Of a stretch of DNA of 64,000 nucleotides, positions 1 to 64,000 are shown one piece after another. Below the pieces are notes generated by a model that did no database searches, had not been told where the DNA came from, and was given only the letters and a program-made list of their open reading frames with translations. Source of the stretch: Firmicutes bacterium ASF500. Its GTDB lineage: Bacteria > Bacillota > Clostridia > Oscillospirales > Oscillospiraceae. Each line of letters opens with the position of its first letter. Positions within the stretch are counted from its first letter, which is position 1. The stretch spans positions 2,356,001 through 2,420,000 of the forward strand of contig CP097573.1 in the NCBI GenBank assembly GCA_000492175.2. The letters are read 5' to 3'. The position numbers and the translations under genes are program-made.

Positions 1-343
1 GCCGAGAGAGAAGAGAATCGAGATCGGCCTCACTTATATCTACGGCATTGGGCGCACCAGCGCCAACAAGATCCTGGCCAAGGCCGGGGTAAACCCTGAC
101 ACCCGCGTAAAGGACCTCACCGAGGAGGATGAGGCCAAGCTGCGCGAGGTCATCAGCCACGACTATACTGTGGAAGGCGACCTGCGCCGCAACGTGGCGA
201 TGGACATCAAGCGTCTCACCGAGATCGGTTGCTACCGGGGCATCCGCCACCGCAAGGGGCTGCCCGTCCGGGGCCAGCGTTCCAAGACTAACGCCCGTAC
301 CCGCAAGGGTCCCAAGCGTACCGTCGCCAATAAGAAGAAGTAA
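1..343 (+). CDS. rpsM: 30S ribosomal protein S13, 5'-truncated by window edge
   Basis: S13 sits in the head of the 30S subunit and contacts P-site tRNA and the 50S subunit. The frame is open from base 2 to a TAA at 341-343 and gives 113 residues; about nine N-terminal residues lie outside the window. The family signature region is visible ([13 protein letters not shown] near the N-terminus, [11 protein letters not shown] and a Lys/Arg-rich tail). It is followed after 12 bases by rpsK with an AAGGAGG ribosome site, as expected in the alpha operon rpsM-rpsK-rpsD-rpoA-rplQ. Confidence 0.97.
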
Positions 344-355
344 GGAGGGATACAC

Positions 356-754
356 ATGGCTGCGAACAAAGGTAAAAAAGTGGTGCGTAAGCGCCGCGAG
401 CGTAAGAACGTAGAGAGGGGCCAGGTGCATATCCGCTCCTCCTTTAACAACACCATGGTCACCGTCACCGACGCGCAGGGCAACGCCCTGTCCTGGGCCT
501 CCTCCGGCGGCCTGGGCTTCCGCGGTTCCCGTAAGTCCACCCCTTACGCCGCTCAGACCGCCGCCGAGACGGCTGCCAAGGCCGCGATGGAGTATGGTCT
601 GAAGACCGTGGAGGTCTATGTGAAGGGCCCCGGCCAGGGCCGTGAGGCCGCCATCCGGGCGCTGCAGGCCGTGGGCCTGGAGGTCACCCTCATCAAGGAC
701 GTGACTCCCGTTCCCCACAACGGCTGCCGGCCCCCGAAGCGCCGCCGTGTCTGA
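356..754 (+). CDS. rpsK: 30S ribosomal protein S11
   Basis: S11 is a platform protein of the 30S subunit. The 132-residue product is the usual length. The conserved segments [16 protein letters not shown] and the C-terminal [13 protein letters not shown] are present. The start ATG has an AAGGAGG about nine bases upstream. It lies between rpsM and rpsD and is presumably co-transcribed with them. Confidence 0.98.
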
Positions 755-773
755 TTGAAGGAGGTTTTGACAG

Positions 774-1376
774 ATGGCTAGAAATATGCAGCCCATCGCC
801 AAGCGGTGCAAGGCGCTGAACCTGTCCCCCGCCGCCATGGGCTATGCCAAGAAGACGACCAACCGCAACCCCAAGGGCCAGATGCGCAAGAAGCAGTCTG
901 AGTACGCCATGCAGATGACCGAGAAGCAGAAGGTCAAATTCGTCTATGGCATCATGGAAAAGCAGTTCCGTATGTACTACGAGAAGGCCAACCGCATGCA
1001 GGGCAAGACGGGCGAGAACCTGCTCACCCTCATCGAGCGCCGGCTGGATAACGTGGTCTACCGCCTGGGCTTCGCTATGACCCGCCGCGAGGCCCGTCAG
1101 CTCACCACCCACGGCCACTTCACCGTCAACGGCCAGCGGGTGGATGTGCCCTCCTACCTGGTCAAGGTGGGCGACGTGATCGAGGTCCGGGAGAAGAGCC
1201 GCGCCTCCGTCAAGTTTAAGCGCCTGACCGGCGAGGACGCCCCTGTGGTCAATGTGGCCAAGTGGCTGGACCGCAACAAGAATACCCTCCAGGGCACCGT
1301 CGTTGCTATGCCCACCCGGGACGACATCGACTTCCCCGTGGAAGAGCACCTCATCGTCGAGCTGTATTCTAAGTAA
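774..1376 (+). CDS. rpsD: 30S ribosomal protein S4
   Basis: S4 nucleates 30S assembly and can act as a translational regulator of its own operon in some bacteria. The product is 200 residues. The S4 RNA-binding domain is recognisable around [20 protein letters not shown] and the following [13 protein letters not shown] stretch. The N-terminus lacks the four-cysteine zinc cluster, so this is the zinc-independent C-minus form. An AAGGAGG precedes the ATG. In this operon S4 is followed by a 280-base spacer before rpoA. Confidence 0.97.
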
Positions 1377-1656
1377 TTTTTACGGCCCGCCAGGAGGACA
1401 TTTGGTGTGTAGGGGCGCGCTGTGCGCGCCCGCGGGCGGCCGAAGGCCGCCCCTACACGCAGGCGTGTCTGTAGGGCGGGACGACCCGGCCCGCCGCGGA
1501 TATGGTGGTTTGGACGAACGGCGCGCCGAGGTCGTCGCGCCCTACGCCTATGTCATCGGCCCCGGCGGGTATGACAGACTTAGAGAACCCTCAAGATATT
1601 GGTGAGCTGAATGGGGCGGCGTCTGCGCCGCCGAGAAAAGGAGGGTATTCCAGCAA
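1377..1656 (+). other. 280-bp spacer between rpsD and rpoA with GC-rich hairpins
   Basis: No gene is seen here. The spacer holds a multi-stem inverted repeat (1409-1457, listed separately) and a second GC-rich block at about 1468-1500 that reads like another member of the same dispersed family. The rpoA ribosome site AAAGGAGG lies at about 1636-1643. These blocks are unusual inside a ribosomal protein operon and may form RNA structure in the transcript. Confidence 0.6.
1409..1457. repeat. REP-like GC-rich multi-stem palindrome
   Basis: An outer stem TGTAGGGG / CCCCTACA encloses two hairpins, one built from GCGCGC-type and one from GGGCGGCC / GGCCGCCC arms. The layout is a small cloverleaf. 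A related GGGCGGAT / ATCCGCCCTAC hairpin occurs near 24.3 kb, which suggests a dispersed repeat family of this genome. Confidence 0.65.
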
Positions 1657-2607
1657 ATGATAGAAATTGAAAAGCCCCGCATTGAATGTGTTGAAAATCC
1701 CGGTGACACCTCCTACGGCAAGTACGTGGTGGAGCCCCTGGAGCGGGGTTATGGCACCACTCTGGGCAACTCGCTGCGGCGGATCCTGCTGTCCTCCCTG
1801 CCCGGCACTGCGGTGACTTCTATCAAGATCTCCGGGGTACAGCACGAGTTTACCACCATCCCCGGCGTCAAGGAGGACGTGACCGAGATCGTCCTCAACG
1901 TGAAGAGCATCATCGCCAAGCTGTACAGCGAGGGCGTGAAGACGGTCCATATCGAGGCCGCCGGCGAGTGCGAGGTCACTGCCGGCGACATCAAGGCGGA
2001 CGCCGATGTGGAGGTCCTGAATCCCGACCTGCACATTGCCACCCTGGGCCCGGAGGCCAGTCTGTCTATGGAGCTGACCCTGTCTCACGGCCGGGGCTAT
2101 GTCTCCGCCGACAAGAACAAGCCCGCCCAGTCCATCATCGGGGTCATCCCTGTGGACTCTATCTACACCCCCGTCCGCAAGGTCAACTATACGGTGGAGA
2201 ACACCCGCGTGGGCGACGCCACCGATTACGACAAGCTGACCCTGGAGGTGTGGACCAACGGCACCATCGACGCCCGGGACGCCGTCTCCCTGGGAGCCCG
2301 CATCCTGTGCGACCACTTTACCCTGTTTACCGACCTGTCTGAGACCATGGGCAGCCGCTCCACCGTGGTGGAGAAGGCCGAGACCCAGCGGGACAAGGTG
2401 ATGGAGATGACCATCGACGACATGGACCTGTCCGTCCGTTCCTACAACTGCTTGAAGCGGGCCAACATCAACACGGTGGAGGACCTGATCTCCAAGACGG
2501 AGGAAGAGATGATGAAGGTCCGGAACCTGGGCCGCAAGTCCCTGGAGGAGGTCATCAACAAGCTGTCCATGATGGGCCTGTCCCTGGCCAGCGAGGAAAA
2601 CAATTAA
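1657..2607 (+). CDS. rpoA: DNA-directed RNA polymerase alpha subunit
   Basis: The alpha subunit dimerises to seed RNA polymerase assembly and its C-terminal domain contacts UP elements and activators. The 316-residue product has the N-terminal assembly domain ([20 protein letters not shown] at about 33-52) and a complete C-terminal domain ([18 protein letters not shown] and [11 protein letters not shown]). The ATG follows AAAGGAGGG. The neighbouring rplQ completes the classic alpha operon order. Confidence 0.98.
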
Positions 2608-2700
2608 GCGTATGTAACGTTCCGCTTTGCGCGGCCCCGGCCGCCTGAATTGAACGAATTTGAACAGATCTCGCCACGCGAGGTCGAAGGAGTGTTTACC

Positions 2701-3045
2701 ATGTCTCAGAAGAACCGCAAGCTGGGCCGTACCAGCGATCAGCGCCGGGCCATGCTCCGGGCTATGGTCACCTATCTGCTGGAGAATGGGCAGATCAAGA
2801 CCACCGTCACCCGCGCCAAGGAAGTGGCTCCCGTGGCCGAGAAGATGATTACCCTGGCCAAGGATAATACCCTGGCCTCCTACCGTCAGGCCCTGTCCTA
2901 CATCACCAAGGAGGATGTGGCTAATAAGCTGTTTAAGGAGATCGGGCCCAAGTACGCCGACCGCAACGGCGGCTACACCCGGATCGTCCGCATTGGCCCC
3001 CGGCGCGGCGACGCCGCTGAGATGGCCATTATTCAGCTGGTTTGA
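2701..3045 (+). CDS. rplQ: 50S ribosomal protein L17
   Basis: L17 is a large-subunit protein near the exit tunnel. I place the start at ATG 2701 because GAAGGAG precedes it and the protein then begins [15 protein letters not shown], close to the family pattern; the frame stays open further upstream to a TTG at 2650 but that extension is not S/L17-like. This gives 114 residues, the normal length. A strong terminator follows directly. Confidence 0.96.
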
Positions 3046-3046
3046 T

Positions 3047-3081
3047 TAAAAAAATCCCGCCCGTGAGGGCGGGATTTTTTT
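3047..3081 (+). terminator. Rho-independent terminator of the alpha operon
   Basis: ATCCCGCCC / GGGCGGGAT stem around GTGA, flanked by an A-run on the left and seven T on the right. It starts one base after the rplQ stop codon. Confidence 0.93.
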
Positions 3082-3488
3082 GTCCTCTTTTTAGACCCGG
3101 CGGTTCTATCCTTGCCCTTCTAAAGCTCCCCATGTCTACCACCGGTCTACCAAAAAGCCCTGTCGAACTCCTGCGCCGCAAGGGGTTGCAGGGACTGGAA
3201 TATTTTAGGATGTCCACCAAATGTCTACCAGTTTCACTTTTCGGCAGGTTTGGAGCCCTGTTTTTTGCGGTTTCCTACGATTTTTGCAACTTTCAGACCC
3301 TATGTCAGAGGAGTGACACCCTGGTGAGGGGAGGAAAAAGTAGAAAAACCTCGAAAATTTCGGTAAAAACAGAGAATTTCGTTACAGGAATGTTAAATCC
3401 GAAAGGACTACCAGGACGGTGCGAAGCTCGGTTTTTGTCGGAATACGGCCCCTCTCATGGCCGAAAAAATTAACAAGGAGGAAACACT
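3082..3488 (+). other. Intergenic region upstream of the SLH gene
   Basis: No gene is supported. The stretch contains the short motif GTCTACCA repeated (about 3134, 3146 as GGTCTACCA, and 3223) near an AT-richer section, and ends with an AAGGAGG ribosome site. I could not pick a convincing -35/-10 pair, although the long 5' region implies a leader for the downstream surface protein. Confidence 0.45.
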
Positions 3489-5993
3489 ATGAGAAACCTG
3501 AAACGGGCTCTCAGCCTGGCTCTGGCCTCCGTTATGCTGGTTGGCATGATGGTCGTCGGCACCAGCGCCGCGAGCTTCCCCGATGTTGACGCTAAGGACA
3601 ACACCGAGGCCATTTCTGTCCTGAACGCTGTGGGCGTGATGCTCGGCGACGAGGACACCGGCAATTTCCGGCCCGACGACAACGTCACCCGGAACGAGAT
3701 GGCCGTCATCCTGGCCAAGCTGATCCTGGGCAGCGACGCTGACAAGTACGTCGGCACCTGCCCCTTCACCGACGTACCCACCTGGGCTCAGAAGTACGTC
3801 GCCGCCTGCTACGACAACAAGATCGTGGCTGGCCGCACCGAGAGCATCTACGACGGCAGCGCCGTTGTGACCGCTCAGGAGGCCGCCGCCATGACCCTGC
3901 GCGTGCTGGGCTATGAGAAGCTGGAGAGTCAAGGCACCAACTGGGCCCAGCCTGTGGTCGCCAAGGCCAACGAGATCCGTCTGTTCAAGGACGTGGGCTC
4001 CAGCACTACCGCCCCCATGAACCGCAACCAGGTGGCTCAGCTGGCCCTGAATGCCCTCCAGGCGGACATGGTCACCACCAAGCTCAGCGGCACCGTCACC
4101 ACTCCCGACGGCACCGTCGTCAACATGGGTGAGCCTGAGTATAACCCCATCCTGATCGCCAACGAGACCGATGGTGAAAACTACACCGGCGACGGTGTTG
4201 GCAAGGGCCGTCAGCAGCTGTGCGAGAAGCTGTATGACGACGACCTGAAGCTGACCGCCGGTGAGTCCGACAACTATCTCCGTCCCGGCATGGGCTGGAC
4301 CTACAAGACCGACGACATCATTGCCCTGCGTGCTGACACCCCCGTTTTGACCTACACTTCCGGCGTGAAAACCACCGACGCCGCGAAGGACTTGAAGGGT
4401 TACACCGTTTCTACTATTACTCCCGCCGTTGACGGCGAGAACGGTAGCTCTTGTGCCAATGTTGACGCTCTGGCCGCCGCTATCAACGCCGCCGCTGGCA
4501 AGGGCGTGACCGTTACTGTGTACGCCAACGACGACAAGACCGTCACTGACGTGGTGGTTATCAACACCTACTTTGGCAAGGTCACCAAAGTTGCTGAGAA
4601 GGACGGCGAGACCACTGTTACTATCAGCAAGCTGGCTGGCGGTAACGAGACTGATAAGACCTTTGAGACCGCCGCTTTTGAGAAGGACGACTATGTCATC
4701 TACACCGTGGGCTCCGAGGGCATCGAGACCATGACCGCCGCCGAGAGCGTGGACGGCGAGGTCACCGCCACCAGCGGCAGCAGCTATCTGCGCCTGGACG
4801 GCACCAAGTACGAGTACAGCAAGAAGGCCAAGGCCGAGGCCGGCGAGGTGACCGATGTGGCTCTGGGCGCCGCCACCATCTACCTGGATGCTGGCGGCTA
4901 TGTCATCTATGTGAGCGAGGTCGAGGCCGCCGCCAAGCAGTACTTCTATGTCAAGGGCGCTGACCTGTACATGAACGAGGTCTCCATCAAGGCCGTGTTC
5001 TCCGACGGTACCACCGATGTCGTCACCGTCAGCCCCGATACCTATGTAAAGGCCACCGTAACTCCGGGTGACCCTTACACCATCAACGGTGATGTTTCGT
5101 TCAGCAGCAAGGCTGTTACTGGCTACTCTAAGCTTTCCGATGCCAGCTATGACAAGGTTCGAGGCGATATTGCCAAGGAGATGATCGGCAAGGCTTTCTC
5201 CTACACCGAGAGCGGCAATGAGTACAAGGTGACTAACGCTGGCGAGGCGGTCGGCGATCCTACTCCTGTTAATCTGGTGAAAGGCAACAACAAGATCAAC
5301 ACCGGTGTGACCGCCAACAACAGCACCGTGTACGTCATGACCTCCAGCGGCGCCACCTACACCGGCTACCGCAACGTACCCAGCATGAGTGCAGTCAAGC
5401 TGGTTTACGTCGCGGACGAGGACAACGCCGGCATCGCCTCTCTGGTCTTCGTGGTCAGCGGCGACGAGGAAGACAACGAAAACGCTTTCTGGTTCTATGT
5501 GGCCGACAAGAGCAAGTATGAGAAGAGCGGCACCAGCGACAAGGCCGTATACACCCTGAACGCCGCCTATGTCAACGGCGAGCAGACCGAGGTGAAGGTC
5601 AACCAGGATGTGTTCAGCAACATCAACAGTGCCGGAGCCGGCCTGTACAAGGCTGCCAAAGCCAACGACGACGAGGTCGTCACCGCTCTGGGCAGCGGCG
5701 ACGGAAACGATCCTGTTCCCGTGGCTTCCATGAAGACCAGTCAGGCGACCTACGCCGCCAACGGTTCTCTGGTCATCAACGGAGAGAATTTCACTTACGA
5801 TGACGAAACCATCTTCGTCTATGTGGACGGGGATGAGGTTTCCGTGGGCGCCGCCAGCGACATCATCAAAGAGAACAGCGGCGCTGAGACTGGCGACGAT
5901 ATCACCTACGTCTACGTGGCTGAGAATGATAAGGACGATACCTACATCGCTAAGGTCGTCTACGTCATCGCCGATGAAAAGGCTGCGCCCTGA
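3489..5993 (+). CDS. SLH-domain surface (S-layer) protein
   Basis: The 834-residue product has a signal peptide (hydrophobic residues 8-24, cleavage near TSA-AS at 27) and N-terminal S-layer homology repeats starting at FPDVD (30) and again at PFTDVPTWAQKYVAACYDNK (about 95); a third, weaker repeat runs to about 190. SLH repeats bind pyruvylated cell-wall polysaccharide. The remaining 600 or so residues are beta-rich, acidic and low in Cys, with no enzymatic motif, as in structural S-layer proteins. A single ATG with AAGGAGG starts it. It is a stand-alone gene with a very strong terminator and a structured 3' flank. Choice of main S-layer protein is inference from its size and isolation. Confidence 0.85.
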   Translation: MRNLKRALSLALASVMLVGMMVVGTSAASFPDVDAKDNTEAISVLNAVGVMLGDEDTGNFRPDDNVTRNEMAVILAKLILGSDADKYVGTCPFTDVPTWAQKYVAACYDNKIVAGRTESIYDGSAVVTAQEAAAMTLRVLGYEKLESQGTNWAQPVVAKANEIRLFKDVGSSTTAPMNRNQVAQLALNALQADMVTTKLSGTVTTPDGTVVNMGEPEYNPILIANETDGENYTGDGVGKGRQQLCEKLYDDDLKLTAGESDNYLRPGMGWTYKTDDIIALRADTPVLTYTSGVKTTDAAKDLKGYTVSTITPAVDGENGSSCANVDALAAAINAAAGKGVTVTVYANDDKTVTDVVVINTYFGKVTKVAEKDGETTVTISKLAGGNETDKTFETAAFEKDDYVIYTVGSEGIETMTAAESVDGEVTATSGSSYLRLDGTKYEYSKKAKAEAGEVTDVALGAATIYLDAGGYVIYVSEVEAAAKQYFYVKGADLYMNEVSIKAVFSDGTTDVVTVSPDTYVKATVTPGDPYTINGDVSFSSKAVTGYSKLSDASYDKVRGDIAKEMIGKAFSYTESGNEYKVTNAGEAVGDPTPVNLVKGNNKINTGVTANNSTVYVMTSSGATYTGYRNVPSMSAVKLVYVADEDNAGIASLVFVVSGDEEDNENAFWFYVADKSKYEKSGTSDKAVYTLNAAYVNGEQTEVKVNQDVFSNINSAGAGLYKAAKANDDEVVTALGSGDGNDPVPVASMKTSQATYAANGSLVINGENFTYDDETIFVYVDGDEVSVGAASDIIKENSGAETGDDITYVYVAENDKDDTYIAKVVYVIADEKAAP

Positions 5994-6010
5994 TCCCGCC
6001 GCACCAGCGA

Positions 6011-6189
6011 TACAGGTTTCCTGTAGAACCACCTGAAGCGGGTGTACTTAACCCCTTGGGCTCCAGCCTGAGAAACTCGAGAGTTGATTTGGCGCTGGAG
6101 GTTATCGTGAGCGGGGAAAACCTTAACTGTGGGAACCTTCGCCCACACTGTCAAAGTTAAGGCCGACTAGTCCCCCGAGAGATGGAATC
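6011..6189 (+). ncRNA. Candidate structured RNA downstream of the SLH gene
   Basis: Between the SLH stop codon and its terminator lie several nested stems: TACAGG/CCTGTA (6011-6025), CTCCAGCC (6061) with GGCGCTGGAG (6091) enclosing AACTC/GAGTT, and CCTTAACT (6121) with AGTTAAGG (6155) enclosing GTGGG/CCCAC. This is far more structure than an ordinary 3' untranslated region. Its size and multi-helix layout are reminiscent of large Firmicute ncRNAs such as the raiA motif, but I cannot confirm membership. It could be a processed 3' UTR RNA or an independent transcript; no clear promoter was found. Confidence 0.5.
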
Positions 6190-6224
6190 CCCCCGGACGA
6201 TTGCTCGTTCGGGGGGGCCTTTTG
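6190..6224 (+). terminator. Strong Rho-independent terminator
   Basis: A 12-bp stem CCCCCCGGACGA / TCGTTCGGGGGG around TTGC followed by CCTTTT. It ends the SLH/structured-RNA transcript and abuts the convergent gene at 6226. Confidence 0.92.
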
Positions 6225-6225
6225 C

Positions 6226-6690
6226 TCATTTGAAGGCGATATAGTGGAATTTTAGGCTGGCTGTGTTCGCGCCGTAATGATTGGTGCTGGCGCTGTTCAA
6301 CTTAACTTCCGTGTAAAATACTTTAAATCCTCCCGAGACGATCTCCAGGATAGAATAACCATGGCTGACAATGGGGGCGCCGGGAACAGCCAGACCTCCA
6401 CGATAAGAGTTGCCGTAATTGCCTCCTACATAGGTGATGCCATTCTCGGAGCATACATAGAGCGCCTTGGGCGTAAAGCCCAGGGAAATGACGCGTTCCG
6501 CTGCGCCGTCGCCGGTGTAGGCTCCGGCGGCCACCTCTGTCTTGACTGTCAGCGCAGAGAGGTCCGCCTTGCTCCGGGTCAGTCCGGTCAGCGCCGCGTC
6601 CAGCTTGGCGTTGTCCTCGTTGAAATCGGTGCGCCGCACCCGGTCGTTTTCCTCAAATTGGCAGAGATTGTAGTTGGTTGTGCGATTCAT
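6226..6690 (-). CDS. Phage tail-fibre/baseplate-like protein, orphan
   Basis: The 154-residue product begins MNRTTNYNLCQFEENDRV and continues RTDFNEDNAKLDAAL, a start typical of small tail-associated proteins of Firmicute prophages, followed by a beta-rich region. No other phage gene is adjacent, so it is an isolated remnant or a domesticated gene. The start ATG at 6690 has GGAGGTAACACG upstream. Function is not known; the phage link rests on the N-terminal motif only. Confidence 0.6.
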   Translation of the reverse strand: MNRTTNYNLCQFEENDRVRRTDFNEDNAKLDAALTGLTRSKADLSALTVKTEVAAGAYTGDGAAERVISLGFTPKALYVCSENGITYVGGNYGNSYRGGLAVPGAPIVSHGYSILEIVSGGFKVFYTEVKLNSASTNHYGANTASLKFHYIAFK

Positions 6691-6739
6691 CGTGTTACCT
6701 CCAATTTTTTGTGTTGTGGCCCCGTCCCGCCCGTAGGCG

Positions 6740-6875
6740 ACAGCTCCCCCTGCCAAAGGGGGTAGGCCGCGAAGCGGCGGGGGGATTCCGTCTAGCGGAG
6801 GTGCTCCGAAGGAATCCCTCCACCCCCGCCTTCGGCGGCAGTCCCCCTCCCTTGCAAAAGGGAGGCTTTTTCCTG
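6740..6875. repeat. Hairpin-rich dispersed repeat block
   Basis: Several imperfect inverted repeats occur in series: GCCGC/GCGGC, GGGGGATTCC with GGAATCCCTCC, CCGCC/GGCGG and CTCCCTT/AAGGGAG. It lies in the gap between the tail-like gene and the radical-SAM gene. No coding function is supported. Confidence 0.5.
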
Positions 6876-6887
6876 CGGAGACCAGCG

Positions 6888-6963
6888 TCCCTCCACCCCT
6901 GGCGGAACCCACGGAAAAATTGCACGTTTCCATGCATTTAATGGAAACTCTGCTCCACTGCGC
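6888..6963. repeat. Copy A of a ~75-bp dispersed repeat
   Basis: This segment aligns with 24318-24393. Shared landmarks in order are CCCTCCA, a GAACCC block, AAAAAT-gcac, TTTC-rich centre and TGCTCCAcTGCGC. In both places it sits just 3' of a minus-strand gene terminator. Confidence 0.6.
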
Positions 6964-6978
6964 CCATTTTGGGCATAA

Positions 6979-7004
6979 AAAAGCGGCGCCCTGACGAACG
7001 CCGC
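6979..7004 (-). terminator. Terminator of the radical-SAM gene
   Basis: Read on the minus strand: GCGGCG / CGCCGC stem with a 10-base loop followed by six T. Confidence 0.88.
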
Positions 7005-7013
7005 CCGTTATCC

Positions 7014-8120
7014 TTATAAACCAATCATCGAGCCGGCCCGGCGCAGGCGGGGGAGGGCGTAGGCGAAGAATCCGGCGTAGGCCTGGCAGTAGTAACTGCG
7101 CCCCTCCAGGCCGGGCACGCGGTCCCGGCGGCAGCCGTTGCGGCACAGGAGGTACCACTGACACCCCTTACACCGCTCCGGTACGTGCCGGGACTCCGCG
7201 ATAAAGCCAATCTCCTCCCTGGTCTGGTCCAGCTCGTCCCAGGCGTGCTCCAGGATATTCCCCAGGCGATACTGGTCCAGGCCGTAGAAGTCGCAGGGAT
7301 AGACGGAGCCGTCGGCCTCTACCAGGTATTGCAGGGAACAGCACCCCCGCATGGAGCACTGCTCCGGCGCGTGCCCTCGGAGCATCCACACCAGATTGTC
7401 AAAATACCGGACCGACCAGTACCGGCCCTGCTCCAGCTCCCGGAACCAGAGGTCGAAGAGGTTTTTCAAAAATTCCTCATACTCCTTGGGGGACAGGGAG
7501 TAGCTCTCCCCGCCCCGCTCCGCCTCCAGCGGGTCCAGGCAGGGGATGTATTGCTGGAATCGGAATCCGCCCTTGCACAGGGCGGCGAAGACGCTCTGAA
7601 TGTGCTTGGCCAGGTACCCGGTCACCACGGTGAGGACGTTGTACTCCACCCCCGCCCGGTCCAGCAGACGGGCGGCCCGCAGGACCTGATCGTAGGTCCC
7701 CTTTCCCGCCCCGTCCCGGCGGAAGCGGTCGTGACAGGCCCGGTTCCCGTCCAGAGACAGGCCCACCAGAAAGCGGTGTTCCCGGAAAAACCGGCACCAC
7801 TCCTCATCCAGCAGCGTCCCGTTGGTCTGGATAGCATACTGCGCCGTCAGCCCACGGGGGAAGGTATCTTGCACATGGGCCACAAAGTCCCTGTAAAACT
7901 CCAGCCCAGCCAGGGTGGGCTCTCCGCCCTGAAACAAAAATGTGACTGAGCCCTCCGCCGCCCCCACCGCCTTGTCGATGAGGGTATGGCTAACCTCCTT
8001 GGACATCAGTCCGTAGTTGGGCGCCGCCCGGACGCTGGCCTCGTCAGCATAAAAGCAGTAGGCACAGCGCAAATTGCAGCCGCTGGAGGCCGGCTTTAAT
8101 AAAATACTCAAAGGGGGCAT
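7014..8120 (-). CDS. SPASM-domain radical SAM enzyme, anaerobic sulfatase-maturase type
   Basis: Radical SAM enzymes cleave S-adenosylmethionine with a 4Fe-4S cluster; anSME members convert an active-site Cys or Ser of sulfatases to formylglycine. The start at ATG 8120 (after GGAGGAGAAGG) gives 368 residues beginning MPPLSILLKPASSGCNLRC. The CxxxCxxC cluster is C15-C19-C22. The C-terminal SPASM region has CSMRGCC, a Cys before DFYG, and CKGCQWYLLCRNGC. The GGEPTL motif is present. No sulfatase or small Cys-rich peptide gene is adjacent, so the substrate is unknown; peptide modification is an alternative. Confidence 0.88.
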   Translation of the reverse strand: MPPLSILLKPASSGCNLRCAYCFYADEASVRAAPNYGLMSKEVSHTLIDKAVGAAEGSVTFLFQGGEPTLAGLEFYRDFVAHVQDTFPRGLTAQYAIQTNGTLLDEEWCRFFREHRFLVGLSLDGNRACHDRFRRDGAGKGTYDQVLRAARLLDRAGVEYNVLTVVTGYLAKHIQSVFAALCKGGFRFQQYIPCLDPLEAERGGESYSLSPKEYEEFLKNLFDLWFRELEQGRYWSVRYFDNLVWMLRGHAPEQCSMRGCCSLQYLVEADGSVYPCDFYGLDQYRLGNILEHAWDELDQTREEIGFIAESRHVPERCKGCQWYLLCRNGCRRDRVPGLEGRSYYCQAYAGFFAYALPRLRRAGSMIGL

Positions 8121-8305
8121 TCCTTCTCCTCCTCGCCTGTGTCTTGTTGAGACTATTATCCCCCCTTTTTTCCGATGTGTCAATATAATATGGTATGCAG
8201 GGCAGGGGTTCGCCCTTTCTCCCTTGTCAAACGGGTCCCGGTGTGATAAAATGTCAGAAACACCCGCCGGCGGGCACAGATATTGAGAGAGGGGAGCAGA
8301 TCGTT

Positions 8306-8872
8306 ATGCGGCCTGAGCTACATTTGTTCGAGACAAATCCGATCATTGCTGCGGTCAAGGACGAGCGGCAGCTGGAAAAGACCTTCGCCCTGGAGAATGA
8401 CATCCTGTTTTTCCTGTTCGGCAACATCTGCACCATCGGCAGTCTGGTCCGGAGGGCAAAGGAGGCGGGCAAGCTGGCCTTTGTCCATCTGGACCTTACC
8501 CAGGGGCTGTCCAGCAAGGACGTGGCCGCCGACTTCGCAAAGGAGTACGCCCGGGCCGACGGGGTAATCAGCACCCGTCCCGCCCTGCTCTGCCGGGCGA
8601 AGGCCCTGGGGCTGATCACCGTACTGCGGGTCTTTCTGGTGGACTCCTTGTCTTTGGACAACCTGAACAAGCAGATCGCCGCCTGCGACCCCGACCTGAT
8701 CGAGATCATGCCCGGTGTCATGCCCAAGGTAATCCGTCAGGTGTGCCAGACCGTCCGCCGCCCGGTTATCACCGGGGGGATGATCTCCGACAAGGAGGAC
8801 GTGATCGCCGCCCTCTCCGCCGGAGCGCTGTGCGTGTCCACCTCCTGCGAGGAGCTTTGGCAGGACGTATAA
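8306..8872 (+). CDS. glpP: Glycerol-3-phosphate responsive antiterminator
   Basis: GlpP-family proteins bind leader RNA in the presence of glycerol-3-phosphate and prevent termination of glp transcripts. With ATG 8306 (GAGAGGGGAG upstream) the product is 188 residues with the TIM-barrel-like pattern FVHLDL, ADGVISTRPAL, DLIEIMPGVMPKV and PVITGGMI typical of the family. No glycerol genes lie next to it; the next gene is an Ldh2-type dehydrogenase with a hairpin-containing leader, so its RNA target here may differ. That link is inference. Confidence 0.85.
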   Translation: MRPELHLFETNPIIAAVKDERQLEKTFALENDILFFLFGNICTIGSLVRRAKEAGKLAFVHLDLTQGLSSKDVAADFAKEYARADGVISTRPALLCRAKALGLITVLRVFLVDSLSLDNLNKQIAACDPDLIEIMPGVMPKVIRQVCQTVRRPVITGGMISDKEDVIAALSAGALCVSTSCEELWQDV

Positions 8873-8907
8873 GAAAACAAATTTTTTAAAAATAGGAAAA
8901 TTTTATA

Positions 8908-8936
8908 TTGCATTTTTCACAAAGCTGTGATATACT
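8908..8936 (+). promoter_or_regulatory. Sigma-A promoter upstream of dehydrogenase operon
   Basis: TTGCAT (8908-8913), 17-base spacer, TATACT (8931-8936). Confidence 0.75.
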
Positions 8937-8942
8937 GCCTTC

Positions 8943-9020
8943 ACTGACAGAGTTGTGAGATTTGAGTGTGACGACTCCCAGGGAAACTGGGTATCGTTGC
9001 GCTCTTTTTTTGTGCGCAAC
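8943..9020 (+). promoter_or_regulatory. Hairpin leader between glpP and dehydrogenase
   Basis: The predicted leader has a CCCAG/CTGGG hairpin (8977-8991) and a GTTGCGC/GCGCAAC hairpin (8996-9020) whose loop is mostly T. This arrangement could act as an attenuator and is a plausible target for an RNA-binding antiterminator such as the GlpP encoded just upstream. Confidence 0.4.
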
Positions 9021-9050
9021 GTCCCGGAAAGAATGAAAGGAGAACAACTT

Positions 9051-10160
9051 ATGGAGACAAGACCTTACGTAGCATGGGACCTGATGGACGCGTTCATGAT
9101 CGACGTGTTCAAGGCCTACGGCGTGCCCGAGGAGGACGCGAAAATCTGTTCCGACGTTCTGCTGGAGTCGGACCGCCGGGGCATCGAGAGCCACGGCTGC
9201 AACCGCTTTAAGCCCATTTACATCGACCGCATCGTCAACGGCACCCTGCTTCCCAAGACGGAGATCGAGATTTTGAAGGACACCCCCACCACCGTGGTGA
9301 TGGACGCCCACAACGGCATGGGCATGGTGGCCAGCTATCGGATGATGGAGATGCTCATCGAGAAGGCCAAGAAGTATGGCATGGCCGGCGGCGCGATCTG
9401 CAACTCCACCCACTACGGCATCGCGGGCTACTGGACCACCATGGCGGAGAAGGCCGGCATGATCGGCATCAGCGGCACCAACGCCCGCCCCTCCGTGGCC
9501 CCCACCTTCGGCGTGGAGCCCATGATGGGCACCAACCCCTTCACCTTCACCATCCCCACCGATGAGGAGTTCCCCTTCAACTTTGACTGCGCCACCTCCA
9601 TCGTCCAGAACGGCAAGATCGAGTTCTATGAGCGCAGCGGCAAGCCCACCCCCGCCGGCCTGGTGGTCACCGACAACGGCGACACCATGACCGACTCCGG
9701 CCAGATCCTGAAGGATATGCGGGCCGGCAAGTGCGCCCTGCTGCCCATCGGCGGCCTGGGCGAGGCCACCGGCGGCTATAAGGGCTACGGCTTCAACACC
9801 ATCGTGGAGATTCTCTCCGCCGCCCTGGCCGGCGGCCCCTTCATGAAGGCGCTGAGCGGCAAGGACGCTGACGGCAACAACACCATGTACCGTCTGGGCC
9901 ACTTCTTCTTCGTCATCAACCCCGAGTTCTTCATGGGTCTGGACACCTTCAAGGAGACCTCCGGCGGCATCTGCCGGGGCCTGCGGAGCTCCCGGAAGGC
10001 CCCCGGCGCCGAGCGCATCTACACCGCCGGCGAGAAGGAGTATCTGGCCTGGCAGGACCGCAAGGATAAGGGCGTGCCCGTGGGCGAGTCCATCCAGAAG
10101 GAAATGATCGCCCTGCGGGATCAGCTGAACCTGCCCTATCACTTCCCCTTCGAGGACTAA
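9051..10160 (+). CDS. Ldh2/Mdh2-family NAD(P)-dependent dehydrogenase
   Basis: This family (malate/L-lactate dehydrogenase type 2, also sulfolactate and ureidoglycolate dehydrogenases) oxidises 2-hydroxy acids with a non-Rossmann fold. I chose ATG 9051 (GAAAGGAG upstream), giving 369 residues. Family features include the SHGCNRF region, STHYGIAGYWT, GTNARPSVAP and GTNPFTF, and the C-terminal GYKGYGFN. It is followed by malic enzyme and, further on, a TRAP dicarboxylate transporter, so malate or a related C4 hydroxy acid is the likely substrate; exact specificity cannot be read from sequence. Confidence 0.85.
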   Translation: METRPYVAWDLMDAFMIDVFKAYGVPEEDAKICSDVLLESDRRGIESHGCNRFKPIYIDRIVNGTLLPKTEIEILKDTPTTVVMDAHNGMGMVASYRMMEMLIEKAKKYGMAGGAICNSTHYGIAGYWTTMAEKAGMIGISGTNARPSVAPTFGVEPMMGTNPFTFTIPTDEEFPFNFDCATSIVQNGKIEFYERSGKPTPAGLVVTDNGDTMTDSGQILKDMRAGKCALLPIGGLGEATGGYKGYGFNTIVEILSAALAGGPFMKALSGKDADGNNTMYRLGHFFFVINPEFFMGLDTFKETSGGICRGLRSSRKAPGAERIYTAGEKEYLAWQDRKDKGVPVGESIQKEMIALRDQLNLPYHFPFED

Positions 10161-10267
10161 TAAGATCTAAGCGCCCCCGCCCGCCGGGCGGGGGACGCGG
10201 GTCCTTACTATGTGCGCCCCGTCCGGAGGACGGGGAAACGATCCTATTATAAATGGAGGAATATAAA
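10161..10267 (+). other. Intercistronic hairpins upstream of malic enzyme
   Basis: Two GC-rich hairpins are present, CGCCCCCGCCC/GGGCGGGGG-type at about 10170-10198 and CCCCGTCC/GGACGGGG at about 10217-10236, followed by GGAGG at 10256. Neither has a T-run, so they look more like mRNA-stabilising or partial attenuation structures than terminators. Confidence 0.5.
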
Positions 10268-11440
<1,173 letters not shown>

Positions 11441-11464
11441 CACGCCCCGCCGGAGGATGAGGAA

Positions 11465-12256
11465 ATGATCGACTTTCGGAAAAAAAGGCTGTTCCTGCTG
11501 GATATGGACGGCACCATTTATCTGGGCGACCAGCTCTTTGACGGCACCACGGACTTTCTGAACCAGGTGCGGGCCCAGGAGGGGAAGTACCTCTTTGTGA
11601 CCAACAACTCCTCCCGCAGCGTGTCCGCCTATGTGGACCGGCTCAACGGCATGGGCATCCCCTCCTCCGCCGGCGACTTTCTCACCTCCGTGGACGCCCT
11701 TATCTGGTATCTGCGGGGAAAGTATGACAACGCGCTGATCTATGCCTTCGGGACCCGGACCTTCCGCCAGCAGCTGGCGGAGGCGGGCTTCCGAGTCACC
11801 GACAGGCTGGAGGACGGCGTCTCCCTGCTGGTGTGCGGCTTCGACACGGAGCTGACCTTCCAGAAGCTGGAGGACGCCTGTATCCTTCTGGGCCGGGAGG
11901 TGGACTTCGTGGCTACCAACCCGGACTGGGTGTGCCCCACCTCCTACGGCTCGGTGCCCGACTGCGGCTCGGTGTGCGAGATGCTGTTCCGGGCCACCGG
12001 CCGGCGTCCCAAATTCATCGGCAAGCCGGAGCCCGAGATGGCTCTGCTGTCCATGGAGAAGTACGGCTATACCCCGGAGCAGACCGTCCTAATCGGCGAC
12101 CGGGTCTATACCGACATCGCCTGCGGCGTCAACGCCGGTATCGACACCGCTTTCGTCCTGTCCGGCGAGGGCGTGCCCGAGGACCAGGAGCGTTTCGGCG
12201 TTCAGGCCGCCGGAGTCTACCCGAATATTCGGGAAATCTGGAGAAGTATGGTCTGA
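11465..12256 (+). CDS. HAD-IIA family phosphatase (NagD/Pho13-like)
   Basis: The 263-residue product carries the HAD motifs: nucleophile DMDGT (D13), motif II FVTNNSS, the Lys in GKPEPEM and the acidic IGDRVYTDI. The C2-type cap between motifs II and III identifies subclass IIA, whose members dephosphorylate sugar phosphates, p-nitrophenyl phosphate or 2-phosphoglycolate-like metabolites. It begins 24 bases after malic enzyme and is probably in the same operon. The true substrate is unknown. Confidence 0.9.
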   Translation: MIDFRKKRLFLLDMDGTIYLGDQLFDGTTDFLNQVRAQEGKYLFVTNNSSRSVSAYVDRLNGMGIPSSAGDFLTSVDALIWYLRGKYDNALIYAFGTRTFRQQLAEAGFRVTDRLEDGVSLLVCGFDTELTFQKLEDACILLGREVDFVATNPDWVCPTSYGSVPDCGSVCEMLFRATGRRPKFIGKPEPEMALLSMEKYGYTPEQTVLIGDRVYTDIACGVNAGIDTAFVLSGEGVPEDQERFGVQAAGVYPNIREIWRSMV

Positions 12257-12333
12257 TTTGCCCTTTTTCGGGATATGCCTCCTCCTTTTATCGAGGACGC
12301 ATAAAAAACCTGTCAAGAACCGCAAAGTTTTTG

Positions 12334-12362
12334 TTGAAAAGATCCGGTATCTGTGTTATGCT
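12334..12362 (+). promoter_or_regulatory. Sigma-A promoter of TRAP transporter operon
   Basis: TTGAAA (12334-12339), 17-base spacer, TATGCT (12357-12362). It sits about 110 bases upstream of dctP. Confidence 0.75.
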
Positions 12363-12470
12363 ACTAGACAGCATACGTTGTCTCCCCCCCTTCGGGCGGG
12401 ATTACTCTGTGTGTTCCCCGAGCCGCCTGCGCGGACCGGGAAATAAATTTAAAAAATAGGAGAGATTGTG

Positions 12471-13562
12471 ATGAAAAAGGCTTTAGCAATGATTTTGTCC
12501 TTGGCAATGGCCCTGTCCCTGGCCGCGTGCGGCGGCGGTGGCGGCGGCGGGACCTCCACCCCCGCTCCCGGCGGCAGCTCCACCCCCAGCGCCGGTACCA
12601 GCACCCCCGGCGGCGATGACGACTACTATCTGGAGATCCGCTTTTCCAACGTGTTCCAGCCCACCGAGTGGAACTACAAGGCCAGTGAGAAGCTGGCTCA
12701 GATGATCACCGAGAAGACCGACGGCCACATCACCGTTACTTATTACGGCCAGAACGAGCTGGACTGCTACGCCGACTCCGTGTCCCAGGCCGTCAACGGC
12801 GCCAACTGGATGGGCCTTGAGGAGCCCTCCCTGTTCGCCGACTATGTGGGCGACGCCGCCATGGTTATCGCCCCCATGCTGTACAGCTCCACCGCTGAGT
12901 ACAACTACGTGATGGATTCCGACTTCGTGGCCGACCTGTGCGACCGCCTGGCCGCGGAGAACATCCACATTCTGGACACCCACTACTCCTTCGGCTTCCG
13001 CAGCGTCGTCACCAACCTGGACGTGACCAAGCCCGAGGACCTGAACGGCCACATCCTCCGCGCCACCTCCTCCGCTCTGTTCACCAAGACTCTGGAGGCC
13101 CTGGGCGCTACCCCCAACGCCATGAGCTTCACCGAGTGTCTCCAGGCCATCCAGGGCGGCGTCGTTGAGGGCTTCGAGGGCTCCACCTCCACTCTGGCCG
13201 GCGCCGGCAACCCCTATGAGCTGGTGAAGAAGGTCGCCATGACCAACCACCTGATCGCCACCCGCTGGCTGTTCATGCCCGAGAACGTGTGGCAGGAGAT
13301 CCCCGAGAAGTATCAGAAGATCATTGAGGAGTGCGCCTACGAGTGCGGCATGTGGGAGCAGACCAGCTGTGACGAGGACGAGGAGGTCCAGAAGCAGATG
13401 CTGGCCGAGAACGGCGTCACCTGGAACGAGGTCGACCTGGACGCCTTCAAGAAGGCCTGCGAGCCCGTGATCGACTGGATCATTGAGGAGTACGGCTCCA
13501 GCCGCGAGGCCTATGACCAGCTGTCCGCTCTGGTCGCCGAGTACCGCGCCCAGAACGCCTAA
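12471..13562 (+). CDS. dctP: TRAP transporter substrate-binding lipoprotein (DctP family)
   Basis: This is the extracytoplasmic solute receptor of a tripartite ATP-independent transporter. Start ATG 12471 follows AGGAGA. The 363-residue protein has a lipoprotein signal with the lipobox LAAC, then a Gly/Ser/Thr/Pro-rich linker, then the binding domain. The family helix RATSSALFTKTLEALGATP and the Arg that usually contacts the substrate carboxylate are visible. It is followed by dctQ and dctM. The ligand is probably a C4-dicarboxylate or other organic acid, from the neighbouring malate genes (inference). Confidence 0.93.
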   Translation: MKKALAMILSLAMALSLAACGGGGGGGTSTPAPGGSSTPSAGTSTPGGDDDYYLEIRFSNVFQPTEWNYKASEKLAQMITEKTDGHITVTYYGQNELDCYADSVSQAVNGANWMGLEEPSLFADYVGDAAMVIAPMLYSSTAEYNYVMDSDFVADLCDRLAAENIHILDTHYSFGFRSVVTNLDVTKPEDLNGHILRATSSALFTKTLEALGATPNAMSFTECLQAIQGGVVEGFEGSTSTLAGAGNPYELVKKVAMTNHLIATRWLFMPENVWQEIPEKYQKIIEECAYECGMWEQTSCDEDEEVQKQMLAENGVTWNEVDLDAFKKACEPVIDWIIEEYGSSREAYDQLSALVAEYRAQNA

Positions 13563-13602
13563 GCAGTCTGAAAATCTGCGGCGGCTTCGCCGCGGTCATT
13601 CC

Positions 13603-13634
13603 GGTCCGGCTGTCAGGAGGCTGACAGCCGGACC
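13603..13634 (+). promoter_or_regulatory. Perfect 14-bp intercistronic hairpin
   Basis: GGTCCGGCTGTCAG / CTGACAGCCGGACC with a GAGG loop, and no T-run. In transporter operons such a stem after the binding-protein gene often protects its mRNA so that receptor is made in excess of the membrane subunits. Confidence 0.65.
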
Positions 13635-13679
13635 CGGAAGCTGACGGATGTTTTAAAATTCATTATTTTGAGGTGAACT

Positions 13680-14237
13680 ATGGCTCACAAAAAAATAACT
13701 GTTACATCCGTACTGAAAAACCTGGACGCGATCATCACCTGTGTTACGCTTTCCGTCTGCGTGATCCTGGTCAATGTCAACGTCATTCTCCGGTATGCCA
13801 TCAAGCAGCCCATCCCGGGCTGTGAGGAGATCGTGACCGGTTTCTTCGTATGGACTGTATTCATCGGCTGCGCCTACGCCCACCGGATGCACGCCCACCT
13901 GGGCGTAGACATCCTGGTGAACATTATGCCGGGAAAAATGAAGAAGGTCGTGGAAAACGTCGTCTTTTTCCTGGAACTGGCCATTCTGATCCTGGTGACC
14001 TACATCAGCGCTCAGTATGTCTATCACCTGATGTTCAACCTCTCCGGCGCATGGAAGCCCGCGCTGACGGAGGTGCTCCGCTTCCCCATGTGGTATATCG
14101 CCATCGCGGTGCCCATCGGCTTCGGCCTGTGCACCATCTTCTCCATCGTTGAGCTTCTGACCAACAAGCTGCATCTCTTCAAGGGCAGCTCCAATCAGAA
14201 CGGTCACACCCCTGAGCAGGGAGGTGGCGCGGTATGA
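13680..14237 (+). CDS. dctQ: TRAP transporter small permease (DctQ family)
   Basis: The 185-residue protein has four predicted membrane segments (about residues 18-38, 55-72, 92-115, 135-160) and the family signature around PGCEEIVTGFFVWTVFIGCAYAHR. DctQ couples the receptor to the large permease. It starts with ATG 13680 after GAGGTGAACT and its end overlaps dctM by four bases (ATGA), so the two are translationally coupled. Confidence 0.92.
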   Translation: MAHKKITVTSVLKNLDAIITCVTLSVCVILVNVNVILRYAIKQPIPGCEEIVTGFFVWTVFIGCAYAHRMHAHLGVDILVNIMPGKMKKVVENVVFFLELAILILVTYISAQYVYHLMFNLSGAWKPALTEVLRFPMWYIAIAVPIGFGLCTIFSIVELLTNKLHLFKGSSNQNGHTPEQGGGAV

Positions 14238-15553
14238 TGACTCTGTCCCCCATGGACCTGATCCCCGTGGTCATGCTCTTCCTGCTGTACTTCATGGGAA
14301 TGCCCATCGTGTACTCCCTGTTCGGCGCCACCTTCTTCTTTTTCCTGGTGCTGGACGCCTCCTCCCCCGCGTGGCTCATCATGCAGAAGGTCATGAAGTC
14401 CACTCAGTCCTTCTCCATGCTGGCTATCCCCTTCTTCGTCATGTCCGGTTCCGTCATGAACTACGGCGGCATCAGTGACAAGATGATGGATTTCGCTGAA
14501 GTGCTAACGGGCCACATGAAGGGCGGCCTGGCCCAGGTGAACGTGGTGCTGTCCATGCTGATGGGCGGCTGCTCCGGCTCGGCCAACGCCGACTGCGCCA
14601 TGCAGTCCAAGATGCTGGTGCCCGAGATGGAGAAGCGCGGCTACTCCAAGGCTTTCTCCGCCGCCATCACCGCCGCCTCCTCGGCGGCCACCCCCGTCAT
14701 CCCCCCTGGAGTCAACCTGATTGTCTACTGCCTGATCGCTCAGGTCTCCCTGGGCCGGGTGTTCGCCGCCGGCTACGTACCCGGCATCCTGATGTCCGCC
14801 GCCATGATGGTCACCGTGGCGATCATCGCCAACAAGCGGGGCTATGAGCGCTCCCGTCCCCGCCGGGCCACCCTGGGCGAGATCGGCAAGCAGTTCATGA
14901 CCTCCTTCTGGGGCGTGTTCTTCCCCATCGGCATCATTTTGGGTATCCGTTTCTCCCTGTTCACCCCCTCCGAGGGCGGCGCTGTGGCCGTGCTGTACTG
15001 CTTCATCATCGGCACCTTCGTCTATAAGCGCCTCAAGCTCAAGGAGCACCTGATTCCCATCCTGCTGGACAGTATCGCCGGTACCTCCAGCGTGGTCCTG
15101 ATCATGGTGGCCGCCAACACCTTTGGCAACTACATGAGCTGGATCAACCTGCCCAAGATCGTCGCCAGCGGTATGCTGAGCCTGACGCAGAACAAGTACG
15201 TATTCCTGCTGCTGTGCAACCTGATTCTGCTGATTATGGGCATGTTCCTGGAGGGCGGCGCGGCCCTGATGATTATCACGCCGCTGTTGCTGCCCGTCTC
15301 CCGTCAGCTGGGCATCAACGACTATCACTTTGGTATGGTTGCTATCGTCAATATTATGATTGGCGGCATCACCCCGCCCTTCGGCTCTATGATGTTTACG
15401 ACCTGCGGCATTACAGGCTGTAAGATCACAGACTTCCTAAAAGAGGTCTGGCCATTCATCCTATCGCTGGTGGCGGTCCTGCTGCTGCTGACCTTCGTGC
15501 CCGATCTGGTCACCTGCGTACCCGACCTGATCTACGGCCCGGAGCTGAAATAA
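14234..15553 (+). CDS. dctM: TRAP transporter large permease (DctM family)
   Basis: This 439-residue integral membrane protein is the sodium-coupled transport subunit, with about 12 membrane segments. Family motifs include GCSGSANADCAMQSKMLVPEM, AASSAATPVIPPG and the C-terminal GGITPPFGSMMF. It overlaps dctQ by four bases and is followed by a terminator, closing the operon. Confidence 0.94.
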   Translation: MMTLSPMDLIPVVMLFLLYFMGMPIVYSLFGATFFFFLVLDASSPAWLIMQKVMKSTQSFSMLAIPFFVMSGSVMNYGGISDKMMDFAEVLTGHMKGGLAQVNVVLSMLMGGCSGSANADCAMQSKMLVPEMEKRGYSKAFSAAITAASSAATPVIPPGVNLIVYCLIAQVSLGRVFAAGYVPGILMSAAMMVTVAIIANKRGYERSRPRRATLGEIGKQFMTSFWGVFFPIGIILGIRFSLFTPSEGGAVAVLYCFIIGTFVYKRLKLKEHLIPILLDSIAGTSSVVLIMVAANTFGNYMSWINLPKIVASGMLSLTQNKYVFLLLCNLILLIMGMFLEGGAALMIITPLLLPVSRQLGINDYHFGMVAIVNIMIGGITPPFGSMMFTTCGITGCKITDFLKEVWPFILSLVAVLLLLTFVPDLVTCVPDLIYGPELK

Positions 15554-15570
15554 CCTTCCCGTCAAATGAA

Positions 15571-15612
15571 CAAAATCTGAGAGGTCGAACACGGCCTCTC
15601 AGATTTTTATAA
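15571..15612 (+). terminator. Terminator of the TRAP operon
   Basis: AAAATCTGAGAGG / CCTCTCAGATTTTT stem with a ten-base loop. Confidence 0.92.
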
Positions 15613-15635
15613 AGCACCCCGGTTAGGAGAGGGAT

Positions 15636-16199
15636 ATGACCTATTACGATGTAACGATGCGGCATTCGGAAAAAACCTTCGAGTCGCTGTCTCATATGCA
15701 GTACGACCTGTTCTGCAAAAGCAACCTGGTGGGCCGGAACATTCTGGGGACGGCCATCGTTCTGCTGGGCATCCTGGAGCAGGAAAATTGGTGGGCCATT
15801 CTGCTGGTAGCCTACGGCTGCTACCTGTTCACCAGCAAATACAGCTCCGCCAACCACACCGCCCATAAGCTGGCAAAGCAGATCACCGAGTCCGGGATGG
15901 ACTTTCCCGCCTCCCGCTTCCTCTTCAAGGACCACGGCATGGAGATCCGGCCCCTGGAGGAGAAGGAGAAGGCGGGGGACGTTCTGCTCTACGGCGATGT
16001 GTGCCGGCTGGGGGAGGATATGCGCTACTTCTACCTCTTCCGGGACCAGTACGGCGGCTACATGGTCCCAAAGGAGCAGCTGGCCGATGAGACATCCAAA
16101 TTCCGGAGCTTTTTGGAGGAAAAAACCAGGCTGACCTTCCGCAGCCGCTCCGCGCCCGTTCTGCGGCTGGCCCGCCGGCTCAGCCGCTCCAAGAGCTAG
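15636..16199 (+). CDS. YcxB-like membrane-anchored protein, function unknown
   Basis: The 187-residue protein has one or two hydrophobic segments (about residues 33-62) in its N-terminal half and a C-terminal soluble domain resembling the YcxB-like domain (FLFKDHGMEI, LLYGDVCRL, YFYLFRDQYGGYMVPK). Its role is unknown in the family. AGGAGAGGG precedes ATG 15636. It lies 21 bases before the first MgtC-family gene and is probably co-transcribed with it. Confidence 0.7.
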   Translation: MTYYDVTMRHSEKTFESLSHMQYDLFCKSNLVGRNILGTAIVLLGILEQENWWAILLVAYGCYLFTSKYSSANHTAHKLAKQITESGMDFPASRFLFKDHGMEIRPLEEKEKAGDVLLYGDVCRLGEDMRYFYLFRDQYGGYMVPKEQLADETSKFRSFLEEKTRLTFRSRSAPVLRLARRLSRSKS

Positions 16200-16220
16200 G
16201 CGCGGGAAAGGAGAAGCGTT

Positions 16221-16946
16221 ATGATCGACGCCTTTGACTATCTGCGTGAATTCAATATCGCGGCCGTGACGCTGCGTCTGGTTCTGGCTATGCTCTTCGG
16301 CGGAATGCTGGGGCTGGAGCGGGCCAGAAAGCGGCGGGCCGCCGGCTTTCGCACCTATATGATCGTCTGTATCGGGGCCACGCTTGCCATCCTCCTCAGC
16401 CAGTATGAGGCGGCGATGCTGTCCGGCCCCTGGAAGGACGTGGCCGACTATGTGGGCATCCACTCGGACGTGTCCCGGTTTGGCGCCCAGGTCATCAACG
16501 GCATCGGCTTTTTGGGCACGGGCACCATCATCGTCACCGGGCGGCAGGAGGTCAAGGGCCTGACCACCGCCGCCGGGCTGTGGGCCTCGGCCTGTATGGG
16601 CCTGGCTATAGGGGCCGGGTTCTATGAGTGCGTCATTTTGGCCGTCCTGCTGATTACCTTCTGCGTCCGTCTGCTGCCCATTTTTGAGGGGTACCTCGTG
16701 GAGCGGGCCCGGAATATCAACATCTATGTGGAGTTCGCCTCCCTGGACGACGTGGGCGCGATTATCAGCCGGATCAAGGAGCAGGGAGCCCAGATTTTTG
16801 AGGTGGATATCAACCACGGAGAGGAAAACCACTCGCTGAAACCCAGCGCGGTCTTCTCCATCCGCCTGAATCAGCGCTGCCTCCATGAGGAGGTGCTGAC
16901 CGCCATCTCCGATCTGGAGCACATCACCATGATCGACGAGGTGTAG
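16221..16946 (+). CDS. MgtC/SapB family membrane protein (first of pair)
   Basis: MgtC-family proteins are inner-membrane proteins linked to magnesium limitation and, in Salmonella, inhibition of ATP synthase. The 241-residue product has the conserved N-terminal part with GGMLGLERARKRRAAGFRT, a glycine-rich GIGFLGTGTIIVT and KGLTTAAGLWASA, about five membrane segments, and a C-terminal ACT-like cytoplasmic domain. A second copy follows 45 bases downstream. Confidence 0.9.
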   Translation: MIDAFDYLREFNIAAVTLRLVLAMLFGGMLGLERARKRRAAGFRTYMIVCIGATLAILLSQYEAAMLSGPWKDVADYVGIHSDVSRFGAQVINGIGFLGTGTIIVTGRQEVKGLTTAAGLWASACMGLAIGAGFYECVILAVLLITFCVRLLPIFEGYLVERARNINIYVEFASLDDVGAIISRIKEQGAQIFEVDINHGEENHSLKPSAVFSIRLNQRCLHEEVLTAISDLEHITMIDEV

Positions 16947-16991
16947 CGGCCACAACATCATGAGGCTTTATGCCGTGGGGAGAGGGATACT

Positions 16992-17684
16992 ATGATACCG
17001 ATTTTTGACGGCTTGAGGGACATTTCCTTCCTGTCTGTAGGGGTCCGGCTGTTTCTGACCGTAATCTGCGGCGGACTGGTCGGAATCGAGCGGGCCTATA
17101 AGCGCCGCCCGGCGGGGATGCGCACCCATATTCTGATCTGCCTGGGGGCGGCGATGACCACGCTGACCAGCCAATACCTGTACATGGTGATGCACTACTA
17201 CACCGACATGGCCCGTCTGGGCGCTCAGGTGGTGGCCGGCGTGGGCTTCATCGGCGCGGGCACCATCATCGTCACCCGCCGCCAGCGGGTCAAGGGCCTG
17301 ACCACCGCCGCCGGACTGTGGGGGGTAGCCATCATCGGCCTGACGCTGGGGGGCGGCTTCTACGAGGGCGGCCTGCTGGCCACGGGCATGATTCTGGTGG
17401 CCGAGCTGGTGTTCGCCAAGTGGGAGTACCGCCTGCTGGACAGCGCCCCAGAGATCAACCTGTACATGGAGTATCGGGGCCGGGTCTGCCTGGAGACCGT
17501 CCTCAAATTTTACCGCGAGTTCAACCTGAAGCTGCTGAACATGGAGATTACCCGCCATGCGGACAGCGACAGCTCCACCTCCTGCGCCATTTTCACCCTG
17601 CGCCTGAATAAAAAATGCAGCGCCGAGTGGGTCGTGGCACAGCTCCACGGCGTCAAGGGAATCAATATCGTGGAGGAAATGTAA
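16992..17684 (+). CDS. MgtC/SapB family membrane protein (second of pair)
   Basis: At 230 residues it matches the upstream gene in layout: ICGGLVGIERAYKRRPAGMRT, GVGFIGAGTIIVT, KGLTTAAGLWGVA, and a C-terminal ACT-like domain. The two are clearly paralogues but have diverged in the C-terminal half, which suggests different regulation or a heteromeric complex. A strong hairpin terminates the unit. Confidence 0.9.
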   Translation: MIPIFDGLRDISFLSVGVRLFLTVICGGLVGIERAYKRRPAGMRTHILICLGAAMTTLTSQYLYMVMHYYTDMARLGAQVVAGVGFIGAGTIIVTRRQRVKGLTTAAGLWGVAIIGLTLGGGFYEGGLLATGMILVAELVFAKWEYRLLDSAPEINLYMEYRGRVCLETVLKFYREFNLKLLNMEITRHADSDSSTSCAIFTLRLNKKCSAEWVVAQLHGVKGINIVEEM

Positions 17685-17697
17685 GCGTAAAAGTAGA

Positions 17698-17735
17698 GCC
17701 GGGGCCTGTGGGACATCGTACCCACAGGCCCCGGA
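17698..17735 (+). terminator. Hairpin terminator after MgtC pair
   Basis: A 14-bp perfect stem CCGGGGCCTGTGGG / CCCACAGGCCCCGG. The T-stretch after it is poor (ACTTTCAT), so termination may be partial. Confidence 0.75.
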
Positions 17736-17798
17736 CTTTCATCGGAGGCCATTCCATATAAATCCCCCGGATTCTGGGAAAGCTGAATTCTGGGTGAT

Positions 17799-18692
17799 AT
17801 GATTATGGGATTTTTCCACGGCACAGAGGGGACAGGCCCCTATTTTGAGGGCTGGTACTTCAAGCACCAGAGCCCGGGCGGGCAGGCCCTGGCGCTGATC
17901 CCCGCCTTCCACATCGACGGCGAGGGACGCCATACCGCCTCGCTCCAGGTCATTTCAAAGGACCGGGCCTGGTGGCTGGAGTACCCGGCCTCACAGCTTC
18001 AGGTCTCCCGGAGGCCCTTCCAGGTGCGGATTGGACAGTCCTGCTTCGGGGAAGAGGGAATCAGCCTCCAGATTCAGCGGGACGGGCTCTCCCTCCGCGG
18101 TGCTCTGCGCTACGGCCCCCTTACCGCCCTGCGGTCCGACATCATGGGGCCCTTTCGGTTCTTTGCGGGGATGCAGTGCGCCCACGGCGTTATCAGCATG
18201 GGGCACTCTCTCAGCGGAGCGCTGGAGCTGAACGGCGAGCCCCTGGAGTTCTCCGGCGGGATTGGATACATTGAGACAGACCGGGGCCGCTCCTTTCCCC
18301 AAAGGTATCTCTGGACCCAGTGCGTCTGGGAGGGGGCGGAGCGGGGCAGCCTGATACTTGCGGCGGCCACCATCCCCCTGCCTGTGGGGGGCTTCACCGG
18401 CTGTATCTGCTCCGTTCTGTACGGCGGGCGGGAATACCGCCTGGCAACCTACCGGAGGGCCAAAATCGAGAGGTGGTCCTCCTCCGGTGCGGCGATTCGT
18501 CAGGGGAAATACCGCCTGGAGGCGGAGCTGCTGAGCGAGCGGCGGCAGGCCCTCCGCGCCCCGGCGGAGGGGCGCATGGAGCGCACCATACACGAGAGCC
18601 TCCAGGCGGAGGTAAGGTACCGCTTCTGGCGGGGGAGGGAGCTCCTGTTTCAGCGCACAGACCCCAATGCCAGCTTTGAATATTCCTCCTGA
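17799..18692 (+). CDS. Tocopherol cyclase-like family protein
   Basis: The 297-residue protein begins GFFHGTEGTGPYFEGWYFKHQ and has a later GYIETDRGRSFPQRYLWTQ, both characteristic of the tocopherol-cyclase-like (lipocalin/carotenoid-hydratase-like) family. In anaerobic Clostridia no tocopherol is made, so the biochemical role is unknown. The start may be ATG 17799 or ATG 17805; no good ribosome site precedes either. Confidence 0.8.
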   Translation: MIMGFFHGTEGTGPYFEGWYFKHQSPGGQALALIPAFHIDGEGRHTASLQVISKDRAWWLEYPASQLQVSRRPFQVRIGQSCFGEEGISLQIQRDGLSLRGALRYGPLTALRSDIMGPFRFFAGMQCAHGVISMGHSLSGALELNGEPLEFSGGIGYIETDRGRSFPQRYLWTQCVWEGAERGSLILAAATIPLPVGGFTGCICSVLYGGREYRLATYRRAKIERWSSSGAAIRQGKYRLEAELLSERRQALRAPAEGRMERTIHESLQAEVRYRFWRGRELLFQRTDPNASFEYSS

Positions 18693-18708
18693 ACGGCGAG
18701 ACCCGAGG

Positions 18709-18741
18709 GCGAGGTGTGAAACCTTGCCCTTTTCTTTTTAA
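18709..18741 (+). terminator. Terminator
   Basis: GGGCGAGG / CCTTGCCC stem followed by TTTTCTTTTT. Confidence 0.85.
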
Positions 18742-18763
18742 AAACAAAAAATAAAATTAAAGC

Positions 18764-18792
18764 TTGACTTTAACAATATTAAAGATTATAAT
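18764..18792 (+). promoter_or_regulatory. Promoter with inverted repeat in the spacer
   Basis: TTGACT (18764-18769), 17-base spacer, TATAAT (18787-18792). The perfect inverted repeat CTTTAA-N5-TTAAAG (18768-18784) occupies the spacer, an ideal position for a repressor. The adjacent HTH gene is the natural candidate for autoregulation. Confidence 0.75.
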
Positions 18793-18814
18793 ACAAATCA
18801 GAAGGGAGGCGGAT

Positions 18815-19117
18815 ATGAGCATGGAGCTGCTGCCTGAGTGGATGACCGGGATGGAGGAGGAGGACGTGGCCTTTATCAAGCGGTTCATACTGGCCTCCGG
18901 GTCGCTGAAGGAGGTGGCCGGCCAGTACGGCGTGACTTACCCCACTGTGCGCCTGCGGCTGGACCGGCTGATTCAAAAGATCAAGCTCAGTGAGACCGCC
19001 GCCGCCGACCCATACATTGCCACCATCAAACGGCTGGCGATGAACGAGAAGCTGGACCTGGATACCGCCAAGGTCCTGATCGCGGAGTACAAGAAGACGA
19101 AAAGGGAGGAATTGTAA
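18815..19117 (+). CDS. DUF2089-family helix-turn-helix protein
   Basis: With ATG 18815 (AAGGGAGGCGG upstream) the product is 100 residues: a PEWMTGMEEEDVAFIKRFILASGS region followed by an HTH (LKEVAGQYGVTYPTVRLRLDRLIQKI). DUF2089 proteins are small predicted regulators usually next to a membrane protein gene. Here the stop TAA overlaps the ATG of such a gene. Likely regulates its own operon through the repeat in its promoter. Confidence 0.85.
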   Translation: MSMELLPEWMTGMEEEDVAFIKRFILASGSLKEVAGQYGVTYPTVRLRLDRLIQKIKLSETAAADPYIATIKRLAMNEKLDLDTAKVLIAEYKKTKREEL

Positions 19118-19464
19118 TGTCTGGTGTTGGTCTTGTGATCGGCATATTTGGCCTGATTTTTTATCTGTTCGCCATACTTCTGCCCGTCGCCCTGCTGGTG
19201 GCTCTCCAGGTGTGGCTGTGCAAGAAGAGCGTGAAGCTGGGGCTGATTTTGCCGGGAATTTCCCTGGCCGTGTCCCTGCTGCTGACCACGTTGATTGCCA
19301 TCAATCTGATCGGAGCCATGCCCAGAAGCCTGATCGCGATGGTCGTGATCTTCCTGATTTCCAATATCCCGACCGTGGTGTTTGGCGGGATCTGGCTCCA
19401 CTTCAAGGGCCGTCAAGACACGATGGACGACCTGAAACGGATGAAAATTGAAGATCTGGAGTAA
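19117..19464 (+). CDS. Small membrane protein partner of DUF2089 regulator
   Basis: The 115-residue product has three strongly hydrophobic segments (about residues 5-30, 42-66, 72-92) and a charged C-terminal tail. Its ATG overlaps the preceding stop (TAATG), so expression is coupled to the HTH protein. Function unknown; such pairs resemble regulator plus membrane sensor or anti-regulator arrangements. Confidence 0.75.
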   Translation: MSGVGLVIGIFGLIFYLFAILLPVALLVALQVWLCKKSVKLGLILPGISLAVSLLLTTLIAINLIGAMPRSLIAMVVIFLISNIPTVVFGGIWLHFKGRQDTMDDLKRMKIEDLE

Positions 19465-19465
19465 A

Positions 19466-19501
19466 AGGACACGCCTCCCGGCTGGGAGGCGTGTCCTTTT
19501 A
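19466..19501. terminator. Bidirectional terminator
   Basis: AAAAGGACACGCCTCCC / GGGAGGCGTGTCCTTTT around GGCT. It serves the rightward DUF2089 operon and the leftward DtxR gene. Confidence 0.93.
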
Positions 19502-19873
19502 TTGCTTTTCGTGCTGGAGGGTGTGGGCCTTGATTTTCTCAAAGCTCTCGTCGCTCAGGTCGTGCTCCATTTTGCAGGCGTCGGCGGCGGCGACCTCCTC
19601 GCTGACGCCCAGGGACACCAGGAAGCGGGTAAGCAGCTTGTGCCGGCCATAGATGCGCTGGGCGATCTCCTCGCCGGGGGGGAGGAGGGTGATATAGCCG
19701 TCCCCGTCCATCTCGATGTAGCCGTTTTCCCGAAAGCGCTTCATGGCTACGCTGACGCTGGGCTTGGTCACCTCCAGGTGGTGAACGACGTCGATGGAGC
19801 GCACCATGCCCTGGCGTTCCCGCAGAATCAGGATGGACTCCAGATAGTCCTCGGCGGATTCATGGATATTCAT
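19499..19873 (-). CDS. DtxR/MntR-family metal-dependent regulator
   Basis: The 124-residue protein has the N-terminal winged helix (SAEDYLESILILRERQG, DVVHHLEVTKPSVSVAMKRF) and the metal-binding dimerisation helix region (GRHKLLTRFLVSLGV, ACKMEHDLSDESFEKI with C, E and H ligands). No SH3 domain is present, so it is the short MntR/IdeR-like form. It lies nine bases downstream of the phosphoglucomutase gene on the same strand; regulation of metal uptake is expected but no transporter is adjacent. Confidence 0.88.
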   Translation of the reverse strand: MNIHESAEDYLESILILRERQGMVRSIDVVHHLEVTKPSVSVAMKRFRENGYIEMDGDGYITLLPPGEEIAQRIYGRHKLLTRFLVSLGVSEEVAAADACKMEHDLSDESFEKIKAHTLQHEKQ

Positions 19874-19882
19874 AGGGGGCGC

Positions 19883-21610
19883 TCAGCCCTTCAAGGTCTC
19901 GGCCCAGGCGGCGTATTTGGCTACCTTGGCGTCGCAGGCCTCCCGGCTCTCGCCGTTGGCCAGGATGTAGACCTTCACCTTGGGCTCGGTGCCGGAGGGA
20001 CGGACGATCAGGCTGGTGCCGTCGGCCATCTCATAGCGCAGCACGTTGGAGCCGGACAGCTCCATCTCGGACCGCTTGCCGCACTCCACGCAGACCACGC
20101 TGCCGTCCTTGTAGTCCTTCTGCTCCTTGACGGCCACGCCGGCGATCTCCACAGGGGGCTTCTCCCGGAGGTTCGCCATCAGCTCGGCCATCTTTTTCAG
20201 GCCGTCCAGGCCGGGCATGACCAGGTTCAGGGTCTTTTCACCGTAGAAGCCGTACTTCTCATAGAGGGCCAGCAGGGCGTCGTACAGGGTCATGCCCTGG
20301 CCGGCGTACCAGGCGGCCATCTCGGTCAGCGCCACGGCGGCGGTGACGGCGTCCTTGTCCCGGACGTAGGAGCCCAGCATATAGCCGTAGCTCTCCTCAT
20401 AGGACATGATCACATTGCCCTCGCCGGAGCTCTCCAGCTGGTCCTTCTTCTGGGCCAGGAACTTAAAGCCGGTGAAGGTGTCGAAGCACTTGAGGCCGTT
20501 GACCTCGGCCACCTTCCGGGCCATCTCGGTGGTGACGATTGTCTTCAGGGCGACAGGGTTGGCGGGCAGCTTGCCGGTGCGCTTCATGGCTCCGATGAGG
20601 TAGTCCAGCAGCAGTACGCCGGTCTGGTTGCCGGTGAGCACCTTGAACTCCCCGTCTCCGGTGTTGACCATGATGCCCACCCGGTCGGCGTCGGGGTCGG
20701 AGCCCAGGATGAAGTCGGCCCCCTCCTTCTTGGCGATGTCCACCGCCAGATAGAAGCCCTCGGGGTTCTCCGGGTTGGGGGAGACCACCGTGGGGAAATT
20801 GCCGTCAATGACCATCTGCTCCGGGACGCAGATGACGTGCTTCATGCCCAGGCGCTTCAGAGCCTCGGGAATCATCCGGTAGCCGGTGCCGTGGAAGGGG
20901 GTGTACACCATCTTGAAGGTGTCAGCCGCCTTCTCCACCGCCGCCTTGTCGTTGACCTGACCCATCACGTTGGACAGGAAGCGCTCGTCGGTCTCCTGAC
21001 CCATGATGACGATTTTCCCCTCGGCCACGGCCTGGTCGTAGTCGGCCTTCTTGACGCAGGAGAACACGTCCAGCTCCCGCATCCGCTTGGCCACCTCGTC
21101 GGCGTGCTGGGGGGGCAGTTGGGCGCCGTCCTCCCAGTAGACCTTGTAGCCGTTGTACTCCTTGGGGTTGTGGCTGGCGGTGACGTTGATGCCGGCGATG
21201 CAGTCGTACTCCCGGATGGCGAAGGACAGCTCGGGGGTGGGGCGCAGGGCCTCAAACAGCCGGACGGGGATGCCGTTGCCGGCCATGACGCAGGCGGCCT
21301 CCCGGGCGAAGGCGTCGGAGTTGTTGCGGCAGTCGAAGCAGATGGCAACCCCCCGGGCCGCCGCCTCGGGGCCCACGGCCAGGATTACCTCGGCAAAAGA
21401 CTGGGTGGCGTGACGGATGACATGGACGTTCATCCGGTAGAGGCCGGTCCCCATGGTCCCCCGGAGGCCGGCGGTGCCGAACTCCAGCTGGGAGAAGAAG
21501 CGGGACTCGATCTCCTTTTCGTCGTTTTGGATGGCCTCCAGCTCGGCCTTCTCGGCCTGAGACAGGGCGGGACTGGCCAGCCAGGCCTGGTAAGTATCGC
21601 GATAGGACAT
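19883..21610 (-). CDS. Phospho-sugar mutase (phosphoglucomutase/phosphomannomutase)
   Basis: The enzyme interconverts hexose 1- and 6-phosphates. Start ATG 21610 (GGAGGTATGTCAAT upstream) gives 575 residues, the size of the PgcA-type alpha-D-phosphohexomutases. All four loops are seen: the phosphoserine loop TASHNPKEYNGYK, metal loop DPDADRVG, sugar-binding SYEESYGYMLG and phosphate-binding RPSGTEPKVKVY. It probably supplies glucose-1-phosphate for wall polymers, including SLH ligands (inference). Confidence 0.95.
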   Translation of the reverse strand: MSYRDTYQAWLASPALSQAEKAELEAIQNDEKEIESRFFSQLEFGTAGLRGTMGTGLYRMNVHVIRHATQSFAEVILAVGPEAAARGVAICFDCRNNSDAFAREAACVMAGNGIPVRLFEALRPTPELSFAIREYDCIAGINVTASHNPKEYNGYKVYWEDGAQLPPQHADEVAKRMRELDVFSCVKKADYDQAVAEGKIVIMGQETDERFLSNVMGQVNDKAAVEKAADTFKMVYTPFHGTGYRMIPEALKRLGMKHVICVPEQMVIDGNFPTVVSPNPENPEGFYLAVDIAKKEGADFILGSDPDADRVGIMVNTGDGEFKVLTGNQTGVLLLDYLIGAMKRTGKLPANPVALKTIVTTEMARKVAEVNGLKCFDTFTGFKFLAQKKDQLESSGEGNVIMSYEESYGYMLGSYVRDKDAVTAAVALTEMAAWYAGQGMTLYDALLALYEKYGFYGEKTLNLVMPGLDGLKKMAELMANLREKPPVEIAGVAVKEQKDYKDGSVVCVECGKRSEMELSGSNVLRYEMADGTSLIVRPSGTEPKVKVYILANGESREACDAKVAKYAAWAETLKG

Positions 21611-21712
21611 ATTGACATACCTCCAGTGGCAAAATTTATACATCTGCCATTGTACCACATGGGGGACAGGATTGCCAGTGTTTTTTGTGAGAAATTACAG
21701 CCAAACCGGGGA

Positions 21713-22606
21713 TCAATTCCGCAGCCGGGCCATATCCTCGGGCAGGGGAATGGAAAATTCCAGCTTTTTCCGGGTGATGGGGTGAAGGAGGGACAGGAGC
21801 CCGGAATGGAGGGCGGGCCGGGGGATGAGTGTCCGGTCCTCTGTGCCGTAGAGAAAGTCCCCGGTGAGGGGGTGGCCCAGGTGGGCCATGTGGACCCGAA
21901 TCTGATGGGTCCGGCCCGTCTCCAGCTCCAGGCTCACCAGGGCCCGACCGCCCCAGACCTCCAGCACCTGATACCGGGTCCGTGCGGCCTTGCCGTCGGG
22001 GCGAACCATCTGCTCCATGAGGGAGCCCGGCCTGGGCCCCAGAGGGGCGTCCACCACCCCGCGCTCCGGCTCCGGGACGCCCTCGCACACCGCCAGATAG
22101 ACCCGGCGGAAGTCCGGGGTGTGGAGCTGGTTTTTCAGCGCCTCCTGGGCGTGGGGGTGTTTGGCGGCGGCGATCAGGCCGCTGGTCCCCCGGTCCAGCC
22201 GGTGTACGGGGTGAAAATCGGCGGTCTCGCCCTCCATATCGTAATGATGGAGGAGAAAATTACCCAGCGTATCAGAGAAGTGTCCCGGCCCCGGGTGGAC
22301 CGGCACCCCCGCCGCCTTGTTGAGGACGATCAGGTCCTGGTCCTCATAGACGATATCCAGCGGGCCGGGGGCGGGAACAATGCCGCTGCGCCGTTCCGGG
22401 TCGTCCAGCCGCACAGAGAGCACCTGCCCCGCCTCCGGGCGGAAGTCGGTGTGGACCCGGACGCCGTCGGCCAAAATGCCGTCCTCCAGCCACTTCACCC
22501 GGCGGATTACCGTCCCCGACAGCCCCAGCCGCTTCCGGAGCAGGGTGTCCGCCTTGACCCCCGCCAGCTCGGGAGTAATTGCCAGCTCCAGCCGCCGCAT
22601 GGTCAC
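21713..22606 (-). CDS. RluA-family rRNA/tRNA pseudouridine synthase
   Basis: The 297-residue protein has an N-terminal S4-like segment (LLRKRLGLSGTVIRRVKW) and the RluA catalytic motif HRLDRGTSGL with the catalytic Asp. Near the C-terminus is GRTHQIRVHMAHLGHPL. Its start ATG overlaps the stop of the upstream membrane gene (ATGA), so it is the last gene of the XRE-membrane operon. The exact uridine target is not predictable. Confidence 0.92.
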   Translation of the reverse strand: MTMRRLELAITPELAGVKADTLLRKRLGLSGTVIRRVKWLEDGILADGVRVHTDFRPEAGQVLSVRLDDPERRSGIVPAPGPLDIVYEDQDLIVLNKAAGVPVHPGPGHFSDTLGNFLLHHYDMEGETADFHPVHRLDRGTSGLIAAAKHPHAQEALKNQLHTPDFRRVYLAVCEGVPEPERGVVDAPLGPRPGSLMEQMVRPDGKAARTRYQVLEVWGGRALVSLELETGRTHQIRVHMAHLGHPLTGDFLYGTEDRTLIPRPALHSGLLSLLHPITRKKLEFSIPLPEDMARLRN

Positions 22607-23016
22607 ATCCTCTTATTCCAACGGTGGATGTTTATCATGTAGAAGGTGCAGTGCAGAACGATCACCACCGCAATCGCCACGCCCCACATGACACCTACAA
22701 AAATCTCGACGGCCATAAACGCCGCCCACAGCATATACAGCGTCCAGTACCAGGAGGACATAGCCGCCTTCTCCCGGATGGCCACGTTGCGCTCGTCAGT
22801 CTCGCTCCGCTCATACTCCTTTTGCCGTTCCGGGGACAGCCGGATGCGGCTCAGCACAATTCCCACCGCGCCAAAGCCCATAAGGATTCCGCCCAGGGTA
22901 AACAGCACAAGGCTGATCTGCTCAGGGGCCCGCTCACCCAGCAGAACGGCGGCGGCAATCAGGGCCCAGGCTGCCGCGAACATCACATAGGGGGATATCT
23001 TTTTTAACTTTTCCAT
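22603..23016 (-). CDS. DERN-motif small membrane protein 1
   Basis: With ATG 23016 (GAGGTGCTTGTG upstream) the protein has 137 residues and four hydrophobic segments arranged as two hairpins. Between them is a conserved charged stretch ending TDERNVAIREKA. The same motif recurs in the next two genes. DUF6442/DUF2178-like proteins of this kind commonly accompany a small XRE regulator. Function unknown. Confidence 0.7.
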   Translation of the reverse strand: MEKLKKISPYVMFAAAWALIAAAVLLGERAPEQISLVLFTLGGILMGFGAVGIVLSRIRLSPERQKEYERSETDERNVAIREKAAMSSWYWTLYMLWAAFMAVEIFVGVMWGVAIAVVIVLHCTFYMINIHRWNKRM

Positions 23017-23034
23017 CACAAGCACCTCACAGTC

Positions 23035-23442
23035 CTAATATTCCCGGTTGAGCCACCAGCGGATGGCAAAGGCGAGCAGGTTTCGTCCGATTAAAACCCA
23101 GAGCAGTATATTCGCAATCTCATACTCATCCAGGAACAGAACAAGTACGGCGTACAGTCCCAGCAAAATTCCGCTCTCCGCTTGGTGGCAGTACCAGATC
23201 GATTTCTCCAGAATCATTTGGTTGCGCTCATCCCGCTGTTCACGCCGGATATCCTCTTTGCCGTGCTTCGTCTCGTGGTACCAACTTACAAAAATAACAA
23301 GAAGCAGAGCTAGAATCAAGAAAGGGTCCAGAACGCGCCGCTGAGACGGGGAAATAAAGGGGGCGGCGTTGAGTATCCCCAGGACCAGCAAGGTAATACA
23401 GCCCAGTCCCTGGTCCAACAAGGTGTCTTTTCGATAGATCAT
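23035..23442 (-). CDS. DERN-motif small membrane protein 2
   Basis: The 135-residue protein has paired hydrophobic segments before and after a charged RDERNQMILEKSIWY motif. It is a diverged paralogue of its neighbours. It sits 18 bases upstream of the first paralogue's start and in the same operon. Function unknown. Confidence 0.7.
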   Translation of the reverse strand: MIYRKDTLLDQGLGCITLLVLGILNAAPFISPSQRRVLDPFLILALLLVIFVSWYHETKHGKEDIRREQRDERNQMILEKSIWYCHQAESGILLGLYAVLVLFLDEYEIANILLWVLIGRNLLAFAIRWWLNREY

Positions 23443-23475
23443 GGTGTGCTCCCCTCCTCCTCAAACAAAAACTTT

Positions 23476-23886
23476 TTAATACTTCCTGCCCACCCACCAG
23501 CGGGAGGCGAGCATCCCGAACCAGTGAACGACCGCGAGCCCCAAAACGGTAAAGGCAATAACAGGGCGTACCCAAAAGACGCCAATGGCCCAGAAAGCTC
23601 CAAGCATCAGCCAAAACTCCAGCCGTGTCCACAGCCAGGCGGCTTTTTCCCGCACCATCAGGTTGCGTTCGTCTGTCTCCGCTCGCTTCATATCCAGCTG
23701 TTCCTCCTGAGGCAGGCGGCCCCGTTTCCAGCCCACGAATATAGAGGCCGCAAGGTCAAACAGCAACAGCGGGATGGCACAGAAACGCAGCCAGACCGGC
23801 ATAGAGGGGTTTGACAGCACAACGGCCAGAAGGCCAGTTCCGCGAAGAAAGTCCTCAAACAAGGGATTTACTGTTTTTGCGTTCAT
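23476..23886 (-). CDS. DERN-motif small membrane protein 3
   Basis: The 136-residue protein shares the ETDERNLMVREKAAW motif and two-plus-two membrane layout with the two genes downstream. Its ATG overlaps the stop of the XRE gene by four bases, so regulator and first membrane protein are translationally coupled. Function unknown; a membrane-sensing or stress role is inference from context. Confidence 0.7.
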   Translation of the reverse strand: MNAKTVNPLFEDFLRGTGLLAVVLSNPSMPVWLRFCAIPLLLFDLAASIFVGWKRGRLPQEEQLDMKRAETDERNLMVREKAAWLWTRLEFWLMLGAFWAIGVFWVRPVIAFTVLGLAVVHWFGMLASRWWVGRKY

Positions 23887-24089
23887 GTCATCTCCTCCTC
23901 TTCAAATAAAAATACTTCCTCAATGGTCATCCCAAAATATTTGGCGATCTTGTGGGCCAGGAGCAGGGAGGCGTTGTACCGGCCGCTCTCCAGGGAGATG
24001 ATGGTCTGCCGGGTGACGTCCACCCCGTCGGCCAGCTCCGCCTGAGAGATGCGCCGCTCCTTGCGCAGCTCAGCAATTCGATTGGTCAC
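23883..24089 (-). CDS. Small XRE/Cro-type regulator
   Basis: I place the start at GTG 24089 (GGGAGGTGGTCCG upstream), giving 68 residues: TNRIAELRKERRISQAELAD, then the recognition helix region VTRQTIISLESGR, ending in an acidic tail. This is the single-domain Cro/CI type that usually represses its own operon. Three direct repeats over its promoter fit that role. Confidence 0.88.
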   Translation of the reverse strand: MTNRIAELRKERRISQAELADGVDVTRQTIISLESGRYNASLLLAHKIAKYFGMTIEEVFLFEEEEMT

Positions 24090-24109
24090 CGGACCACCTC
24101 CCTCCCAAG

Positions 24110-24174
24110 ATGTAAAGCAAGCTTTACTATTTGAAGTATAGCACACTTTACATTTTGTGTCAAGCGAACTTTAC
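24110..24174 (-). promoter_or_regulatory. XRE operon promoter with three direct operator repeats
   Basis: On the minus strand: TTGACA (24163-24158), 17-base spacer, TATACT (24140-24135). GTAAAG half-sites, extended as GTAAAGynyGCT, occur three times, centred on 24172, 24149 and 24125, spaced 23 and 24 bases, over and on both sides of the promoter. The lowest copy also forms an inverted repeat GTAAAG-CAAG-CTTTAC. This is a textbook autorepression layout. Confidence 0.8.
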
Positions 24175-24242
24175 ATATTTCCCAAAAATTTTCATGCCGG
24201 CGGCACCCGCGCGGCAAGCTGCCCAGACGTGGACACTCAGGG

Positions 24243-24305
24243 CTACCTTGCAGGGGAGGATATCAGGTTCGGGCCAGGCCCGGCGGGCGGATCATATCCG
24301 CCCTA
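24243..24305. repeat. REP-like GC-rich hairpin
   Basis: GGGCGGAT / ATCCGCCC stem (24285-24303) followed by TACAG, with a flanking GGGCCAGGCCC palindrome. Related to the block at 1409-1457. Confidence 0.55.
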
Positions 24306-24317
24306 CAGAGCTCTGCA

Positions 24318-24393
24318 ACCCTCCATCCATGGTAGAACCCGCAAAAAATCGCACATTCCTATACATTTCAACAGAAATTGTGCTCCATTGCGC
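24318..24393. repeat. Copy B of the ~75-bp dispersed repeat
   Basis: It aligns with 6888-6963 over its whole length (CCCTCCA, GAACCC, AAAAAT-Ygcac, TGCTCCAtTGCGC). Like copy A it is directly downstream of a minus-strand terminator, here that of spoIIE. Confidence 0.6.
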
Positions 24394-24398
24394 AAAAA

Positions 24399-24436
24399 AA
24401 AGACCGTCCCCGCCTCGGCTTGGAGGCGGGGACGGT
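24399..24436 (-). terminator. spoIIE terminator
   Basis: Minus-strand stem ACCGTCCCCGCCTC / GAGGCGGGGACGGT followed by CTTTTTTTT. It begins right after the stop codon. Confidence 0.93.
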
Positions 24437-24437
24437 T

Positions 24438-26498
24438 TCATTCCCGGTCGTCGATGCGGACAACGAGGGCGGTGCGGTCGTCGGTGGCGGCTTTGAGGTC
24501 GTGGGTGACCAGCTCCCGGGCCAGGTCCTTGGGACTGGCGCCGTCGAAGGCGGCAAAGCGTTCCCGGAGCCAGCCGTCCTCCTGGCGGTCGGCCACGCCG
24601 TCGCTGGCCATGAGCACGCAGTCGCCGGGGGAGAGGCGGAGGGTAAAGCAGTCCAGGGCGTCGGCCCCGCCCTCGGCCAGGCCGGCGGGGAGGGACTTCC
24701 CGGTGAGCCGCTGGACGTTCCCGCCCTTCTTCACATAGGTGGGGGCGGCCCCCAGCTTGTAGAGCTCCCCCTCCCCGGAGAACAGGTCCAGCTGGAGCAG
24801 GTCCACGGTGGTGAACCCGCCGGTCTCCTCCCCCCGGAGGGCCAGGGCGGAGGACAGGGTAGCCAGGGCCCGTTTGGCGTCCACCCCGGCCTGGAGCAGC
24901 TGCTCCAGCAGGCGGACGGCCAGGGTGCTCTCCCGGTTGGCGTCGGGGCCGCTGCCCATGCCGTCGCACAGGAGAAGGTAGAGCTTGCCGTCGTGGCGCT
25001 TAAAATAGGTGCCCGCGTCGCCGCTCACCGTCTCGCCGGACTTTTTTCGGGCGGCTACCCCGGCCACCGCCATCAGCGGCTCCTGTTGGAGCAGGGAGAC
25101 CGCTCCGTCCCCCTCCAGCTCCACCCGCAGGGGGACCCCCAGGGTGGCCGACAGGTCCTTCAAACGGCTGGGCCGGGCCAGGGCGGCGCAGTCCGTCCCC
25201 TCGGCCTCCACCCGCATCAGCCCCCGACCGTCCCGATAGACGCAGGCCCGTACATCCAGCTTCAGCTCGGACAGCCGCTGGCGGAGGCGGCGGCTCCCGA
25301 TGCCGTCGGGGGTCAGCTCCCGGCCCAGCTCGGCGGCGGCGTCCCCCAGCAGGTCGGACAGCTGGGCGTACTGGCGGCACACCGCCGCCCGGCTCTCCCG
25401 AATGCGGGCGTCGTACTGCCGGCGGTAGAACAGGGCGGTGAGCTCCTCGTTCACCGCCGCCAGCAGGCCGGGGAAGTGGATACAGCGGTCGGCGAAGTGC
25501 CGGGGGAAGTCGGCGGCCTCCGCCCTTCCCCGCTCCACCATGGCGGGAGTGGCGTCGTTGAGGGCGTTGAAGGTGGTGTTGTAGTCGGTTTTCCAGCACC
25601 GGTCCCGGAGGGCGCAGCTCCGGCACTGCCGCCCCGCCGCCCGGTCGAAGACCACAGAGATGTCGTTGTCGTTCTCCGGGGGCCGGAAGGCGGAGTGGAG
25701 GGAGTCGTACAGGGTCCGAAAGGCGTTGGCGGTCTGCTCCAGCCGCTGCTGGGCCACCCGCTGGGCCCGGGGGTCGGCGGTGGCCTCGGGCGCCTCGCGC
25801 CCCCCCAGCCAGCCGAAAAACTCCTCCGGACGGCGCAGGCAGAGCAGGCAGGCTCCCACCGCCGCCGCCCCCAGCAGGGGGATGCCGAAGAGGGTCAGGG
25901 GGGCGATGGCCGCCAGACAGGCGCACACCAGAGCCAGCGGCCCCACCCGCCGGGCGGCGGCGGAGGGCCTGTCCCCCTTCCGGCGCATGGGGGCCAGCGC
26001 CCCCTGGAAGGCCCACACAGCCCCCAGGGTGAGCAAGACCTCCAGGGCGAAGTGCAGCCCACCCTCCAGCTCCCACCCCGCCTGGGCCCGGACGATGAGC
26101 CCGGTGGCCGCGGTGAGCCCCGCCGTCACCAGAGGCATGGCCCAGGGCCGGCGGAGGACCTTCCAGTCATAGAAGGCGAAGTGGACCGCGAAGGTCAAAA
26201 TGGACGCCGAGGAGTACCGCAGGCCGGCGGAGAACTCCAGCCCCGTCATCGACCCGAAGCAGGCCCCCACCAGCGCCGCCCCGCCGTACAGGCCGGAGCC
26301 CGCCGCCCCCACAAAGGCCGTCCCGAGGGGGGCGCAGCTCTCAAAGAGCACCGCCCCCGCCAGTACCGCCCCCAGCAGCAGATGAATCCCCGCCTCGGCC
26401 AGCAGTGCCAGCACAGAGGCGACGGGTCTGGCCCGCTGGGCCGGTTTTGCCTGGGGTCGCAGGCCGTTTAATTTGCTGTAAATGCTCTTGGCTGTCAT
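24438..26498 (-). CDS. spoIIE: Stage II sporulation protein E, PP2C phosphatase
   Basis: SpoIIE dephosphorylates the anti-anti-sigma factor SpoIIAA in the forespore, activating sigma-F, and helps asymmetric division. ATG 26498 follows AAGGAGGAGACC and gives 686 residues. The N-terminal 300 residues contain about ten membrane segments; a central Cys-containing region (CRSCALRDRCW) precedes the PP2C domain with LLCDGMGSGPDAN and LMASDGVADRQ. Its length is a little short of the roughly 800-residue Bacillus protein. Encodes a defining gene of endospore formers. Confidence 0.94.
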   Translation of the reverse strand: MTAKSIYSKLNGLRPQAKPAQRARPVASVLALLAEAGIHLLLGAVLAGAVLFESCAPLGTAFVGAAGSGLYGGAALVGACFGSMTGLEFSAGLRYSSASILTFAVHFAFYDWKVLRRPWAMPLVTAGLTAATGLIVRAQAGWELEGGLHFALEVLLTLGAVWAFQGALAPMRRKGDRPSAAARRVGPLALVCACLAAIAPLTLFGIPLLGAAAVGACLLCLRRPEEFFGWLGGREAPEATADPRAQRVAQQRLEQTANAFRTLYDSLHSAFRPPENDNDISVVFDRAAGRQCRSCALRDRCWKTDYNTTFNALNDATPAMVERGRAEAADFPRHFADRCIHFPGLLAAVNEELTALFYRRQYDARIRESRAAVCRQYAQLSDLLGDAAAELGRELTPDGIGSRRLRQRLSELKLDVRACVYRDGRGLMRVEAEGTDCAALARPSRLKDLSATLGVPLRVELEGDGAVSLLQQEPLMAVAGVAARKKSGETVSGDAGTYFKRHDGKLYLLLCDGMGSGPDANRESTLAVRLLEQLLQAGVDAKRALATLSSALALRGEETGGFTTVDLLQLDLFSGEGELYKLGAAPTYVKKGGNVQRLTGKSLPAGLAEGGADALDCFTLRLSPGDCVLMASDGVADRQEDGWLRERFAAFDGASPKDLARELVTHDLKAATDDRTALVVRIDDRE

Positions 26499-26531
26499 GC
26501 CGGTCTCCTCCTTGGTATCAGTTGGAGCTCC

Positions 26532-26565
26532 ATTATATTCCAGTTTTTGGAAATTAACAGTCGAA
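26532..26565 (-). promoter_or_regulatory. Probable spoIIE promoter with Spo0A-like box
   Basis: Minus-strand -10 TATAAT at 26537-26532. AGTCGAA at 26559-26565 on the plus strand matches six of seven positions of the Spo0A box TGTCGAA and lies about 22 bases upstream of the -10, where Spo0A acts in Bacillus spoIIE. No good -35 at 17 bases is visible, which also fits a Spo0A-dependent promoter. Inference from motif and position. Confidence 0.4.
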
Positions 26566-26593
26566 ACCGGGCATCCCGCTGTGAACTTTGGGC

Positions 26594-26622
26594 TTGTATT
26601 TTTCCGTGAAATAGAATACAAT
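26594..26622 (+). promoter_or_regulatory. Sigma-A promoter of asp23-fakA operon
   Basis: TTGTAT (26594-26599), 17-base spacer, TACAAT (26617-26622), divergent from spoIIE. Confidence 0.7.
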
Positions 26623-26677
26623 ATAAACTGTATTATGATAAGCGACCCTATCCTCTTTGAAAGGAAGGTACTTTCCT

Positions 26678-27025
26678 ATGAAACTGGAAAATGAGCTGGG
26701 CGAGATCCGCATCAGCAGCGACGTATTCACCACCGTCACCGGCAGCGCCGCCACCAACTGCTACGGCGTGAAGGGCATGGCGGTCCGCTCCACCACCGAC
26801 GGGCTGGTCCACCTGCTGAAGCGGGAGTCCATGTCCAAGGGCGTGAAGGTGTACTACAACGCCGACGGCACTGTCTCCATCGAGCTGCACATCATCGTGG
26901 AGAACGGGGTCAACCTCATGGCCGTATGCCGGTCCATCATGAGCGAGGTGCGCTATGTGGTCAGCAAGACCACGGGCGTGGAGGTCGCCTCGGTGGACGT
27001 GTGCGTAGACTCCATGCGATTCTAA
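26678..27025 (+). CDS. Asp23/Gls24 family envelope stress protein
   Basis: With ATG 26678 (AAAGGAAGG upstream) the product is 115 residues and has the family pattern GEIRISSDVFTTVTGSAATN, VYYNADGTVSIELHIIVENG and GVEVASVDVCVDSM. Members associate with the membrane and are induced by envelope stress. Location immediately before a FakA-type gene is the standard YloU-YloV arrangement of Firmicutes. Confidence 0.92.
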   Translation: MKLENELGEIRISSDVFTTVTGSAATNCYGVKGMAVRSTTDGLVHLLKRESMSKGVKVYYNADGTVSIELHIIVENGVNLMAVCRSIMSEVRYVVSKTTGVEVASVDVCVDSMRF

Positions 27026-27044
27026 ATCATTCGCGGAAAGGAAT

Positions 27045-28742
27045 ATGCCGAATATGGTAAAAATGATCGACGCGGCGGTATTTCAGCGGATGATGATTCA
27101 CGCTCACGCCGCCATCAGCGCCCAGAAGCAGCCTATCAACGACCTGAACGTGTTCCCTGTCCCCGACGGAGACACCGGCACCAACATGACCTTCACCATC
27201 GGAGCCGCCGCCGCCGAGATGCGGAAGAAGCAGTACGACACCGTGGGCCAGGCCGCCGGGGGCACCGCCTCCGCCCTGCTCCGGGGGGCCCGGGGCAACT
27301 CCGGCGTGATTCTGTCCCTGCTGTTCCGGGGCTTCTCCAAGGCCATCAAGGAGAAGGAGACCATGGACGGCCGGGACCTGGCTATCGCCCTGGACTTCGG
27401 CGTGGCCGCCGCCTACAAGGCGGTCATGAAGCCCGCCGAGGGCACCATCCTCACCGTCTCCCGTCTGGCCGCCGCCCGGGCCGCCGGGCACGCCCGGGAG
27501 GACGACACCTTTGAGGGCGTGCTGGAGGCCGCCATTCAGGAGGGCCAGGAGGCGCTGGCCCACACCATCGACCAGAACCCGGTGCTGAAAAAGGCCGGGG
27601 TGGTGGACGCCGGCGGCAAGGGCTTCCTGGTCATCCTCCAGGGCATGCTGGACGAGGTCCGGGGTCTGCCCATGCCCGAGACCGGGGAGGACGGCGACGC
27701 TCCTGCGGACAAGGCCGACTTCGAGGCCGTCGACGTGGAGGATATCACCTTCGCCTTTGACACGGTGTTTGTGGTCCGCAAGTTCAAGGAGGACGCCGGC
27801 CTGGAGCCCTTCCGGCAATACCTCAACTCCATCGGTGACAGCCTGGTCATCGGCGAGGACGACGAGGCCTTTAAGGTCCACGTCCACACCAACACCCCCG
27901 GCTCCGCTCTGAACGAGGCCCAGAAGTACGGCGTGCTGGAGCTGGCAAAGATTGAGAACATGCGCACCCAGGCTGAGGACCTGGCCGCCGGTAAGCATGT
28001 CCAGAGCACCGACGACCTGGACGCCATCGAGGCCGAGCTGGAGAACTCCGCTCCCGCCGCTCCCGTTCACGCCGCCCCGGAGAAGAAGTTCGGCTATGTG
28101 GCCGTCTGTGCCGGAGCGGGGCTGGAGGCCGTCTTCCGGGACCTGGGAGTGGACAGCCTGGTGGGGGGCGGTCAGACCATGAATCCCTCCACCCAGGATA
28201 TCCTGAAGGCCATCGACGCCACCCCGGCGGAGATCGTCTATGTCCTGCCCAACAACAAGAACATCATCATGGCCGCGGAGCAGACCATCCCCCTGTGCGA
28301 GGACAAGAAGGTGGTAGTCCTGCCCACTAAGACGGTGCCCCAGGGTATCTCCGCCATGCTGGCCGCCGATCCGGACGCCAGTGAGGAGGACAACACCGCC
28401 GCTATGACGGACGGCTTTGCCAGCGTCCGCACCAGTGAGATCACCTACGCCGCCCGGGACTCCGATTTCGACGGCTTCGCCATCCATCAGGGGGACTATC
28501 TGGCCCTGGTGGAGCACCAGCTCTTCGGCACCGACCAGGACCTGACCGCCATGCTGGAGCGGCTGGCCCAGTGGGAGGGCCACCAGGAGGCGGAGTTTAT
28601 TTCCGTCTTCTACGGCGAGGATGTCACCGAGGAGCAGGCCCAGCGGGCGGAGGAGATCTTTGCCAAGGCCTGCCCCAACGCCGAGGTCACCCTCCTGGCG
28701 GGCGGACAGCCGATCTACTACTATATGATTTCCGCCGAGTAA
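27045..28742 (+). CDS. fakA: DAK2-domain fatty acid kinase catalytic subunit (FakA/YloV)
   Basis: FakA phosphorylates fatty acids bound to a DegV-type FakB protein, feeding exogenous fatty acids into phospholipid synthesis. The 565-residue product starts with the DAK2 nucleotide-binding domain (NVFPVPDGDTGTNM, GARGNSGVILS) and ends in the DegV-like YloV C-terminal domain (YVLPNNKNIIMAAEQ). It lies 19 bases after asp23. No fakB is in the window. Confidence 0.92.
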   Translation: MPNMVKMIDAAVFQRMMIHAHAAISAQKQPINDLNVFPVPDGDTGTNMTFTIGAAAAEMRKKQYDTVGQAAGGTASALLRGARGNSGVILSLLFRGFSKAIKEKETMDGRDLAIALDFGVAAAYKAVMKPAEGTILTVSRLAAARAAGHAREDDTFEGVLEAAIQEGQEALAHTIDQNPVLKKAGVVDAGGKGFLVILQGMLDEVRGLPMPETGEDGDAPADKADFEAVDVEDITFAFDTVFVVRKFKEDAGLEPFRQYLNSIGDSLVIGEDDEAFKVHVHTNTPGSALNEAQKYGVLELAKIENMRTQAEDLAAGKHVQSTDDLDAIEAELENSAPAAPVHAAPEKKFGYVAVCAGAGLEAVFRDLGVDSLVGGGQTMNPSTQDILKAIDATPAEIVYVLPNNKNIIMAAEQTIPLCEDKKVVVLPTKTVPQGISAMLAADPDASEEDNTAAMTDGFASVRTSEITYAARDSDFDGFAIHQGDYLALVEHQLFGTDQDLTAMLERLAQWEGHQEAEFISVFYGEDVTEEQAQRAEEIFAKACPNAEVTLLAGGQPIYYYMISAE

Positions 28743-28757
28743 CTTCTCTTCCGCAAT

Positions 28758-28804
28758 CAAATCCCGGTCCGGTTTCTCTGTGAAACAGACCGGGATTTTT
28801 TGTT
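28758..28804 (+). terminator. Terminator of asp23-fakA
   Basis: AAATCCCGGTC / GACCGGGATTTTTT with a 17-base loop that can pair further. Confidence 0.88.
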
Positions 28805-28810
28805 TTGCCG

Positions 28811-28839
28811 TTTACAGCGGCGAACCTTTGTTGTATAAT
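28811..28839 (+). promoter_or_regulatory. Sigma-A promoter of hemerythrin fusion gene
   Basis: TTTACA (28811-28816), 17-base spacer, TATAAT (28834-28839). Confidence 0.75.
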
Positions 28840-28886
28840 GAATAGGCTTAGAAAACCAGACCTGGTGAGGAAAGGATGGATTATGT

Positions 28887-30254
28887 ATGGACACGTGTTT
28901 TGAGTGGCACGAGGAGTACAACATCGGGGTTGACACCATTGACAGAGAGCATGAGCGGCTCTTCAAAATCATCAACAAGCTGTACCGGTTCCGGGAGGAG
29001 CAGAAGGACAGCCAGTGGACCTGTCAGGAGGGCGTAAAGTTCTTCAAGGGCCACACCATGAAGCACTTCGCCGACGAGGAGGAGTATATGGCCTCCATCG
29101 GCTATGAGGGCCTGGAGCGGCACAGGCGCATCCACAACAACTTTCGGGAAAACACCCTGCCGGCCCTGGAGCTGGAGCTGAAGCGGTGCGACTACTCCCC
29201 GGACTCGGTGGAGCACTTTTTAGGGGTGTGTACCGGCTGGCTCATCGGCCACACCCTGACCGAGGACCAGGCCATTACGGGAAAGGGCACCAGCGTGTGG
29301 AAGGACCTCCTTCCCGGCGAGGAGCTGGCCAGCGTGAAAAAGATCATCGTCCGGCTGATCTTTGATATGTTCCGCCTGGAGTCCCAGGTCATCAGCGACA
29401 CCTACGGCGGGGAAAAGTTCGGCAAGGGCGTGTACTACCGCCTGGTTTATGGCAACAACAAGGTAAAGAAGATGCAGGAGATCATCCTGGTCTTTGAGGA
29501 GAAGCTGCTGCTGAACACGGTGGGCCGGGCGATGGGACTGCTGTCCGGCAAGCTGGACAACATGCTGATTAACGCCGCCCGGTACACCGCCCGGCAATTC
29601 GCGGGCCGGGTGATGGAGTACCTTCCGGATGTAAAGACCTATGAGCTGAAGGAGGAAAATCTGCTCACCTATGAGCAGTTCCAGCGGGTGTTCAAGCGGG
29701 AGAAGCCGCAGATCAGCCTGCTGCTCAACACCGGCGGCGCGGGCTACTTCGCCTACGTCGCCATCGCCCCCCACCTTCTGGAGAAGGGCGTGGGCACCCC
29801 CATTGAGGCGGAAAACGCCTTGACGGAGGTGGAGCGCTACTTAGCCACCCGGGCCCAACAGGCGGCCCAGGAGGAGCGGGAGCACAAGAAGAAGGTCCTG
29901 GTGGTGGACGACTCCATGACCATCCGCCACAGCATCAAGCAGCTGCTGGAGCCCGAGTACGAGGTGGCCCAGGCCGAGTCGGGCGTGGCCGCGATCCGGA
30001 CCATCACCCTGAACCGGCCCGACCTGGTGCTGCTGGATTACGAAATGCCGGTGGTGGACGGCAAGCAGACCCTGGAAATGCTCCGGTTTGACAAGTCCTT
30101 CGCCAGCATCCCCGTCATTTTCCTCACCGGGCGGGACGACCCGGAGCTGGTCCGGGACCTGCTGTCTATGAAGCCGGCGGGCTATTTGCTCAAATACCTC
30201 AAGCCCGACCAGATTAAGGGCAAAATCGACGCCTTCTTCGCGAAGCAGAAATAA
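28887..30254 (+). CDS. Bacteriohemerythrin - CheX-like - receiver fusion protein
   Basis: Residues 1-135 form a bacteriohemerythrin with the full di-iron ligand set H22, H60, E64, H79, H83, H122 and D127, so oxygen binding is expected. Residues about 150-325 look like a CheX/CheC-type domain, although the E-x2-N phosphatase motif is not obvious. Residues about 335-455 are a CheY-like receiver with VVDDSMTIR, LLDYEMP (phospho-acceptor Asp), FLTG and a Lys before YLKP. No output domain follows. The protein could link oxygen sensing to phosphotransfer; no kinase or chemotaxis gene is adjacent, so the partner is unknown. GTATGG start ATG 28887. Confidence 0.85.
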   Translation: MDTCFEWHEEYNIGVDTIDREHERLFKIINKLYRFREEQKDSQWTCQEGVKFFKGHTMKHFADEEEYMASIGYEGLERHRRIHNNFRENTLPALELELKRCDYSPDSVEHFLGVCTGWLIGHTLTEDQAITGKGTSVWKDLLPGEELASVKKIIVRLIFDMFRLESQVISDTYGGEKFGKGVYYRLVYGNNKVKKMQEIILVFEEKLLLNTVGRAMGLLSGKLDNMLINAARYTARQFAGRVMEYLPDVKTYELKEENLLTYEQFQRVFKREKPQISLLLNTGGAGYFAYVAIAPHLLEKGVGTPIEAENALTEVERYLATRAQQAAQEEREHKKKVLVVDDSMTIRHSIKQLLEPEYEVAQAESGVAAIRTITLNRPDLVLLDYEMPVVDGKQTLEMLRFDKSFASIPVIFLTGRDDPELVRDLLSMKPAGYLLKYLKPDQIKGKIDAFFAKQK

Positions 30255-30265
30255 TACATCACGGC

Positions 30266-30289
30266 CCGCCGGTTTCCTGGCGGGCCGTA
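30266..30289. other. GC-rich hairpin after hemerythrin fusion gene
   Basis: ACGGCCCGCC / GGCGGGCCGT stem, followed by A rather than T, so it is not a classical terminator on the plus strand. Confidence 0.5.
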
Positions 30290-30298
30290 AAAAATACC

Positions 30299-30327
30299 TT
30301 GAATCTTCCCGAAAACTGTGTTATAGT
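30299..30327 (+). promoter_or_regulatory. Sigma-A promoter of structured leader
   Basis: TTGAAT (30299-30304), 17-base spacer, TATAGT (30322-30327). It is about 300 bases upstream of the WG-repeat gene. Confidence 0.8.
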
Positions 30328-30334
30328 AAGCTCA

Positions 30335-30528
30335 CGAGGCAAATAAAGGCAGGACGTGGGGTGTTGCGACCACCCCGCACCCCTATGCGGGAGCTAGTGC
30401 CTCCCACACAACAGCTATGCTGCGCCAGCCCTCATTATATCGGAAAAACCCCCGCTTTACAAGGGGCGGTTTGTGGGGTTGTGTTGATCATATGCGGTGT
30501 GGGATTATTTATCCTGCGCCGCTTTTGT
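30335..30528 (+). ncRNA. Candidate structured RNA of about 190 nt
   Basis: The transcript from the promoter above would fold into a long closed structure: GCAGGA (30349) pairs with TCCTGC (30512); TCCCACAC (30402) pairs with GTGTGGGA (30497); and an 8-bp hairpin GTGGGGTG/CACCCCGC (30356-30378) lies on the 5' side. Further stems fill the centre. The 3' end runs into GCTTTTGTTT. Size, own promoter and long bubble-containing hairpin recall 6S RNA, but the hairpin on the 5' arm is not typical and I could not match conserved 6S bases. It may instead be a regulatory leader. Confidence 0.5.
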
Positions 30529-30531
30529 TTG

Positions 30532-30596
30532 TCTCGGCGGGAAACGCCCTGGAGGGCCGGTTTTTCAAAGCCCTCCGGGGGGAAGTCCCGCCGAGA
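30532..30596 (+). promoter_or_regulatory. Two-tier 22-bp hairpin just upstream of WG gene
   Basis: The outer arm TCTCGGCGGGA / TCCCGCCGAGA is perfect over 11 bp and the inner arm CCCTGGAGGGC / GCCCTCCGGGG adds 11 pairs with one G-T wobble. It ends 36 bases before the start codon. No T-run follows, so it may act on translation or mRNA stability. Confidence 0.6.
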
Positions 30597-30632
30597 GTTC
30601 TCCCCGAATTTTATGTAAAAGGAGCAAACAAA

Positions 30633-32459
30633 ATGAGAAAGAAAGCATTATCCCTAGCGCTGGCTCTGGCGATGTGCCTGGGCCTGATGGCTGTCCCGGC
30701 CTCAGCGGCCTCTGCGACCATAAAAGAGATCGTCTCGCCGGAGACCTATCAGGGTTTCTATGACGGTATCTCTTGGAATGTACCTGAGTTCAACGATGGT
30801 ATCGCCTGGCTTGGATACCGTGTGATTGGTGGGGGATATATTGGTTCTTATGGCGCCATCGACACAAACGGTAGCATAGTTATCGAGCCTGATACCTATT
30901 CCGCGGTAGGTTCGTTTTCCGACGGCGTTGCATGGACCCGTGCCAATGACAAGTGGTACGCTGTCGACACGAACGGGAATGAGCTTTTCAGCCTCGATGC
31001 CAAGGAGGTGCACGTTGACCTTGCTACGGGTTTCCACAATGGTCTCGCCCGTGTGGAATCACTGCCGGAGAGACAAGTAGGCTTTGTTGACAAAAGCGGC
31101 AAGATGGTGGTGCCCTTCGATCAAAAGAACAAAGCTCCTTCGTCGTTCTACGATGGCTTGAGCGTGGCCTATGATCCTGCCAACGCCTACTACGGCTATA
31201 TGGACAAGACCGGTAAGATGGTCATTCCTTATCAGTTTTCCGATGCGAAAGATTTTGACAATGGCGTTGCGCCGGTGAAGCTGGGCAACCGCCAGACGGT
31301 CATTGACACGACAGGCAAGGAGCTGCTTCCTCAGGAGTACAACTATGATCGTATACTATCCTCGGAGCTCATCTTGGCGAGAGGAACGGATGGCTATGCG
31401 TTTTTCAACAGGGCCGGACAGATGGTCAGCGGCGGCTATTCCAAGATTGAAGGCGGATATTCTGACGGCATGACAGCTGTGGTAAAGGATGGCAAGCTTG
31501 GTTTTGTGAACGAGCGCGGTGAGCTTGCCGTCCCCTGTCAGTTTTATGCGCATAATAACAACCTCAATTTCATTCTTTTCCGCGATGGCTTTAGTATGGT
31601 AAGAACAGATGGGAACAACCCCACCCTCAACATCATCGACAAATCGGGCCGGGTGACAGGGACCGCTGACCACCTGCTCGGTCACGCTGGCAACGGCTGT
31701 TTTACGATTGAGAGCCGCGAGTCCGGCAGGGCCAGGTACGGCCTCAAGGACTACACAGGCAAGGAGATCGTGCCCTGCAAGTACGCCGCAATCGGGGATT
31801 TCTCCGGCGGCGTGGCCCCGGTGAAGAATTTTGAGAACAAGTTGGGCTTTGTGGATACCGACGGCACGGAGATCGTGCCCTGTCAGTTCAGTGAAGTAAG
31901 ATATTCCAATGAACCCGGCATTTTTTTGGTGAAGGGCGAGAAGGGATTTAGCATCTGGAAGTCCTCCGGCTGGACCGCCCCGGCCATACCCACCACCCCT
32001 ACCGAGCCCACCACACCCACCACGCCGTCCGGGACCGCCACCGCCAACCCCACCAACGACAAGCTGACCTCTGACGGCGTGCTCCAGAACCCCACCGTGT
32101 ACAAGATCGGCGACAGCAACTACTTCAAAATCCGCGACCTTGCGGCGATTCTCAACGGCACCGAGAAGCAGTTCTCCGTGGGCTACGACAACGAGAAAAA
32201 ATCCGTCACCGCCACCACCGGCCAGGGCTACACCAAGCTGGACGGCGACCTGGCGGGCCCGCCCGCCGGTCAGGAAAAGGCGGAGGCCAGCAGCGACGCG
32301 ATCTACGTCAACGGCCAGAAGGTGGAGGCCGAAGTCTATAAGATCGGCGGCAATAACTACTTCAAGCTCCGCGACCTGGGCAAGGCCCTGAACTTCTATG
32401 TGGGCTGGAGCCAGGAACAAGGTATGTTCATCGACACCAGCAAGCCCTACAGCGAATAA
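30633..32459 (+). CDS. Secreted WG-repeat protein with stalk-type C-terminal domain
   Basis: ATG 30633 (AAAAGGAGC upstream) gives 608 residues. A signal peptide (MRKKALSLALALAMCLGLM, cleavage near ASA at 29) is followed by about ten WG/KWG-type repeats (patterns FxDGxAxV, GxxDTxGxxVxP) to residue 445, a Pro/Thr-rich linker (about 450-470), and a C-terminal copper amine oxidase N-like 'stalk' domain (NYFKIRDLAAIL, NNYFKLRDLGKAL). WG proteins are secreted beta-propeller-like adhesion or binding modules of unknown ligand. The unusual leader suggests RNA-level control. Confidence 0.85.
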   Translation: MRKKALSLALALAMCLGLMAVPASAASATIKEIVSPETYQGFYDGISWNVPEFNDGIAWLGYRVIGGGYIGSYGAIDTNGSIVIEPDTYSAVGSFSDGVAWTRANDKWYAVDTNGNELFSLDAKEVHVDLATGFHNGLARVESLPERQVGFVDKSGKMVVPFDQKNKAPSSFYDGLSVAYDPANAYYGYMDKTGKMVIPYQFSDAKDFDNGVAPVKLGNRQTVIDTTGKELLPQEYNYDRILSSELILARGTDGYAFFNRAGQMVSGGYSKIEGGYSDGMTAVVKDGKLGFVNERGELAVPCQFYAHNNNLNFILFRDGFSMVRTDGNNPTLNIIDKSGRVTGTADHLLGHAGNGCFTIESRESGRARYGLKDYTGKEIVPCKYAAIGDFSGGVAPVKNFENKLGFVDTDGTEIVPCQFSEVRYSNEPGIFLVKGEKGFSIWKSSGWTAPAIPTTPTEPTTPTTPSGTATANPTNDKLTSDGVLQNPTVYKIGDSNYFKIRDLAAILNGTEKQFSVGYDNEKKSVTATTGQGYTKLDGDLAGPPAGQEKAEASSDAIYVNGQKVEAEVYKIGGNNYFKLRDLGKALNFYVGWSQEQGMFIDTSKPYSE

Positions 32460-32465
32460 TAGACA

Positions 32466-32497
32466 GCGGTCGGCAACTGCCGGCCGCTATTTTTCGT
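32466..32497 (+). terminator. Terminator of WG gene
   Basis: AGCGGTCGGCA / TGCCGGCCGCT stem followed by ATTTTT. Confidence 0.9.
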
Positions 32498-32683
32498 TTA
32501 ATTGTTCGCACGCCTGAAAGGATTGACCCGCCTGAATTTGACGGCCTGCTCCGGCGTAATCTCCGGGCAGTCCTCGTCAAAAACGATTGGCATTGACCGA
32601 GCCTGTTCCAGCTCCTCCAGCTGCCGCTGGGTGAACGCCAGCTCAATTCGTTCCTCGTGCGTCATCTCAGTTATATTTGCCAT
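32498..32683 (-). CDS. Small acidic protein, possible orphan antitoxin-like
   Basis: With ATG 32683 the product is 61 residues. It reads as a helix (EERIELAFTQRQLEELEQAR) followed by PIVFDEDCPEITPEQAVKF and a basic end. The FDEDCPE(L/I)TPE stretch is common in short gut-Clostridium proteins that sit next to small toxin genes, but no toxin gene is visible here. The ribosome site is weak (GAGGGGGG, ten bases off). Function uncertain. Confidence 0.5.
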   Translation of the reverse strand: MANITEMTHEERIELAFTQRQLEELEQARSMPIVFDEDCPEITPEQAVKFRRVNPFRRANN

Positions 32684-32778
32684 AGTAGACCCCCCTCTCG
32701 AAGCTGGTGGCCAAACGGGCGGAAATAAGCCGTGTGACCTCCCTATATAGCATATCACAGATCAGAACAAAAAGAAAA

Positions 32779-33633
32779 TTATTTCTTCATTCGATTTTCC
32801 AGCACCCGGCCCACCACAGCGCCCAGCAAAAGGATATTGCCGCACAGGTAGAGCCAGACCAGGAGGATAATCAGGGAGGCCAGGGAGCCGTAGACCAGGG
32901 CGTAGCGGGAGGACATCCCGATAAACCAGGAGAACAGCACCGACGCGGCCACAATCGCCAGAGCGGCCAGCAGGGAGGACAGCACCACCACCCGGGAGCG
33001 CATCGCCCGCCTGGGGGTGCCCGCCCGGTAGACGATGAGCACCAGCAGCAGCACAAAGCAGAACAGGAGCAGGTAGCGCATCCACCGCCACAGGCTGGAC
33101 AGGGCGGACAGCGGGATGTGCTCGGTAATCAGCCGGGGCAGGTTTTCCTCCAGCAGCCAGAAGAACCACTCGCCGGTAAAAATGACCACCACCGACAGGT
33201 AGATGGTGAGCAGAAACAGCACCGACAGCAGTACGCTGAGGGCCACCCGCCGGAGGGGGTGGCCGTTCTTCCTGCCGTGGAGCTCGTCCAGCACCGCCAG
33301 CAGGGTCCGCAGGCCCGCCGAGGCGGAGATCAGGATGGTAAACAGTCCAGCCACCAGCAGGGCCCCGGACTGACTGTCCGCCACATAGCCCAGATAGTCC
33401 CGCATCACCACCAGCGCCCCCTCGGGCAGGAGCTGGTCCAGCGATTCCAGGAGATTTTCCAAATCCAGGTGAAACAGGCCGATGAAGTAGTTGGCGAACA
33501 TCAGCAGGGGGAACAGGGTCAAGATCAGGAAGTAGGACAGCGCCGCCGCCGACCGGGGCGCGCCCACCCGCAGATAGAGCTCCGCCGTCTCCAGTCCAAA
33601 GGAGACCGGCGGAAGCGAGAGGAGCTTTTTCAT
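32779..33633 (-). CDS. YihY/virulence factor BrkB family membrane protein
   Basis: With ATG 33633 (AAGGAGGCCCAGCCC upstream) the protein has 284 residues and about six membrane segments. The YihY pattern AAALSYFLILTLFPLLMF, SAGLRTLLAVLDELHG and VYGSLASLIILLVWLYL is clear. Earlier annotation as RNase BN was a misassignment; the role is unknown, possibly transport. It is downstream of rpsT but separated by a terminator. Confidence 0.88.
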   Translation of the reverse strand: MKKLLSLPPVSFGLETAELYLRVGAPRSAAALSYFLILTLFPLLMFANYFIGLFHLDLENLLESLDQLLPEGALVVMRDYLGYVADSQSGALLVAGLFTILISASAGLRTLLAVLDELHGRKNGHPLRRVALSVLLSVLFLLTIYLSVVVIFTGEWFFWLLEENLPRLITEHIPLSALSSLWRWMRYLLLFCFVLLLVLIVYRAGTPRRAMRSRVVVLSSLLAALAIVAASVLFSWFIGMSSRYALVYGSLASLIILLVWLYLCGNILLLGAVVGRVLENRMKK

Positions 33634-33661
33634 GGGCTGGGCCTCCTTTCCCGGAAAATAC

Positions 33662-33697
33662 GAAAAAAGCCGTCTGTACCTCAGACGGCTTTCAACG
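33662..33697 (-). terminator. rpsT terminator
   Basis: Minus strand AAAGCCGTCTGA / CAGACGGCTTTTTT with a short loop. Confidence 0.92.
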
Positions 33698-33707
33698 CGC
33701 TTCATGC

Positions 33708-33971
33708 TCAAGCCAGCTTGCTCAGCTTGATGGTCATCTTGCTCTTCTTGTTGGCGGCATTATTGCGGTGCAGCAGACCCCGGGCAGCGGCCTTGTCCAC
33801 CGCCTTGACAGCCACCTTGTAAGCGGCATCGGCCTCGCTGCGGTTGCCTTCGGCCACCGCGGCCTCAAACTTCTTGATGTCGGTCTTCAGCGCGGACCTC
33901 GCGGCCTTGTTCTGCGCGGCCTTGGCCTGAGACACCAGAACGCGCTTCTTAGCAGACTTAATATTCGGCAA
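33708..33971 (-). CDS. rpsT: 30S ribosomal protein S20
   Basis: S20 binds 16S rRNA early in assembly. I choose TTG 33971 as start because the protein then begins (M)PNIKSAKKRV like the family and the GGAGGAGG lies seven bases upstream; an in-frame GTG at 33980 overlaps that site. The product has 87 residues, Lys/Ala-rich with the RNNAANKKSKM end. A TTG start is a common way to moderate S20 synthesis. Confidence 0.95.
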   Translation of the reverse strand: MPNIKSAKKRVLVSQAKAAQNKAARSALKTDIKKFEAAVAEGNRSEADAAYKVAVKAVDKAAARGLLHRNNAANKKSKMTIKLSKLA

Positions 33972-34034
33972 ACCAAACACCTCCTCCGATTTTCAATCTC
34001 TTATTTGGATGAAAATACACCCACGCAGATTTGT

Positions 34035-34063
34035 ATTGTACCACCCCCCGGCAAAAAAATCAA
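34035..34063 (-). promoter_or_regulatory. Sigma-A promoter of rpsT
   Basis: Minus-strand TTGATT (34063-34058), 17-base spacer, TACAAT (34040-34035). Confidence 0.7.
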
Positions 34064-34171
34064 CTGTTTTTTCAAAAAATTTCGTTTCGCCGGATAGTTT
34101 TTTCAAAGCCGCAAAAGCTAGGGTGGGTCTGGGCGTATTTCACAACATGTTGAACGGAGGAGGCGGGCGGT

Positions 34172-35062
34172 ATGCTGGTGCGGCGGACCGACCTGGCGCT
34201 GGAGGCCAGGGAGCTTTGGCAGGAACGGACGGGGGCGGTGACCGCCCTGCCGGGGGTGGAGGCCTGGGACAGCGCCCGGGAGGGCATCCCGGTGAGCACC
34301 GTCAAGGTGCTGGACAGCCGGGGGGAGGAGGCCCTGGGCAAGCCGGCGGGCTGCTACGTCACCCTGACCCTGGAGGGGCTGGCCCGCCGGGAGGAGGACA
34401 TCTTCCGGCGGGCCGTTGAGGCGGCGGCGGCGGAGCTGTCCGCTCTGCTCCAGCCCGTCCCGCCGGAGGGGCTGGTCCTGGTGGCCGGGCTGGGCAACCG
34501 GGCCATCACCCCCGACGCCGTGGGCCCCAAGGTCCACCAGAACGTGCTGGTCACCCGGCACCTGGTGCGGCAAATGCCGGAGCACTTCGGCGCCCTCCGC
34601 CCGGTGGCCTCCCTGGCGGCGGAGGTGATGGGTACCACCGGCGTGGAGAGCGGCGAGCTGGTGCGGGCGGTATGCGAGAAAATCCAGCCCGCCTGCGTCA
34701 TCGCGGTGGACGCCCTGGCCTCCCGGTCGCTGGCCCGGCTGTGCAAAACGGTGCAGCTGGCTGACACCGGAATTACCCCCGGCTCCGGCGTGGGCAACCA
34801 CCGCATGGGCCTCACCCGGGACACCCTGGGCGTGCCCGTCATCGCTGTGGGCGTGCCCACCGTGGTGGACGGGGCCACCCTGGCCGCCGACCTCCTGGGC
34901 ACCGATGAGCTGCCCGACCTCCACGGAGACGGCGGCCTGCTGGTCACCCCCAAGGACATCGACAGCCAGGTCAACGACCTGTCCAAGGTGATCGGCTACG
35001 CCATCAGTATGGCCCTCCAGCCGGGCATGGCCCTGGAGGAATTGGAGCTTCTTCTCAGCTGA
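34172..35062 (+). CDS. gpr: Spore germination protease Gpr
   Basis: Gpr is the aspartic-type endoprotease that degrades small acid-soluble proteins at germination; it is made as a zymogen in the forespore. The 296-residue product starts MLVRRTDLALEARELW, contains the family GLGNRAITPDAVGPKV, VIAVDALASRS and TPGSGVGNHR motifs. GGAGGAGGCGGGCGGT precedes the ATG. A weak sigma-G-like pair (GGATA, AAAGCTA) lies about 70 bases upstream. In many Clostridia gpr is followed by spoIIP; here an XRE gene and the accessory island follow. Confidence 0.95.
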   Translation: MLVRRTDLALEARELWQERTGAVTALPGVEAWDSAREGIPVSTVKVLDSRGEEALGKPAGCYVTLTLEGLARREEDIFRRAVEAAAAELSALLQPVPPEGLVLVAGLGNRAITPDAVGPKVHQNVLVTRHLVRQMPEHFGALRPVASLAAEVMGTTGVESGELVRAVCEKIQPACVIAVDALASRSLARLCKTVQLADTGITPGSGVGNHRMGLTRDTLGVPVIAVGVPTVVDGATLAADLLGTDELPDLHGDGGLLVTPKDIDSQVNDLSKVIGYAISMALQPGMALEELELLLS

Positions 35063-35066
35063 TTTT

Positions 35067-35093
35067 GCGCCCCACTGGGGGCGCTCTTTTTTT
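35067..35093 (+). terminator. gpr terminator
   Basis: GCGCCCC / GGGGCGC around ACTG, followed by TCTTTTTTT. Confidence 0.92.
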
Positions 35094-35107
35094 GCCCGCC
35101 TCCGCTG

Positions 35108-35182
35108 TTGACAGGCATAGCGCTCACTGCTATCATTGAGATATATTTTAGACCGCCGGGAGGATGTAAACCTGTGTTTACA
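35108..35182 (+). promoter_or_regulatory. Promoter and operator of XRE membrane regulator
   Basis: TTGACA (35108-35113), 17-base spacer, TATCAT (35131-35136). A perfect inverted repeat TGTAAAC-CTGT-GTTTACA lies at 35165-35182, downstream of the start site, a likely binding site for the encoded regulator. Confidence 0.7.
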
Positions 35183-35251
35183 TTTCCTTTTTTGTGTAAA
35201 ATTGCCAATGTCAACAGGCGTTGGTAGCCTTTTTGGGGGAGGAGCGCTAAA

Positions 35252-35713
35252 ATGAACGCAAAGCAGACGATTAGGAGCATCAGAACGGAACGCGGTATCT
35301 CTCAAGAGACCCTGGCGGAGCTGCTGGAGGTCTCCCGTCAGACCATCTCCAAGTGGGAAAACGGTCAGGGCCGGCCCTCAGCCGACAGCGTCGCGAAGCT
35401 GAGCGAGGTATTCGGCATACCGGCGGAGGCCTTTCTAAGGGATGATTGGGTTCCGCCGGCGGAAAAGCCGCCGGAAATCCAGGTTGTCGAGGTCCCCGTG
35501 GAGGTCAAGGTTGAAGTCCCCGTGGAGGTCCCCCGGCCCAGAAATTATCGCCTGCTGGCCCTGTTGGCCGCTGTGGTTTTGGCGGCTGGTGTTCTCGTTG
35601 GCGCGTTCCTTTTCCGGGAGCGGCCCGAGGACTCTGTTCCAGAATCAGCCTTGGAAGGTGAGGTGATAGACAAATTTGTTGTGGGGGGAATCGAATTACT
35701 TCCTCCAGACTAA
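35252..35713 (+). CDS. XRE-family regulator with C-terminal membrane segment
   Basis: The 153-residue protein has an N-terminal XRE domain (IRTERGISQETLAELLEVSRQTISKWENG), a Pro/Val/Glu-rich linker with repeated VEVPVEV units (about 75-98), one membrane segment (about 105-125) and a short outside tail. Such proteins are membrane-tethered regulators. The start ATG follows GGGGGAGGAGCG. It precedes the AT-rich secreted-protein cluster and may control it (inference). Confidence 0.85.
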   Translation: MNAKQTIRSIRTERGISQETLAELLEVSRQTISKWENGQGRPSADSVAKLSEVFGIPAEAFLRDDWVPPAEKPPEIQVVEVPVEVKVEVPVEVPRPRNYRLLALLAAVVLAAGVLVGAFLFRERPEDSVPESALEGEVIDKFVVGGIELLPPD

Positions 35714-35738
35714 TTGCAGCGGGAAGGAGGTGTGTTTC

Positions 35739-36140
35739 TTGAAAATAAGAAGGTTTTGGACTTTCCTGTTAGTCTGCGTCTTAATGTTTGGTTGTTCTGC
35801 TATTTCTATAAAAGCAGTGGATACCACAGACGATAATATGCCTATTCTTCGAGTTGCCGGGAAATTGAATCAAAGCATTCCTGCTAATTCCACAGTAACG
35901 ATGGCAGAGGGGTTTTACTTGACTACAGGAGATACAATAAAATATGATTGTACTTATACGCCAAAATCTTCCAGTGTTGATTTCGGCTACATTGCACCGA
36001 ATGGCTTGTTTTATTCCTTAAACTCCACCAGTGGAAGCATCAACAAGTCGATTATCGTCGGTCAAACCGGCCAGTTTACCCTGGCCATCCGCAACAACGA
36101 GTCTTATGCCGTTACTGTGACGGGAACGGTAAGATACTAA
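35739..36140 (+). CDS. Small secreted or lipoprotein-like protein, unknown
   Basis: I choose TTG 35739, eight bases after GGAGG, giving 133 residues. A signal sequence with LMFGCSAIS (possible lipobox-like Cys) is followed by a Thr/Ser-rich beta-domain. The stretch is clearly AT-richer than the core genes. No family recognised. The next gene, 18 bases downstream, is also secreted, so the pair is likely an operon. Confidence 0.65.
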   Translation: MKIRRFWTFLLVCVLMFGCSAISIKAVDTTDDNMPILRVAGKLNQSIPANSTVTMAEGFYLTTGDTIKYDCTYTPKSSSVDFGYIAPNGLFYSLNSTSGSINKSIIVGQTGQFTLAIRNNESYAVTVTGTVRY

Positions 36141-36158
36141 GTAATAAAAGGAGTAATT

Positions 36159-36989
36159 ATGATGACTAAGAAAAAATTGGGGGTTTTTATCTCCCTTGTC
36201 ATTTGCCTTTGCCTATGTACTACAGCGTATGCAATAAATATTGTATATGGTGTGAACTTGGAGGTCAGCACAAGATACGAAAACAATAATATAAACGGAG
36301 TTAACGGCTACGGAACGACGTACTCTGATAGCGGTCAAACATATATATTTAATCAAACTGCAATTTTTGATGATGAAGATAATGAACTGGATTTTTCATA
36401 TTCTTCCTCGAAGAATCCAAATTCAACATCGGTTACTTCGTTTGTTGTTACTAAAAATTTAAGTCCTTATATTGAGTACAAACTTCAATCCTATGGGTGT
36501 ATCAATTGGTACAATACAGAGGGAGAATGGGAATCAAGGGATGTTGATGAAAAAGTTTTTTATTATTCTGGCAACAATAGGACTGGCCTTGAGGAAGTAA
36601 CAGTTACGCCCCATAACTGGAAATTGACTGAACAATATACTAGAGTCCGCGCAAACCATATTTTCGAAAAGTTTAATATGGATTATTCGCAGTATCAATA
36701 TGCTCGCGATTTTGAGTTGTGCAATTATGTAGCCAGTGAAGCATACCGATTTGCACGGGAAACTATGGAGCGCTCCACTGTATCAACCGTCCCCACATTT
36801 TATGTAAACGACAGCGCTGATACGTTTTTTGCTGTTTACCAGGACGCAAATGCCGTAAACTACATGTATGAGTATTCCTTGAGTGAAGATGGGCACTGGT
36901 ATATAAAAAATGTTCAAAAAGAGCAAGATATTGGTCGATATCAGGATGTAGTTCAATCTCTTGCAGATTTTAAAGCATGCTCAGAATAA
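36159..36989 (+). CDS. Secreted protein of unknown function, AT-rich
   Basis: The 276-residue protein has a signal peptide (hydrophobic 7-24, cleavage after TTAYA) and a Tyr/Asn-rich extracellular domain without recognisable motif. ATG 36159 or 36162 follows AAAGGAG. Codon use and base content are far more AT-rich than the core genome, pointing to transfer. Function unknown. Confidence 0.65.
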   Translation: MMTKKKLGVFISLVICLCLCTTAYAINIVYGVNLEVSTRYENNNINGVNGYGTTYSDSGQTYIFNQTAIFDDEDNELDFSYSSSKNPNSTSVTSFVVTKNLSPYIEYKLQSYGCINWYNTEGEWESRDVDEKVFYYSGNNRTGLEEVTVTPHNWKLTEQYTRVRANHIFEKFNMDYSQYQYARDFELCNYVASEAYRFARETMERSTVSTVPTFYVNDSADTFFAVYQDANAVNYMYEYSLSEDGHWYIKNVQKEQDIGRYQDVVQSLADFKACSE

Positions 36990-37170
36990 ATATGGGAACT
37001 GTACGCTACTTTTGTGAAGTGCAACGCTGACCCCAACGCCCTCAGCTCCCGCTTGAAAACCAAATCTTTTCGTGCGACCTTTGGCTTTGCAACTAAAACC
37101 ACAGGAAAGCCCATGTACGGTTCTGTAGTGTGTATGCTGGCATCCACACTGGAAGAAGTGCAATGAAAAG
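36990..37170 (+). pseudogene. Possible remnant of a lost gene
   Basis: An open frame of about 56 codons runs directly from a TAA at 36987-36989 region to a TGA at about 37164, encoding WELYATFVKCNADPNALSS, then KSFRATFGFATKTTGKPMYG. The composition is protein-like but there is no start codon or ribosome site. It looks like the C-terminal stump of a gene that was cut off, perhaps by the insertion of the AT-rich genes. I do not recognise the family. Confidence 0.35.
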
Positions 37171-37217
37171 ATAATTTCCCAATGTGTAGCCGAAAGATAT
37201 AAGCAGAATTTTAGATT

Positions 37218-37245
37218 AAGGAGCGCCCCCACCGGGCGCTCCTTT
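37218..37245 (+). terminator. Terminator
   Basis: AAGGAGCGCCC / GGGCGCTCCTT hairpin. The same GGAGCGCC core recurs at 37809 and 39003. Confidence 0.85.
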
Positions 37246-37310
37246 CACAACGGAGAGCCCTGCTACGGTAACAGGGACGGCGAGATACGGATTTTCTTCA
37301 ACGAATTAGA

Positions 37311-37340
37311 TTGACAAAACGACTGCCATTCGTGTATAAT
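37311..37340 (+). promoter_or_regulatory. Sigma-A promoter
   Basis: TTGACA (37311-37316), 18-base spacer, TATAAT (37335-37340). Confidence 0.8.
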
Positions 37341-37402
37341 TCATATATATAGGTGTTGCTTCCAGAAAGAAATTGGACGAGTTATAGACAGGGGTGGACA
37401 GC

Positions 37403-37786
37403 ATGAAAAATAGGGGCATATTGTTTTCTGTCTGCGTGTGTTGGGCTTTAGCTTTATTCAATCTGTGGCGCGGAAGCGCGGCCAGTGCGGGCTTTTGCTT
37501 TGTGATCGCGGTTTGTGACACCATGCTTTGGTTCAACGGACAGTGGCCGGCAAGAAAACAGGCGCAAAACCGCAACTACCAGATTTTACAGCGGACCTTC
37601 GGTCCCTTCACATGGCTGGCCGCCTACGGGACCTTGGGGATATTGGCCTCGCTGGTCCTGTTGTACCGAATTTACACGACCCCGTGGACCGGGCGAATCA
37701 TGCTTGCGGGAGTTGGGCTGTACCTCCTGTGGGGCCTCTATCTATGCTTTTTGGTTTTCGCCGGAAAAAACAGCGCGCAGGAATAA
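37403..37786 (+). CDS. Small membrane protein, unknown
   Basis: With ATG 37403 (AGGGG upstream) the product is 127 residues with about four hydrophobic segments in two hairpins separated by a basic stretch (PARKQAQNRNYQ). No family recognised. It has its own consensus promoter and a hairpin after it. Confidence 0.6.
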   Translation: MKNRGILFSVCVCWALALFNLWRGSAASAGFCFVIAVCDTMLWFNGQWPARKQAQNRNYQILQRTFGPFTWLAAYGTLGILASLVLLYRIYTTPWTGRIMLAGVGLYLLWGLYLCFLVFAGKNSAQE

Positions 37787-37808
37787 ACGCTGAATCGAAC
37801 CCATCACC

Positions 37809-37834
37809 AGGAGCGCCCCCGCCGGGGCGCTCCT
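37809..37834 (+). terminator. Hairpin, second GGAGCGCC type
   Basis: AGGAGCGCCCC / GGGGCGCTCCT around CGCC, without a T-run. Confidence 0.65.
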
Positions 37835-37902
37835 CCCGCAATAACGAAAGCTGTGGCGTTGATAAAATGGCCCCGCATGATGGCGAAAGGATGAGGTCAG
37901 AT

Positions 37903-38343
37903 ATGAAAAATGCTTCAAGAAACGGAATTGTCCTCCGATGCGCGGTTGCACTGCTGCCATTTGTTGCCCTTTTCCTGCTGACAAACGCTTTCTTTCAGAA
38001 TGTATATCTGTTAGAATGGCAGGCGCGTCATTGGTACTGCGGCCTATGGATTGTCACAGGCGTCATCGCGATATTTGATTTTAAGCTGTCGTCTTTCATA
38101 TCCTATTCCAACGTTATTGCCATTGGATTGGGTCAAATTCTTGGCGACACGATTCAGAAGTATAACATTTCCTCTATAACGCCCGATATGAACGCGGAAC
38201 AGCGGGCGCGTTTGTACCTGCACCCTGGTTTTCTTATTTGGATTTGCGCTCTGCTCCTATTTGTCGCGGTGTTTCTGGCAGTAAAACGCTATCGAAAGAA
38301 ACCCCAACATAGGCAATTACGGACCATAAGGAGTTTATCATGA
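37903..38343 (+). CDS. Membrane protein, unknown
   Basis: With ATG 37903 (GAGG six bases upstream) the protein is 146 residues with three or four membrane segments (about 11-30, 44-60, 64-80, 112-130) and a basic tail. No family recognised. Its stop overlaps the next start (ATGA), so the two are coupled. Confidence 0.6.
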   Translation: MKNASRNGIVLRCAVALLPFVALFLLTNAFFQNVYLLEWQARHWYCGLWIVTGVIAIFDFKLSSFISYSNVIAIGLGQILGDTIQKYNISSITPDMNAEQRARLYLHPGFLIWICALLLFVAVFLAVKRYRKKPQHRQLRTIRSLS

Positions 38344-38999
38344 TGAATAAGACGCATAAAATCACTGTGTTGTGTCTGGCGGTCACCTTGATTCTATCTT
38401 GCGCGGCTTTTTATTATGCCGCTTCAGGGTATCTGGCCCCCATGCGGAAAAGCGCCGTACCCGAGGAGGACTTACAGCGTATTGCTGAGCTTTCCTCAGA
38501 TAAATATAACGATCTGTTACAGGCATGGAGCAAGGACCCCAATTACCCCAGCGACACTGACGCGAATTTCCCCGACTTCTACGGCGGCGCGTATGTTGAC
38601 GATAACAAAGAGCTGGTTATTCTGGTGACCACTCTGGATGATGAGACCGTCCAATATTTTGAGACCTTGATTGATCTGGACCATGTGCGTTTTTCTTCCG
38701 CCGAGCATTCATTTCAGGAACTGCTCCACGCGCAAGAGGCTGTCGATCATTGCGTGGCATCAGGTACCCTTGATGAAAATGTCTCCGCTCTGATTACCGG
38801 AACCGGCATCTCCGCGAAAGAAAATGCGGTTATAGTTTATGCGGCAACGGAAAACCCGGAGGAGCTCTGCGGCTCCTTTGCAGATGTCTTTTCCGCGAGC
38901 GATAGTCAGGCGTACAATATACAGTTTCACTCTCTGTATGGACACTGGCCCGCACAACGCACGATTCCCGAACCTTTGGTGATACCGGCGGAATTGTAA
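38340..38999 (+). CDS. Membrane-anchored extracytoplasmic protein, unknown
   Basis: The 219-residue protein has one N-terminal membrane or signal segment (about 9-28) and an outside domain. The part FPDFYGGAYVDDNKELVILVTT resembles the pro-region motif seen in secreted trypsin-like proteases and related hypothetical proteins, but no protease triad is present. It is translationally coupled to the upstream membrane gene. An IS1182-type element starts 33 bases after its stop. Confidence 0.6.
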   Translation: MMNKTHKITVLCLAVTLILSCAAFYYAASGYLAPMRKSAVPEEDLQRIAELSSDKYNDLLQAWSKDPNYPSDTDANFPDFYGGAYVDDNKELVILVTTLDDETVQYFETLIDLDHVRFSSAEHSFQELLHAQEAVDHCVASGTLDENVSALITGTGISAKENAVIVYAATENPEELCGSFADVFSASDSQAYNIQFHSLYGHWPAQRTIPEPLVIPAEL

Positions 39000-40544
39000 T
39001 ATAAAGGGAGCGCCTCCAGGGGCGCTCCCTTTCAGCCTGTCGAAAAATGGCCTGTCTGGTAATGAAGCCAGACAGGCCACAACGTTAATGAGGAATAAAA
39101 TGTAGGAGGAGGGTGTGGAGGAAGGCGGAGCAAAGCGCTTTCTGGCTTTCCATCTTGCCAACTTTTTGAGGTTCATGGCAGCAAATTTAAGCCTCACCCA
39201 GTTGGAAACCCGGGCCAGACCTCGGTAAACGGTATAGCGCATGGCGAGTTTTTCCTTTGTATCGGCAAAAACTCGCTCAATGGTCTCTTTGCGCCTTGCA
39301 TAGAGTTGCTTGTACTCCGGGGTGTACCTGGCATCATCGGCCAATTCCTCATAGCCCTTCCAGATGTGCCGCAGGACAGTTTTTACGAAGCTTTTGGATT
39401 TTGTACATAAATGCCGGGTGGGGCACTGGGCACAAATTTTCGGATCGCTGCGGTATTCACGGTATCCATCCCGGTTGGTGGTGCGGTAGGACAGGATGTG
39501 GTATTCTGGGCAGATCACGCAGTCATAATATTCATCATAGACGTAAGACCACCAGGGATGTCCACCCTTCATCGTCATGGGCCGCTTGTAGGCTGTAGAC
39601 AATACCCGGCCATCTCGAAATACCTTTTTGCAGATATGCGGGGTCTTGTAGGCAGCGTCTGCCACCACTGTTTCCACCTCTGGAAACGATTGAATCAATT
39701 TGTCGTAAACATCGTCAAACGCCACGCTGTCATGGACATTTCCGGGGGTGACCACTGTTTCCAATACGTAACCGCTCTTGTCACAGGCGGTATGGGCCTC
39801 ATAAGCGAAGCACCGCTCGTGCTCCCCTTTTTGGAACATTCCACTCTCCGGGTCTGTGGTGGATACCGTTACTGTTTTCTGCTTTTTCGCCGCTTTCTTC
39901 CTCCGGGCCTGCTTCTTTTTTGAGGTGTTGTCCTGTTTCTTCCCTCCAGCTTTGGGTGGTTCTTCTTCATCATCCAGTGGCTTTTTTCCATGAGCCTCCC
40001 GGTCCGCGTTTACTTCCGCCAGCAGTTCTTCCTGATATCGTTTTGCTGCTGCCGGTACTTCCTGCTTCATTTTCTTCTTCAGATTTGCGCTGGCTTTGAT
40101 GTGTGTCCCATCTATAAATACCGCCGCCGGGGTCAGTGCTCCCGCACTGCCCGCCTCCTCCAATATCCACTGAAACACCAACTCTATCGTTTCCGGAGTG
40201 TACCGGTGCCGGAAGTTGTAGCTCACCGTGGAAAAATGGGGCAGCTCCTCACTCAGCGTGTATCGCAGAAACCACCGGTATGCTACATCTGTCTGCGCTC
40301 TGCGCAGCGTTCCCCGCAAAGAGGTATTCCCATCCAAATGCTGCAGCAATACGATTTTGAACAGCACCACTGGGTCGATGCTCCGCCGCCCCTCTTCTTC
40401 ACTGTACAACGGCTCCACGATTTCATACAATTTCTCGAAATCTACCGCTGCATCCACCTGCCGCAATAGATGTTCGGGCGGCACCAGGCTTTCTGTGTCC
40501 ACCATTTCTATGACCCCTCGCTCATTTTTCCCTCGCTCCAACAT
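38760..40544 (-). CDS. IS1182-family transposase, reading past the element end
   Basis: ATG 40544 (GGGGTGAGGGAA upstream) opens a 594-codon frame. The DDE transposase has FIDGTHIKASANLKKK, a Lys/Ala-rich insertion, VETVVADAAYKTP, a Cys cluster (CPTRHLC) and the C-terminal TIERVFADTKEKLAMRYT. No stop codon occurs before the left inverted repeat, so the frame crosses the element end and runs about 90 codons into the antisense strand of the neighbouring gene, ending at 38760. Either the natural stop was lost by a frameshift or the protein normally takes its stop from the target. It may be impaired. Confidence 0.82.
   Translation of the reverse strand: MLERGKNERGVIEMVDTESLVPPEHLLRQVDAAVDFEKLYEIVEPLYSEEEGRRSIDPVVLFKIVLLQHLDGNTSLRGTLRRAQTDVAYRWFLRYTLSEELPHFSTVSYNFRHRYTPETIELVFQWILEEAGSAGALTPAAVFIDGTHIKASANLKKKMKQEVPAAAKRYQEELLAEVNADREAHGKKPLDDEEEPPKAGGKKQDNTSKKKQARRKKAAKKQKTVTVSTTDPESGMFQKGEHERCFAYEAHTACDKSGYVLETVVTPGNVHDSVAFDDVYDKLIQSFPEVETVVADAAYKTPHICKKVFRDGRVLSTAYKRPMTMKGGHPWWSYVYDEYYDCVICPEYHILSYRTTNRDGYREYRSDPKICAQCPTRHLCTKSKSFVKTVLRHIWKGYEELADDARYTPEYKQLYARRKETIERVFADTKEKLAMRYTVYRGLARVSNWVRLKFAAMNLKKLARWKARKRFAPPSSTPSSYILFLINVVACLASLPDRPFFDRLKGSAPGGAPFILQFRRYHQRFGNRALCGPVSIQRVKLYIVRLTIARGKDICKGAAELLRVFRCRINYNRIFFRGDAGSGNQSGDIFIKGT
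39003..39031 (+). terminator. Terminator, third GGAGCGCC type
   Basis: AAGGGAGCGCC / GGCGCTCCCTTT hairpin. The IS1182-type element begins immediately to its right. Confidence 0.85.
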
Positions 40545-40623
40545 TTCCCTCACCCCTTACTCCCTATTTTATCATCTCTACGTGAAAAAGTCTGCCAAAA
40601 GGCAGACTTTTTCGACAGGCTGA
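39032..40623 (-). mobile_element. IS1182-family insertion sequence
   Basis: The ends are 16-bp perfect inverted repeats TCAGCCTGTCGAAAAA at 39032-39047 and its complement at 40608-40623, giving a 1592-bp element. Each end also has a subterminal hairpin (39049-39078, CCTGTCTGG type; 40585-40612, AGTCTGCC type) that could block outside transcripts. The left end abuts a terminator hairpin and the right end abuts a 23-bp palindrome, in line with the preference of some IS1182 members for hairpins. No clear target duplication is visible. Confidence 0.88.
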
Positions 40624-40645
40624 TGCGTCTCACGGTGAGACGCAT
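40623..40645. repeat. Palindrome copy 1 (CACGGTG centre)
   Basis: Perfect 11+1+11 palindrome, ATGCGTCTCAC arms. It overlaps the last base of the IS1182 right end and lies downstream of the HTH gene at 40654. Confidence 0.9.
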
Positions 40646-40653
40646 TTCTTTGG

Positions 40654-40896
40654 CTATGACATAAAATTATCAGGCGGTTCTTTGAATTGAAAACTGGTAA
40701 TCGCGTCGAACAGTGCGATTATCGCTTGGTAATAGAGATCATCATCTACATAGTGGCGGATATTTCCGTATTTATCATCGTAACAGCATAAACACTGGCT
40801 CGCAATAAAGCCCTCAAAGTGTTGGAATACAAGCAGGACAGCTTCAGAGTCAAACTTTTTTGCCGCCCGGATGACAGAAAAAGGCACTCGCTTCAT
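40654..40896 (-). CDS. Helix-turn-helix protein of conjugative elements
   Basis: The 80-residue product (SVIRAAKKFDSEAVLLVFQHFEGFIASQ, then DDDLYYQAIIALFDAI) resembles the HTH_16/sigma-like partner proteins of Tn916-type and mobilizable elements. Its ATG overlaps the stop of the sigma-factor gene (ATGA). The pair probably regulates element genes, perhaps transfer. Confidence 0.7.
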   Translation of the reverse strand: MKRVPFSVIRAAKKFDSEAVLLVFQHFEGFIASQCLCCYDDKYGNIRHYVDDDLYYQAIIALFDAITSFQFKEPPDNFMS

Positions 40897-41318
40897 GAGG
40901 TGTTCTCTATCAATTCCCGCAACCGTTTAGTTGCGGCCCGCCGTCGCCGGGAAACAGTAGAAATACTCATAGATACCAATGGGGCAATTTTAGCGTCTTT
41001 CAGCCCCCTAAAATAGTAAAGCAGAATGATTTCCCGGTCTTTGGGCATTAAGTAGGACAATGCTTTGGACAGCTCCGGCTCATAAACAGGGATATTCATT
41101 TCTTGAACATAAAAGATTTGGCATGGCTCCTCCGGCTGTTCGACTTCGCCGCCCTTTGCTACTACGCCATAAAGCGCTGCATCTGTTAATTCGGAAAGGG
41201 ACTGCTCCATCAGCCCCCGCGCTGCTTTCTTCTGACGTTCTTTTTTTGCAGCGTTGCTGACAGCCTTTTTGCAATAGGATTCAAACAGCATTTCGTTAAA
41301 TTTTTCAAATCTTGACAT
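40893..41318 (-). CDS. Sigma-70-family sigma factor of a mobile element
   Basis: With ATG 41318 (GGAGAGG ten bases upstream) the product is 141 residues. The C-terminal region YLMPKDREIILLYYFRGLKDAKIAPLVSMSISTVSRRR is a clear sigma region 4. The N-terminal half lacks a conventional region 2, as is usual for element-borne sigma-like factors. Coupled to the HTH gene downstream. Confidence 0.8.
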   Translation of the reverse strand: MSRFEKFNEMLFESYCKKAVSNAAKKERQKKAARGLMEQSLSELTDAALYGVVAKGGEVEQPEEPCQIFYVQEMNIPVYEPELSKALSYLMPKDREIILLYYFRGLKDAKIAPLVSMSISTVSRRRRAATKRLRELIENTS

Positions 41319-41386
41319 TGAAAATCTGCCTCTCCATTTTTCAATATCCATATGCCCGGATTTTATCCAGTGGCACCCTTTGAGAA

Positions 41387-41409
41387 ATGCGTCTCACCGT
41401 GAGATACAT
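41387..41409. repeat. Palindrome copy 2 (CACCGTG centre)
   Basis: ATGCGTCTCAC arm pairs with GTGAGATACAT, two substitutions from perfect. Lies between the sigma factor start and the 3' end of the ABC permease gene. Confidence 0.88.
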
Positions 41410-41437
41410 TTATGCTGAGCAGACATTTTTCTGATTA

Positions 41438-42448
41438 TTAAGATGCTTGCTTTTTGCGTCGGGTGGAAATCAAAACATACAGTGCGAACCATGCGACACA
41501 GTGGATTGCGAGGGTACCAACATCTTTTACAGCCGTCCCAATGCTCCCGGCGGACAGGGCCATAATTCCATCAAAGGCCGGTTGGGACGGAACGATATTG
41601 CAAATGACCGCCAGCAGCCCACTTACCCCGATTAGAGCGCATACAATGGGTACTGCAATAAACACAAGCATGATGATCTTGATATAGACCACGCCGATCA
41701 TCAAGCCCTCGGAGAGCTTGCCGATAAACAGCCCAATCAGCGCCGCCACAAAGGACGACAGAACGATCAGTGCCAGCATCAGTCCGGAATTCTGCCAGGA
41801 CAGTTGAAAGCAAATACACGCCGTTATGATAGACGATAGACTTCCAAAGAGAAATCCCACCACGACTTTCTGCAAAATGTACTGGCTGGGCGTCATGGGC
41901 AAAATCTCGTTGATAAAAGCCACGCCGTCCTCTTTTTCGGAAATGATGTTCATGGCGTTGAACGTACAGCCCATGAACATAGCGACGATCAGCACAGCGG
42001 GAATAAAAATGCCTTGAAAGTTCTCCAAAATGTCGGGCCGCTCCAACACTTGGACTTCTGCCTGTTCAGCGTTTCCCCGCCTCTCATAGAGGGCCGGGAG
42101 GGTTGCCGCCGCCTGCCGAAAAATGTCCAGCTCGTCCCCACTAATCGCAGTTTTGAGGCTGTCCCCGTCTGCTCTTACGCCGATCACATTGGTAGACGGT
42201 TCCTTGATAGCAGCGGCCAGTTCTTCCTGTGTCCCATAAGCTGTCACCAGGCTGTACCGCTCCAGCCATGTGATTGTCTGTGGGGGCAGGTCATTTTCCA
42301 GTACGCCAAAGTGCAGTTCTCCCAGGCTGGACAGGTCAATGGAGCCCATAAAATTCAATGTCACGGCGACCAGGATGGGCAGCAAGAATGTCATCAGGCA
42401 GAATTTATCTCGCAGGACACTTTTCAGTTGATATTTTAAGCCTTTCAC
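41438..42448 (-). CDS. ABC-2 type transporter permease
   Basis: The 336-residue protein has one N-terminal membrane segment (about 17-36), a large outside domain, and five membrane segments from about residue 150, with ISEKEDGVAFINEILPMTPSQYI typical of ABC-2 exporter permeases. It follows a second permease and an ATPase on the same strand. Such three-gene sets beside a VanRS-like system often export antimicrobial peptides; here the two-component genes lie 13 kb away (see findings). Confidence 0.85.
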   Translation of the reverse strand: MKGLKYQLKSVLRDKFCLMTFLLPILVAVTLNFMGSIDLSSLGELHFGVLENDLPPQTITWLERYSLVTAYGTQEELAAAIKEPSTNVIGVRADGDSLKTAISGDELDIFRQAAATLPALYERRGNAEQAEVQVLERPDILENFQGIFIPAVLIVAMFMGCTFNAMNIISEKEDGVAFINEILPMTPSQYILQKVVVGFLFGSLSSIITACICFQLSWQNSGLMLALIVLSSFVAALIGLFIGKLSEGLMIGVVYIKIIMLVFIAVPIVCALIGVSGLLAVICNIVPSQPAFDGIMALSAGSIGTAVKDVGTLAIHCVAWFALYVLISTRRKKQAS

Positions 42449-42451
42449 GCC

Positions 42452-43444
42452 TCACCCCTCCTTTCCGATTTCCCGGTGAAATGCAAGCCGCACCACCAGG
42501 AACAGCAGCACAATTACACCGACAGCTCCGACATAATAGACAGGAGAAATACCTGTTCCAAAATAGGCGTTTTTCAGACCCATATAGACGTGGTAGAACG
42601 GATGATAGCCGATCCAGTCAAACTTGATCGACGTGTTGGCGGATAGAAAGACCGGCGTTGCGGCGAAAATGGCGATGACCAGATAGGCCAGTGTAAATTG
42701 CCGAAAATCTTTCAGCAGAAGGGCGCAGAGCAAACCCACCAGGGCCATCATCAGCGACAGGATGGCCGTTTGGAGCAGGACGGCAGGCAGTATCGCCGCT
42801 CCGTCCGCAATCCCCGTATTCAGCAGGGTAAGCAGTACCGCAAAAACTAAATCAGAGAGCAGGAACACCGCCAGCTTGGACAGGAGAAACAAGTCCTTCT
42901 GCAACGGGAGAATGGCGTGGACACGGATGACCCCCATGCCCTTTTCCTTGAACAGCACAGCGGCAATCCCCAAAAATCCTACAGCGGCCAGCTCAAAAAA
43001 CAGCAGTTCGCAGGTGATTTCTTTTCTCGCCTTTTGTTCTGGCGTATTCGTGCTGAGTACCTCCGGGGCGGGGCTAGTCGAAGGCTGCAGTAAAGATAGG
43101 GCATAGTCCGCCCGGTGGCAGTCAACGTGTTCCGCTCCCTTATAGAGTACCACTCGCACTTCTCCGGCGCTGGCGTCCAGCCCCACGCCGTTGGCGTCGG
43201 AGAGCAGAACGGCATCCATGTCCTCCATGGAGAAAACAGTCTGCACCAGGGGCGATTTTTCCGTCTGTGTCCCGGTGGGGTCGTACAGATACACATTATA
43301 GGGCGGCATCTGCATGAAGCGGATATAGCCCAGGTTCACATAGGCTGTATAAAGGACAAGAAACCCTATTGCCATCAAGAAAAATTTCCCCGATACCAGC
43401 ATCTGGCAATCCTTTTTGAACAGGGCGCAAAATCCTTTTCCCAT
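42452..43444 (-). CDS. ABC transporter permease
   Basis: ATG 43444 shares one base with the ATPase stop (TGATG), giving 330 residues. One N-terminal membrane segment, an outside domain of about 130 residues and five C-terminal segments mirror its neighbour, so the two likely form a heterodimeric permease. KEKGMGVIRVHAILPLQKDLFLLSK is the ABC-2 coupling region. Confidence 0.83.
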   Translation of the reverse strand: MGKGFCALFKKDCQMLVSGKFFLMAIGFLVLYTAYVNLGYIRFMQMPPYNVYLYDPTGTQTEKSPLVQTVFSMEDMDAVLLSDANGVGLDASAGEVRVVLYKGAEHVDCHRADYALSLLQPSTSPAPEVLSTNTPEQKARKEITCELLFFELAAVGFLGIAAVLFKEKGMGVIRVHAILPLQKDLFLLSKLAVFLLSDLVFAVLLTLLNTGIADGAAILPAVLLQTAILSLMMALVGLLCALLLKDFRQFTLAYLVIAIFAATPVFLSANTSIKFDWIGYHPFYHVYMGLKNAYFGTGISPVYYVGAVGVIVLLFLVVRLAFHREIGKEG

Positions 43445-44292
43445 CAGGACAGCCCCCTCCCCGTGTACTGGATGAACATATCCTCCAAGGTTGGCTCCTG
43501 GGAGTGGATGCTGATGATCTCGTCGTGGGCAAAGGGAATACCTGTTTCCAGTGACCGGGCCTCTATGGTTTTTGTTTCCCGCTGTCCTTGATACAGATAG
43601 TCGATCACGACACAGTGATTGCTGTTTTTCTCTTTCAGGCGCTTGGGCGTATCCAGGGCTACCAAATTTCCATTGGAGATAAAGGCCACCCGGTCGCACA
43701 GTAAATCGGCATCCACCATGTTATGGGTGGTGACAAAAACCGTCGTTCCCTTTTTGCGCTCCTGCTCAATGATCTTTCGGAACAGTACCGCACCGGAGGG
43801 GTCAAGACCGCTGGTGGGTTCGTCCAAAAACAGCAGCCGGGGGTTGCTTACCAGCGCCCGCGCCATGCTTACCCGCTGGCGCATCCCTTTGGAGTAGGAG
43901 GACACCGGCTTTTTCAAAAAGTCTGGCTTAAATTCCAGCGCATCCAGCAGTTCCCCCACATCCCGCCGCTGCTCCCTGGGATAGAACGAAGCAAAATAGT
44001 TCAGATTGTCTACGGCGCTCAGATTGGCATACAAGTAGGGAAGCTCAAACAGGACGCCGATCTTCTGAAAAAATTCCTGGTCGTGGGCGGCGGAAATGTC
44101 CTGCCCGAACAGGGAGACCTTGCCGCCGTGGCCCTTTAATATCCCGGTGAGTATCTTTTGTGTTGTGGACTTCCCGGAGCCATTCGGCCCCAGGAAGCCG
44201 AAAATCTCCCCGTCCTCCACGGTGAGGTTCAGGCCGTGGAGGGCCTGCTTGTCTTTGCCATAGGAGAACGTCAGGTTTTTAACCTCGATCAC
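43444..44292 (-). CDS. ABC transporter ATP-binding protein
   Basis: The 282-residue protein has Walker A GPNGSGKST, signature SYSKGMRQRVSMARAL, Walker B LLFLDEPTSGLDP and the switch His in FVTTHNM. The C-terminal 70 residues are an accessory domain as in drug/peptide exporter ATPases. It overlaps both neighbours, forming a compact operon. Confidence 0.95.
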   Translation of the reverse strand: MIEVKNLTFSYGKDKQALHGLNLTVEDGEIFGFLGPNGSGKSTTQKILTGILKGHGGKVSLFGQDISAAHDQEFFQKIGVLFELPYLYANLSAVDNLNYFASFYPREQRRDVGELLDALEFKPDFLKKPVSSYSKGMRQRVSMARALVSNPRLLFLDEPTSGLDPSGAVLFRKIIEQERKKGTTVFVTTHNMVDADLLCDRVAFISNGNLVALDTPKRLKEKNSNHCVVIDYLYQGQRETKTIEARSLETGIPFAHDEIISIHSQEPTLEDMFIQYTGRGLS

Positions 44293-44510
44293 TCGTCGTC
44301 ACCCCACTTTCCGCGCTGGCCCTTCTTCTCCTGCTGGCGCTTGCTCCACCACTTCATAAACTTGACCTTGAAAGGGATGGAGATAACCAGCACCGCCACG
44401 ATCACCAGCCACCAGTACCACGCATAGCGATACGGTTCTATGATACAAAAATTGTTGGGAAAAAAGCGGAGAAATGACGAAAACAGACAAGAATAAGAGG
44501 ACAGTGACAC
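44289..44510 (-). CDS. Small single-span membrane protein ahead of ABC operon
   Basis: The frame ends by an ATGA overlap with the ATPase gene. A membrane segment (YAWYWWLVIVAVLVISIPF) is followed by a Lys-rich tail. The start is uncertain: GTG 44510 lacks a ribosome site and there is no better codon in frame, so the N-terminus may have been altered when the neighbouring insertion took place. Confidence 0.5.
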   Translation of the reverse strand: MSLSSYSCLFSSFLRFFPNNFCIIEPYRYAWYWWLVIVAVLVISIPFKVKFMKWWSKRQQEKKGQRGKWGDDE

Positions 44511-44667
44511 ATGGCGGCCAGAAAAAGTTTGTTTGCGAATTTCGTGACACGCTATTTGTATCTACACATTAAAAAATTGATTTTGCTGCTATGTTTTCCT
44601 GCATTTAATAGTAATGAACTTAAAAATACGGTAAAAAAAACAAGAAATATAGTAACAGTTACACTGA

Positions 44668-44697
44668 AAGGCGTTCCGAGAGGAACGTCTTTTTATA
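44668..44697 (+). terminator. Short hairpin with T-run upstream of truncated repA
   Basis: GGCGTTCC / GGAACGTC around GAGA followed by TTTTTA. It lies about 20 bases upstream of the repA start and could attenuate it. Confidence 0.6.
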
Positions 44698-44718
44698 TCT
44701 AAAAAGGAGAATTGAATC

Positions 44719-45093
44719 ATGGCTTCTGGAACATTTTTTGATTATTATTATGGTGGTGAAAGTGAACAATTTCCATTTTACCGCATTCCGCAACAACTTA
44801 TTGCAGGTAAAGACTTCCAGCATGTGTCCGCTGAGGCCAAACTGCTATATGGGCTTCTGCTTGACCGAATGGATCTGTCCGTCAAAAGCGGCTGGCACGA
44901 TAAAATGGGACGCGTATATATTTATTTTACATTGGCAGAGATACAGGAAAATCTGAACTGCGGACATGACAAAGCGACAAAATTGCTGGTGGAACTGGAT
45001 ACTCCAAATGGCTGTGGACTGATTGAACGCGTGAAACAGGGACAAGGCCGCCCTGCCAAAATCTACGTCAAGCGATTGACCGCAAGAGAGTAA
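44719..45093 (+). CDS. repA: Truncated RepA_N-type replication initiator
   Basis: The 124-residue product (FPFYRIPQQLI, AEAKLLYGLLLDRMDLS, NCGHDKATKLLVELD, LIERVKQGQGRPAKIYVKRL) matches the first 120 residues of the full RepA at 61119-62060. A stop cuts it off where the second domain should begin. Downstream, RepA-like residues such as SSQDFRKLGV are still readable in a shifted frame to about 45190, so the 3' part has decayed. The protein keeps the DNA-binding winged helix. AAAGGAG precedes ATG 44719. Confidence 0.8.
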   Translation: MASGTFFDYYYGGESEQFPFYRIPQQLIAGKDFQHVSAEAKLLYGLLLDRMDLSVKSGWHDKMGRVYIYFTLAEIQENLNCGHDKATKLLVELDTPNGCGLIERVKQGQGRPAKIYVKRLTARE

Positions 45094-45383
45094 TTTTTCA
45101 TATTGTTAATCTTCTCAGGCAGCAGTCAAGACTTCCGAAAACTGGGAGTCTTGACTGCGAAAAATCCGCATTTTAGACTGCGGGTTTCTCGCAGGAATCT
45201 ATACTAATAGAACCAGACTTACTTATCTATTATCAATCAATCCATCTATCAGGACAGCACATCAGCCGCAGTCTGGATAGATGGGATAGATAGATTTGAT
45301 GCTAAGGAAGGAAAAAATGGCATGGAACGCAAGGATGAAACTTATTCACTCATGGCTTATGCCGCAGGGTTTTTACAGGAGAC
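45094..45383 (+). other. Decayed repA tail and spacer
   Basis: Frame-shifted RepA residues are readable to about 45190. A GTCAAGACT / AGTCTTGAC inverted repeat (45125-45157) and repeated ATCTATC/GATAGAT units (45228-45297) follow. I see no intact gene. Confidence 0.5.
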
Positions 45384-45470
45384 ACAACGGCGCGGACAGC
45401 GCCGTTGTCCCAGCAAGTACGGAATTTTGACAGCAAAATTCCACTTGTTAGGGGCCCCCCTAAAACCCCT
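45384..45470 (+). other. Candidate oriT 1 (inner element)
   Basis: In order: a 10-bp hairpin ACAACGGCGC/GCGCCGTTGT (45384-45408), AGCAAGTA (45412), an 8-bp stem GGAATTTT/AAAATTCC, CTTG (45444) and a C-run followed by AAACCCC. The same series is found, in reverse orientation, upstream of mobC at 60924-61020, where the inner stem has different bases but the same fold. No mobC or relaxase gene follows this copy. Confidence 0.6.
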
Positions 45471-45546
45471 CCGTTTGTGGAGCGCATACCGCCCTTGCAA
45501 AGCGTGTTCCCCCTTGTGCCCAAAGGCTAATCCGCCGCTCGGCCCC

Positions 45547-45613
45547 CGTCAAGGCCGGACGATTGCGGAGCAATCGTCCGCGAGCCGGCCAGTCTGCTGA
45601 CTGGCCGGACCTT
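45547..45613. other. Nested inverted repeats, cruciform-like
   Basis: Outer arms GTCAAGG/CCTTGAC enclose two hairpins GGACGATTGC/GCAATCGTCC and GGCCAGT/ACTGGCC. A structure with the same outer arms occurs at 60439-60494. A further GGATACG/CGTATCC repeat around a perfect AAAAGCCGCT hairpin follows at about 45652-45697, ending in TATCCTGGG, which resembles the core of MOB-P type nic regions. Confidence 0.55.
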
Positions 45614-45770
45614 GACAGGGGCCGTCCCGCGGATTGTTTTGTCACCAAGGGGGGATACGCACAAAAAGCCGCTTGACAGCGGCTTTTCGTATCCTGGGAA
45701 TGGGCGGGCTTGCGGAAAGCGTCAGCATCCTTCCACCCTCCTCGCCGAAAGCCATGGAACGGCATAGGAA

Positions 45771-45793
45771 ATACATCTCAATTTGAGACGTAT
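45771..45793. repeat. Palindrome copy 3 (CAATTTG centre)
   Basis: ATACATCTCAA / TTGAGACGTAT, followed by TTCGACA. First of the interior A/T-centred class. Confidence 0.9.
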
Positions 45794-45890
45794 TTCGACA
45801 ATGGCAGAAGCCGCCGTTCGTTTGCCCCAGAGCCAGCGCCCCAGTATTCGATTTCAACGCAGTTTTACTCAATACGAATATCGTCGAAAA

Positions 45891-45913
45891 ATGCGTCTCA
45901 ACTTGAGACACAT
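45891..45913. repeat. Palindrome copy 4 (CAACTTG centre)
   Basis: ATGCGTCTCAA / TTGAGACACAT, preceded by CGTCGAAAA. Only about 100 bases from copy 3. Confidence 0.9.
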
Positions 45914-45928
45914 TAAATCCGCTGTATT

Positions 45929-46057
45929 TTACATCTGGCTGGTATCGTTTACAAAGCGCACAACATCGCTAGGGGAACAATCCAATATCGTACACAGCTT
46001 TTCCAGCGAGAGCATGGTTATATTTTTGTTCTTTTTCAGCCAATCCAGGGTGCGGGC
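45929..46057 (-). pseudogene. C-terminal fragment of a small XRE regulator
   Basis: The minus frame encodes LDWLKKNKNITMLSLEKLCTILDCSPSDVV, the second half of a Cro/CI-type HTH of the YgzD kind common in mobile elements. The first HTH helices are absent; the frame upstream (to 46168) is not HTH-like. The break at about 46057 coincides with the start of the SLOG fragment on the other strand. Confidence 0.6.
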
Positions 46058-46060
46058 TGT

Positions 46061-46210
46061 ATGCACAGGCGCAACCGTCATTTGGTAGACAACAGCGGCG
46101 TGTGCGTCTGCTATCTGACCAAGAACAGCGGGGGGACTGCTTACACCGTCAATTACGCAAAGAAACAAGGGGTAAATGTATTCAATATTGCCGAAAAAAT
46201 CAAACTTTGA
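46061..46210 (+). pseudogene. C-terminal fragment of a SLOG/DUF1273-like protein
   Basis: The 49-codon frame from ATG 46061 encodes NRHLVDNSGVCVCYLTKNSG and GTAYTVNYAKKQGVNVFNIA, which is the end of a SLOG (YspA/DprA-like nucleotide-binding) protein often carried by Firmicute mobile elements. The N-terminal 100 or more residues are missing. It faces the HTH fragment head to head, marking a recombination junction. Confidence 0.6.
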
Positions 46211-46386
46211 ATCACTTTTTTGCCAGTAGAAAAAATTTTTTCAAAATATGTGCCAAAACTACCCGGTTGGGGAGTGGACAAAAAACGAGCGATTTTGGTA
46301 GAATATTATGTACTTATGCGAAAGTGAAAATTTACACTTATTTTACAAGAAAGGGGTTGCAATTTTCATGCGGATGTGCCACACTT

Positions 46387-46446
<60 letters not shown>

Positions 46447-46487
46447 GATAATTGCGCCCTTTTTTCCTGTAAAATTGAATTTCAATC

Positions 46488-46533
46488 TAAAAGGCCACCC
46501 GGCGAGCGTTTCTGCTGTCCGGGCGGCCTTTTT
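46488..46533 (+). terminator. Terminator upstream of MalT-like regulator
   Basis: AAAAGGCC-CCCGG / CCGGG-GGCCTTTTT with a 16-base loop. It stands between the AAGC tract and the regulator gene and could act as an attenuator. Confidence 0.8.
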
Positions 46534-46563
46534 GCGCTCAGTTGAGGAAAAGGAGGCTGACCC

Positions 46564-48933
46564 GTGGACCAAAACTATATCGCTCCGGCAAGCGCACTAA
46601 AGAAACTGAAAAAGGCCCGGAACCTGTCACAGACAGTTTACCTTTACGGGGCCACTGGCTATGGCAAGACGGAGCTGGTACGCCAATATCTGTCGGGCCG
46701 CAGATACACTTACCTCTCCTGTGAGGAACTGCCCTGGGAGGATGGGGCGCTGCCCCGGTTGGAACCGGGCAGGCAAAACCGCCGGGTGGTGGTGATTGAC
46801 GACCTGCACCGACTGAAAAGCGAAAAACTACGCCAAGAGATTTTGGCATTGGAGGAGCGGGAGGATATATGGCTGATCCTGGTCAGCCGAAGCCCTCTCC
46901 CGGCCTGGCTCATGCCCCGGCATATCAAGAGCGTTTTTGTTGTGATCTCCGAGAAAGACCTGCGGATGGGCCGCAGCGAGATCGCCGCCTATCTGGAGTC
47001 CCGCGGCATCGCCTATACGGAGGAGGATATGCGGCTTTTGGAAGTCACCGCCGAGGGCAACGCCTATATCCTCCACCATGTCGCCCTGCGTATGAAGGAG
47101 GGCTTATCCCCCGGCTCGGAACTCCACGCGGAAATATGGGACGCCTTTGCCGCTTATCTGGAGAATGTGGTGCTGGTGCGATGGGACAGCGACCTGTTGG
47201 AATTTTTGATGCAGGTCAGTGTGGTGGACGAGTTTACGGCGGGGCTGGCGGAGATGATCTCCGGCAATCTCCATGTCACCGCCCTGCTGGAACAGGCGGC
47301 AGAGGCTGGGAATTTTATTTTCCAGGAGGACGGCACATATCGTTTACGCCCGGTGTTGATCGATGCTCTGCGGAACCGGACATTAAAGGTATATGGGACG
47401 GAGCGGGTCAAAGACCTCAAATATAACGCCGCCCTTTATTATGAAATGCACGATGAAGTCGTTCCCGCGCTAAGGCTGTTCGAGGTGTGCGGCAAGACCG
47501 AGCGAATCAAAAACCTGCTCATCCGCAACGCCCGGATGAATGTGGGCATCGGCCATTACTACGAACTGCGGCACTACTATTTCAATCTGGACGAACAGGA
47601 GATTGCGGACAGCCCGGTATTGATGGCGGGCATGAGTATGCTGTATTCCCTGTTGATGGACGGCGAAAAAAGCGAGTATTGGTACGAAAAGCTGAAAGCC
47701 TACACCGCCAATGCCAGAGGGGGTGTCCGGCGGGAGGCCCAGAGCCGTCTGACCTATCTGGATATTGCCCTGCCTCACCGGGGAAGCCGGGACGTGCTGG
47801 CGGTGATGAAGAACATTCCCGCCCTGCTGCTGGACAAGGGAAACTGTCTCCCGGAGCTTTCTGTCACCAGCAACCTCCCCAGCACCATGAACGGCGGAAA
47901 AGACTTCTGCCATTGGAGTCCCGACGATACCATGCTGGCGAAAACTGTTGGCCCATTGGTGGAACGTATATTGGGCCGCTATGGTAAGGGGTTTGTCAAG
48001 GCTGCGCTGGGCGAGAGCCGCTACGAAAAGGGCGGGGACAATTACGAGGTAATGTCCCTGCTGACCCGCGCCCAGGTGGAGGCAGGGCAGGGCGGGACGA
48101 TGGAGATCGCCTTTGCCGCCGTAGGCGTCCGGGTACGGCTGGCCCTGCTGCAAGGGGACAGTCCGGCGGCGCGGGAGCTGCTGGCATCCTTTGAACAGTC
48201 TGTGCGGGAAAACAGGGCCGTCCAGCTATTGCCCAACATCCAGGCGCTCCGCTGCCGGTTGGCCTTGTATGAGGGCGATATGGATATAGTGGAACGCTGG
48301 ATGAAAACCGCCCCGGACGAGGATCGGGAGTTTTGCGTGTTGGAGCGTTACCGCTACCTGACCAAAGTACGTTGTTATCTGGCGAACGGAGAGTACACAA
48401 AAGCCCAGGCCCTTTTGGAAAAGCTGCGCTACTATGCCGAGCAGACGGGCAGGCCCTATGTCCGCATGGAAACCGGGCTGTTGTCCGCCATCACCAAGGA
48501 GCGGGTTGGCGGGCCATGGCAGGAGGAACTGGCCATCGTTCTGAAAGAAGTGGAGCGTTACCGCTTTCTGCGCCTGATTACCGAGGAGGGAGCGGCGGTA
48601 TGGCCCCTGTTCCAACGGGAGAAAAAGGCGTTGCAGGAAGCTGGGACGTTGAATAAGGACTGGCTGCGCCGCCTGCTGGCCGAGGCCGAGGAAGAGGCCC
48701 GGCGCTATCCCCTCTACCTGAAAAAGCGGGCGGCTGTGGCGGCGGATTTCAAAGGCGTCGCCCTGACCATCCTCCGTTTGCAGGCCGACGGCCTATCTGT
48801 TAATCGGATCGCTCAAAGGCTGGATTTGAAGCCGGACAATGTGAAATATCACATCAAGGAGAATTATCGAAAATTGAATGTTGACAACAAAACGGACGCG
48901 CTGCTGGCGGCGCGAAGCCTGGGCCTGCTGTAA
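46564..48933 (+). CDS. MalT/LuxR-type ATP-dependent transcription regulator
   Basis: GTG 46564 after AAAGGAGG opens a 789-residue STAND-type regulator: Walker A GATGYGKT (29-36), Walker B VVVIDD (about 75), a helical TPR-like middle, and a C-terminal LuxR HTH (LRLQADGLSVNRIAQRLDLKPDNVKYHI). Such proteins oligomerise on an inducer and ATP to activate nearby operons. The SLH adhesin starts 183 bases downstream in the same direction, with palindrome copy 5 between them; it is the likely target (inference). Confidence 0.88.
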   Translation: MDQNYIAPASALKKLKKARNLSQTVYLYGATGYGKTELVRQYLSGRRYTYLSCEELPWEDGALPRLEPGRQNRRVVVIDDLHRLKSEKLRQEILALEEREDIWLILVSRSPLPAWLMPRHIKSVFVVISEKDLRMGRSEIAAYLESRGIAYTEEDMRLLEVTAEGNAYILHHVALRMKEGLSPGSELHAEIWDAFAAYLENVVLVRWDSDLLEFLMQVSVVDEFTAGLAEMISGNLHVTALLEQAAEAGNFIFQEDGTYRLRPVLIDALRNRTLKVYGTERVKDLKYNAALYYEMHDEVVPALRLFEVCGKTERIKNLLIRNARMNVGIGHYYELRHYYFNLDEQEIADSPVLMAGMSMLYSLLMDGEKSEYWYEKLKAYTANARGGVRREAQSRLTYLDIALPHRGSRDVLAVMKNIPALLLDKGNCLPELSVTSNLPSTMNGGKDFCHWSPDDTMLAKTVGPLVERILGRYGKGFVKAALGESRYEKGGDNYEVMSLLTRAQVEAGQGGTMEIAFAAVGVRVRLALLQGDSPAARELLASFEQSVRENRAVQLLPNIQALRCRLALYEGDMDIVERWMKTAPDEDREFCVLERYRYLTKVRCYLANGEYTKAQALLEKLRYYAEQTGRPYVRMETGLLSAITKERVGGPWQEELAIVLKEVERYRFLRLITEEGAAVWPLFQREKKALQEAGTLNKDWLRRLLAEAEEEARRYPLYLKKRAAVAADFKGVALTILRLQADGLSVNRIAQRLDLKPDNVKYHIKENYRKLNVDNKTDALLAARSLGLL

Positions 48934-48941
48934 TTCAAGAA

Positions 48942-48964
48942 ATGCGTCTCAACTTGAGACACAT
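48942..48964. repeat. Palindrome copy 5 (CAACTTG centre)
   Basis: ATGCGTCTCAA / TTGAGACACAT, eight bases after the regulator stop codon, followed by TTCGACAGG. Confidence 0.92.
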
Positions 48965-49116
48965 TTCGACAGGGAAAGCGAATGAAACAGGAACAGGAAT
49001 CATCAAACAAGAGCATTGCTTATGTGGGAGCGCAAATGTGACCATCGAGGGTGCGTGCGAGGTCGTTTTCGCAAATAGCAGCGCTGAAGCTGTATTTGAT
49101 TTAGGAGGAATAAACC

Positions 49117-52100
49117 ATGAAACGAAGATTATTGAGTACGATTATCGCCTTGGCTTTGTGCCTGAGCATCTTGCCTATATCGGCACAGGCCTGGGTCATA
49201 AATGGCAACAAAGAGTATGTCTATAATGGAGAGTCCCGGAAGGTTACAAATTTTCAATTAACCTTAGATGGTGTTCGTGTTCTGGAAAGCGGAAAAGACT
49301 TTTTCATTACAAAATATACGGACTTGGACGGCAACGAAATCGACTGCATAAATGTGGGGCCGGTTCTTATGCACCTGTACACGGAGGACAGCTCCATAGG
49401 TGCGTTGAACTCCGGACAGATACGATATGACATTGTTCCAGCCCCGCTGACCATCACCGGCCTTGGCGGAAGCCACTCAAAGGAATACAATGGCAGTGCA
49501 GATTGTGATGGAACCGGTCTTGAAATAGAATTTGAGGGCAGCTTCAATAATGATGATGTGGCAATAAAGACTATAGGTGGAACATATTCCTACAATAGCG
49601 TCAATTCGGGTGTGGGCCAAGAGATTGTCCTGAGCGGTGCCTCCTATGAACTGGAGGGGGAGAAAGCTGGAAATTATTATATTACCGATAATATGCCCGA
49701 TACGCTGACTGCGTCTGTTGGAACAATCCGGAAGGCCGCTGCCCTTGTCCCCAAGAACGGTGATTTGGTGGTTACTAACGGGTGGGAACACACTTATACT
49801 TACCGTCTGGACGCTCTGCTCCCGGAAACGGAAGCAGGTAAGAGCTTGGGAGAAGTTACTTATGAGTTGGGCGCTGTCAGCTTGGGCAGCTACTACACCA
49901 GTGGCGCAAAGATTGACGGCCAGACACTGACACTGCCCATTGAGGCGGTGGAAAGCGACGAAGAAGCCGAAATCGGAACCATCACCGTCACCATTCATAC
50001 CCAAAACTTTGAGGATATGACCGCCACCATCAACGTGCGGAGCGTCAAAAAGACCATCCCCACCGGTGGACCTACCCTGAGCGGGACCACTCTCACCTAT
50101 GGGCAGACCCTCAGCACCATCACCCTCTCCGGCAGTATGCAGGACAGTGGCACGCCCGTTCCCGGCAAATTTGAGTGGAGCAACCCGGACAACCGCCCCG
50201 CTGTACAGGAAAGCTACGCGGCGGCGTGGACCTTCACACCGGATGATAACAACAAATATGCCGTTGTCACAGGGACCGTCCGCGTCACCATCGCCAAGGC
50301 CACCCCCAGCCTGACCCTCACGCCGTCCCCGACCACCCTGCCCAACGGCGGCACGGTGACGCTGACCCTCTCCGGTCTGCCCTCTGGCGGTTCGGCCACC
50401 GTGACCTGTTCGGATGAAACCATCACTGTGACAAAGGGGAGCGGCGACACCTGGACGGCGGAGCTGCCTGCTGGCAGCGCGTCCTACACCTTCGCCGCCT
50501 CCTACGCCGGGGACGGCAACCACAACGGCGCGACAGCAAATTGCACCATCAGTGTGGAGAAGATTACGCCGGTGCTGTCCTTGACAGCCTCCCCCGCGTC
50601 CCCGCTGATCGGCGGCGGCACGGTAACGCTGACCCTCTCCGGCCTGCCTGCTGGCGGAACGGCTTCCGTGACCTGCTCTGGCGGCATCACCGTGACGGCG
50701 GGAACGGGCAATACTTGGACGGCGAAACTGCCCAACAGCACCGCAGACTATATCTTCACGGCCTCCTACGCAGGAAACGATAGCTACCTCGGGGCAAACG
50801 CGACCTGCACCGTGGAGACAAAGGAAGTGGTGATTCTGCCAAATCCGCCCGCTGATGATGGCAGCACAAAATTCCAGTTGGTCATGGGAGACGGCATTTC
50901 CAAGGTCCCTCCCGGATTGCAGAGCATTGAAACGCTGAATACCCAGGAAAAGCTGGAAACCGCCATGAAAACCGCTATTACACAGGCTAATTCCGGCGTT
51001 TCCCAGGCCAACACCGCCGTCTATGATGTGGAGCTGCAAATCAGCACCGACGGCGGCACTACCTGGACGAAGGCGACTGCCGTAAACTTCCCCGCAAACG
51101 GCCTGACCGTTACCCTGCCCTATCCAGCGGGAACAAACAGCAGCTACACCTTTACCGTGGTGCATATGTTCACCACCAGCGATTTTGGCAAAACGCCCGG
51201 AGATACGGAAACGCCCCGCGTCACCAACACGGCCAGCGGCCTCCAGTTTACCGTTACCGGCCTGTCCCCGGTCTCCGTGGGATGGACGGCTCCCGCAACC
51301 ACGCCGGATACTCCCACCGGCGGCAATCATGGCGGCGGTGGTTGGAGTTCCAACACCTACGCCGTCACCGTGGAGAAATCGGAACACGGCAAAGTGACCT
51401 CTAACCGTACCAACGCCAGCAGCGGCAGTGCCGTCACGTTGACGGTCACGCCGGACAGCGGCTATGTGCTGGATACCCTTACCGTCACCGATAGCAGGGG
51501 GAATGAGATCAGGCTGATGTCCCAAAGCGGCGGGAAGTACACCTTCACGATGCCCAGCAGGGCCGTAACGGTAAAAGCGTCCTTTGCTCCCCTGCCGGAC
51601 GATACGCAAAAGCCCTGTGACGGCGGCGCGGACTGCCCCTCCCGCGGCTTTAGCGACCTGGGGAGCGTGGGGACGTGGTATCACGAGGCGGTGGACTACG
51701 TTCTGCGGAATGGTCTAATGGGCGGCTACGGCAACGGCCTGTTTGGGCCGAACGATAACCTTTCCCGCGCCCAATTCGCCCAAATGCTCTTTAACAAAGA
51801 GGGCAGGCCGGTTGTCAATTACCTGCTGCAATACGGCGATGTGGCGGAGGGCGCGTGGTACACCGAGGCCATCCGCTGGGCCACCAGCCGGGGCATCGTG
51901 GGCGGCTACGGAAACGGGATGTTCGGCCCCAACGACAACATCACCCGTGAGCAGTTGGCCGTCATGCTCTGGCGGTACGCCGGAAGCCCCGCCGCTACGG
52001 ATAAGGAGCTGCACTTCACCGATGCGGATCAGGCCAGCGGCTTTGCGCTGGAGGCCCTGCGGTGGGCGGTAGAGAACGGCATCATCAACGGCTACGGCGA

Positions 52101-52191
52101 CGGGCTGCTCGGCCCCCAGGGGCAGGCGACACGGGCGCAGGTGGCGCAGATGCTGAAAAACTTTATTGAGAATCGGGAGCCCGATGCTTAA
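49117..52191 (+). CDS. Large secreted SLH adhesin with Ig-like and B-repeat domains
   Basis: The 1024-residue protein has a signal peptide (cleavage near SAQA at 26), an N-terminal beta region with MBG/YDG-like units (APLTITGLGGSHSKEYNG), two consecutive bacterial Ig-like repeats of about 90 residues starting at PSLTLTPSPTTLPNGGTVTL and PVLSLTASPASPLIGGGTVT, an InlB B-repeat-like unit (YAVTVEKSEHGKVTSN, about 748-820) and three SLH repeats at the C-terminus (about 845-1015; MGGYGNGLFGPNDNLSRAQF, VGGYGNGMFGPNDNITREQL, INGYGDGLLGPQGQATRAQV). ATG 49117 follows TAGGAGGAATAAACC. It is anchored to the wall by the SLH part and is a probable adhesin, cargo of the inner element. Confidence 0.9.
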   Translation: MKRRLLSTIIALALCLSILPISAQAWVINGNKEYVYNGESRKVTNFQLTLDGVRVLESGKDFFITKYTDLDGNEIDCINVGPVLMHLYTEDSSIGALNSGQIRYDIVPAPLTITGLGGSHSKEYNGSADCDGTGLEIEFEGSFNNDDVAIKTIGGTYSYNSVNSGVGQEIVLSGASYELEGEKAGNYYITDNMPDTLTASVGTIRKAAALVPKNGDLVVTNGWEHTYTYRLDALLPETEAGKSLGEVTYELGAVSLGSYYTSGAKIDGQTLTLPIEAVESDEEAEIGTITVTIHTQNFEDMTATINVRSVKKTIPTGGPTLSGTTLTYGQTLSTITLSGSMQDSGTPVPGKFEWSNPDNRPAVQESYAAAWTFTPDDNNKYAVVTGTVRVTIAKATPSLTLTPSPTTLPNGGTVTLTLSGLPSGGSATVTCSDETITVTKGSGDTWTAELPAGSASYTFAASYAGDGNHNGATANCTISVEKITPVLSLTASPASPLIGGGTVTLTLSGLPAGGTASVTCSGGITVTAGTGNTWTAKLPNSTADYIFTASYAGNDSYLGANATCTVETKEVVILPNPPADDGSTKFQLVMGDGISKVPPGLQSIETLNTQEKLETAMKTAITQANSGVSQANTAVYDVELQISTDGGTTWTKATAVNFPANGLTVTLPYPAGTNSSYTFTVVHMFTTSDFGKTPGDTETPRVTNTASGLQFTVTGLSPVSVGWTAPATTPDTPTGGNHGGGGWSSNTYAVTVEKSEHGKVTSNRTNASSGSAVTLTVTPDSGYVLDTLTVTDSRGNEIRLMSQSGGKYTFTMPSRAVTVKASFAPLPDDTQKPCDGGADCPSRGFSDLGSVGTWYHEAVDYVLRNGLMGGYGNGLFGPNDNLSRAQFAQMLFNKEGRPVVNYLLQYGDVAEGAWYTEAIRWATSRGIVGGYGNGMFGPNDNITREQLAVMLWRYAGSPAATDKELHFTDADQASGFALEALRWAVENGIINGYGDGLLGPQGQATRAQVAQMLKNFIENREPDA

Positions 52192-52227
52192 AAAACTTGT
52201 ATTTTCTTGAAAGACGCATAGTACCAC

Positions 52228-52262
52228 GAAAGCGGGACGGTGTTTTTCCGTCCCGCTTTTCT
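52228..52262 (+). terminator. Terminator of adhesin gene
   Basis: AAAGCGGGACGG / CCGTCCCGCTTTT with loop TGTTTTT. Confidence 0.92.
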
Positions 52263-52289
52263 TATGTTTTTTTCGCAAAACCTGTCGAA

Positions 52290-52312
52290 ATGTGTCTCAA
52301 ATTGAGACGCAT
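52290..52312. repeat. Palindrome copy 6 (CAAATTG centre)
   Basis: ATGTGTCTCAA / TTGAGACGCAT, preceded by CCTGTCGAA, i.e. opposite orientation to copy 5. Confidence 0.92.
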
Positions 52313-52325
52313 TTCAGAAAGGAGG

Positions 52326-52697
52326 GACTGTGCCCAGCTCCGGCGATACACCGAGTACAATCATTATGACAACCCGTCCAATACAGAGGCCGCCCCCTTC
52401 CAGATCAGGGGCATTTACATCGACCCGGCCCGCCGGGTGGCGGAAGTCTATGGACAGCCTGTGGCCCTACGCCGCCGTGAATTTTCTCTGCTGCTGTACT
52501 TTATGCAAAACCATGATGTTGTACTGACGCCTGAGCAGATATGCGAACACGCCTGGAGGATGGAATATACGCAGTCCGTGGGCCAGTCTGTCCATGAACT
52601 CCGTAAGCAGATCGAAGTAACTCCAAATCGCCCCCGCCATATCCAGACCGTCTATCGCGTGGGCTACCGCTTTGTATCAGATTTTGACGAAACTTAA
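52326..52697 (+). pseudogene. Receiver-less OmpR-type winged-helix fragment
   Basis: The frame encodes the linker end AQLRRYTEYN and a complete winged helix (FQIRGIYIDPARRVAEV, LRRREFSLLLYFM, VGQSVHELRKQIEVTPNRP, TVYRVGYRFV) of an OmpR/PhoB-type response regulator. The receiver domain is missing. A good ribosome site (GAAAGGAGG, 52316-52324) lies upstream, but no ATG, GTG or TTG follows it in this frame; the GTG at 52330 is in another frame. The frame is open upstream into palindrome copy 6 (ATG 52290). It looks like a 3' fragment captured behind a palindrome, possibly still translated from an unusual start. Confidence 0.6.
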
Positions 52698-52709
52698 TGA
52701 AACAGGAAC

Positions 52710-52746
52710 TGGCAACGACCGCCGCCCCGAATCAGGGGCGGCGGCT
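52710..52746 (+). terminator. Terminator after winged-helix fragment
   Basis: GCCGCCGCCCC / GGGGCGGCGGC stem followed by TTCTTTCT. Confidence 0.85.
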
Positions 52747-52930
52747 TCTTTCTGTTCGATCAAAAGCGTACTTTCTCGAAGGGGACGGCCAACGTACCAT
52801 AGCTAAAACAGTCGAGGAGTATCTTCTTTCGCCGAATAAAAAAATTCTTTTCAAAAGTTTGACAAAACACACCCTGGCACTTGTAATAAGGATAGAGGGG
52901 AACCGGAAAACAGGTTAAATATTCAAAAAA

Positions 52931-52953
52931 ATACATCTCAAATTGAGACGTAT
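52931..52953. repeat. Palindrome copy 7 (CAAATTG centre)
   Basis: ATACATCTCAA / TTGAGACGTAT, followed by TTCGACA. Last copy of the interior class. Confidence 0.92.
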
Positions 52954-52981
52954 TTCGACACAACACCGATTCGGCCCGTGT

Positions 52982-53185
52982 ACCTTGATAACAGAATGAC
53001 CGGCCAAAGAGGATATATGTCTGCTTCACAAGCGCCGCAGACAGCACGCCGCTGGGATGCCATGGGCAGGAACGGCTTTGGACAGAACGGCGATTTTTTG
53101 CGTTTATTGTTGAAATATGAGATAATAATGGTGTAGTAAGCGGCACCTTGAAAACAGAATATTTCTGGCCGCCATATATGCACCG
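52982..53185 (+). repeat. Pair of ~40-bp direct repeats upstream of the recombinase
   Basis: ACCTTGAtAACAGAAT (52982) and ACCTTGAaAACAGAAT (53145) are each followed by a GGCC and an ATATATG within 30 bases. The second copy leads into the recombinase start. The segment may be part of an attachment site or duplicated leader; no gene is supported in 52747-53209. Confidence 0.5.
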
Positions 53186-53209
53186 TTCACTCGGAAAGCG
53201 AGGGTATAT

Positions 53210-54889
53210 ATGGCAGAGCAAAACATTCAAGCTATCAGCGATATGGGACAGAACGCCCAAAAACGCATCGTCTGTCTATATCGGGTGTCTACCATAGGAC
53301 AGGTTGACAAAGATGATATTCCCATGCAGAAGCAGTCTTGCCGGGGATTTTGCAGGCAGCACCCCGGCTGGGAGATTGTCAAGGAATTTTCTGAAAAAGG
53401 CGTTTCCGGGTTTAAGGTCTCCGCCAGGGACAGGGACGCGATTCAAGAGATACAGAAGATGGCCCTGCAAGGCGAATTTGATATTTTGCTGGTGTTTATG
53501 TTCGACCGGCTGGGCCGCAAGGACGATGAAACGCCCTTTGTGGTGGAATGGTTTGTCAAGCAGAATATTGAAGTATGGAGCGCCATGGAGGGCCAGCAGA
53601 GGTTTGACAATCACGTGGATAAGCTGCTGAATTACATCCGCTATTGGCAGGCTTCTGGAGAGAGCATTAAAACTTCCTTGCGCGTCAAGACCCGGCTGGA
53701 ACAGCTGACTCAGGAGGGGCTTTACTCCGGCGGGCGCACACCGTTTGGCTACCGGCTGGAGAAAACAGGCCGGATGAACAAGAAAAATCAAGATGTGCGG
53801 GATCTTGTTGTAGAGCCGGAGGATGCGGAAATCGTCAAGCTGATTTTTCAGAAATATGTGTATGAGGGCTGTGGGGCGCTCCGTATCTGCCGCTATCTGG
53901 CAGAGCAGAACATCCGCAGGAGAGACGGCAAAATGATTTCTGTCGGCATCATCAACCGGGCCATTCAAAACCCTATCTATATTGGCGTTTTGCAAAGAGG
54001 CGCCAGCAAATCAGAAGTCTTGCCCGCCTTGAAAATCATTGATGAAAATGTATTTGCCAGGGCACAGGAGATCATCAGCGCAAGGACCGTCCAGCACAGG
54101 GAAGTTCCGCTTACCACCAGAGGGAAATCCCTTTTAGTGGGGAATGTCTATTGCGGCTGCTGTGGAGCGCGGCTGGTGCTGACGACCTCCGGGCGAAAAT
54201 ATCGCAGGAAAGACGGGACAGTGGTTACAGGCAGTTATTCCAGCTATAAATGCTGCAACAGGACGCTGGCCCCCGGAAAGTGTGACGGACAGACTTCTTT
54301 CAGTGTTGAGAAGCTGGATAACCTTGTGGAGCAGATCGTCCGCATCCAGCTTGAGCAAATCCAAAAGGCTCCGCCACAGGCGCTGCTTGAGAAACAGCGG
54401 AGCCGGAAAATCGACCTTGCCAAAGTGAAGGTGAAGCGTCTGGAGGATGAATACCGGCAGAAGCAGAGGGCCTATCAGGATTTGCGGGCCGAGACGCTGA
54501 AGGTAATCCAGGGTAACAGCCATTTCAGCGCCGGTCTGCTGAACAGTTTGATTGACGAGACAGCCGCCCAGCTTAAGGAGCTGGAGAGCCAGGTGCAGGC
54601 CGCAGAGAAGGAGCTGCGGGACATTGTATCTGGCGCTGAACAGGTTGGACAGGAATACGCGCAGCTGGTGAATTGGGCCGGGTTATATGACAACTGCACC
54701 TTTGAATCCAGAAAAATGATTGTGGCGCAGTTCGTAAAGGCCGTCCACATCAAGAGAGGGTATGAGGTGGATATTGAGTTTAATGTGTCCTTCGAGGAAT
54801 TTCAGGCGCTTTATCTGGAGCCGGAAGCGGAGGAAAGCAAGCGGAAACGGAGGGGCCGGGAAATCCTTGCCCTCGTGGAGAACGCATAA
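53210..54889 (+). CDS. Large serine recombinase
   Basis: The 559-residue protein has an N-terminal resolvase domain with catalytic S27 (LYRVSTIGQ), FMFDRLGRKDDETP, a recombinase domain (GGRTPFGYRL, PEDAEIVKLIF), a zinc ribbon (CGCCGARL ... CCNRTLAPGKC) and a coiled coil near 400-480. Such enzymes integrate or excise Firmicute elements without a host factor. A weak GAGGG precedes ATG 53210. It sits inside the palindrome region, not at an edge, so it may move only the inner part. Confidence 0.92.
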   Translation: MAEQNIQAISDMGQNAQKRIVCLYRVSTIGQVDKDDIPMQKQSCRGFCRQHPGWEIVKEFSEKGVSGFKVSARDRDAIQEIQKMALQGEFDILLVFMFDRLGRKDDETPFVVEWFVKQNIEVWSAMEGQQRFDNHVDKLLNYIRYWQASGESIKTSLRVKTRLEQLTQEGLYSGGRTPFGYRLEKTGRMNKKNQDVRDLVVEPEDAEIVKLIFQKYVYEGCGALRICRYLAEQNIRRRDGKMISVGIINRAIQNPIYIGVLQRGASKSEVLPALKIIDENVFARAQEIISARTVQHREVPLTTRGKSLLVGNVYCGCCGARLVLTTSGRKYRRKDGTVVTGSYSSYKCCNRTLAPGKCDGQTSFSVEKLDNLVEQIVRIQLEQIQKAPPQALLEKQRSRKIDLAKVKVKRLEDEYRQKQRAYQDLRAETLKVIQGNSHFSAGLLNSLIDETAAQLKELESQVQAAEKELRDIVSGAEQVGQEYAQLVNWAGLYDNCTFESRKMIVAQFVKAVHIKRGYEVDIEFNVSFEEFQALYLEPEAEESKRKRRGREILALVENA

Positions 54890-54936
54890 TAAATTCCCGG
54901 CCCGAACAAGATACAAAATATTTTCGACATTCCTTT

Positions 54937-55940
54937 TTTATCTATGTGGTTATCCCTTTAACTCAGCCAAGCAGAAGCACCAATAGCTAAGACCAGGCGC
55001 TCCAGGAGGCGGGGGCCAAAGTCACGGCGGCTAAAGCGGAAGCAATATTCGTCAAGGTAGGCTTGGAGGTGCTTTTTAGGCAGGCCATGGTAAGTACCCA
55101 GGATGAACGCCTTGGCGTTACTGATTACGATGTGCAGCCAATGGAGCAGGCCCGAATGGGGGGCGTAGGGTTTGTGCTCATGGGCATAGCCCTCCAGAGC
55201 CGGGATATAACTCCCGTAACCGTCACTGTGGATCGTACTGCCCTGGACAAACGCAGCTTGGGCAAATTTTTTGACAGAGGTCCGCTTGATATTCTGCGTG
55301 ACCCGCATCTTGGTATAGAGAGGATTTCCACGCTCATCCAAAGACACAGCCACAAAAACCTTCGCCTTTTCCGTACCCCGGCCCCGTTTTTTCCCAACAG
55401 TTGGCCCGCCAAAGTAGGTGTCGTCAAATTCAATGCTCCCATTGAGCTGATGGATTTTGTCCCGCTGACCCATAGCGGTACGGATACGCATGAGCATATA
55501 CCATGCGGTTTTATAAGTCGTTCCCAGCACCGACATCAGCGCAACGGCTGAGATGCCCCGCTTATCCTGGCTGACAAAGTAGAATGCAAAAAACCACTGC
55601 GTCAGCGGCATATGGGTCCTATGGAGCACCGTTCCCGCTGTCACTGAGTTCTGGTGGTGGCACTCAGCACATTGATACCGGCCGTTGGATAGCAGGCAAG
55701 CGTGGTGACAGCCGCATTTAGGGCAGACAAACCCGACCGGCCACCGCAGATTTGCCAGGTACTCCCGGCATTTTGCCTCGTTGGAAAACTCTTTCATGAA
55801 AGTTCCCAGAGGATACCGCTTACTCTTTGCCATGACCCTTTCCCTCCTTTTTGGGTTCATGGCCTGATTATATTCTCCGGCATATCCCATAATCCGGCCT
55901 TTTCCTCTGGCTGATTAAAAGGGATAACCACATTTATCTA
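54937..55940 (-). mobile_element. IS1595-family insertion with 8-bp target duplication
   Basis: Terminal inverted repeats of 25 bp with 23 matches (start TGTGGTTATCCCTTT) lie at 54945-54969 and 55908-55932, giving a 988-bp element. Both sides carry the identical octamer TTTATCTA (54937-54944 and 55933-55940), the 8-bp duplication known for IS1595. The intact ends and duplication indicate a recent insertion. Confidence 0.95.
54958..55833 (-). CDS. IS1595-family transposase
   Basis: ATG 55833 (AAAGGAGGGAAAGGGTC upstream) gives 291 residues: an N-terminal zinc ribbon (CPKCGCHHAC, CAECHH) and the ISXO2-like DDE domain (GSIEFDDTYFGG, HSDGYGSY, SNAKAFILGTYHGL). The stop codon lies within the left inverted repeat. 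Apparently intact. Confidence 0.93.
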   Translation of the reverse strand: MAKSKRYPLGTFMKEFSNEAKCREYLANLRWPVGFVCPKCGCHHACLLSNGRYQCAECHHQNSVTAGTVLHRTHMPLTQWFFAFYFVSQDKRGISAVALMSVLGTTYKTAWYMLMRIRTAMGQRDKIHQLNGSIEFDDTYFGGPTVGKKRGRGTEKAKVFVAVSLDERGNPLYTKMRVTQNIKRTSVKKFAQAAFVQGSTIHSDGYGSYIPALEGYAHEHKPYAPHSGLLHWLHIVISNAKAFILGTYHGLPKKHLQAYLDEYCFRFSRRDFGPRLLERLVLAIGASAWLS

Positions 55941-56028
55941 TTGCGAATACCAGCAACCACACTATATGGCAGATTATTTTTTGCTTAAACTGTACTGCTT
56001 ACTACGCTAAACCTAAGAACATAAAAAA

Positions 56029-56057
56029 CCCTCCTTATTTGTGATAAGGAGAGTTTA
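56029..56057. terminator. Bidirectional hairpin
   Basis: AAACCCTCCTTA / TAAGGAGAGTTT around TTTGTGA with A- and T-rich flanks. Confidence 0.6.
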
Positions 56058-56067
56058 GGTATGCAGA

Positions 56068-56126
56068 GTGAAATCGGTGTGAGGTCGCTGTGAAATCGGT
56101 GTGAGGTCGCTGTGAAATCCGTGTGA
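56068..56126. repeat. 22-bp tandem repeats, iteron-like
   Basis: Two identical 22-bp units beginning GTGAAATCGGTGTGAGG (56068-56089, 56090-56111) and a partial third (56112-56126, one change) lie in the gap between the IS1595 element and the PIN-like gene. Direct repeats of this length are typical of replication or partition control sites. Confidence 0.8.
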
Positions 56127-56179
56127 AAATATTTTTCTCTCTTTTGTTGCGGATAAAAGATGTGCAGCCATATTATATA

Positions 56180-57814
56180 TCACATCGTATCAGGTCTCCC
56201 ACATAGCGCTGTCAAAGGCAAGAATGGGCCAGAGACCTTCTTTTCACAATAGATAACATGGGTTTTGCAGCCAAGATAACGGTAAATTTCCTTTGCCTGT
56301 AATGACAACGCATAGTCACAGGTGACAAAATAATCACATTTTGACGCATAGCAGAGATGGTCAACGTCATAAAATCCGCTTCTAATTGTCCGATAAAACT
56401 TGCGATCATAGGTGGGGTAAAGTGCTTCATGTGTAAACTGAGTGCGCTTCTCAATTTTATTTTTGTGGTAACCAAGTGCGTTCATGAGCATGTAAAGAAG
56501 GCGAACCGCTTCCCGAATTTCAGAAAAAGTCCTTTCCTTTTTTCCATAGTCCTTAAACTCCTCCAGCAGAATCTGAGAACCACAAACCCCACAGAAAATC
56601 TGATGGAGAGCTTTGTTATCAATCGTTTCATTTTGGGGATCGAATAGCTCTATCGATGTCAAATCAGAAATTGCTTTTTTATGTTTATCTGCCTCTTTTT
56701 TATCCCATCCAAACATTTTACATGTCTGTTCCTCCAAAGTCTCAAATCTGGCGCATTCGGACTCCTCAGCGTACCCGTTCAAATCTTGAAGTTTTTTTGC
56801 GCGAGCAAAGCAGATGTCTACAGGTTCTGTGACAATTTTGAGGAGACCATTCTGAACAGGGAGAACTTCATGGTCACTACAGATTTTTGAAACACTTTCT
56901 CGTCGTTTGCTCTCATACGCAGAATTGCCCATCCTGCATACTTCCTCCATATGAGTGGGACCATAGACAAACTGAATTTTGCTCATTCCTACATAAGTAT
57001 CCAGTTGTGTACGGAAAACCTCATTGTCCTCATATAATTGATAAACACCAAAATCCAGATACGCAACCGTTTTCCCTTCCAATTCACATAGCGGAATATC
57101 CTGAACCTGAAAATCTTTGGAGGTCACTTTCAGTTCGGTGTACAGGATACTGTCAGTAGCTCGTACCCGATTCCAGAAGCTCAGATTGATATGTAGTTCC
57201 TCACGGTCTTTTGTCTTCAGATATTCTTTTAATGCTTGGGTACTATGCATCAGTTCCAGCCAGTTCACACCGTTTGAACACGTTTCCCAACACTCGCAAA
57301 GACCGAATGCCTTCAGATAATAGTCTGTGACTATTGCATCCAGTTCCAGTTTTTGCGCTTTCTCCATATCCTCGCTATGCATATTTTTTGCAACCAACTC
57401 CAAATCAGAAGAAAGAGTATAGGGCAGAACGGCGCAAATATCACATTTTAGATTAATCTCCTCAAGCCCTTTTTCCATCAAAATAGCCGCATATGTATTA
57501 TACATTTTCCGATAGTAGTCAAAGTGTTCCGGGGAGGGACATTTCTGGTTTATGTACTCCGATTTTGGGCGTTCCGGGTCCGGACATTCCGAAAGCATGT
57601 GTATCTCATCTAGTAAATGTAACAAGGCATAGTAGTACTTCATATGTAGAAGGTCAGCCCGTTGTTCATTTTCACCCTGTGTTTTGCTTTTTTCATGCTC
57701 CCGCTGCCATAAGTACATACTAGCATAATCTGGCAGATCCTTGCAAATCTTACAGACCCAGTTAATTTTGTTTTTTGTGACTTCACAAGCAGGTGAACAT
57801 CTGTTATTGTCCAT
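56180..57814 (-). CDS. Cys-rich protein with PIN-like putative nuclease domain
   Basis: With ATG 57814 (GGGAG eight bases upstream) the product is 544 residues; an upstream ATG at 57829 has no ribosome site. The N-terminal half contains CxxC pairs at C21/C24 and C124/C127 and a C173-C175-C179 group, suggesting zinc sites. From residue 248 the pattern TVAYLDFGVYQLYED (D254), then THMEEV (E290/E291) and C-terminal YDVDHLCYASKCDYFVTCD (D485, D494, D500) follows the acidic arrangement of PIN nucleases, with a long helical insert. No family name is known to me. It lies on the minus strand next to a two-component system, as cargo of the inner or outer element; a defence or RNase role is inference. 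Confidence 0.55.
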   Translation of the reverse strand: MDNNRCSPACEVTKNKINWVCKICKDLPDYASMYLWQREHEKSKTQGENEQRADLLHMKYYYALLHLLDEIHMLSECPDPERPKSEYINQKCPSPEHFDYYRKMYNTYAAILMEKGLEEINLKCDICAVLPYTLSSDLELVAKNMHSEDMEKAQKLELDAIVTDYYLKAFGLCECWETCSNGVNWLELMHSTQALKEYLKTKDREELHINLSFWNRVRATDSILYTELKVTSKDFQVQDIPLCELEGKTVAYLDFGVYQLYEDNEVFRTQLDTYVGMSKIQFVYGPTHMEEVCRMGNSAYESKRRESVSKICSDHEVLPVQNGLLKIVTEPVDICFARAKKLQDLNGYAEESECARFETLEEQTCKMFGWDKKEADKHKKAISDLTSIELFDPQNETIDNKALHQIFCGVCGSQILLEEFKDYGKKERTFSEIREAVRLLYMLMNALGYHKNKIEKRTQFTHEALYPTYDRKFYRTIRSGFYDVDHLCYASKCDYFVTCDYALSLQAKEIYRYLGCKTHVIYCEKKVSGPFLPLTALCGRPDTM

Positions 57815-57834
57815 ATTTTGCACTCCCATGTCTA

Positions 57835-58917
57835 TCAAATTGTTTTTATTTGCAATATAGGAATAGAAAAACAGAACCGCACTCCATCTTCCAAATTCTC
57901 TGCTCCGTAGGACAACTTCTGCATGGAAAGAACTTGCGCCACAATAGACAGCCCCAGCCCGGAACCGCTGTATTCCGCTCCGCTGTCCCGATAAAATTTT
58001 ATCCATATTTTAGGCAGGTCACTTTCTGGAATGGGCCGACCCTGATTGAAGATGGAGAAATGCAGCGCCCTATCATCCACTGTCAGTTCCAGCCGCAGAA
58101 CGCCGCCGGGATACACATTTTTCTTGGCGTTGACGATCAGGTTGTCCAAAACCTGCTCCATACGCCGCCGGTCTGTCCGCACAAAAACCTTTTGCTCCGG
58201 CAGCTCGTATTGCAGGTCAAAATTGGTGTCCGGGGCGTCGATCAGAAGCCGCCCGGCTACCGTTTCCACCAGCTCTACAAAGTCAAACCGGGTGACATTC
58301 AATCTTGCGGCCCCGCTTTCCAGCGCCGACAAGTCCAGCAGAGTTACAATCAGGTCATTCATGCGCTCCACTTCGGAGACAATCACTTGGGCGTATTTTT
58401 GCTTCTTGGTCTCGTCCGCTTCGTCCTGCAAGCCCTCGGCATAAGCCCGGATAATTCCCAGCGGGGTTTTCATCTCGTGGGATAGGCTGTCCACCAGCTC
58501 TTTGCGCTCGGCCAGCAAAAGCCGCTCCTTTTCCACGTCCTTTTCAAGCTGTGTGTTTGCGTCCTCCAACCGTGCAAGAGCCTGTTGCAGATTTTCGGCC
58601 ATCGTGTTCAGACTGGCGGACAGTTCCCCAAATTCATCGGTTGAAACAAGGTCGCAGGGGGCCGAAAAGTCCAGCCCTGCCATGCGCTTTGCGGAGGCGT
58701 TCAGCTTGGACATTGGTTTCGTGATAAAGCGGCTCATAAAAAAGTCGATGCCCAAGACCAGCAGTAGGACAAATCCAAGCCAGAGCAGAAAAGAGGCATC
58801 CTCGCTGATTGGCAGGCCGGTGGAGAGGACATAGGAAAAAATCAGTGCCAGTCCTGCCAGTTTTGACATCATTAAAATCTTTTTCCGAACAGTACGGAGC
58901 GAAAATGCTTCTTTCAT
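57835..58917 (-). CDS. VanS-like sensor histidine kinase
   Basis: The 360-residue protein has two membrane segments (about 18-34 and 43-60) with almost no outside loop, a HAMP domain, a HisKA box VDSLSHEMKTPLG and an HATPase domain (VLDNLIVNAKKN, GSGLGLSIVAQ). Such intramembrane-type sensors usually respond to cell-wall antibiotics together with an ABC transporter. Its ATG overlaps the response regulator stop by four bases. Confidence 0.92.
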   Translation of the reverse strand: MKEAFSLRTVRKKILMMSKLAGLALIFSYVLSTGLPISEDASFLLWLGFVLLLVLGIDFFMSRFITKPMSKLNASAKRMAGLDFSAPCDLVSTDEFGELSASLNTMAENLQQALARLEDANTQLEKDVEKERLLLAERKELVDSLSHEMKTPLGIIRAYAEGLQDEADETKKQKYAQVIVSEVERMNDLIVTLLDLSALESGAARLNVTRFDFVELVETVAGRLLIDAPDTNFDLQYELPEQKVFVRTDRRRMEQVLDNLIVNAKKNVYPGGVLRLELTVDDRALHFSIFNQGRPIPESDLPKIWIKFYRDSGAEYSGSGLGLSIVAQVLSMQKLSYGAENLEDGVRFCFSIPILQIKTI

Positions 58918-59582
58918 ACCGCCACCTCGAATTTATAGCCGGAGCGGATCAGCGTGACAATATGCCTGCCCTCGTCCCCCAGCTTTTGCCGCAGGGTCTT
59001 GATGTGGGTGTCCACGGTTCGGGTCGTTCCCTCGAAGTCATAGCCCCATACACGGTTTAGAAGCTGCTCCCGATTGAATATTTGCTCAGGGTTTGCCATC
59101 AGAAAGGCGAGTAGTTCATACTCCTTATGGGTCAAGGCGATCTCCTGGCCGTCCAGATAGACCTTGTGTGCGTTGGGGTGGAGCATGATTTTCCCGGCGG
59201 TGATCGCTCCGACAGAAGCGGGGGAGGAACGGCGCAGCAGGGCGTTCGCCTTTGCCAGCAACACCTTGGGGCTGAATGGCTTTGTCATATAGTCGTCCGC
59301 GCCGTAGTCGTAGCCCTTCAGCTTATCGTCCTCCGCACTCTTGGCGGTCAGCATGATAATGGGCATATCGCTCATTTCCCGCGCCATCTTACAGACGGAG
59401 AAACCGTCCAGATGGGGCATCATCACATCCAGGATCATCAAATCCATAGGATTATTTTTCAGCGTGACAAGGGCGTCTATGCCGTCGTCGGCGGTAAAAC
59501 AGGTATGTCCGCCTTTTCGCATATAGTCTGCAATGATGTCTTGCATGGCTTTTTCATCTTCAACAATCAAAATGTTTGACAT
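58914..59582 (-). CDS. VanR/OmpR-type response regulator
   Basis: The 222-residue protein has a receiver (VEDEKAMQ, LMILDVMMPHLDG with the phospho-acceptor Asp, LTAKS, KPFSP) and an OmpR winged helix (LTHKEYELLAFLM, TTRTVDTHIKTLRQKLG). Co-transcribed with the kinase from the promoter at 59629. The best target candidate is the ABC operon at 41.4-44.5 kb. Confidence 0.95.
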   Translation of the reverse strand: MSNILIVEDEKAMQDIIADYMRKGGHTCFTADDGIDALVTLKNNPMDLMILDVMMPHLDGFSVCKMAREMSDMPIIMLTAKSAEDDKLKGYDYGADDYMTKPFSPKVLLAKANALLRRSSPASVGAITAGKIMLHPNAHKVYLDGQEIALTHKEYELLAFLMANPEQIFNREQLLNRVWGYDFEGTTRTVDTHIKTLRQKLGDEGRHIVTLIRSGYKFEVAV

Positions 59583-59628
59583 AGTGCCTCCTAAATCGCT
59601 ATCATTCTATTTGCCTGATATGATTTTG

Positions 59629-59657
59629 ATTATATTTTGTATTAGACAAAAAGGCAA
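59629..59657 (-). promoter_or_regulatory. Sigma-A promoter of the two-component operon
   Basis: Minus-strand TTGCCT (59657-59652), 17-base spacer, TATAAT (59634-59629). Confidence 0.75.
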
Positions 59658-59717
59658 GAGAGCATATAGAAAGATTGGGTTGATATTACAAGAAAAAGCT
59701 GAGTTCTTGATAAAATA

Positions 59718-59740
59718 ATGCGTCTCACGGTGAGATGCAT
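59718..59740. repeat. Palindrome copy 8 (CACGGTG centre)
   Basis: ATGCGTCTCAC / GTGAGATGCAT, between the two-component promoter and the SWIM gene. Confidence 0.92.
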
Positions 59741-59811
59741 TTTGTCAAATTACTTGTTTTGGGTGCGGCCTTGTGGTAGTATTGATATACTAGCCATAAG
59801 GGGGACATGGA

Positions 59812-60243
59812 ATGAGCATCCGCACTTTGGCCAGCGGCGCATCCGCATGGCGGGGCTATGAATACTACAGGTCGAAAAAGGTGCTGTCCCACTCCCAAAC
59901 GGGCGGGGACGAGTACACGGGGCAGGTGGCCGGGAACGGCCTCGCCCCTTATCAGGTGAAAATCAATATTGCCCATCCCCGGCAGTCCAAATGCAACTGT
60001 CCTTACGCAGGCGGGCGGCGGGTGATCTGCAAGCACATGGTCGCCCTGTTCTTCGCCGCATTCCCGGAAGAAGCGGAGGACTACATAGAGGCAGTGGAGG
60101 AATATGAACGGGAGGAGGAGCAGCGCATGGAGGAACACTATGCGGCGCTGCGCTCCTATGTGAAAAGTCTGTCCAAAAAGGAACTGCAGGAAAAGTTATT
60201 TGAAGCCTTGGTTGAGTTGGAGGAACGGGGCCGCTATTATTAG
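59812..60243 (+). CDS. SWIM zinc-finger protein
   Basis: The 143-residue protein has a SWIM motif C61-x-C63 ... C73-x-H75 (CNCPYAGGRRVICKH) and a long acidic helical C-terminus. SWIM fingers bind DNA or proteins and occur in SWI2/SNF2 ATPases, transposases and small proteins of mobile elements. No ATPase partner is adjacent. Palindromes flank it on both sides (copies 8 and 9). Confidence 0.85.
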   Translation: MSIRTLASGASAWRGYEYYRSKKVLSHSQTGGDEYTGQVAGNGLAPYQVKINIAHPRQSKCNCPYAGGRRVICKHMVALFFAAFPEEAEDYIEAVEEYEREEEQRMEEHYAALRSYVKSLSKKELQEKLFEALVELEERGRYY

Positions 60244-60257
60244 CCGTTCAGCAGAAA

Positions 60258-60280
60258 ATACGTCTCACGGTGAGACGCAT
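60258..60280. repeat. Palindrome copy 9 (CACGGTG centre)
   Basis: ATACGTCTCAC / GTGAGACGCAT, 15 bases after the SWIM stop codon. Confidence 0.92.
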
Positions 60281-60560
60281 TTCTTCAAGCCGCTTTGGGC
60301 GCATACGCTCCCGCGTCTTCACCTACAATGACTATCGCACGTTCCGGGAAACGCTTACGCCTCCCGCAACAGCAAAAACCGGCGCAAGCCAGTTTTGGGG
60401 TATGCCCCCCTTAATTACCAAAAGCACCGGCGGCCTTTGGCTGTCAAGGCCCGCGCCGCCCCCAGGCGGCGCGGCTTGTCTTGGCCTTGACGGACAAAGG
60501 GCGGTGGTGTAAAATCCCCCGCGGAGGGGGCATACCCTGGGTTGCGCCACTTTATTCCTG
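60281..60560 (-). other. Nested inverted repeats downstream of mobC
   Basis: A 12-bp perfect pair GGGTATGCCCCC (60398-60409) / GGGGGCATACCC (60526-60537) encloses GTCAAGGCC/GGCCTTGAC arms (60440-60494) with an inner CCGCGCCGCC-type hairpin. The inner part matches the structure at 45547. A relaxase gene would be expected here after mobC but none is seen. Confidence 0.6.
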
Positions 60561-60869
60561 TCACAGTGTTTCCTTTACCAGTCTCCACGCCTGCCGGACT
60601 AACGCGGTGGCTTCAGCAATCTCCGCTTTGCCGATTCCCTTGGTGGTGTTGGCCCAATATGCGATCTGATTCACATTGTTGCCGATGGCCGATAGCTCCT
60701 GCAGTAGGGCGGCGTAGGTGTCGGGCGGCTTCGGCTGAATATCCACATCCATAATGCCGTGCCGGAGCAAGGCACTGGTGTTGAGGCCGGACAGGGCGCA
60801 TTGTTTCAGCAAATGCCCGTATTCGGCGTCACTCAGCCACAGGCCGATAAATTTTTCGCGTTTCCGCAT
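60561..60869 (-). CDS. mobC: MobC-type mobilisation protein
   Basis: The 102-residue protein has a ribbon-helix-helix-like N-terminus (FIGLWLSDAEYGHLLKQC) and the MobC signature LLQELSAIGNNVNQIAYWANT. MobC opens oriT DNA for the relaxase. The ATG 60869 follows GAAAGGAAAATC. The partner relaxase gene is absent, so transfer would depend on an enzyme supplied from elsewhere. Confidence 0.88.
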   Translation of the reverse strand: MRKREKFIGLWLSDAEYGHLLKQCALSGLNTSALLRHGIMDVDIQPKPPDTYAALLQELSAIGNNVNQIAYWANTTKGIGKAEIAEATALVRQAWRLVKETL

Positions 60870-60889
60870 AAGATTTTCCTTTCTCGCTA

Positions 60890-60912
60890 ATGCGTCTCAC
60901 GGTGAGACGCGT
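60890..60912. repeat. Palindrome copy 10 (CACGGTG centre)
   Basis: ATGCGTCTCAC / GTGAGACGCGT, between mobC and the candidate oriT. Confidence 0.92.
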
Positions 60913-60923
60913 TTTCGTTGATG

Positions 60924-61020
60924 GGGGTTCCAAGGGGGGCTTCCCTCCTGGCAAGCAGTCGTTTGTGTTTAACAAATGACATACTTGCTCGGACAGCACC
61001 GCCTTTCGGCGGCGCTGTCC
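60924..61020 (-). other. Candidate oriT 2 (outer element)
   Basis: Read on the minus strand: a 12-bp hairpin GGACAGCGCCGC-type (61020-60991), AGCAAGTA (60989-60982), a stem GTCATTTGT/ACAAACGAC, CTTG (60955-60952) and a C-run followed by TTGGAACCCC. It lies directly upstream of mobC, the usual place for oriT. It matches the site at 45384-45470 in order and spacing of blocks. Confidence 0.65.
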
Positions 61021-61096
61021 GCTGTGGGTGCTGCCGGGTAGCTGTTTCCCCTTTCTGGGAACTTTTTATCAGCATTTTATGTGCGAAAGAACGCTA

Positions 61097-61119
61097 ATTC
61101 GTCTCACCGTGAGATAAAT
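61097..61119. repeat. Palindrome copy 11 (CACCGTG centre)
   Basis: ATTCGTCTCAC / GTGAGATAAAT, the most diverged copy. Its right end touches the repA stop codon. Confidence 0.85.
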
Positions 61120-62060
61120 TAACCAAAATCATGCCGCACAGCGGCGGCGTAATAAGGGCCCATCGTCACAGGCGCATTGTAAAGTGCCGTCAGAAGATAG
61201 GCCCGGATGTTATTGATTTTCGTGGTGGTCTGCCGCAGGGAGTCTATGACATATCGGACGTGTTCGCCGTCAAGCTGACGAAAACGCCGCCTGACGGCAT
61301 CCGCAGGTAAGACTTCACCGCCAATCCGCATGGCGGAGGCCGAACCGCTCAATACGTCCACAATCAGTTCCAAAAGGCTCTCCACATCATCGTAAGGAAG
61401 CTCCTGCTGTAACCGCTCGTATTCAATGCGTTCTTTGATTTTCTCTCTCGTCTCGTATCGATCAATCCCCAGCAGTTCCGCGCCGGGGGCTGGGAGATTG
61501 ATAGATTGATTGGTATAGATAAAATCAGTTTGATTTATATTATTATAATTTGGGTCGGCTTTGCCGGCCTCAGCACATTGAATATCCCGACCTGCTGCGG
61601 CGGGAAAATCCGATTCCTGTACGTTGTCAAAATCGACCTCCGGGCATGGTATAGGCGGCTCCGTCCCATCCTCCTGCTGGGGCGGCAGCTCCTGCGTGGT
61701 GAAGCGCAGGACATAGATTCGGGCGGGCTTGCCCTGGCCCTGCCTGACGCGCTCAATCAAGCCCAAGCCTTTGCTGGTGTCCAGCTCAGCCAGCAGTTTC
61801 ATGGCCTTGTCCCGCCCGCAGTTCAGATCCGCGCAGACCTCGTCAACGGTGTAATAAATGTAAACGCGCCTGTCGCTGTCGTACCACTTATTTTTGATAG
61901 ACAGGCCCATGCGGTCAAGCAGCAGCCCATAGAGCAGCTTGGCATCCGCTGACAAGGGCTTAAAGCGGGGATGGGTGATAAGCTGGCGGGGGATGCGGAA
62001 ATAGGAAAACTGCATCGCCTCGTCGCCATAGAAATACTTTGATAAATTTGTGTCCTGCAT
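61119..62060 (-). CDS. repA: RepA_N-type replication initiator
   Basis: With ATG 62060 (AAAAGGAGGAATT upstream) the protein has 313 residues. The N-terminal RepA_N winged helix (FSYFRIPRQLI, ADAKLLYGLLLDRMGLS, CGRDKAMKLLAELDTS, LIERVRQGQGKPARIYV) is followed by a variable acidic linker and a conserved C-terminal domain (IKERIEYERLQQELPYDDVESLLELIVDVLSGS cut short here at the end). Found on plasmids and integrative elements of Firmicutes. The copy at 44719 is a truncated relative in the opposite orientation. Confidence 0.88.
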   Translation of the reverse strand: MQDTNLSKYFYGDEAMQFSYFRIPRQLITHPRFKPLSADAKLLYGLLLDRMGLSIKNKWYDSDRRVYIYYTVDEVCADLNCGRDKAMKLLAELDTSKGLGLIERVRQGQGKPARIYVLRFTTQELPPQQEDGTEPPIPCPEVDFDNVQESDFPAAAGRDIQCAEAGKADPNYNNINQTDFIYTNQSINLPAPGAELLGIDRYETREKIKERIEYERLQQELPYDDVESLLELIVDVLSGSASAMRIGGEVLPADAVRRRFRQLDGEHVRYVIDSLRQTTTKINNIRAYLLTALYNAPVTMGPYYAAAVRHDFG

Positions 62061-62231
62061 AATTCCTCCTTTTGGGCACGACAAAACGGCGCTTCTTTCC
62101 CGCTGGACGGGATAAGTGAACGCCGTTTGTGTCAGATTTTCGATTGCTCGTACAAAACCGGGCTTGTCTGCTGTCTGTAAAGCGTGAATTTTCTTTCTCA
62201 GGAAGTTATGTTATCTAACTTTAGCTTTTGT
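62061..62231. other. Right edge of the island
   Basis: No gene. An AACGGCG / CGCCGTT inverted repeat (about 62091-62130) lies near repA. AT-rich bases then lead into the end of ilvC. I looked for a direct repeat shared with the left edge (35-40.6 kb) and found none I trust. Confidence 0.4.
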
Positions 62232-63251
62232 TTAGTTGGATGCGGTATCCGGGTCGGTATCGTCGCCCCAGAGCATGTTCTTGCGCAGCTCGGCGCCCAC
62301 GGTCTCCATCTGGTGTTTAGCCAGCTGGGCCCGCTTGGCGTTGAAGAAGGTGCGGCCGTTCTTGTTCTCGGCGATCCAGCGGCCGGCGAACACGCCGTCC
62401 TGGATGTCGGTGAGGACGGCCTTCATGTTCTTCTTGGTCTCCTCATAGGGCAGGATACGGGGGCCGGAGACGTACTCGCCGTACTCGGCGGTGTCGGAGA
62501 TGGAGTAGTTCATCATAGCCACGCCGCCCTTGTTGATGAGGTCGATGATGAGCTTCATCTCGTGGATACACTCAAAGTAGGCGTTCTCGGGGGCGTAGCC
62601 CGCCTCCACCAGGGTCTCGAAGCCCAGCTTCATCAGCTCCACCACACCGCCGCACAGGACAGCCTGCTCGCCGAAGAGGTCGGTTTCGGTCTCGTCCTGG
62701 AAGGTGGTCTCCATCACGCCGCCCCGGGCTCCGCCGATGCCGGCGGCGTAGGCCAGAGCCAGCTTATAGGCGTCGCCGGTGGCGTTCTGCTCCACGGCGA
62801 TGAGGCAGGGCACGCCCTTGCCCGCCACGTACTGGGACCGGACGGTGTGACCGGGACCCTTGGGGGCAATCATGGACACGTCCACCCCGGCGGGGGGCAC
62901 GATCTGCTTGAAGTGGATGTTGAAGCCGTGGGCGAACATAAGCATATTGCCCGCCTCCAGGTTGGGGGCGATGTCCTTCTTATAGACATCGGCCTGGACC
63001 TCGTCGTTGATGAGGATCATCACGATGTCGCCCCACTTGGCGGCCTCGGCCACGGTCTTGACCTTCAGGCCGGCCTTCTCGGCGGCGGTCCAGTTCTTGG
63101 AGCCCTCCCGCAGGCCGACGCACACGTCGCAGCCGGAGTCCTTCAGGTTCATGGCGTGGGCGTGGCCCTGGGAGCCGTAGCCGATGATGGTGATCTTCTT
63201 GCCATCCAGATAGTTGATGTCACAGTCCTTCTCATAATACATTTTTGCCAT
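62232..63251 (-). CDS. ilvC: Ketol-acid reductoisomerase
   Basis: IlvC converts acetolactate or acetohydroxybutyrate to the dihydroxy acid in valine, leucine and isoleucine synthesis. The 339-residue class I enzyme has the Rossmann [17 protein letters not shown], the cofactor loop [19 protein letters not shown] and the metal site [19 protein letters not shown]. Its start overlaps the end of ilvN by 20 bases. GGAGGAATATAACT precedes the ATG. Confidence 0.97.
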
Positions 63252-63798
63252 AGTTATATTCCTCCTTCAATTTGTTGTCGTCGTATATGGTGCTGCGCCC
63301 TCTTTCGATGGCGATGGTACCCGTTTTCGCGATTTCCAGAATGCCGAAGTCCGCCAGCATCCCGGTGAGCGCCGCCGTCTTCTCCTTGTCCCCGAAGATG
63401 GCGACGGTGAGGGTCTCCCGGCTCACGTCGATGATCTTGGCCCGGAAAATGTTAGCCATCTGGATGACCTCGTCCCGGGCGTTGCGGTCAGCGGCCCGGA
63501 CCTTGATGAGGGAGAACTCCCGCTGGATGGAGGTGCCCTCGTCCAGAATTTTCACCGCCAGCACAGGGATGAGCTTGCGGCACTGGTCGGCGATCTGGTT
63601 AATCATCAGCTCGTCGGCCAGCAGGACGATGGTAATCCGGGTGACGTGGGGCCGGTCGGTCTCGCCGGAGACGATGGACTCGATGTTGTACCCCTTCCGG
63701 GAGAAGAGGCGGGCCACCTGGCTCAATACGCCTGGTATATCCTGGACCAGGATAGACAGGGTGTATTCCTTTTTCTGGGTGTCAAATTCACGCTTCAT
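63232..63798 (-). CDS. ilvN: Acetolactate synthase small (regulatory) subunit
   Basis: The 188-residue protein has the N-terminal ACT domain ([29 protein letters not shown]) and the C-terminal small-subunit domain. It gives valine feedback control to the catalytic subunit encoded just upstream. It is the longer type (about 160-190 residues) with an extra C-terminal tail that overlaps ilvC. Confidence 0.95.
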
Positions 63799-63811
63799 CC
63801 TGTCCGCCCCC

Positions 63812-64000
63812 TTATTTCAGTAAAAAGTCGGTGATGTGGGCTCCGCCCGCCACCATGGGCCGGACCATCTCGTCCATGTCCAGCACGCAGTCGATGACGC
63901 AGCCGCATCCGGCCTCCAGGGCGGCGGCGAAGGCCGTCTCCATCTCCGCCATGGTGGTGGCTCGGAAGCCCTTGAGTCCGTAGGCCTCCGCCAGCTTGAC
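63812..64000 (-). CDS. ilvB: Acetolactate synthase large subunit, C-terminal part
   Basis: The minus frame from the window edge to TAA 63814-63812 gives the last 62 residues (VKLAEAYGLKGFRATTMAEM, VIDCVLDMDEMVRPMVAGGA). This is the end of the thiamine-diphosphate-binding domain of IlvB. The order ilvB-ilvN-ilvC is standard. The rest lies outside the window. Confidence 0.93.
   Translation of the reverse strand, partial: VKLAEAYGLKGFRATTMAEMETAFAAALEAGCGCVIDCVLDMDEMVRPMVAGGAHITDFLLK

Follow-up and report, generated by a model that had tools for sequence, protein, structure and literature searches.

Eleven 23-bp palindromes lie between the genes of an island in a 64,000-nucleotide stretch of the chromosome of Firmicutes bacterium ASF500 (hereafter the window). 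Comparison with related elements suggests that they are probably parS/O_B-like sites, at which a ParB-family DNA clamp made by full conjugative elements (ICEs) would recognise the DNA and load. Among the three readings offered in the preliminary description, operators of an element-wide regulator come close to this, since helix covariation and the sites at virB4 genes point to an element-encoded ParB-family protein; terminators and recombination seams fared badly.

Two classes of palindrome in the window

The sequence was re-read, and all 11 coordinates in the preliminary description proved exact. We counted 21 arm matches in the window against 3.2 expected, and none of 100 shuffles scored as high. 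A looser scan of 78 kb holding the whole window returned the same 11 and no other, in agreement with the claim that the rest of the window lacks them. They had all been called 11+1+11 palindromes; near-perfect odd palindromes they are, but only the copy at 40623 is fully perfect (11/11 pairs), while eight sites pair at 10/11 positions and those at 41387 and 61097 at 9/11.

The palindromes fall into two kinds, which had been overlooked: class I (n=6), with the centre CSG (CGG/CCG), and class II (n=5), with the centre ANT (ATT/ACT/AAT) and a one-sided TTCGACA-like tag. Two class I sites, 40623..40645 (centre CGG) and 41387..41409 (centre CCG), enclose HTH_16 and sigma-70 region 4 genes (40654..41351, minus strand), which we take to be Tn916-type regulators. 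The class I site at 59718..59740 has a response regulator on one side and, on the other, the gene of a SWIM zinc-finger protein (59812..60243, plus strand), which is bordered at its other side by the class I site 60258..60280 in the gap to mobC. The mobC gene (60561..60869, minus strand) encodes a MobC/NikA-like relaxosome protein, and no relaxase gene follows it. Beyond the class I site 60890..60912 lies the non-coding gap between repA and mobC (60913..61096), presumed to be oriT because it adjoins mobC; over about 140-150 bp, this gap is 85-91% alike in sister elements. The last class I site, 61097..61119, abuts the stop codon of repA, the gene of a RepA_N/DUF6017 replication initiator (61119..62084, minus strand).

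The class II sites are 45771..45793 (centre ATT, TTCGACA tag at the right), 45891..45913 (centre ACT, tag at the left with one mismatch and a 2-bp spacer), 48942..48964 (centre ACT, tag at the right), 52290..52312 (centre AAT, tag at the left) and 52931..52953 (centre AAT, tag at the right). The third begins 8 bp past the stop of a LuxR/MalT-type regulator gene (46564..48933, plus strand); in ICE B, a palindrome lies likewise 8 bp past the stop of the homologue, but it is of class I. We rejected the tag as a promoter, as 22 tags point to starts and 21 to stops, and a -10-like box was found in 3/43.

The window sites lie between genes and often touch a stop codon, as had been claimed. The mechanical ORF list has one entry, of 166 residues, that includes the palindrome at 52290; a later start is likely for this ORF because its Pfam domain begins at residue 86 and AGGAG follows the palindrome. 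The window's island is without ParB, relaxase and type IV secretion genes, and seems to be a relative of full ICEs that carries the sites and does not make the clamp protein.

Distribution of the sites and covariation with ParB

In the 3.67-Mb genome, we found 47 exact cores, all within six clusters (control, 0), so that the palindrome is not scattered at random in the chromosome. It is also present in related mobile elements, and the viral contigs searched gave 0 matches. Across 34 element stretches, 6 of 223 sites lay fully within a called gene, compared with 77% of random blocks, the gene calls coming from a home-made caller that misses some genes; sites inside genes at a similar density were thus not found either. 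In three elements, however, a conserved ORF of 325 aa encloses one class I site. A single site class is carried by 30 of the 34 stretches.

A de novo search of ICEs with other ParBs showed other palindromes of the same build. An ICE of the source genome has 11 exact CTGGACAC-N-GTGTCCAG sites, and GGGACA-N3-TGTCCC has 8 exact sites (shuffled maxima 1-2 for both); another ICE of the source genome has 12 TTGGGACA-N3-TGTCCCAA-like sites. Sites of classes M2 and M3 are less strictly intergenic (4/14, 4/12 and 3/11 inside called genes), and in the source genome M3 sites are present outside their own ICE too. Different site classes occupy the same intergenic gaps in different ICE families, and a site of class I, II, M2 or M3 matching the ParB lies within 60 bp after 10 of 11 virB4 genes. 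ICE B has 20 merged sites for 22 gaps of at least 25 bp. The order of one functional unit per interval seen in the preliminary description is expected where sites are about as many as gaps. Compared with random gaps, a null that is faulty where sites outnumber gaps, the spacing varies less in G159 and in M2 ICEs; for class I, even spacing was not shown.

Intact ICEs with class I or class II sites encode a ParB-family protein. In full ICEs this protein has the N-terminal (CTPase) fold of ParB and a helix-turn-helix in its centre. Pfam placed ParB_N on two stretches of it, and the ParB of class I ICEs, like that of some class II ICEs, has two ParB_N domains and a long repeat linker. The core profile matched solved chains of Spo0J, Noc and ParB, with E from 6e-22 to 3e-18, and of KorB (1e-4), and the GxRR and NxxR motifs are conserved in the alignment.

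We compared the recognition helix with the palindrome at 41 ParB loci. The results showed that motif I accompanies the KLNR helix in 7/7 loci (2/34 of the others reach 2 sites) and motif II the SRA[NS][IV]Q helix in 3/3 (1/38 of the others). At least 3 M2 sites were found with the NYK helix in 8/8 (1/33 of the others), and 8 M3 sites with the SGKTV helix in 1/1 (0/40 others reach 3), a single ICE standing behind the M3 class. Of the four off-pattern loci, three are accounted for by two ICEs sharing one contig. Beyond this first sample, an S. variabile record combines an NYK helix with 3 M2 sites, G507 an SRSNIQ helix with 5 class II sites, and G022_C14 a KLNR helix with 2 class I sites. One element, G299, has six class I sites and six ParB matches, among which five helices were read and none is KLNR; its nearest ParB lies 7.7 kb past the array and carries a different helix. 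The E. faecalis and Pusillibacter records hold ParB relatives without a palindrome array.

Covariation alone does not single out ParB, because core ICE genes all have a partly common history. The families found on the sense strand in all four site classes are relaxase, ParB, VirD4, VirB4, TrbL-like and PrgI (blastp 1e-6), and among these ParB is the sole likely binder of the palindrome.

Alternative explanations

The same binding may serve another end. The sites could be centromeres (parS) whose main task, like that of their counterparts on parABS plasmids, is to segregate the element while it is excised and replicating; we consider this possible but rather unlikely. The protein does belong to the ParB family, and repA adjoins parB with a palindrome in between. 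The IncC plasmid R55 is reported to have 14 parS-like repeats at scattered positions; among those studied, EMSA showed ParB binding to three, and SGI1, an island, has two (PMC10954446). Against this, the ICE stretches with arrays showed no ParA-like ORF (KGGxGK motif with QKGG), and none of 10 ParB neighbours scanned with Pfam was ParA. Eleven ParA-like ORFs adjoin ParBs that lack an array of the four motifs, except in G165_C112, where the five class I sites sit in another part of the contig than the ParB of the ParA-like ORF. Twenty sites, moreover, exceed the needs of a centromere. A ParA from another part of the genome could still serve them in trans.

It is improbable that the sites bind another element-encoded protein (RepA, MobC, SWIM or an HTH regulator), with ParB only sharing the history of the ICE. 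The site class does track the ICE lineage as well, repA and mobC adjoin sites in class I and II elements, and the nearest neighbours of mobC match the site class in 18/20. However, RepA is found in three of the four site classes and SWIM, HTH_3 and YpsA in fewer, whereas ParB is found in all four; class I and M3 also have the same inner CAC/GTG as the chromosomal parS consensus, which is present at 2154532.

Recombination seams that allow modules to be exchanged have little to recommend them. As expected for seams, some modules change neighbours at palindromes: the gene context of the SWIM gene with its two palindromes differs between elements B and F and the window, and oriT, palindrome and mobC are contiguous in A and D and interrupted in B and E, the blocks ending at a palindrome. 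Such block ends are weak evidence, since alignments end at a conserved intergenic site anyway. The expected excess of breaks was missing: adjacency was conserved at 206/713 palindrome gaps, compared with 92/450 other gaps of at least 30 bp, and no recombinase is linked to the sites. With the palindrome in one element only, adjacency was conserved in 45/642 cases. The 206/713 and 92/450 counts also led us to reject site-specific recombination modules of the pdif type, in which gene order is preferentially broken at the sites.

Bidirectional transcription terminators or other RNA hairpins are slightly less credible still. The repeat is able to fold, T-runs occur at some sites, and at some (1307291, 1300047) the palindrome reaches into the flanks. 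Yet at least 6 T in 8 were found at only 45/446 strand flanks, 1/9 window sites between 42 and 61.9 kb was called terminator-like, and neither the 128 distinct class I sites nor the 45 distinct class II sites showed more flank pairing than shuffles. Rfam gave 0 matches in the window, and the letters of the site vary with the ParB class. The arm mismatches at one position (A.C 18/202, G.T 19/202) do not decide the RNA-hairpin question. Mobile palindromic repeats of the REP/REPIN type, spread by a transposase, would give many near-identical intergenic copies, but are hardly conceivable for sites that are confined to element clusters and bear different letters in the same gaps of different families.

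A proposed clamp model and its relation to known systems

Under the ParB clamp reading, each ICE lineage would have a ParB with a helix-turn-helix that fits the odd palindrome of that lineage (general form arm-CA(C/A)-N-(G/T)TG-arm), as the covariation supports. Along the whole element, the sites occupy intergenic gaps. By analogy with ParB, KorB and BisD, ParB would load at the sites, bind CTP, close and slide along the element. The clamp coverage, in the least certain step, might then switch element genes and/or organise the excised circle. For the island's class I sites, two ICEs of this chromosome, at 1.28 and 3.38 Mb, would provide the clamp in trans. The island's class II sites seem to be orphans; among six helices read in the source genome (seven matches better than 5e-17, one weak), none was that of a class II ParB.

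The O_B consensus likewise has an odd centre. KorB-O_B of plasmid RK2 is described as a ParB-family CTP clamp with sites near and far from promoters, short palindromes being spread over a conjugative element as here (PMC11790492). Our elements differ in being Firmicutes ICEs with other site letters and sites mostly between genes within operons; the similarity to KorB is low (E 1e-4), and no KorA partner was identified in these ICEs. If there is a partner in the KorA-KorB manner, the one-sided TTCGACA tag beside class II palindromes could be its site. In the IncC plasmid parABS system, dispersed palindromes are bound by the element's ParB, and SGI1, a mobilizable island that lacks a full Par system, bears the sites of its helper (PMC10954446); the island in the window seems to do the same. 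In contrast to IncC/SGI1, ParA was not seen beside ParB, and the presumed helper, which the island would hijack, is an ICE located in the chromosome that holds the island. BisD/bisS of Pseudomonas ICEclc is also a ParB-like clamp that comes from an ICE and slides along it, but BisD is a coactivator with BisC (PMC13393423, PMC12704722). Chromosomal ParB-parS and Noc-NBS share the palindrome with inner CAC/GTG, and a few helix residues (173, 179, 184, 201) decide their specificity (PMC7383237); here there is an extra base at the palindrome centre, there are many sites per element, and the outer letters are class-specific. Among the open-access PMC papers listed in our searches, none was seen to describe ParB sites dispersed over ICEs of Firmicutes.

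We tentatively suggest, at somewhat less than even confidence, that this clamp code keeps apart ICE families living in one chromosome: each would have its own orphan ParB and palindrome in the same gaps of a common gene order, covering the whole element, not single promoters, and ParB-less satellites would join by carrying the palindrome. If the reading is true, the elements would provide at least four naturally occurring ParB specificities, each with its sites, in which to study how the protein comes to recognise a new target; one chromosome holds three of them (class I, M2 and M3). ParB without ParA would then work on integrated elements, so that segregation could not be its sole task. In gut Clostridia, a simple DNA word would mark the conjugative system to which an island belongs, and satellites could be assigned to their helpers from sequence alone.

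Distribution of the two palindrome classes

The eleven coordinates given in the preliminary description were exact on re-examination, and a looser scan of 78 kb including the window returned the same 11 sites, confirming that the palindrome is missing from the rest of the window. The claim that all are 11+1+11 palindromes was too strict: pairing is full at one site, while eight pair at 10 positions and two at 9. Arm matches in the window numbered 21, against 3.2 expected. By their centres, the window sites fall into class I (CGG/CCG, six sites) and class II (ATT/ACT/AAT, five sites, at 45771, 45891, 48942, 52290 and 52931, all bearing a TTCGACA-like tag). In 42 of 43 distinct tagged class II sites the tag lies on one side only, 0-3 bp away, and the choice of side shows no relation to the direction of the genes (22 versus 21); the tag is possibly the site of a partner protein. 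A KQAS-coding short tandem repeat is located at 46376-46600, and a large serine recombinase gene (53210-54889) adjoins a class II palindrome and is followed by an IS1595-type transposase gene (54958-55890).

In the 3.67-Mb ASF500 genome, the pattern matched 54 places and the reversed control none; the exact core occurred at 47 places, every one within six clusters at 1.006-1.014, 1.277-1.322, 2.051-2.053, 2.397-2.417 (the window), 3.384-3.408 and 3.525-3.531 Mb. Of 150 genomes sampled from the family, 15 contained a match, and the 15-base core of the palindrome was present in 16 of 394 genomes of the order. Scanning genome contigs gave at least 100 stretches, with 80 loci among the matches listed, mostly in Oscillospiraceae records; none was found in viral contigs. 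An Elusimicrobiales MAG, remote from the usual hosts, also has the palindrome on one contig, which is likely a binning error. In all, 223 sites were collected from 34 element stretches: 55 of class II and 168 assigned to class I, two of the latter being GAA-centred, intragenic and doubtful. A single class was present in 30 of these stretches.

Carrier elements and site placement

Cluster B (1.277-1.322 Mb, 45 kb) is a conjugative element (ICE) whose Pfam content comprises RepA_N, ParB_N, ArdC, MobC, a MobA-type relaxase, sortase, pilin, VirD4, TrbC, PrgI, a VirB4-like ATPase, NlpC/P60 and SWIM proteins, and its core families are common to class I and class II elements. The window island and a further palindrome cluster, A, both carry repA and mobC; profile searches, run on ORFs of 120 aa or more, found no ParB, relaxase, VirD4 or VirB4 in either, and both look like satellites or decayed elements. 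The order repA-palindrome-gap-palindrome-mobC-palindrome is recurrent, being shared by the window island, ASF500 1005994-1014140 and other genomes, such as G155, G156 and G167; no relaxase was found in these mini-elements, which are candidates for mobilisation by an ICE relaxase. Class I palindromes flank a SWIM zinc-finger gene on both sides at 59718-60280 of the window and at 1309634-1310203 and 3529492-3530060 of the ASF500 genome, in differing gene contexts, as if the gene had moved with them as a unit; genomes G152 and G167 have the same arrangement. A palindrome lies 8 bp past the stop of the window's LuxR-type gene, where it is of class II, and at the same distance from the stop of the ICE B homologue, where it is of class I; the two genes share 85% DNA identity.

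Just 6 of the 223 sites lie fully inside called genes, compared to 77% of random blocks; 79 of 180 stop-facing sides are no more than 30 bp from the stop, and every site keeps a distance of at least 15 bp from called starts. ICE B offers 22 gaps of 25 bp or more and contains 20 merged sites, two of which fall inside called genes. A conserved 325-aa ORF contains one class I site.

ParB proteins as putative binders

All full ICEs of class I or II that we examined encode a ParB-family helix-turn-helix protein beside repA and a palindrome. A profile of nine ParB cores, to which adjacent ICEs of a different type contributed two, matched solved Spo0J, Noc and ParB chains, and KorB weakly. The class I ParB (ASF500 1277247-1279613) has two ParB_N stretches connected by a long linker, in which a 13-residue unit is repeated almost unchanged; copies of the protein (788, 710, 801 and 849 aa) differ in how many units they have. 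The half-site consensus of chromosomal parS is GTTTCAC, and an exact parS copy is located at 2154532 of the ASF500 genome; the class I half-site GTCTCAC resembles it, with one extra base at the centre. The ParB beside the palindrome and the parS-like half-site together predicted that other ParBs would accompany other palindromes of the same build.

A de novo search for repeated odd palindromes bore out this prediction. The ICE at 0.08-0.12 Mb contained CTGGACAC-N-GTGTCCAG (M3) 11 times, with exact arms at 6-8 letters, and exact GGGACA-N3-TGTCCC (M2) occurred 8 times in the ICE at 1.456-1.478 Mb and 7 times in a neighbouring ICE of genome G151; shuffled maxima were 1-2, and none of three control stretches exceeded 2. 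Allowing two mismatches, 13 M3 and 12 M2 sites were found. Across the ASF500 genome, 27 of 31 M2-like places fell within four clusters (control, 2); of 25 M3 places, the 19 listed comprised nine in the ICE, four at the contig start and six elsewhere, singly or paired. Placement of M2 and M3 was looser (4/14, 4/12 and 3/11 inside called genes). A site followed virB4 within 60 bp in 10 of the 11 virB4 genes listed (exception, G154), and its class (I, II, M2 or M3) agreed with the ParB of the same element; a site also preceded the TrbL-like gene in classes I, II and M2. Clustering by blastp (1e-6), which also grouped antisense shadow ORFs, gave six sense-strand families in all four classes: relaxase, ParB, VirD4, VirB4, TrbL-like and PrgI. 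Among them, ParB alone is known to bind short palindromes in duplex DNA at many places.

We then read the recognition helix at 41 ParB loci and counted motifs within about 25 kb. KLNR helices were accompanied by at least two class I sites in 7/7 loci (clusters B and E, G151, G154, G157, G165_C160 and G166), SRA[NS][IV]Q helices by class II sites in 3/3, NYK helices by at least three M2 sites in 8/8, and the SGKTV helix by M3 in 1/1. Non-matching loci reached the same counts in 2/34 (class I), 1/38 (class II), 1/33 (M2) and 0/40 (M3) cases; three of these four are neighbouring ICEs that share a contig, and the fourth is contig G165_C112. Two weaker candidates have the same build: CGGGCCAA-N-TTGGCCCG, found 4 and 3 times with VKQVQRYIK helices, and CTGGYCAC-N-GTGACCAG, found 4 and 2 times with SVKTV helices. 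Three further loci agreed: S. variabile OY725853 (NYKKV, three M2 sites), G507 (SRSNIQ, five class II sites) and G022_C14 (KLNR, two class I sites). Two further NYK loci on short stretches were mixed, with one and zero M2 sites. Against the code, no array was found at the E. faecalis and Pusillibacter ParB loci, and G299, a 99% complete genome, has six class I sites at C3:65635-84453 and no KLNR among the five helices read of its six ParB matches; this array may be a satellite, a decayed ICE or an exception. In Caulobacter ParB, residue 173 is a known specificity position (PMC7383237). Aligned by eye, the equivalent position would be V/T, R, Y and G in classes I, II, M2 and M3. Overall, the palindromes are likely to be binding sites of the ICE ParB proteins.

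Possible function and known parallels

Inspection of the ParB surroundings in the array ICEs revealed no ParA-like ORF; 11 such ORFs lay in stretches whose ParBs lack arrays, except G165_C112. A ParA may act in trans, yet its absence beside these ParBs favours a KorB- or BisD-like role over pure segregation. According to published reports, KorB loads at O_B, is closed into a clamp by CTP and, by sliding, reaches promoters as far as 1.5 kb away (PMC11790492), BisD is a promoter coactivator that slides along ICEclc (PMC13393423), and parS-like repeats are scattered at 14 places in IncC R55, with two in the SGI1 island (PMC10954446). SGI1, with sites of the IncC R55 set, is the nearest parallel to a window-type island that has sites and lacks a ParB. 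The purpose of the palindrome arrays would more likely be element-wide control or coverage than segregation alone.
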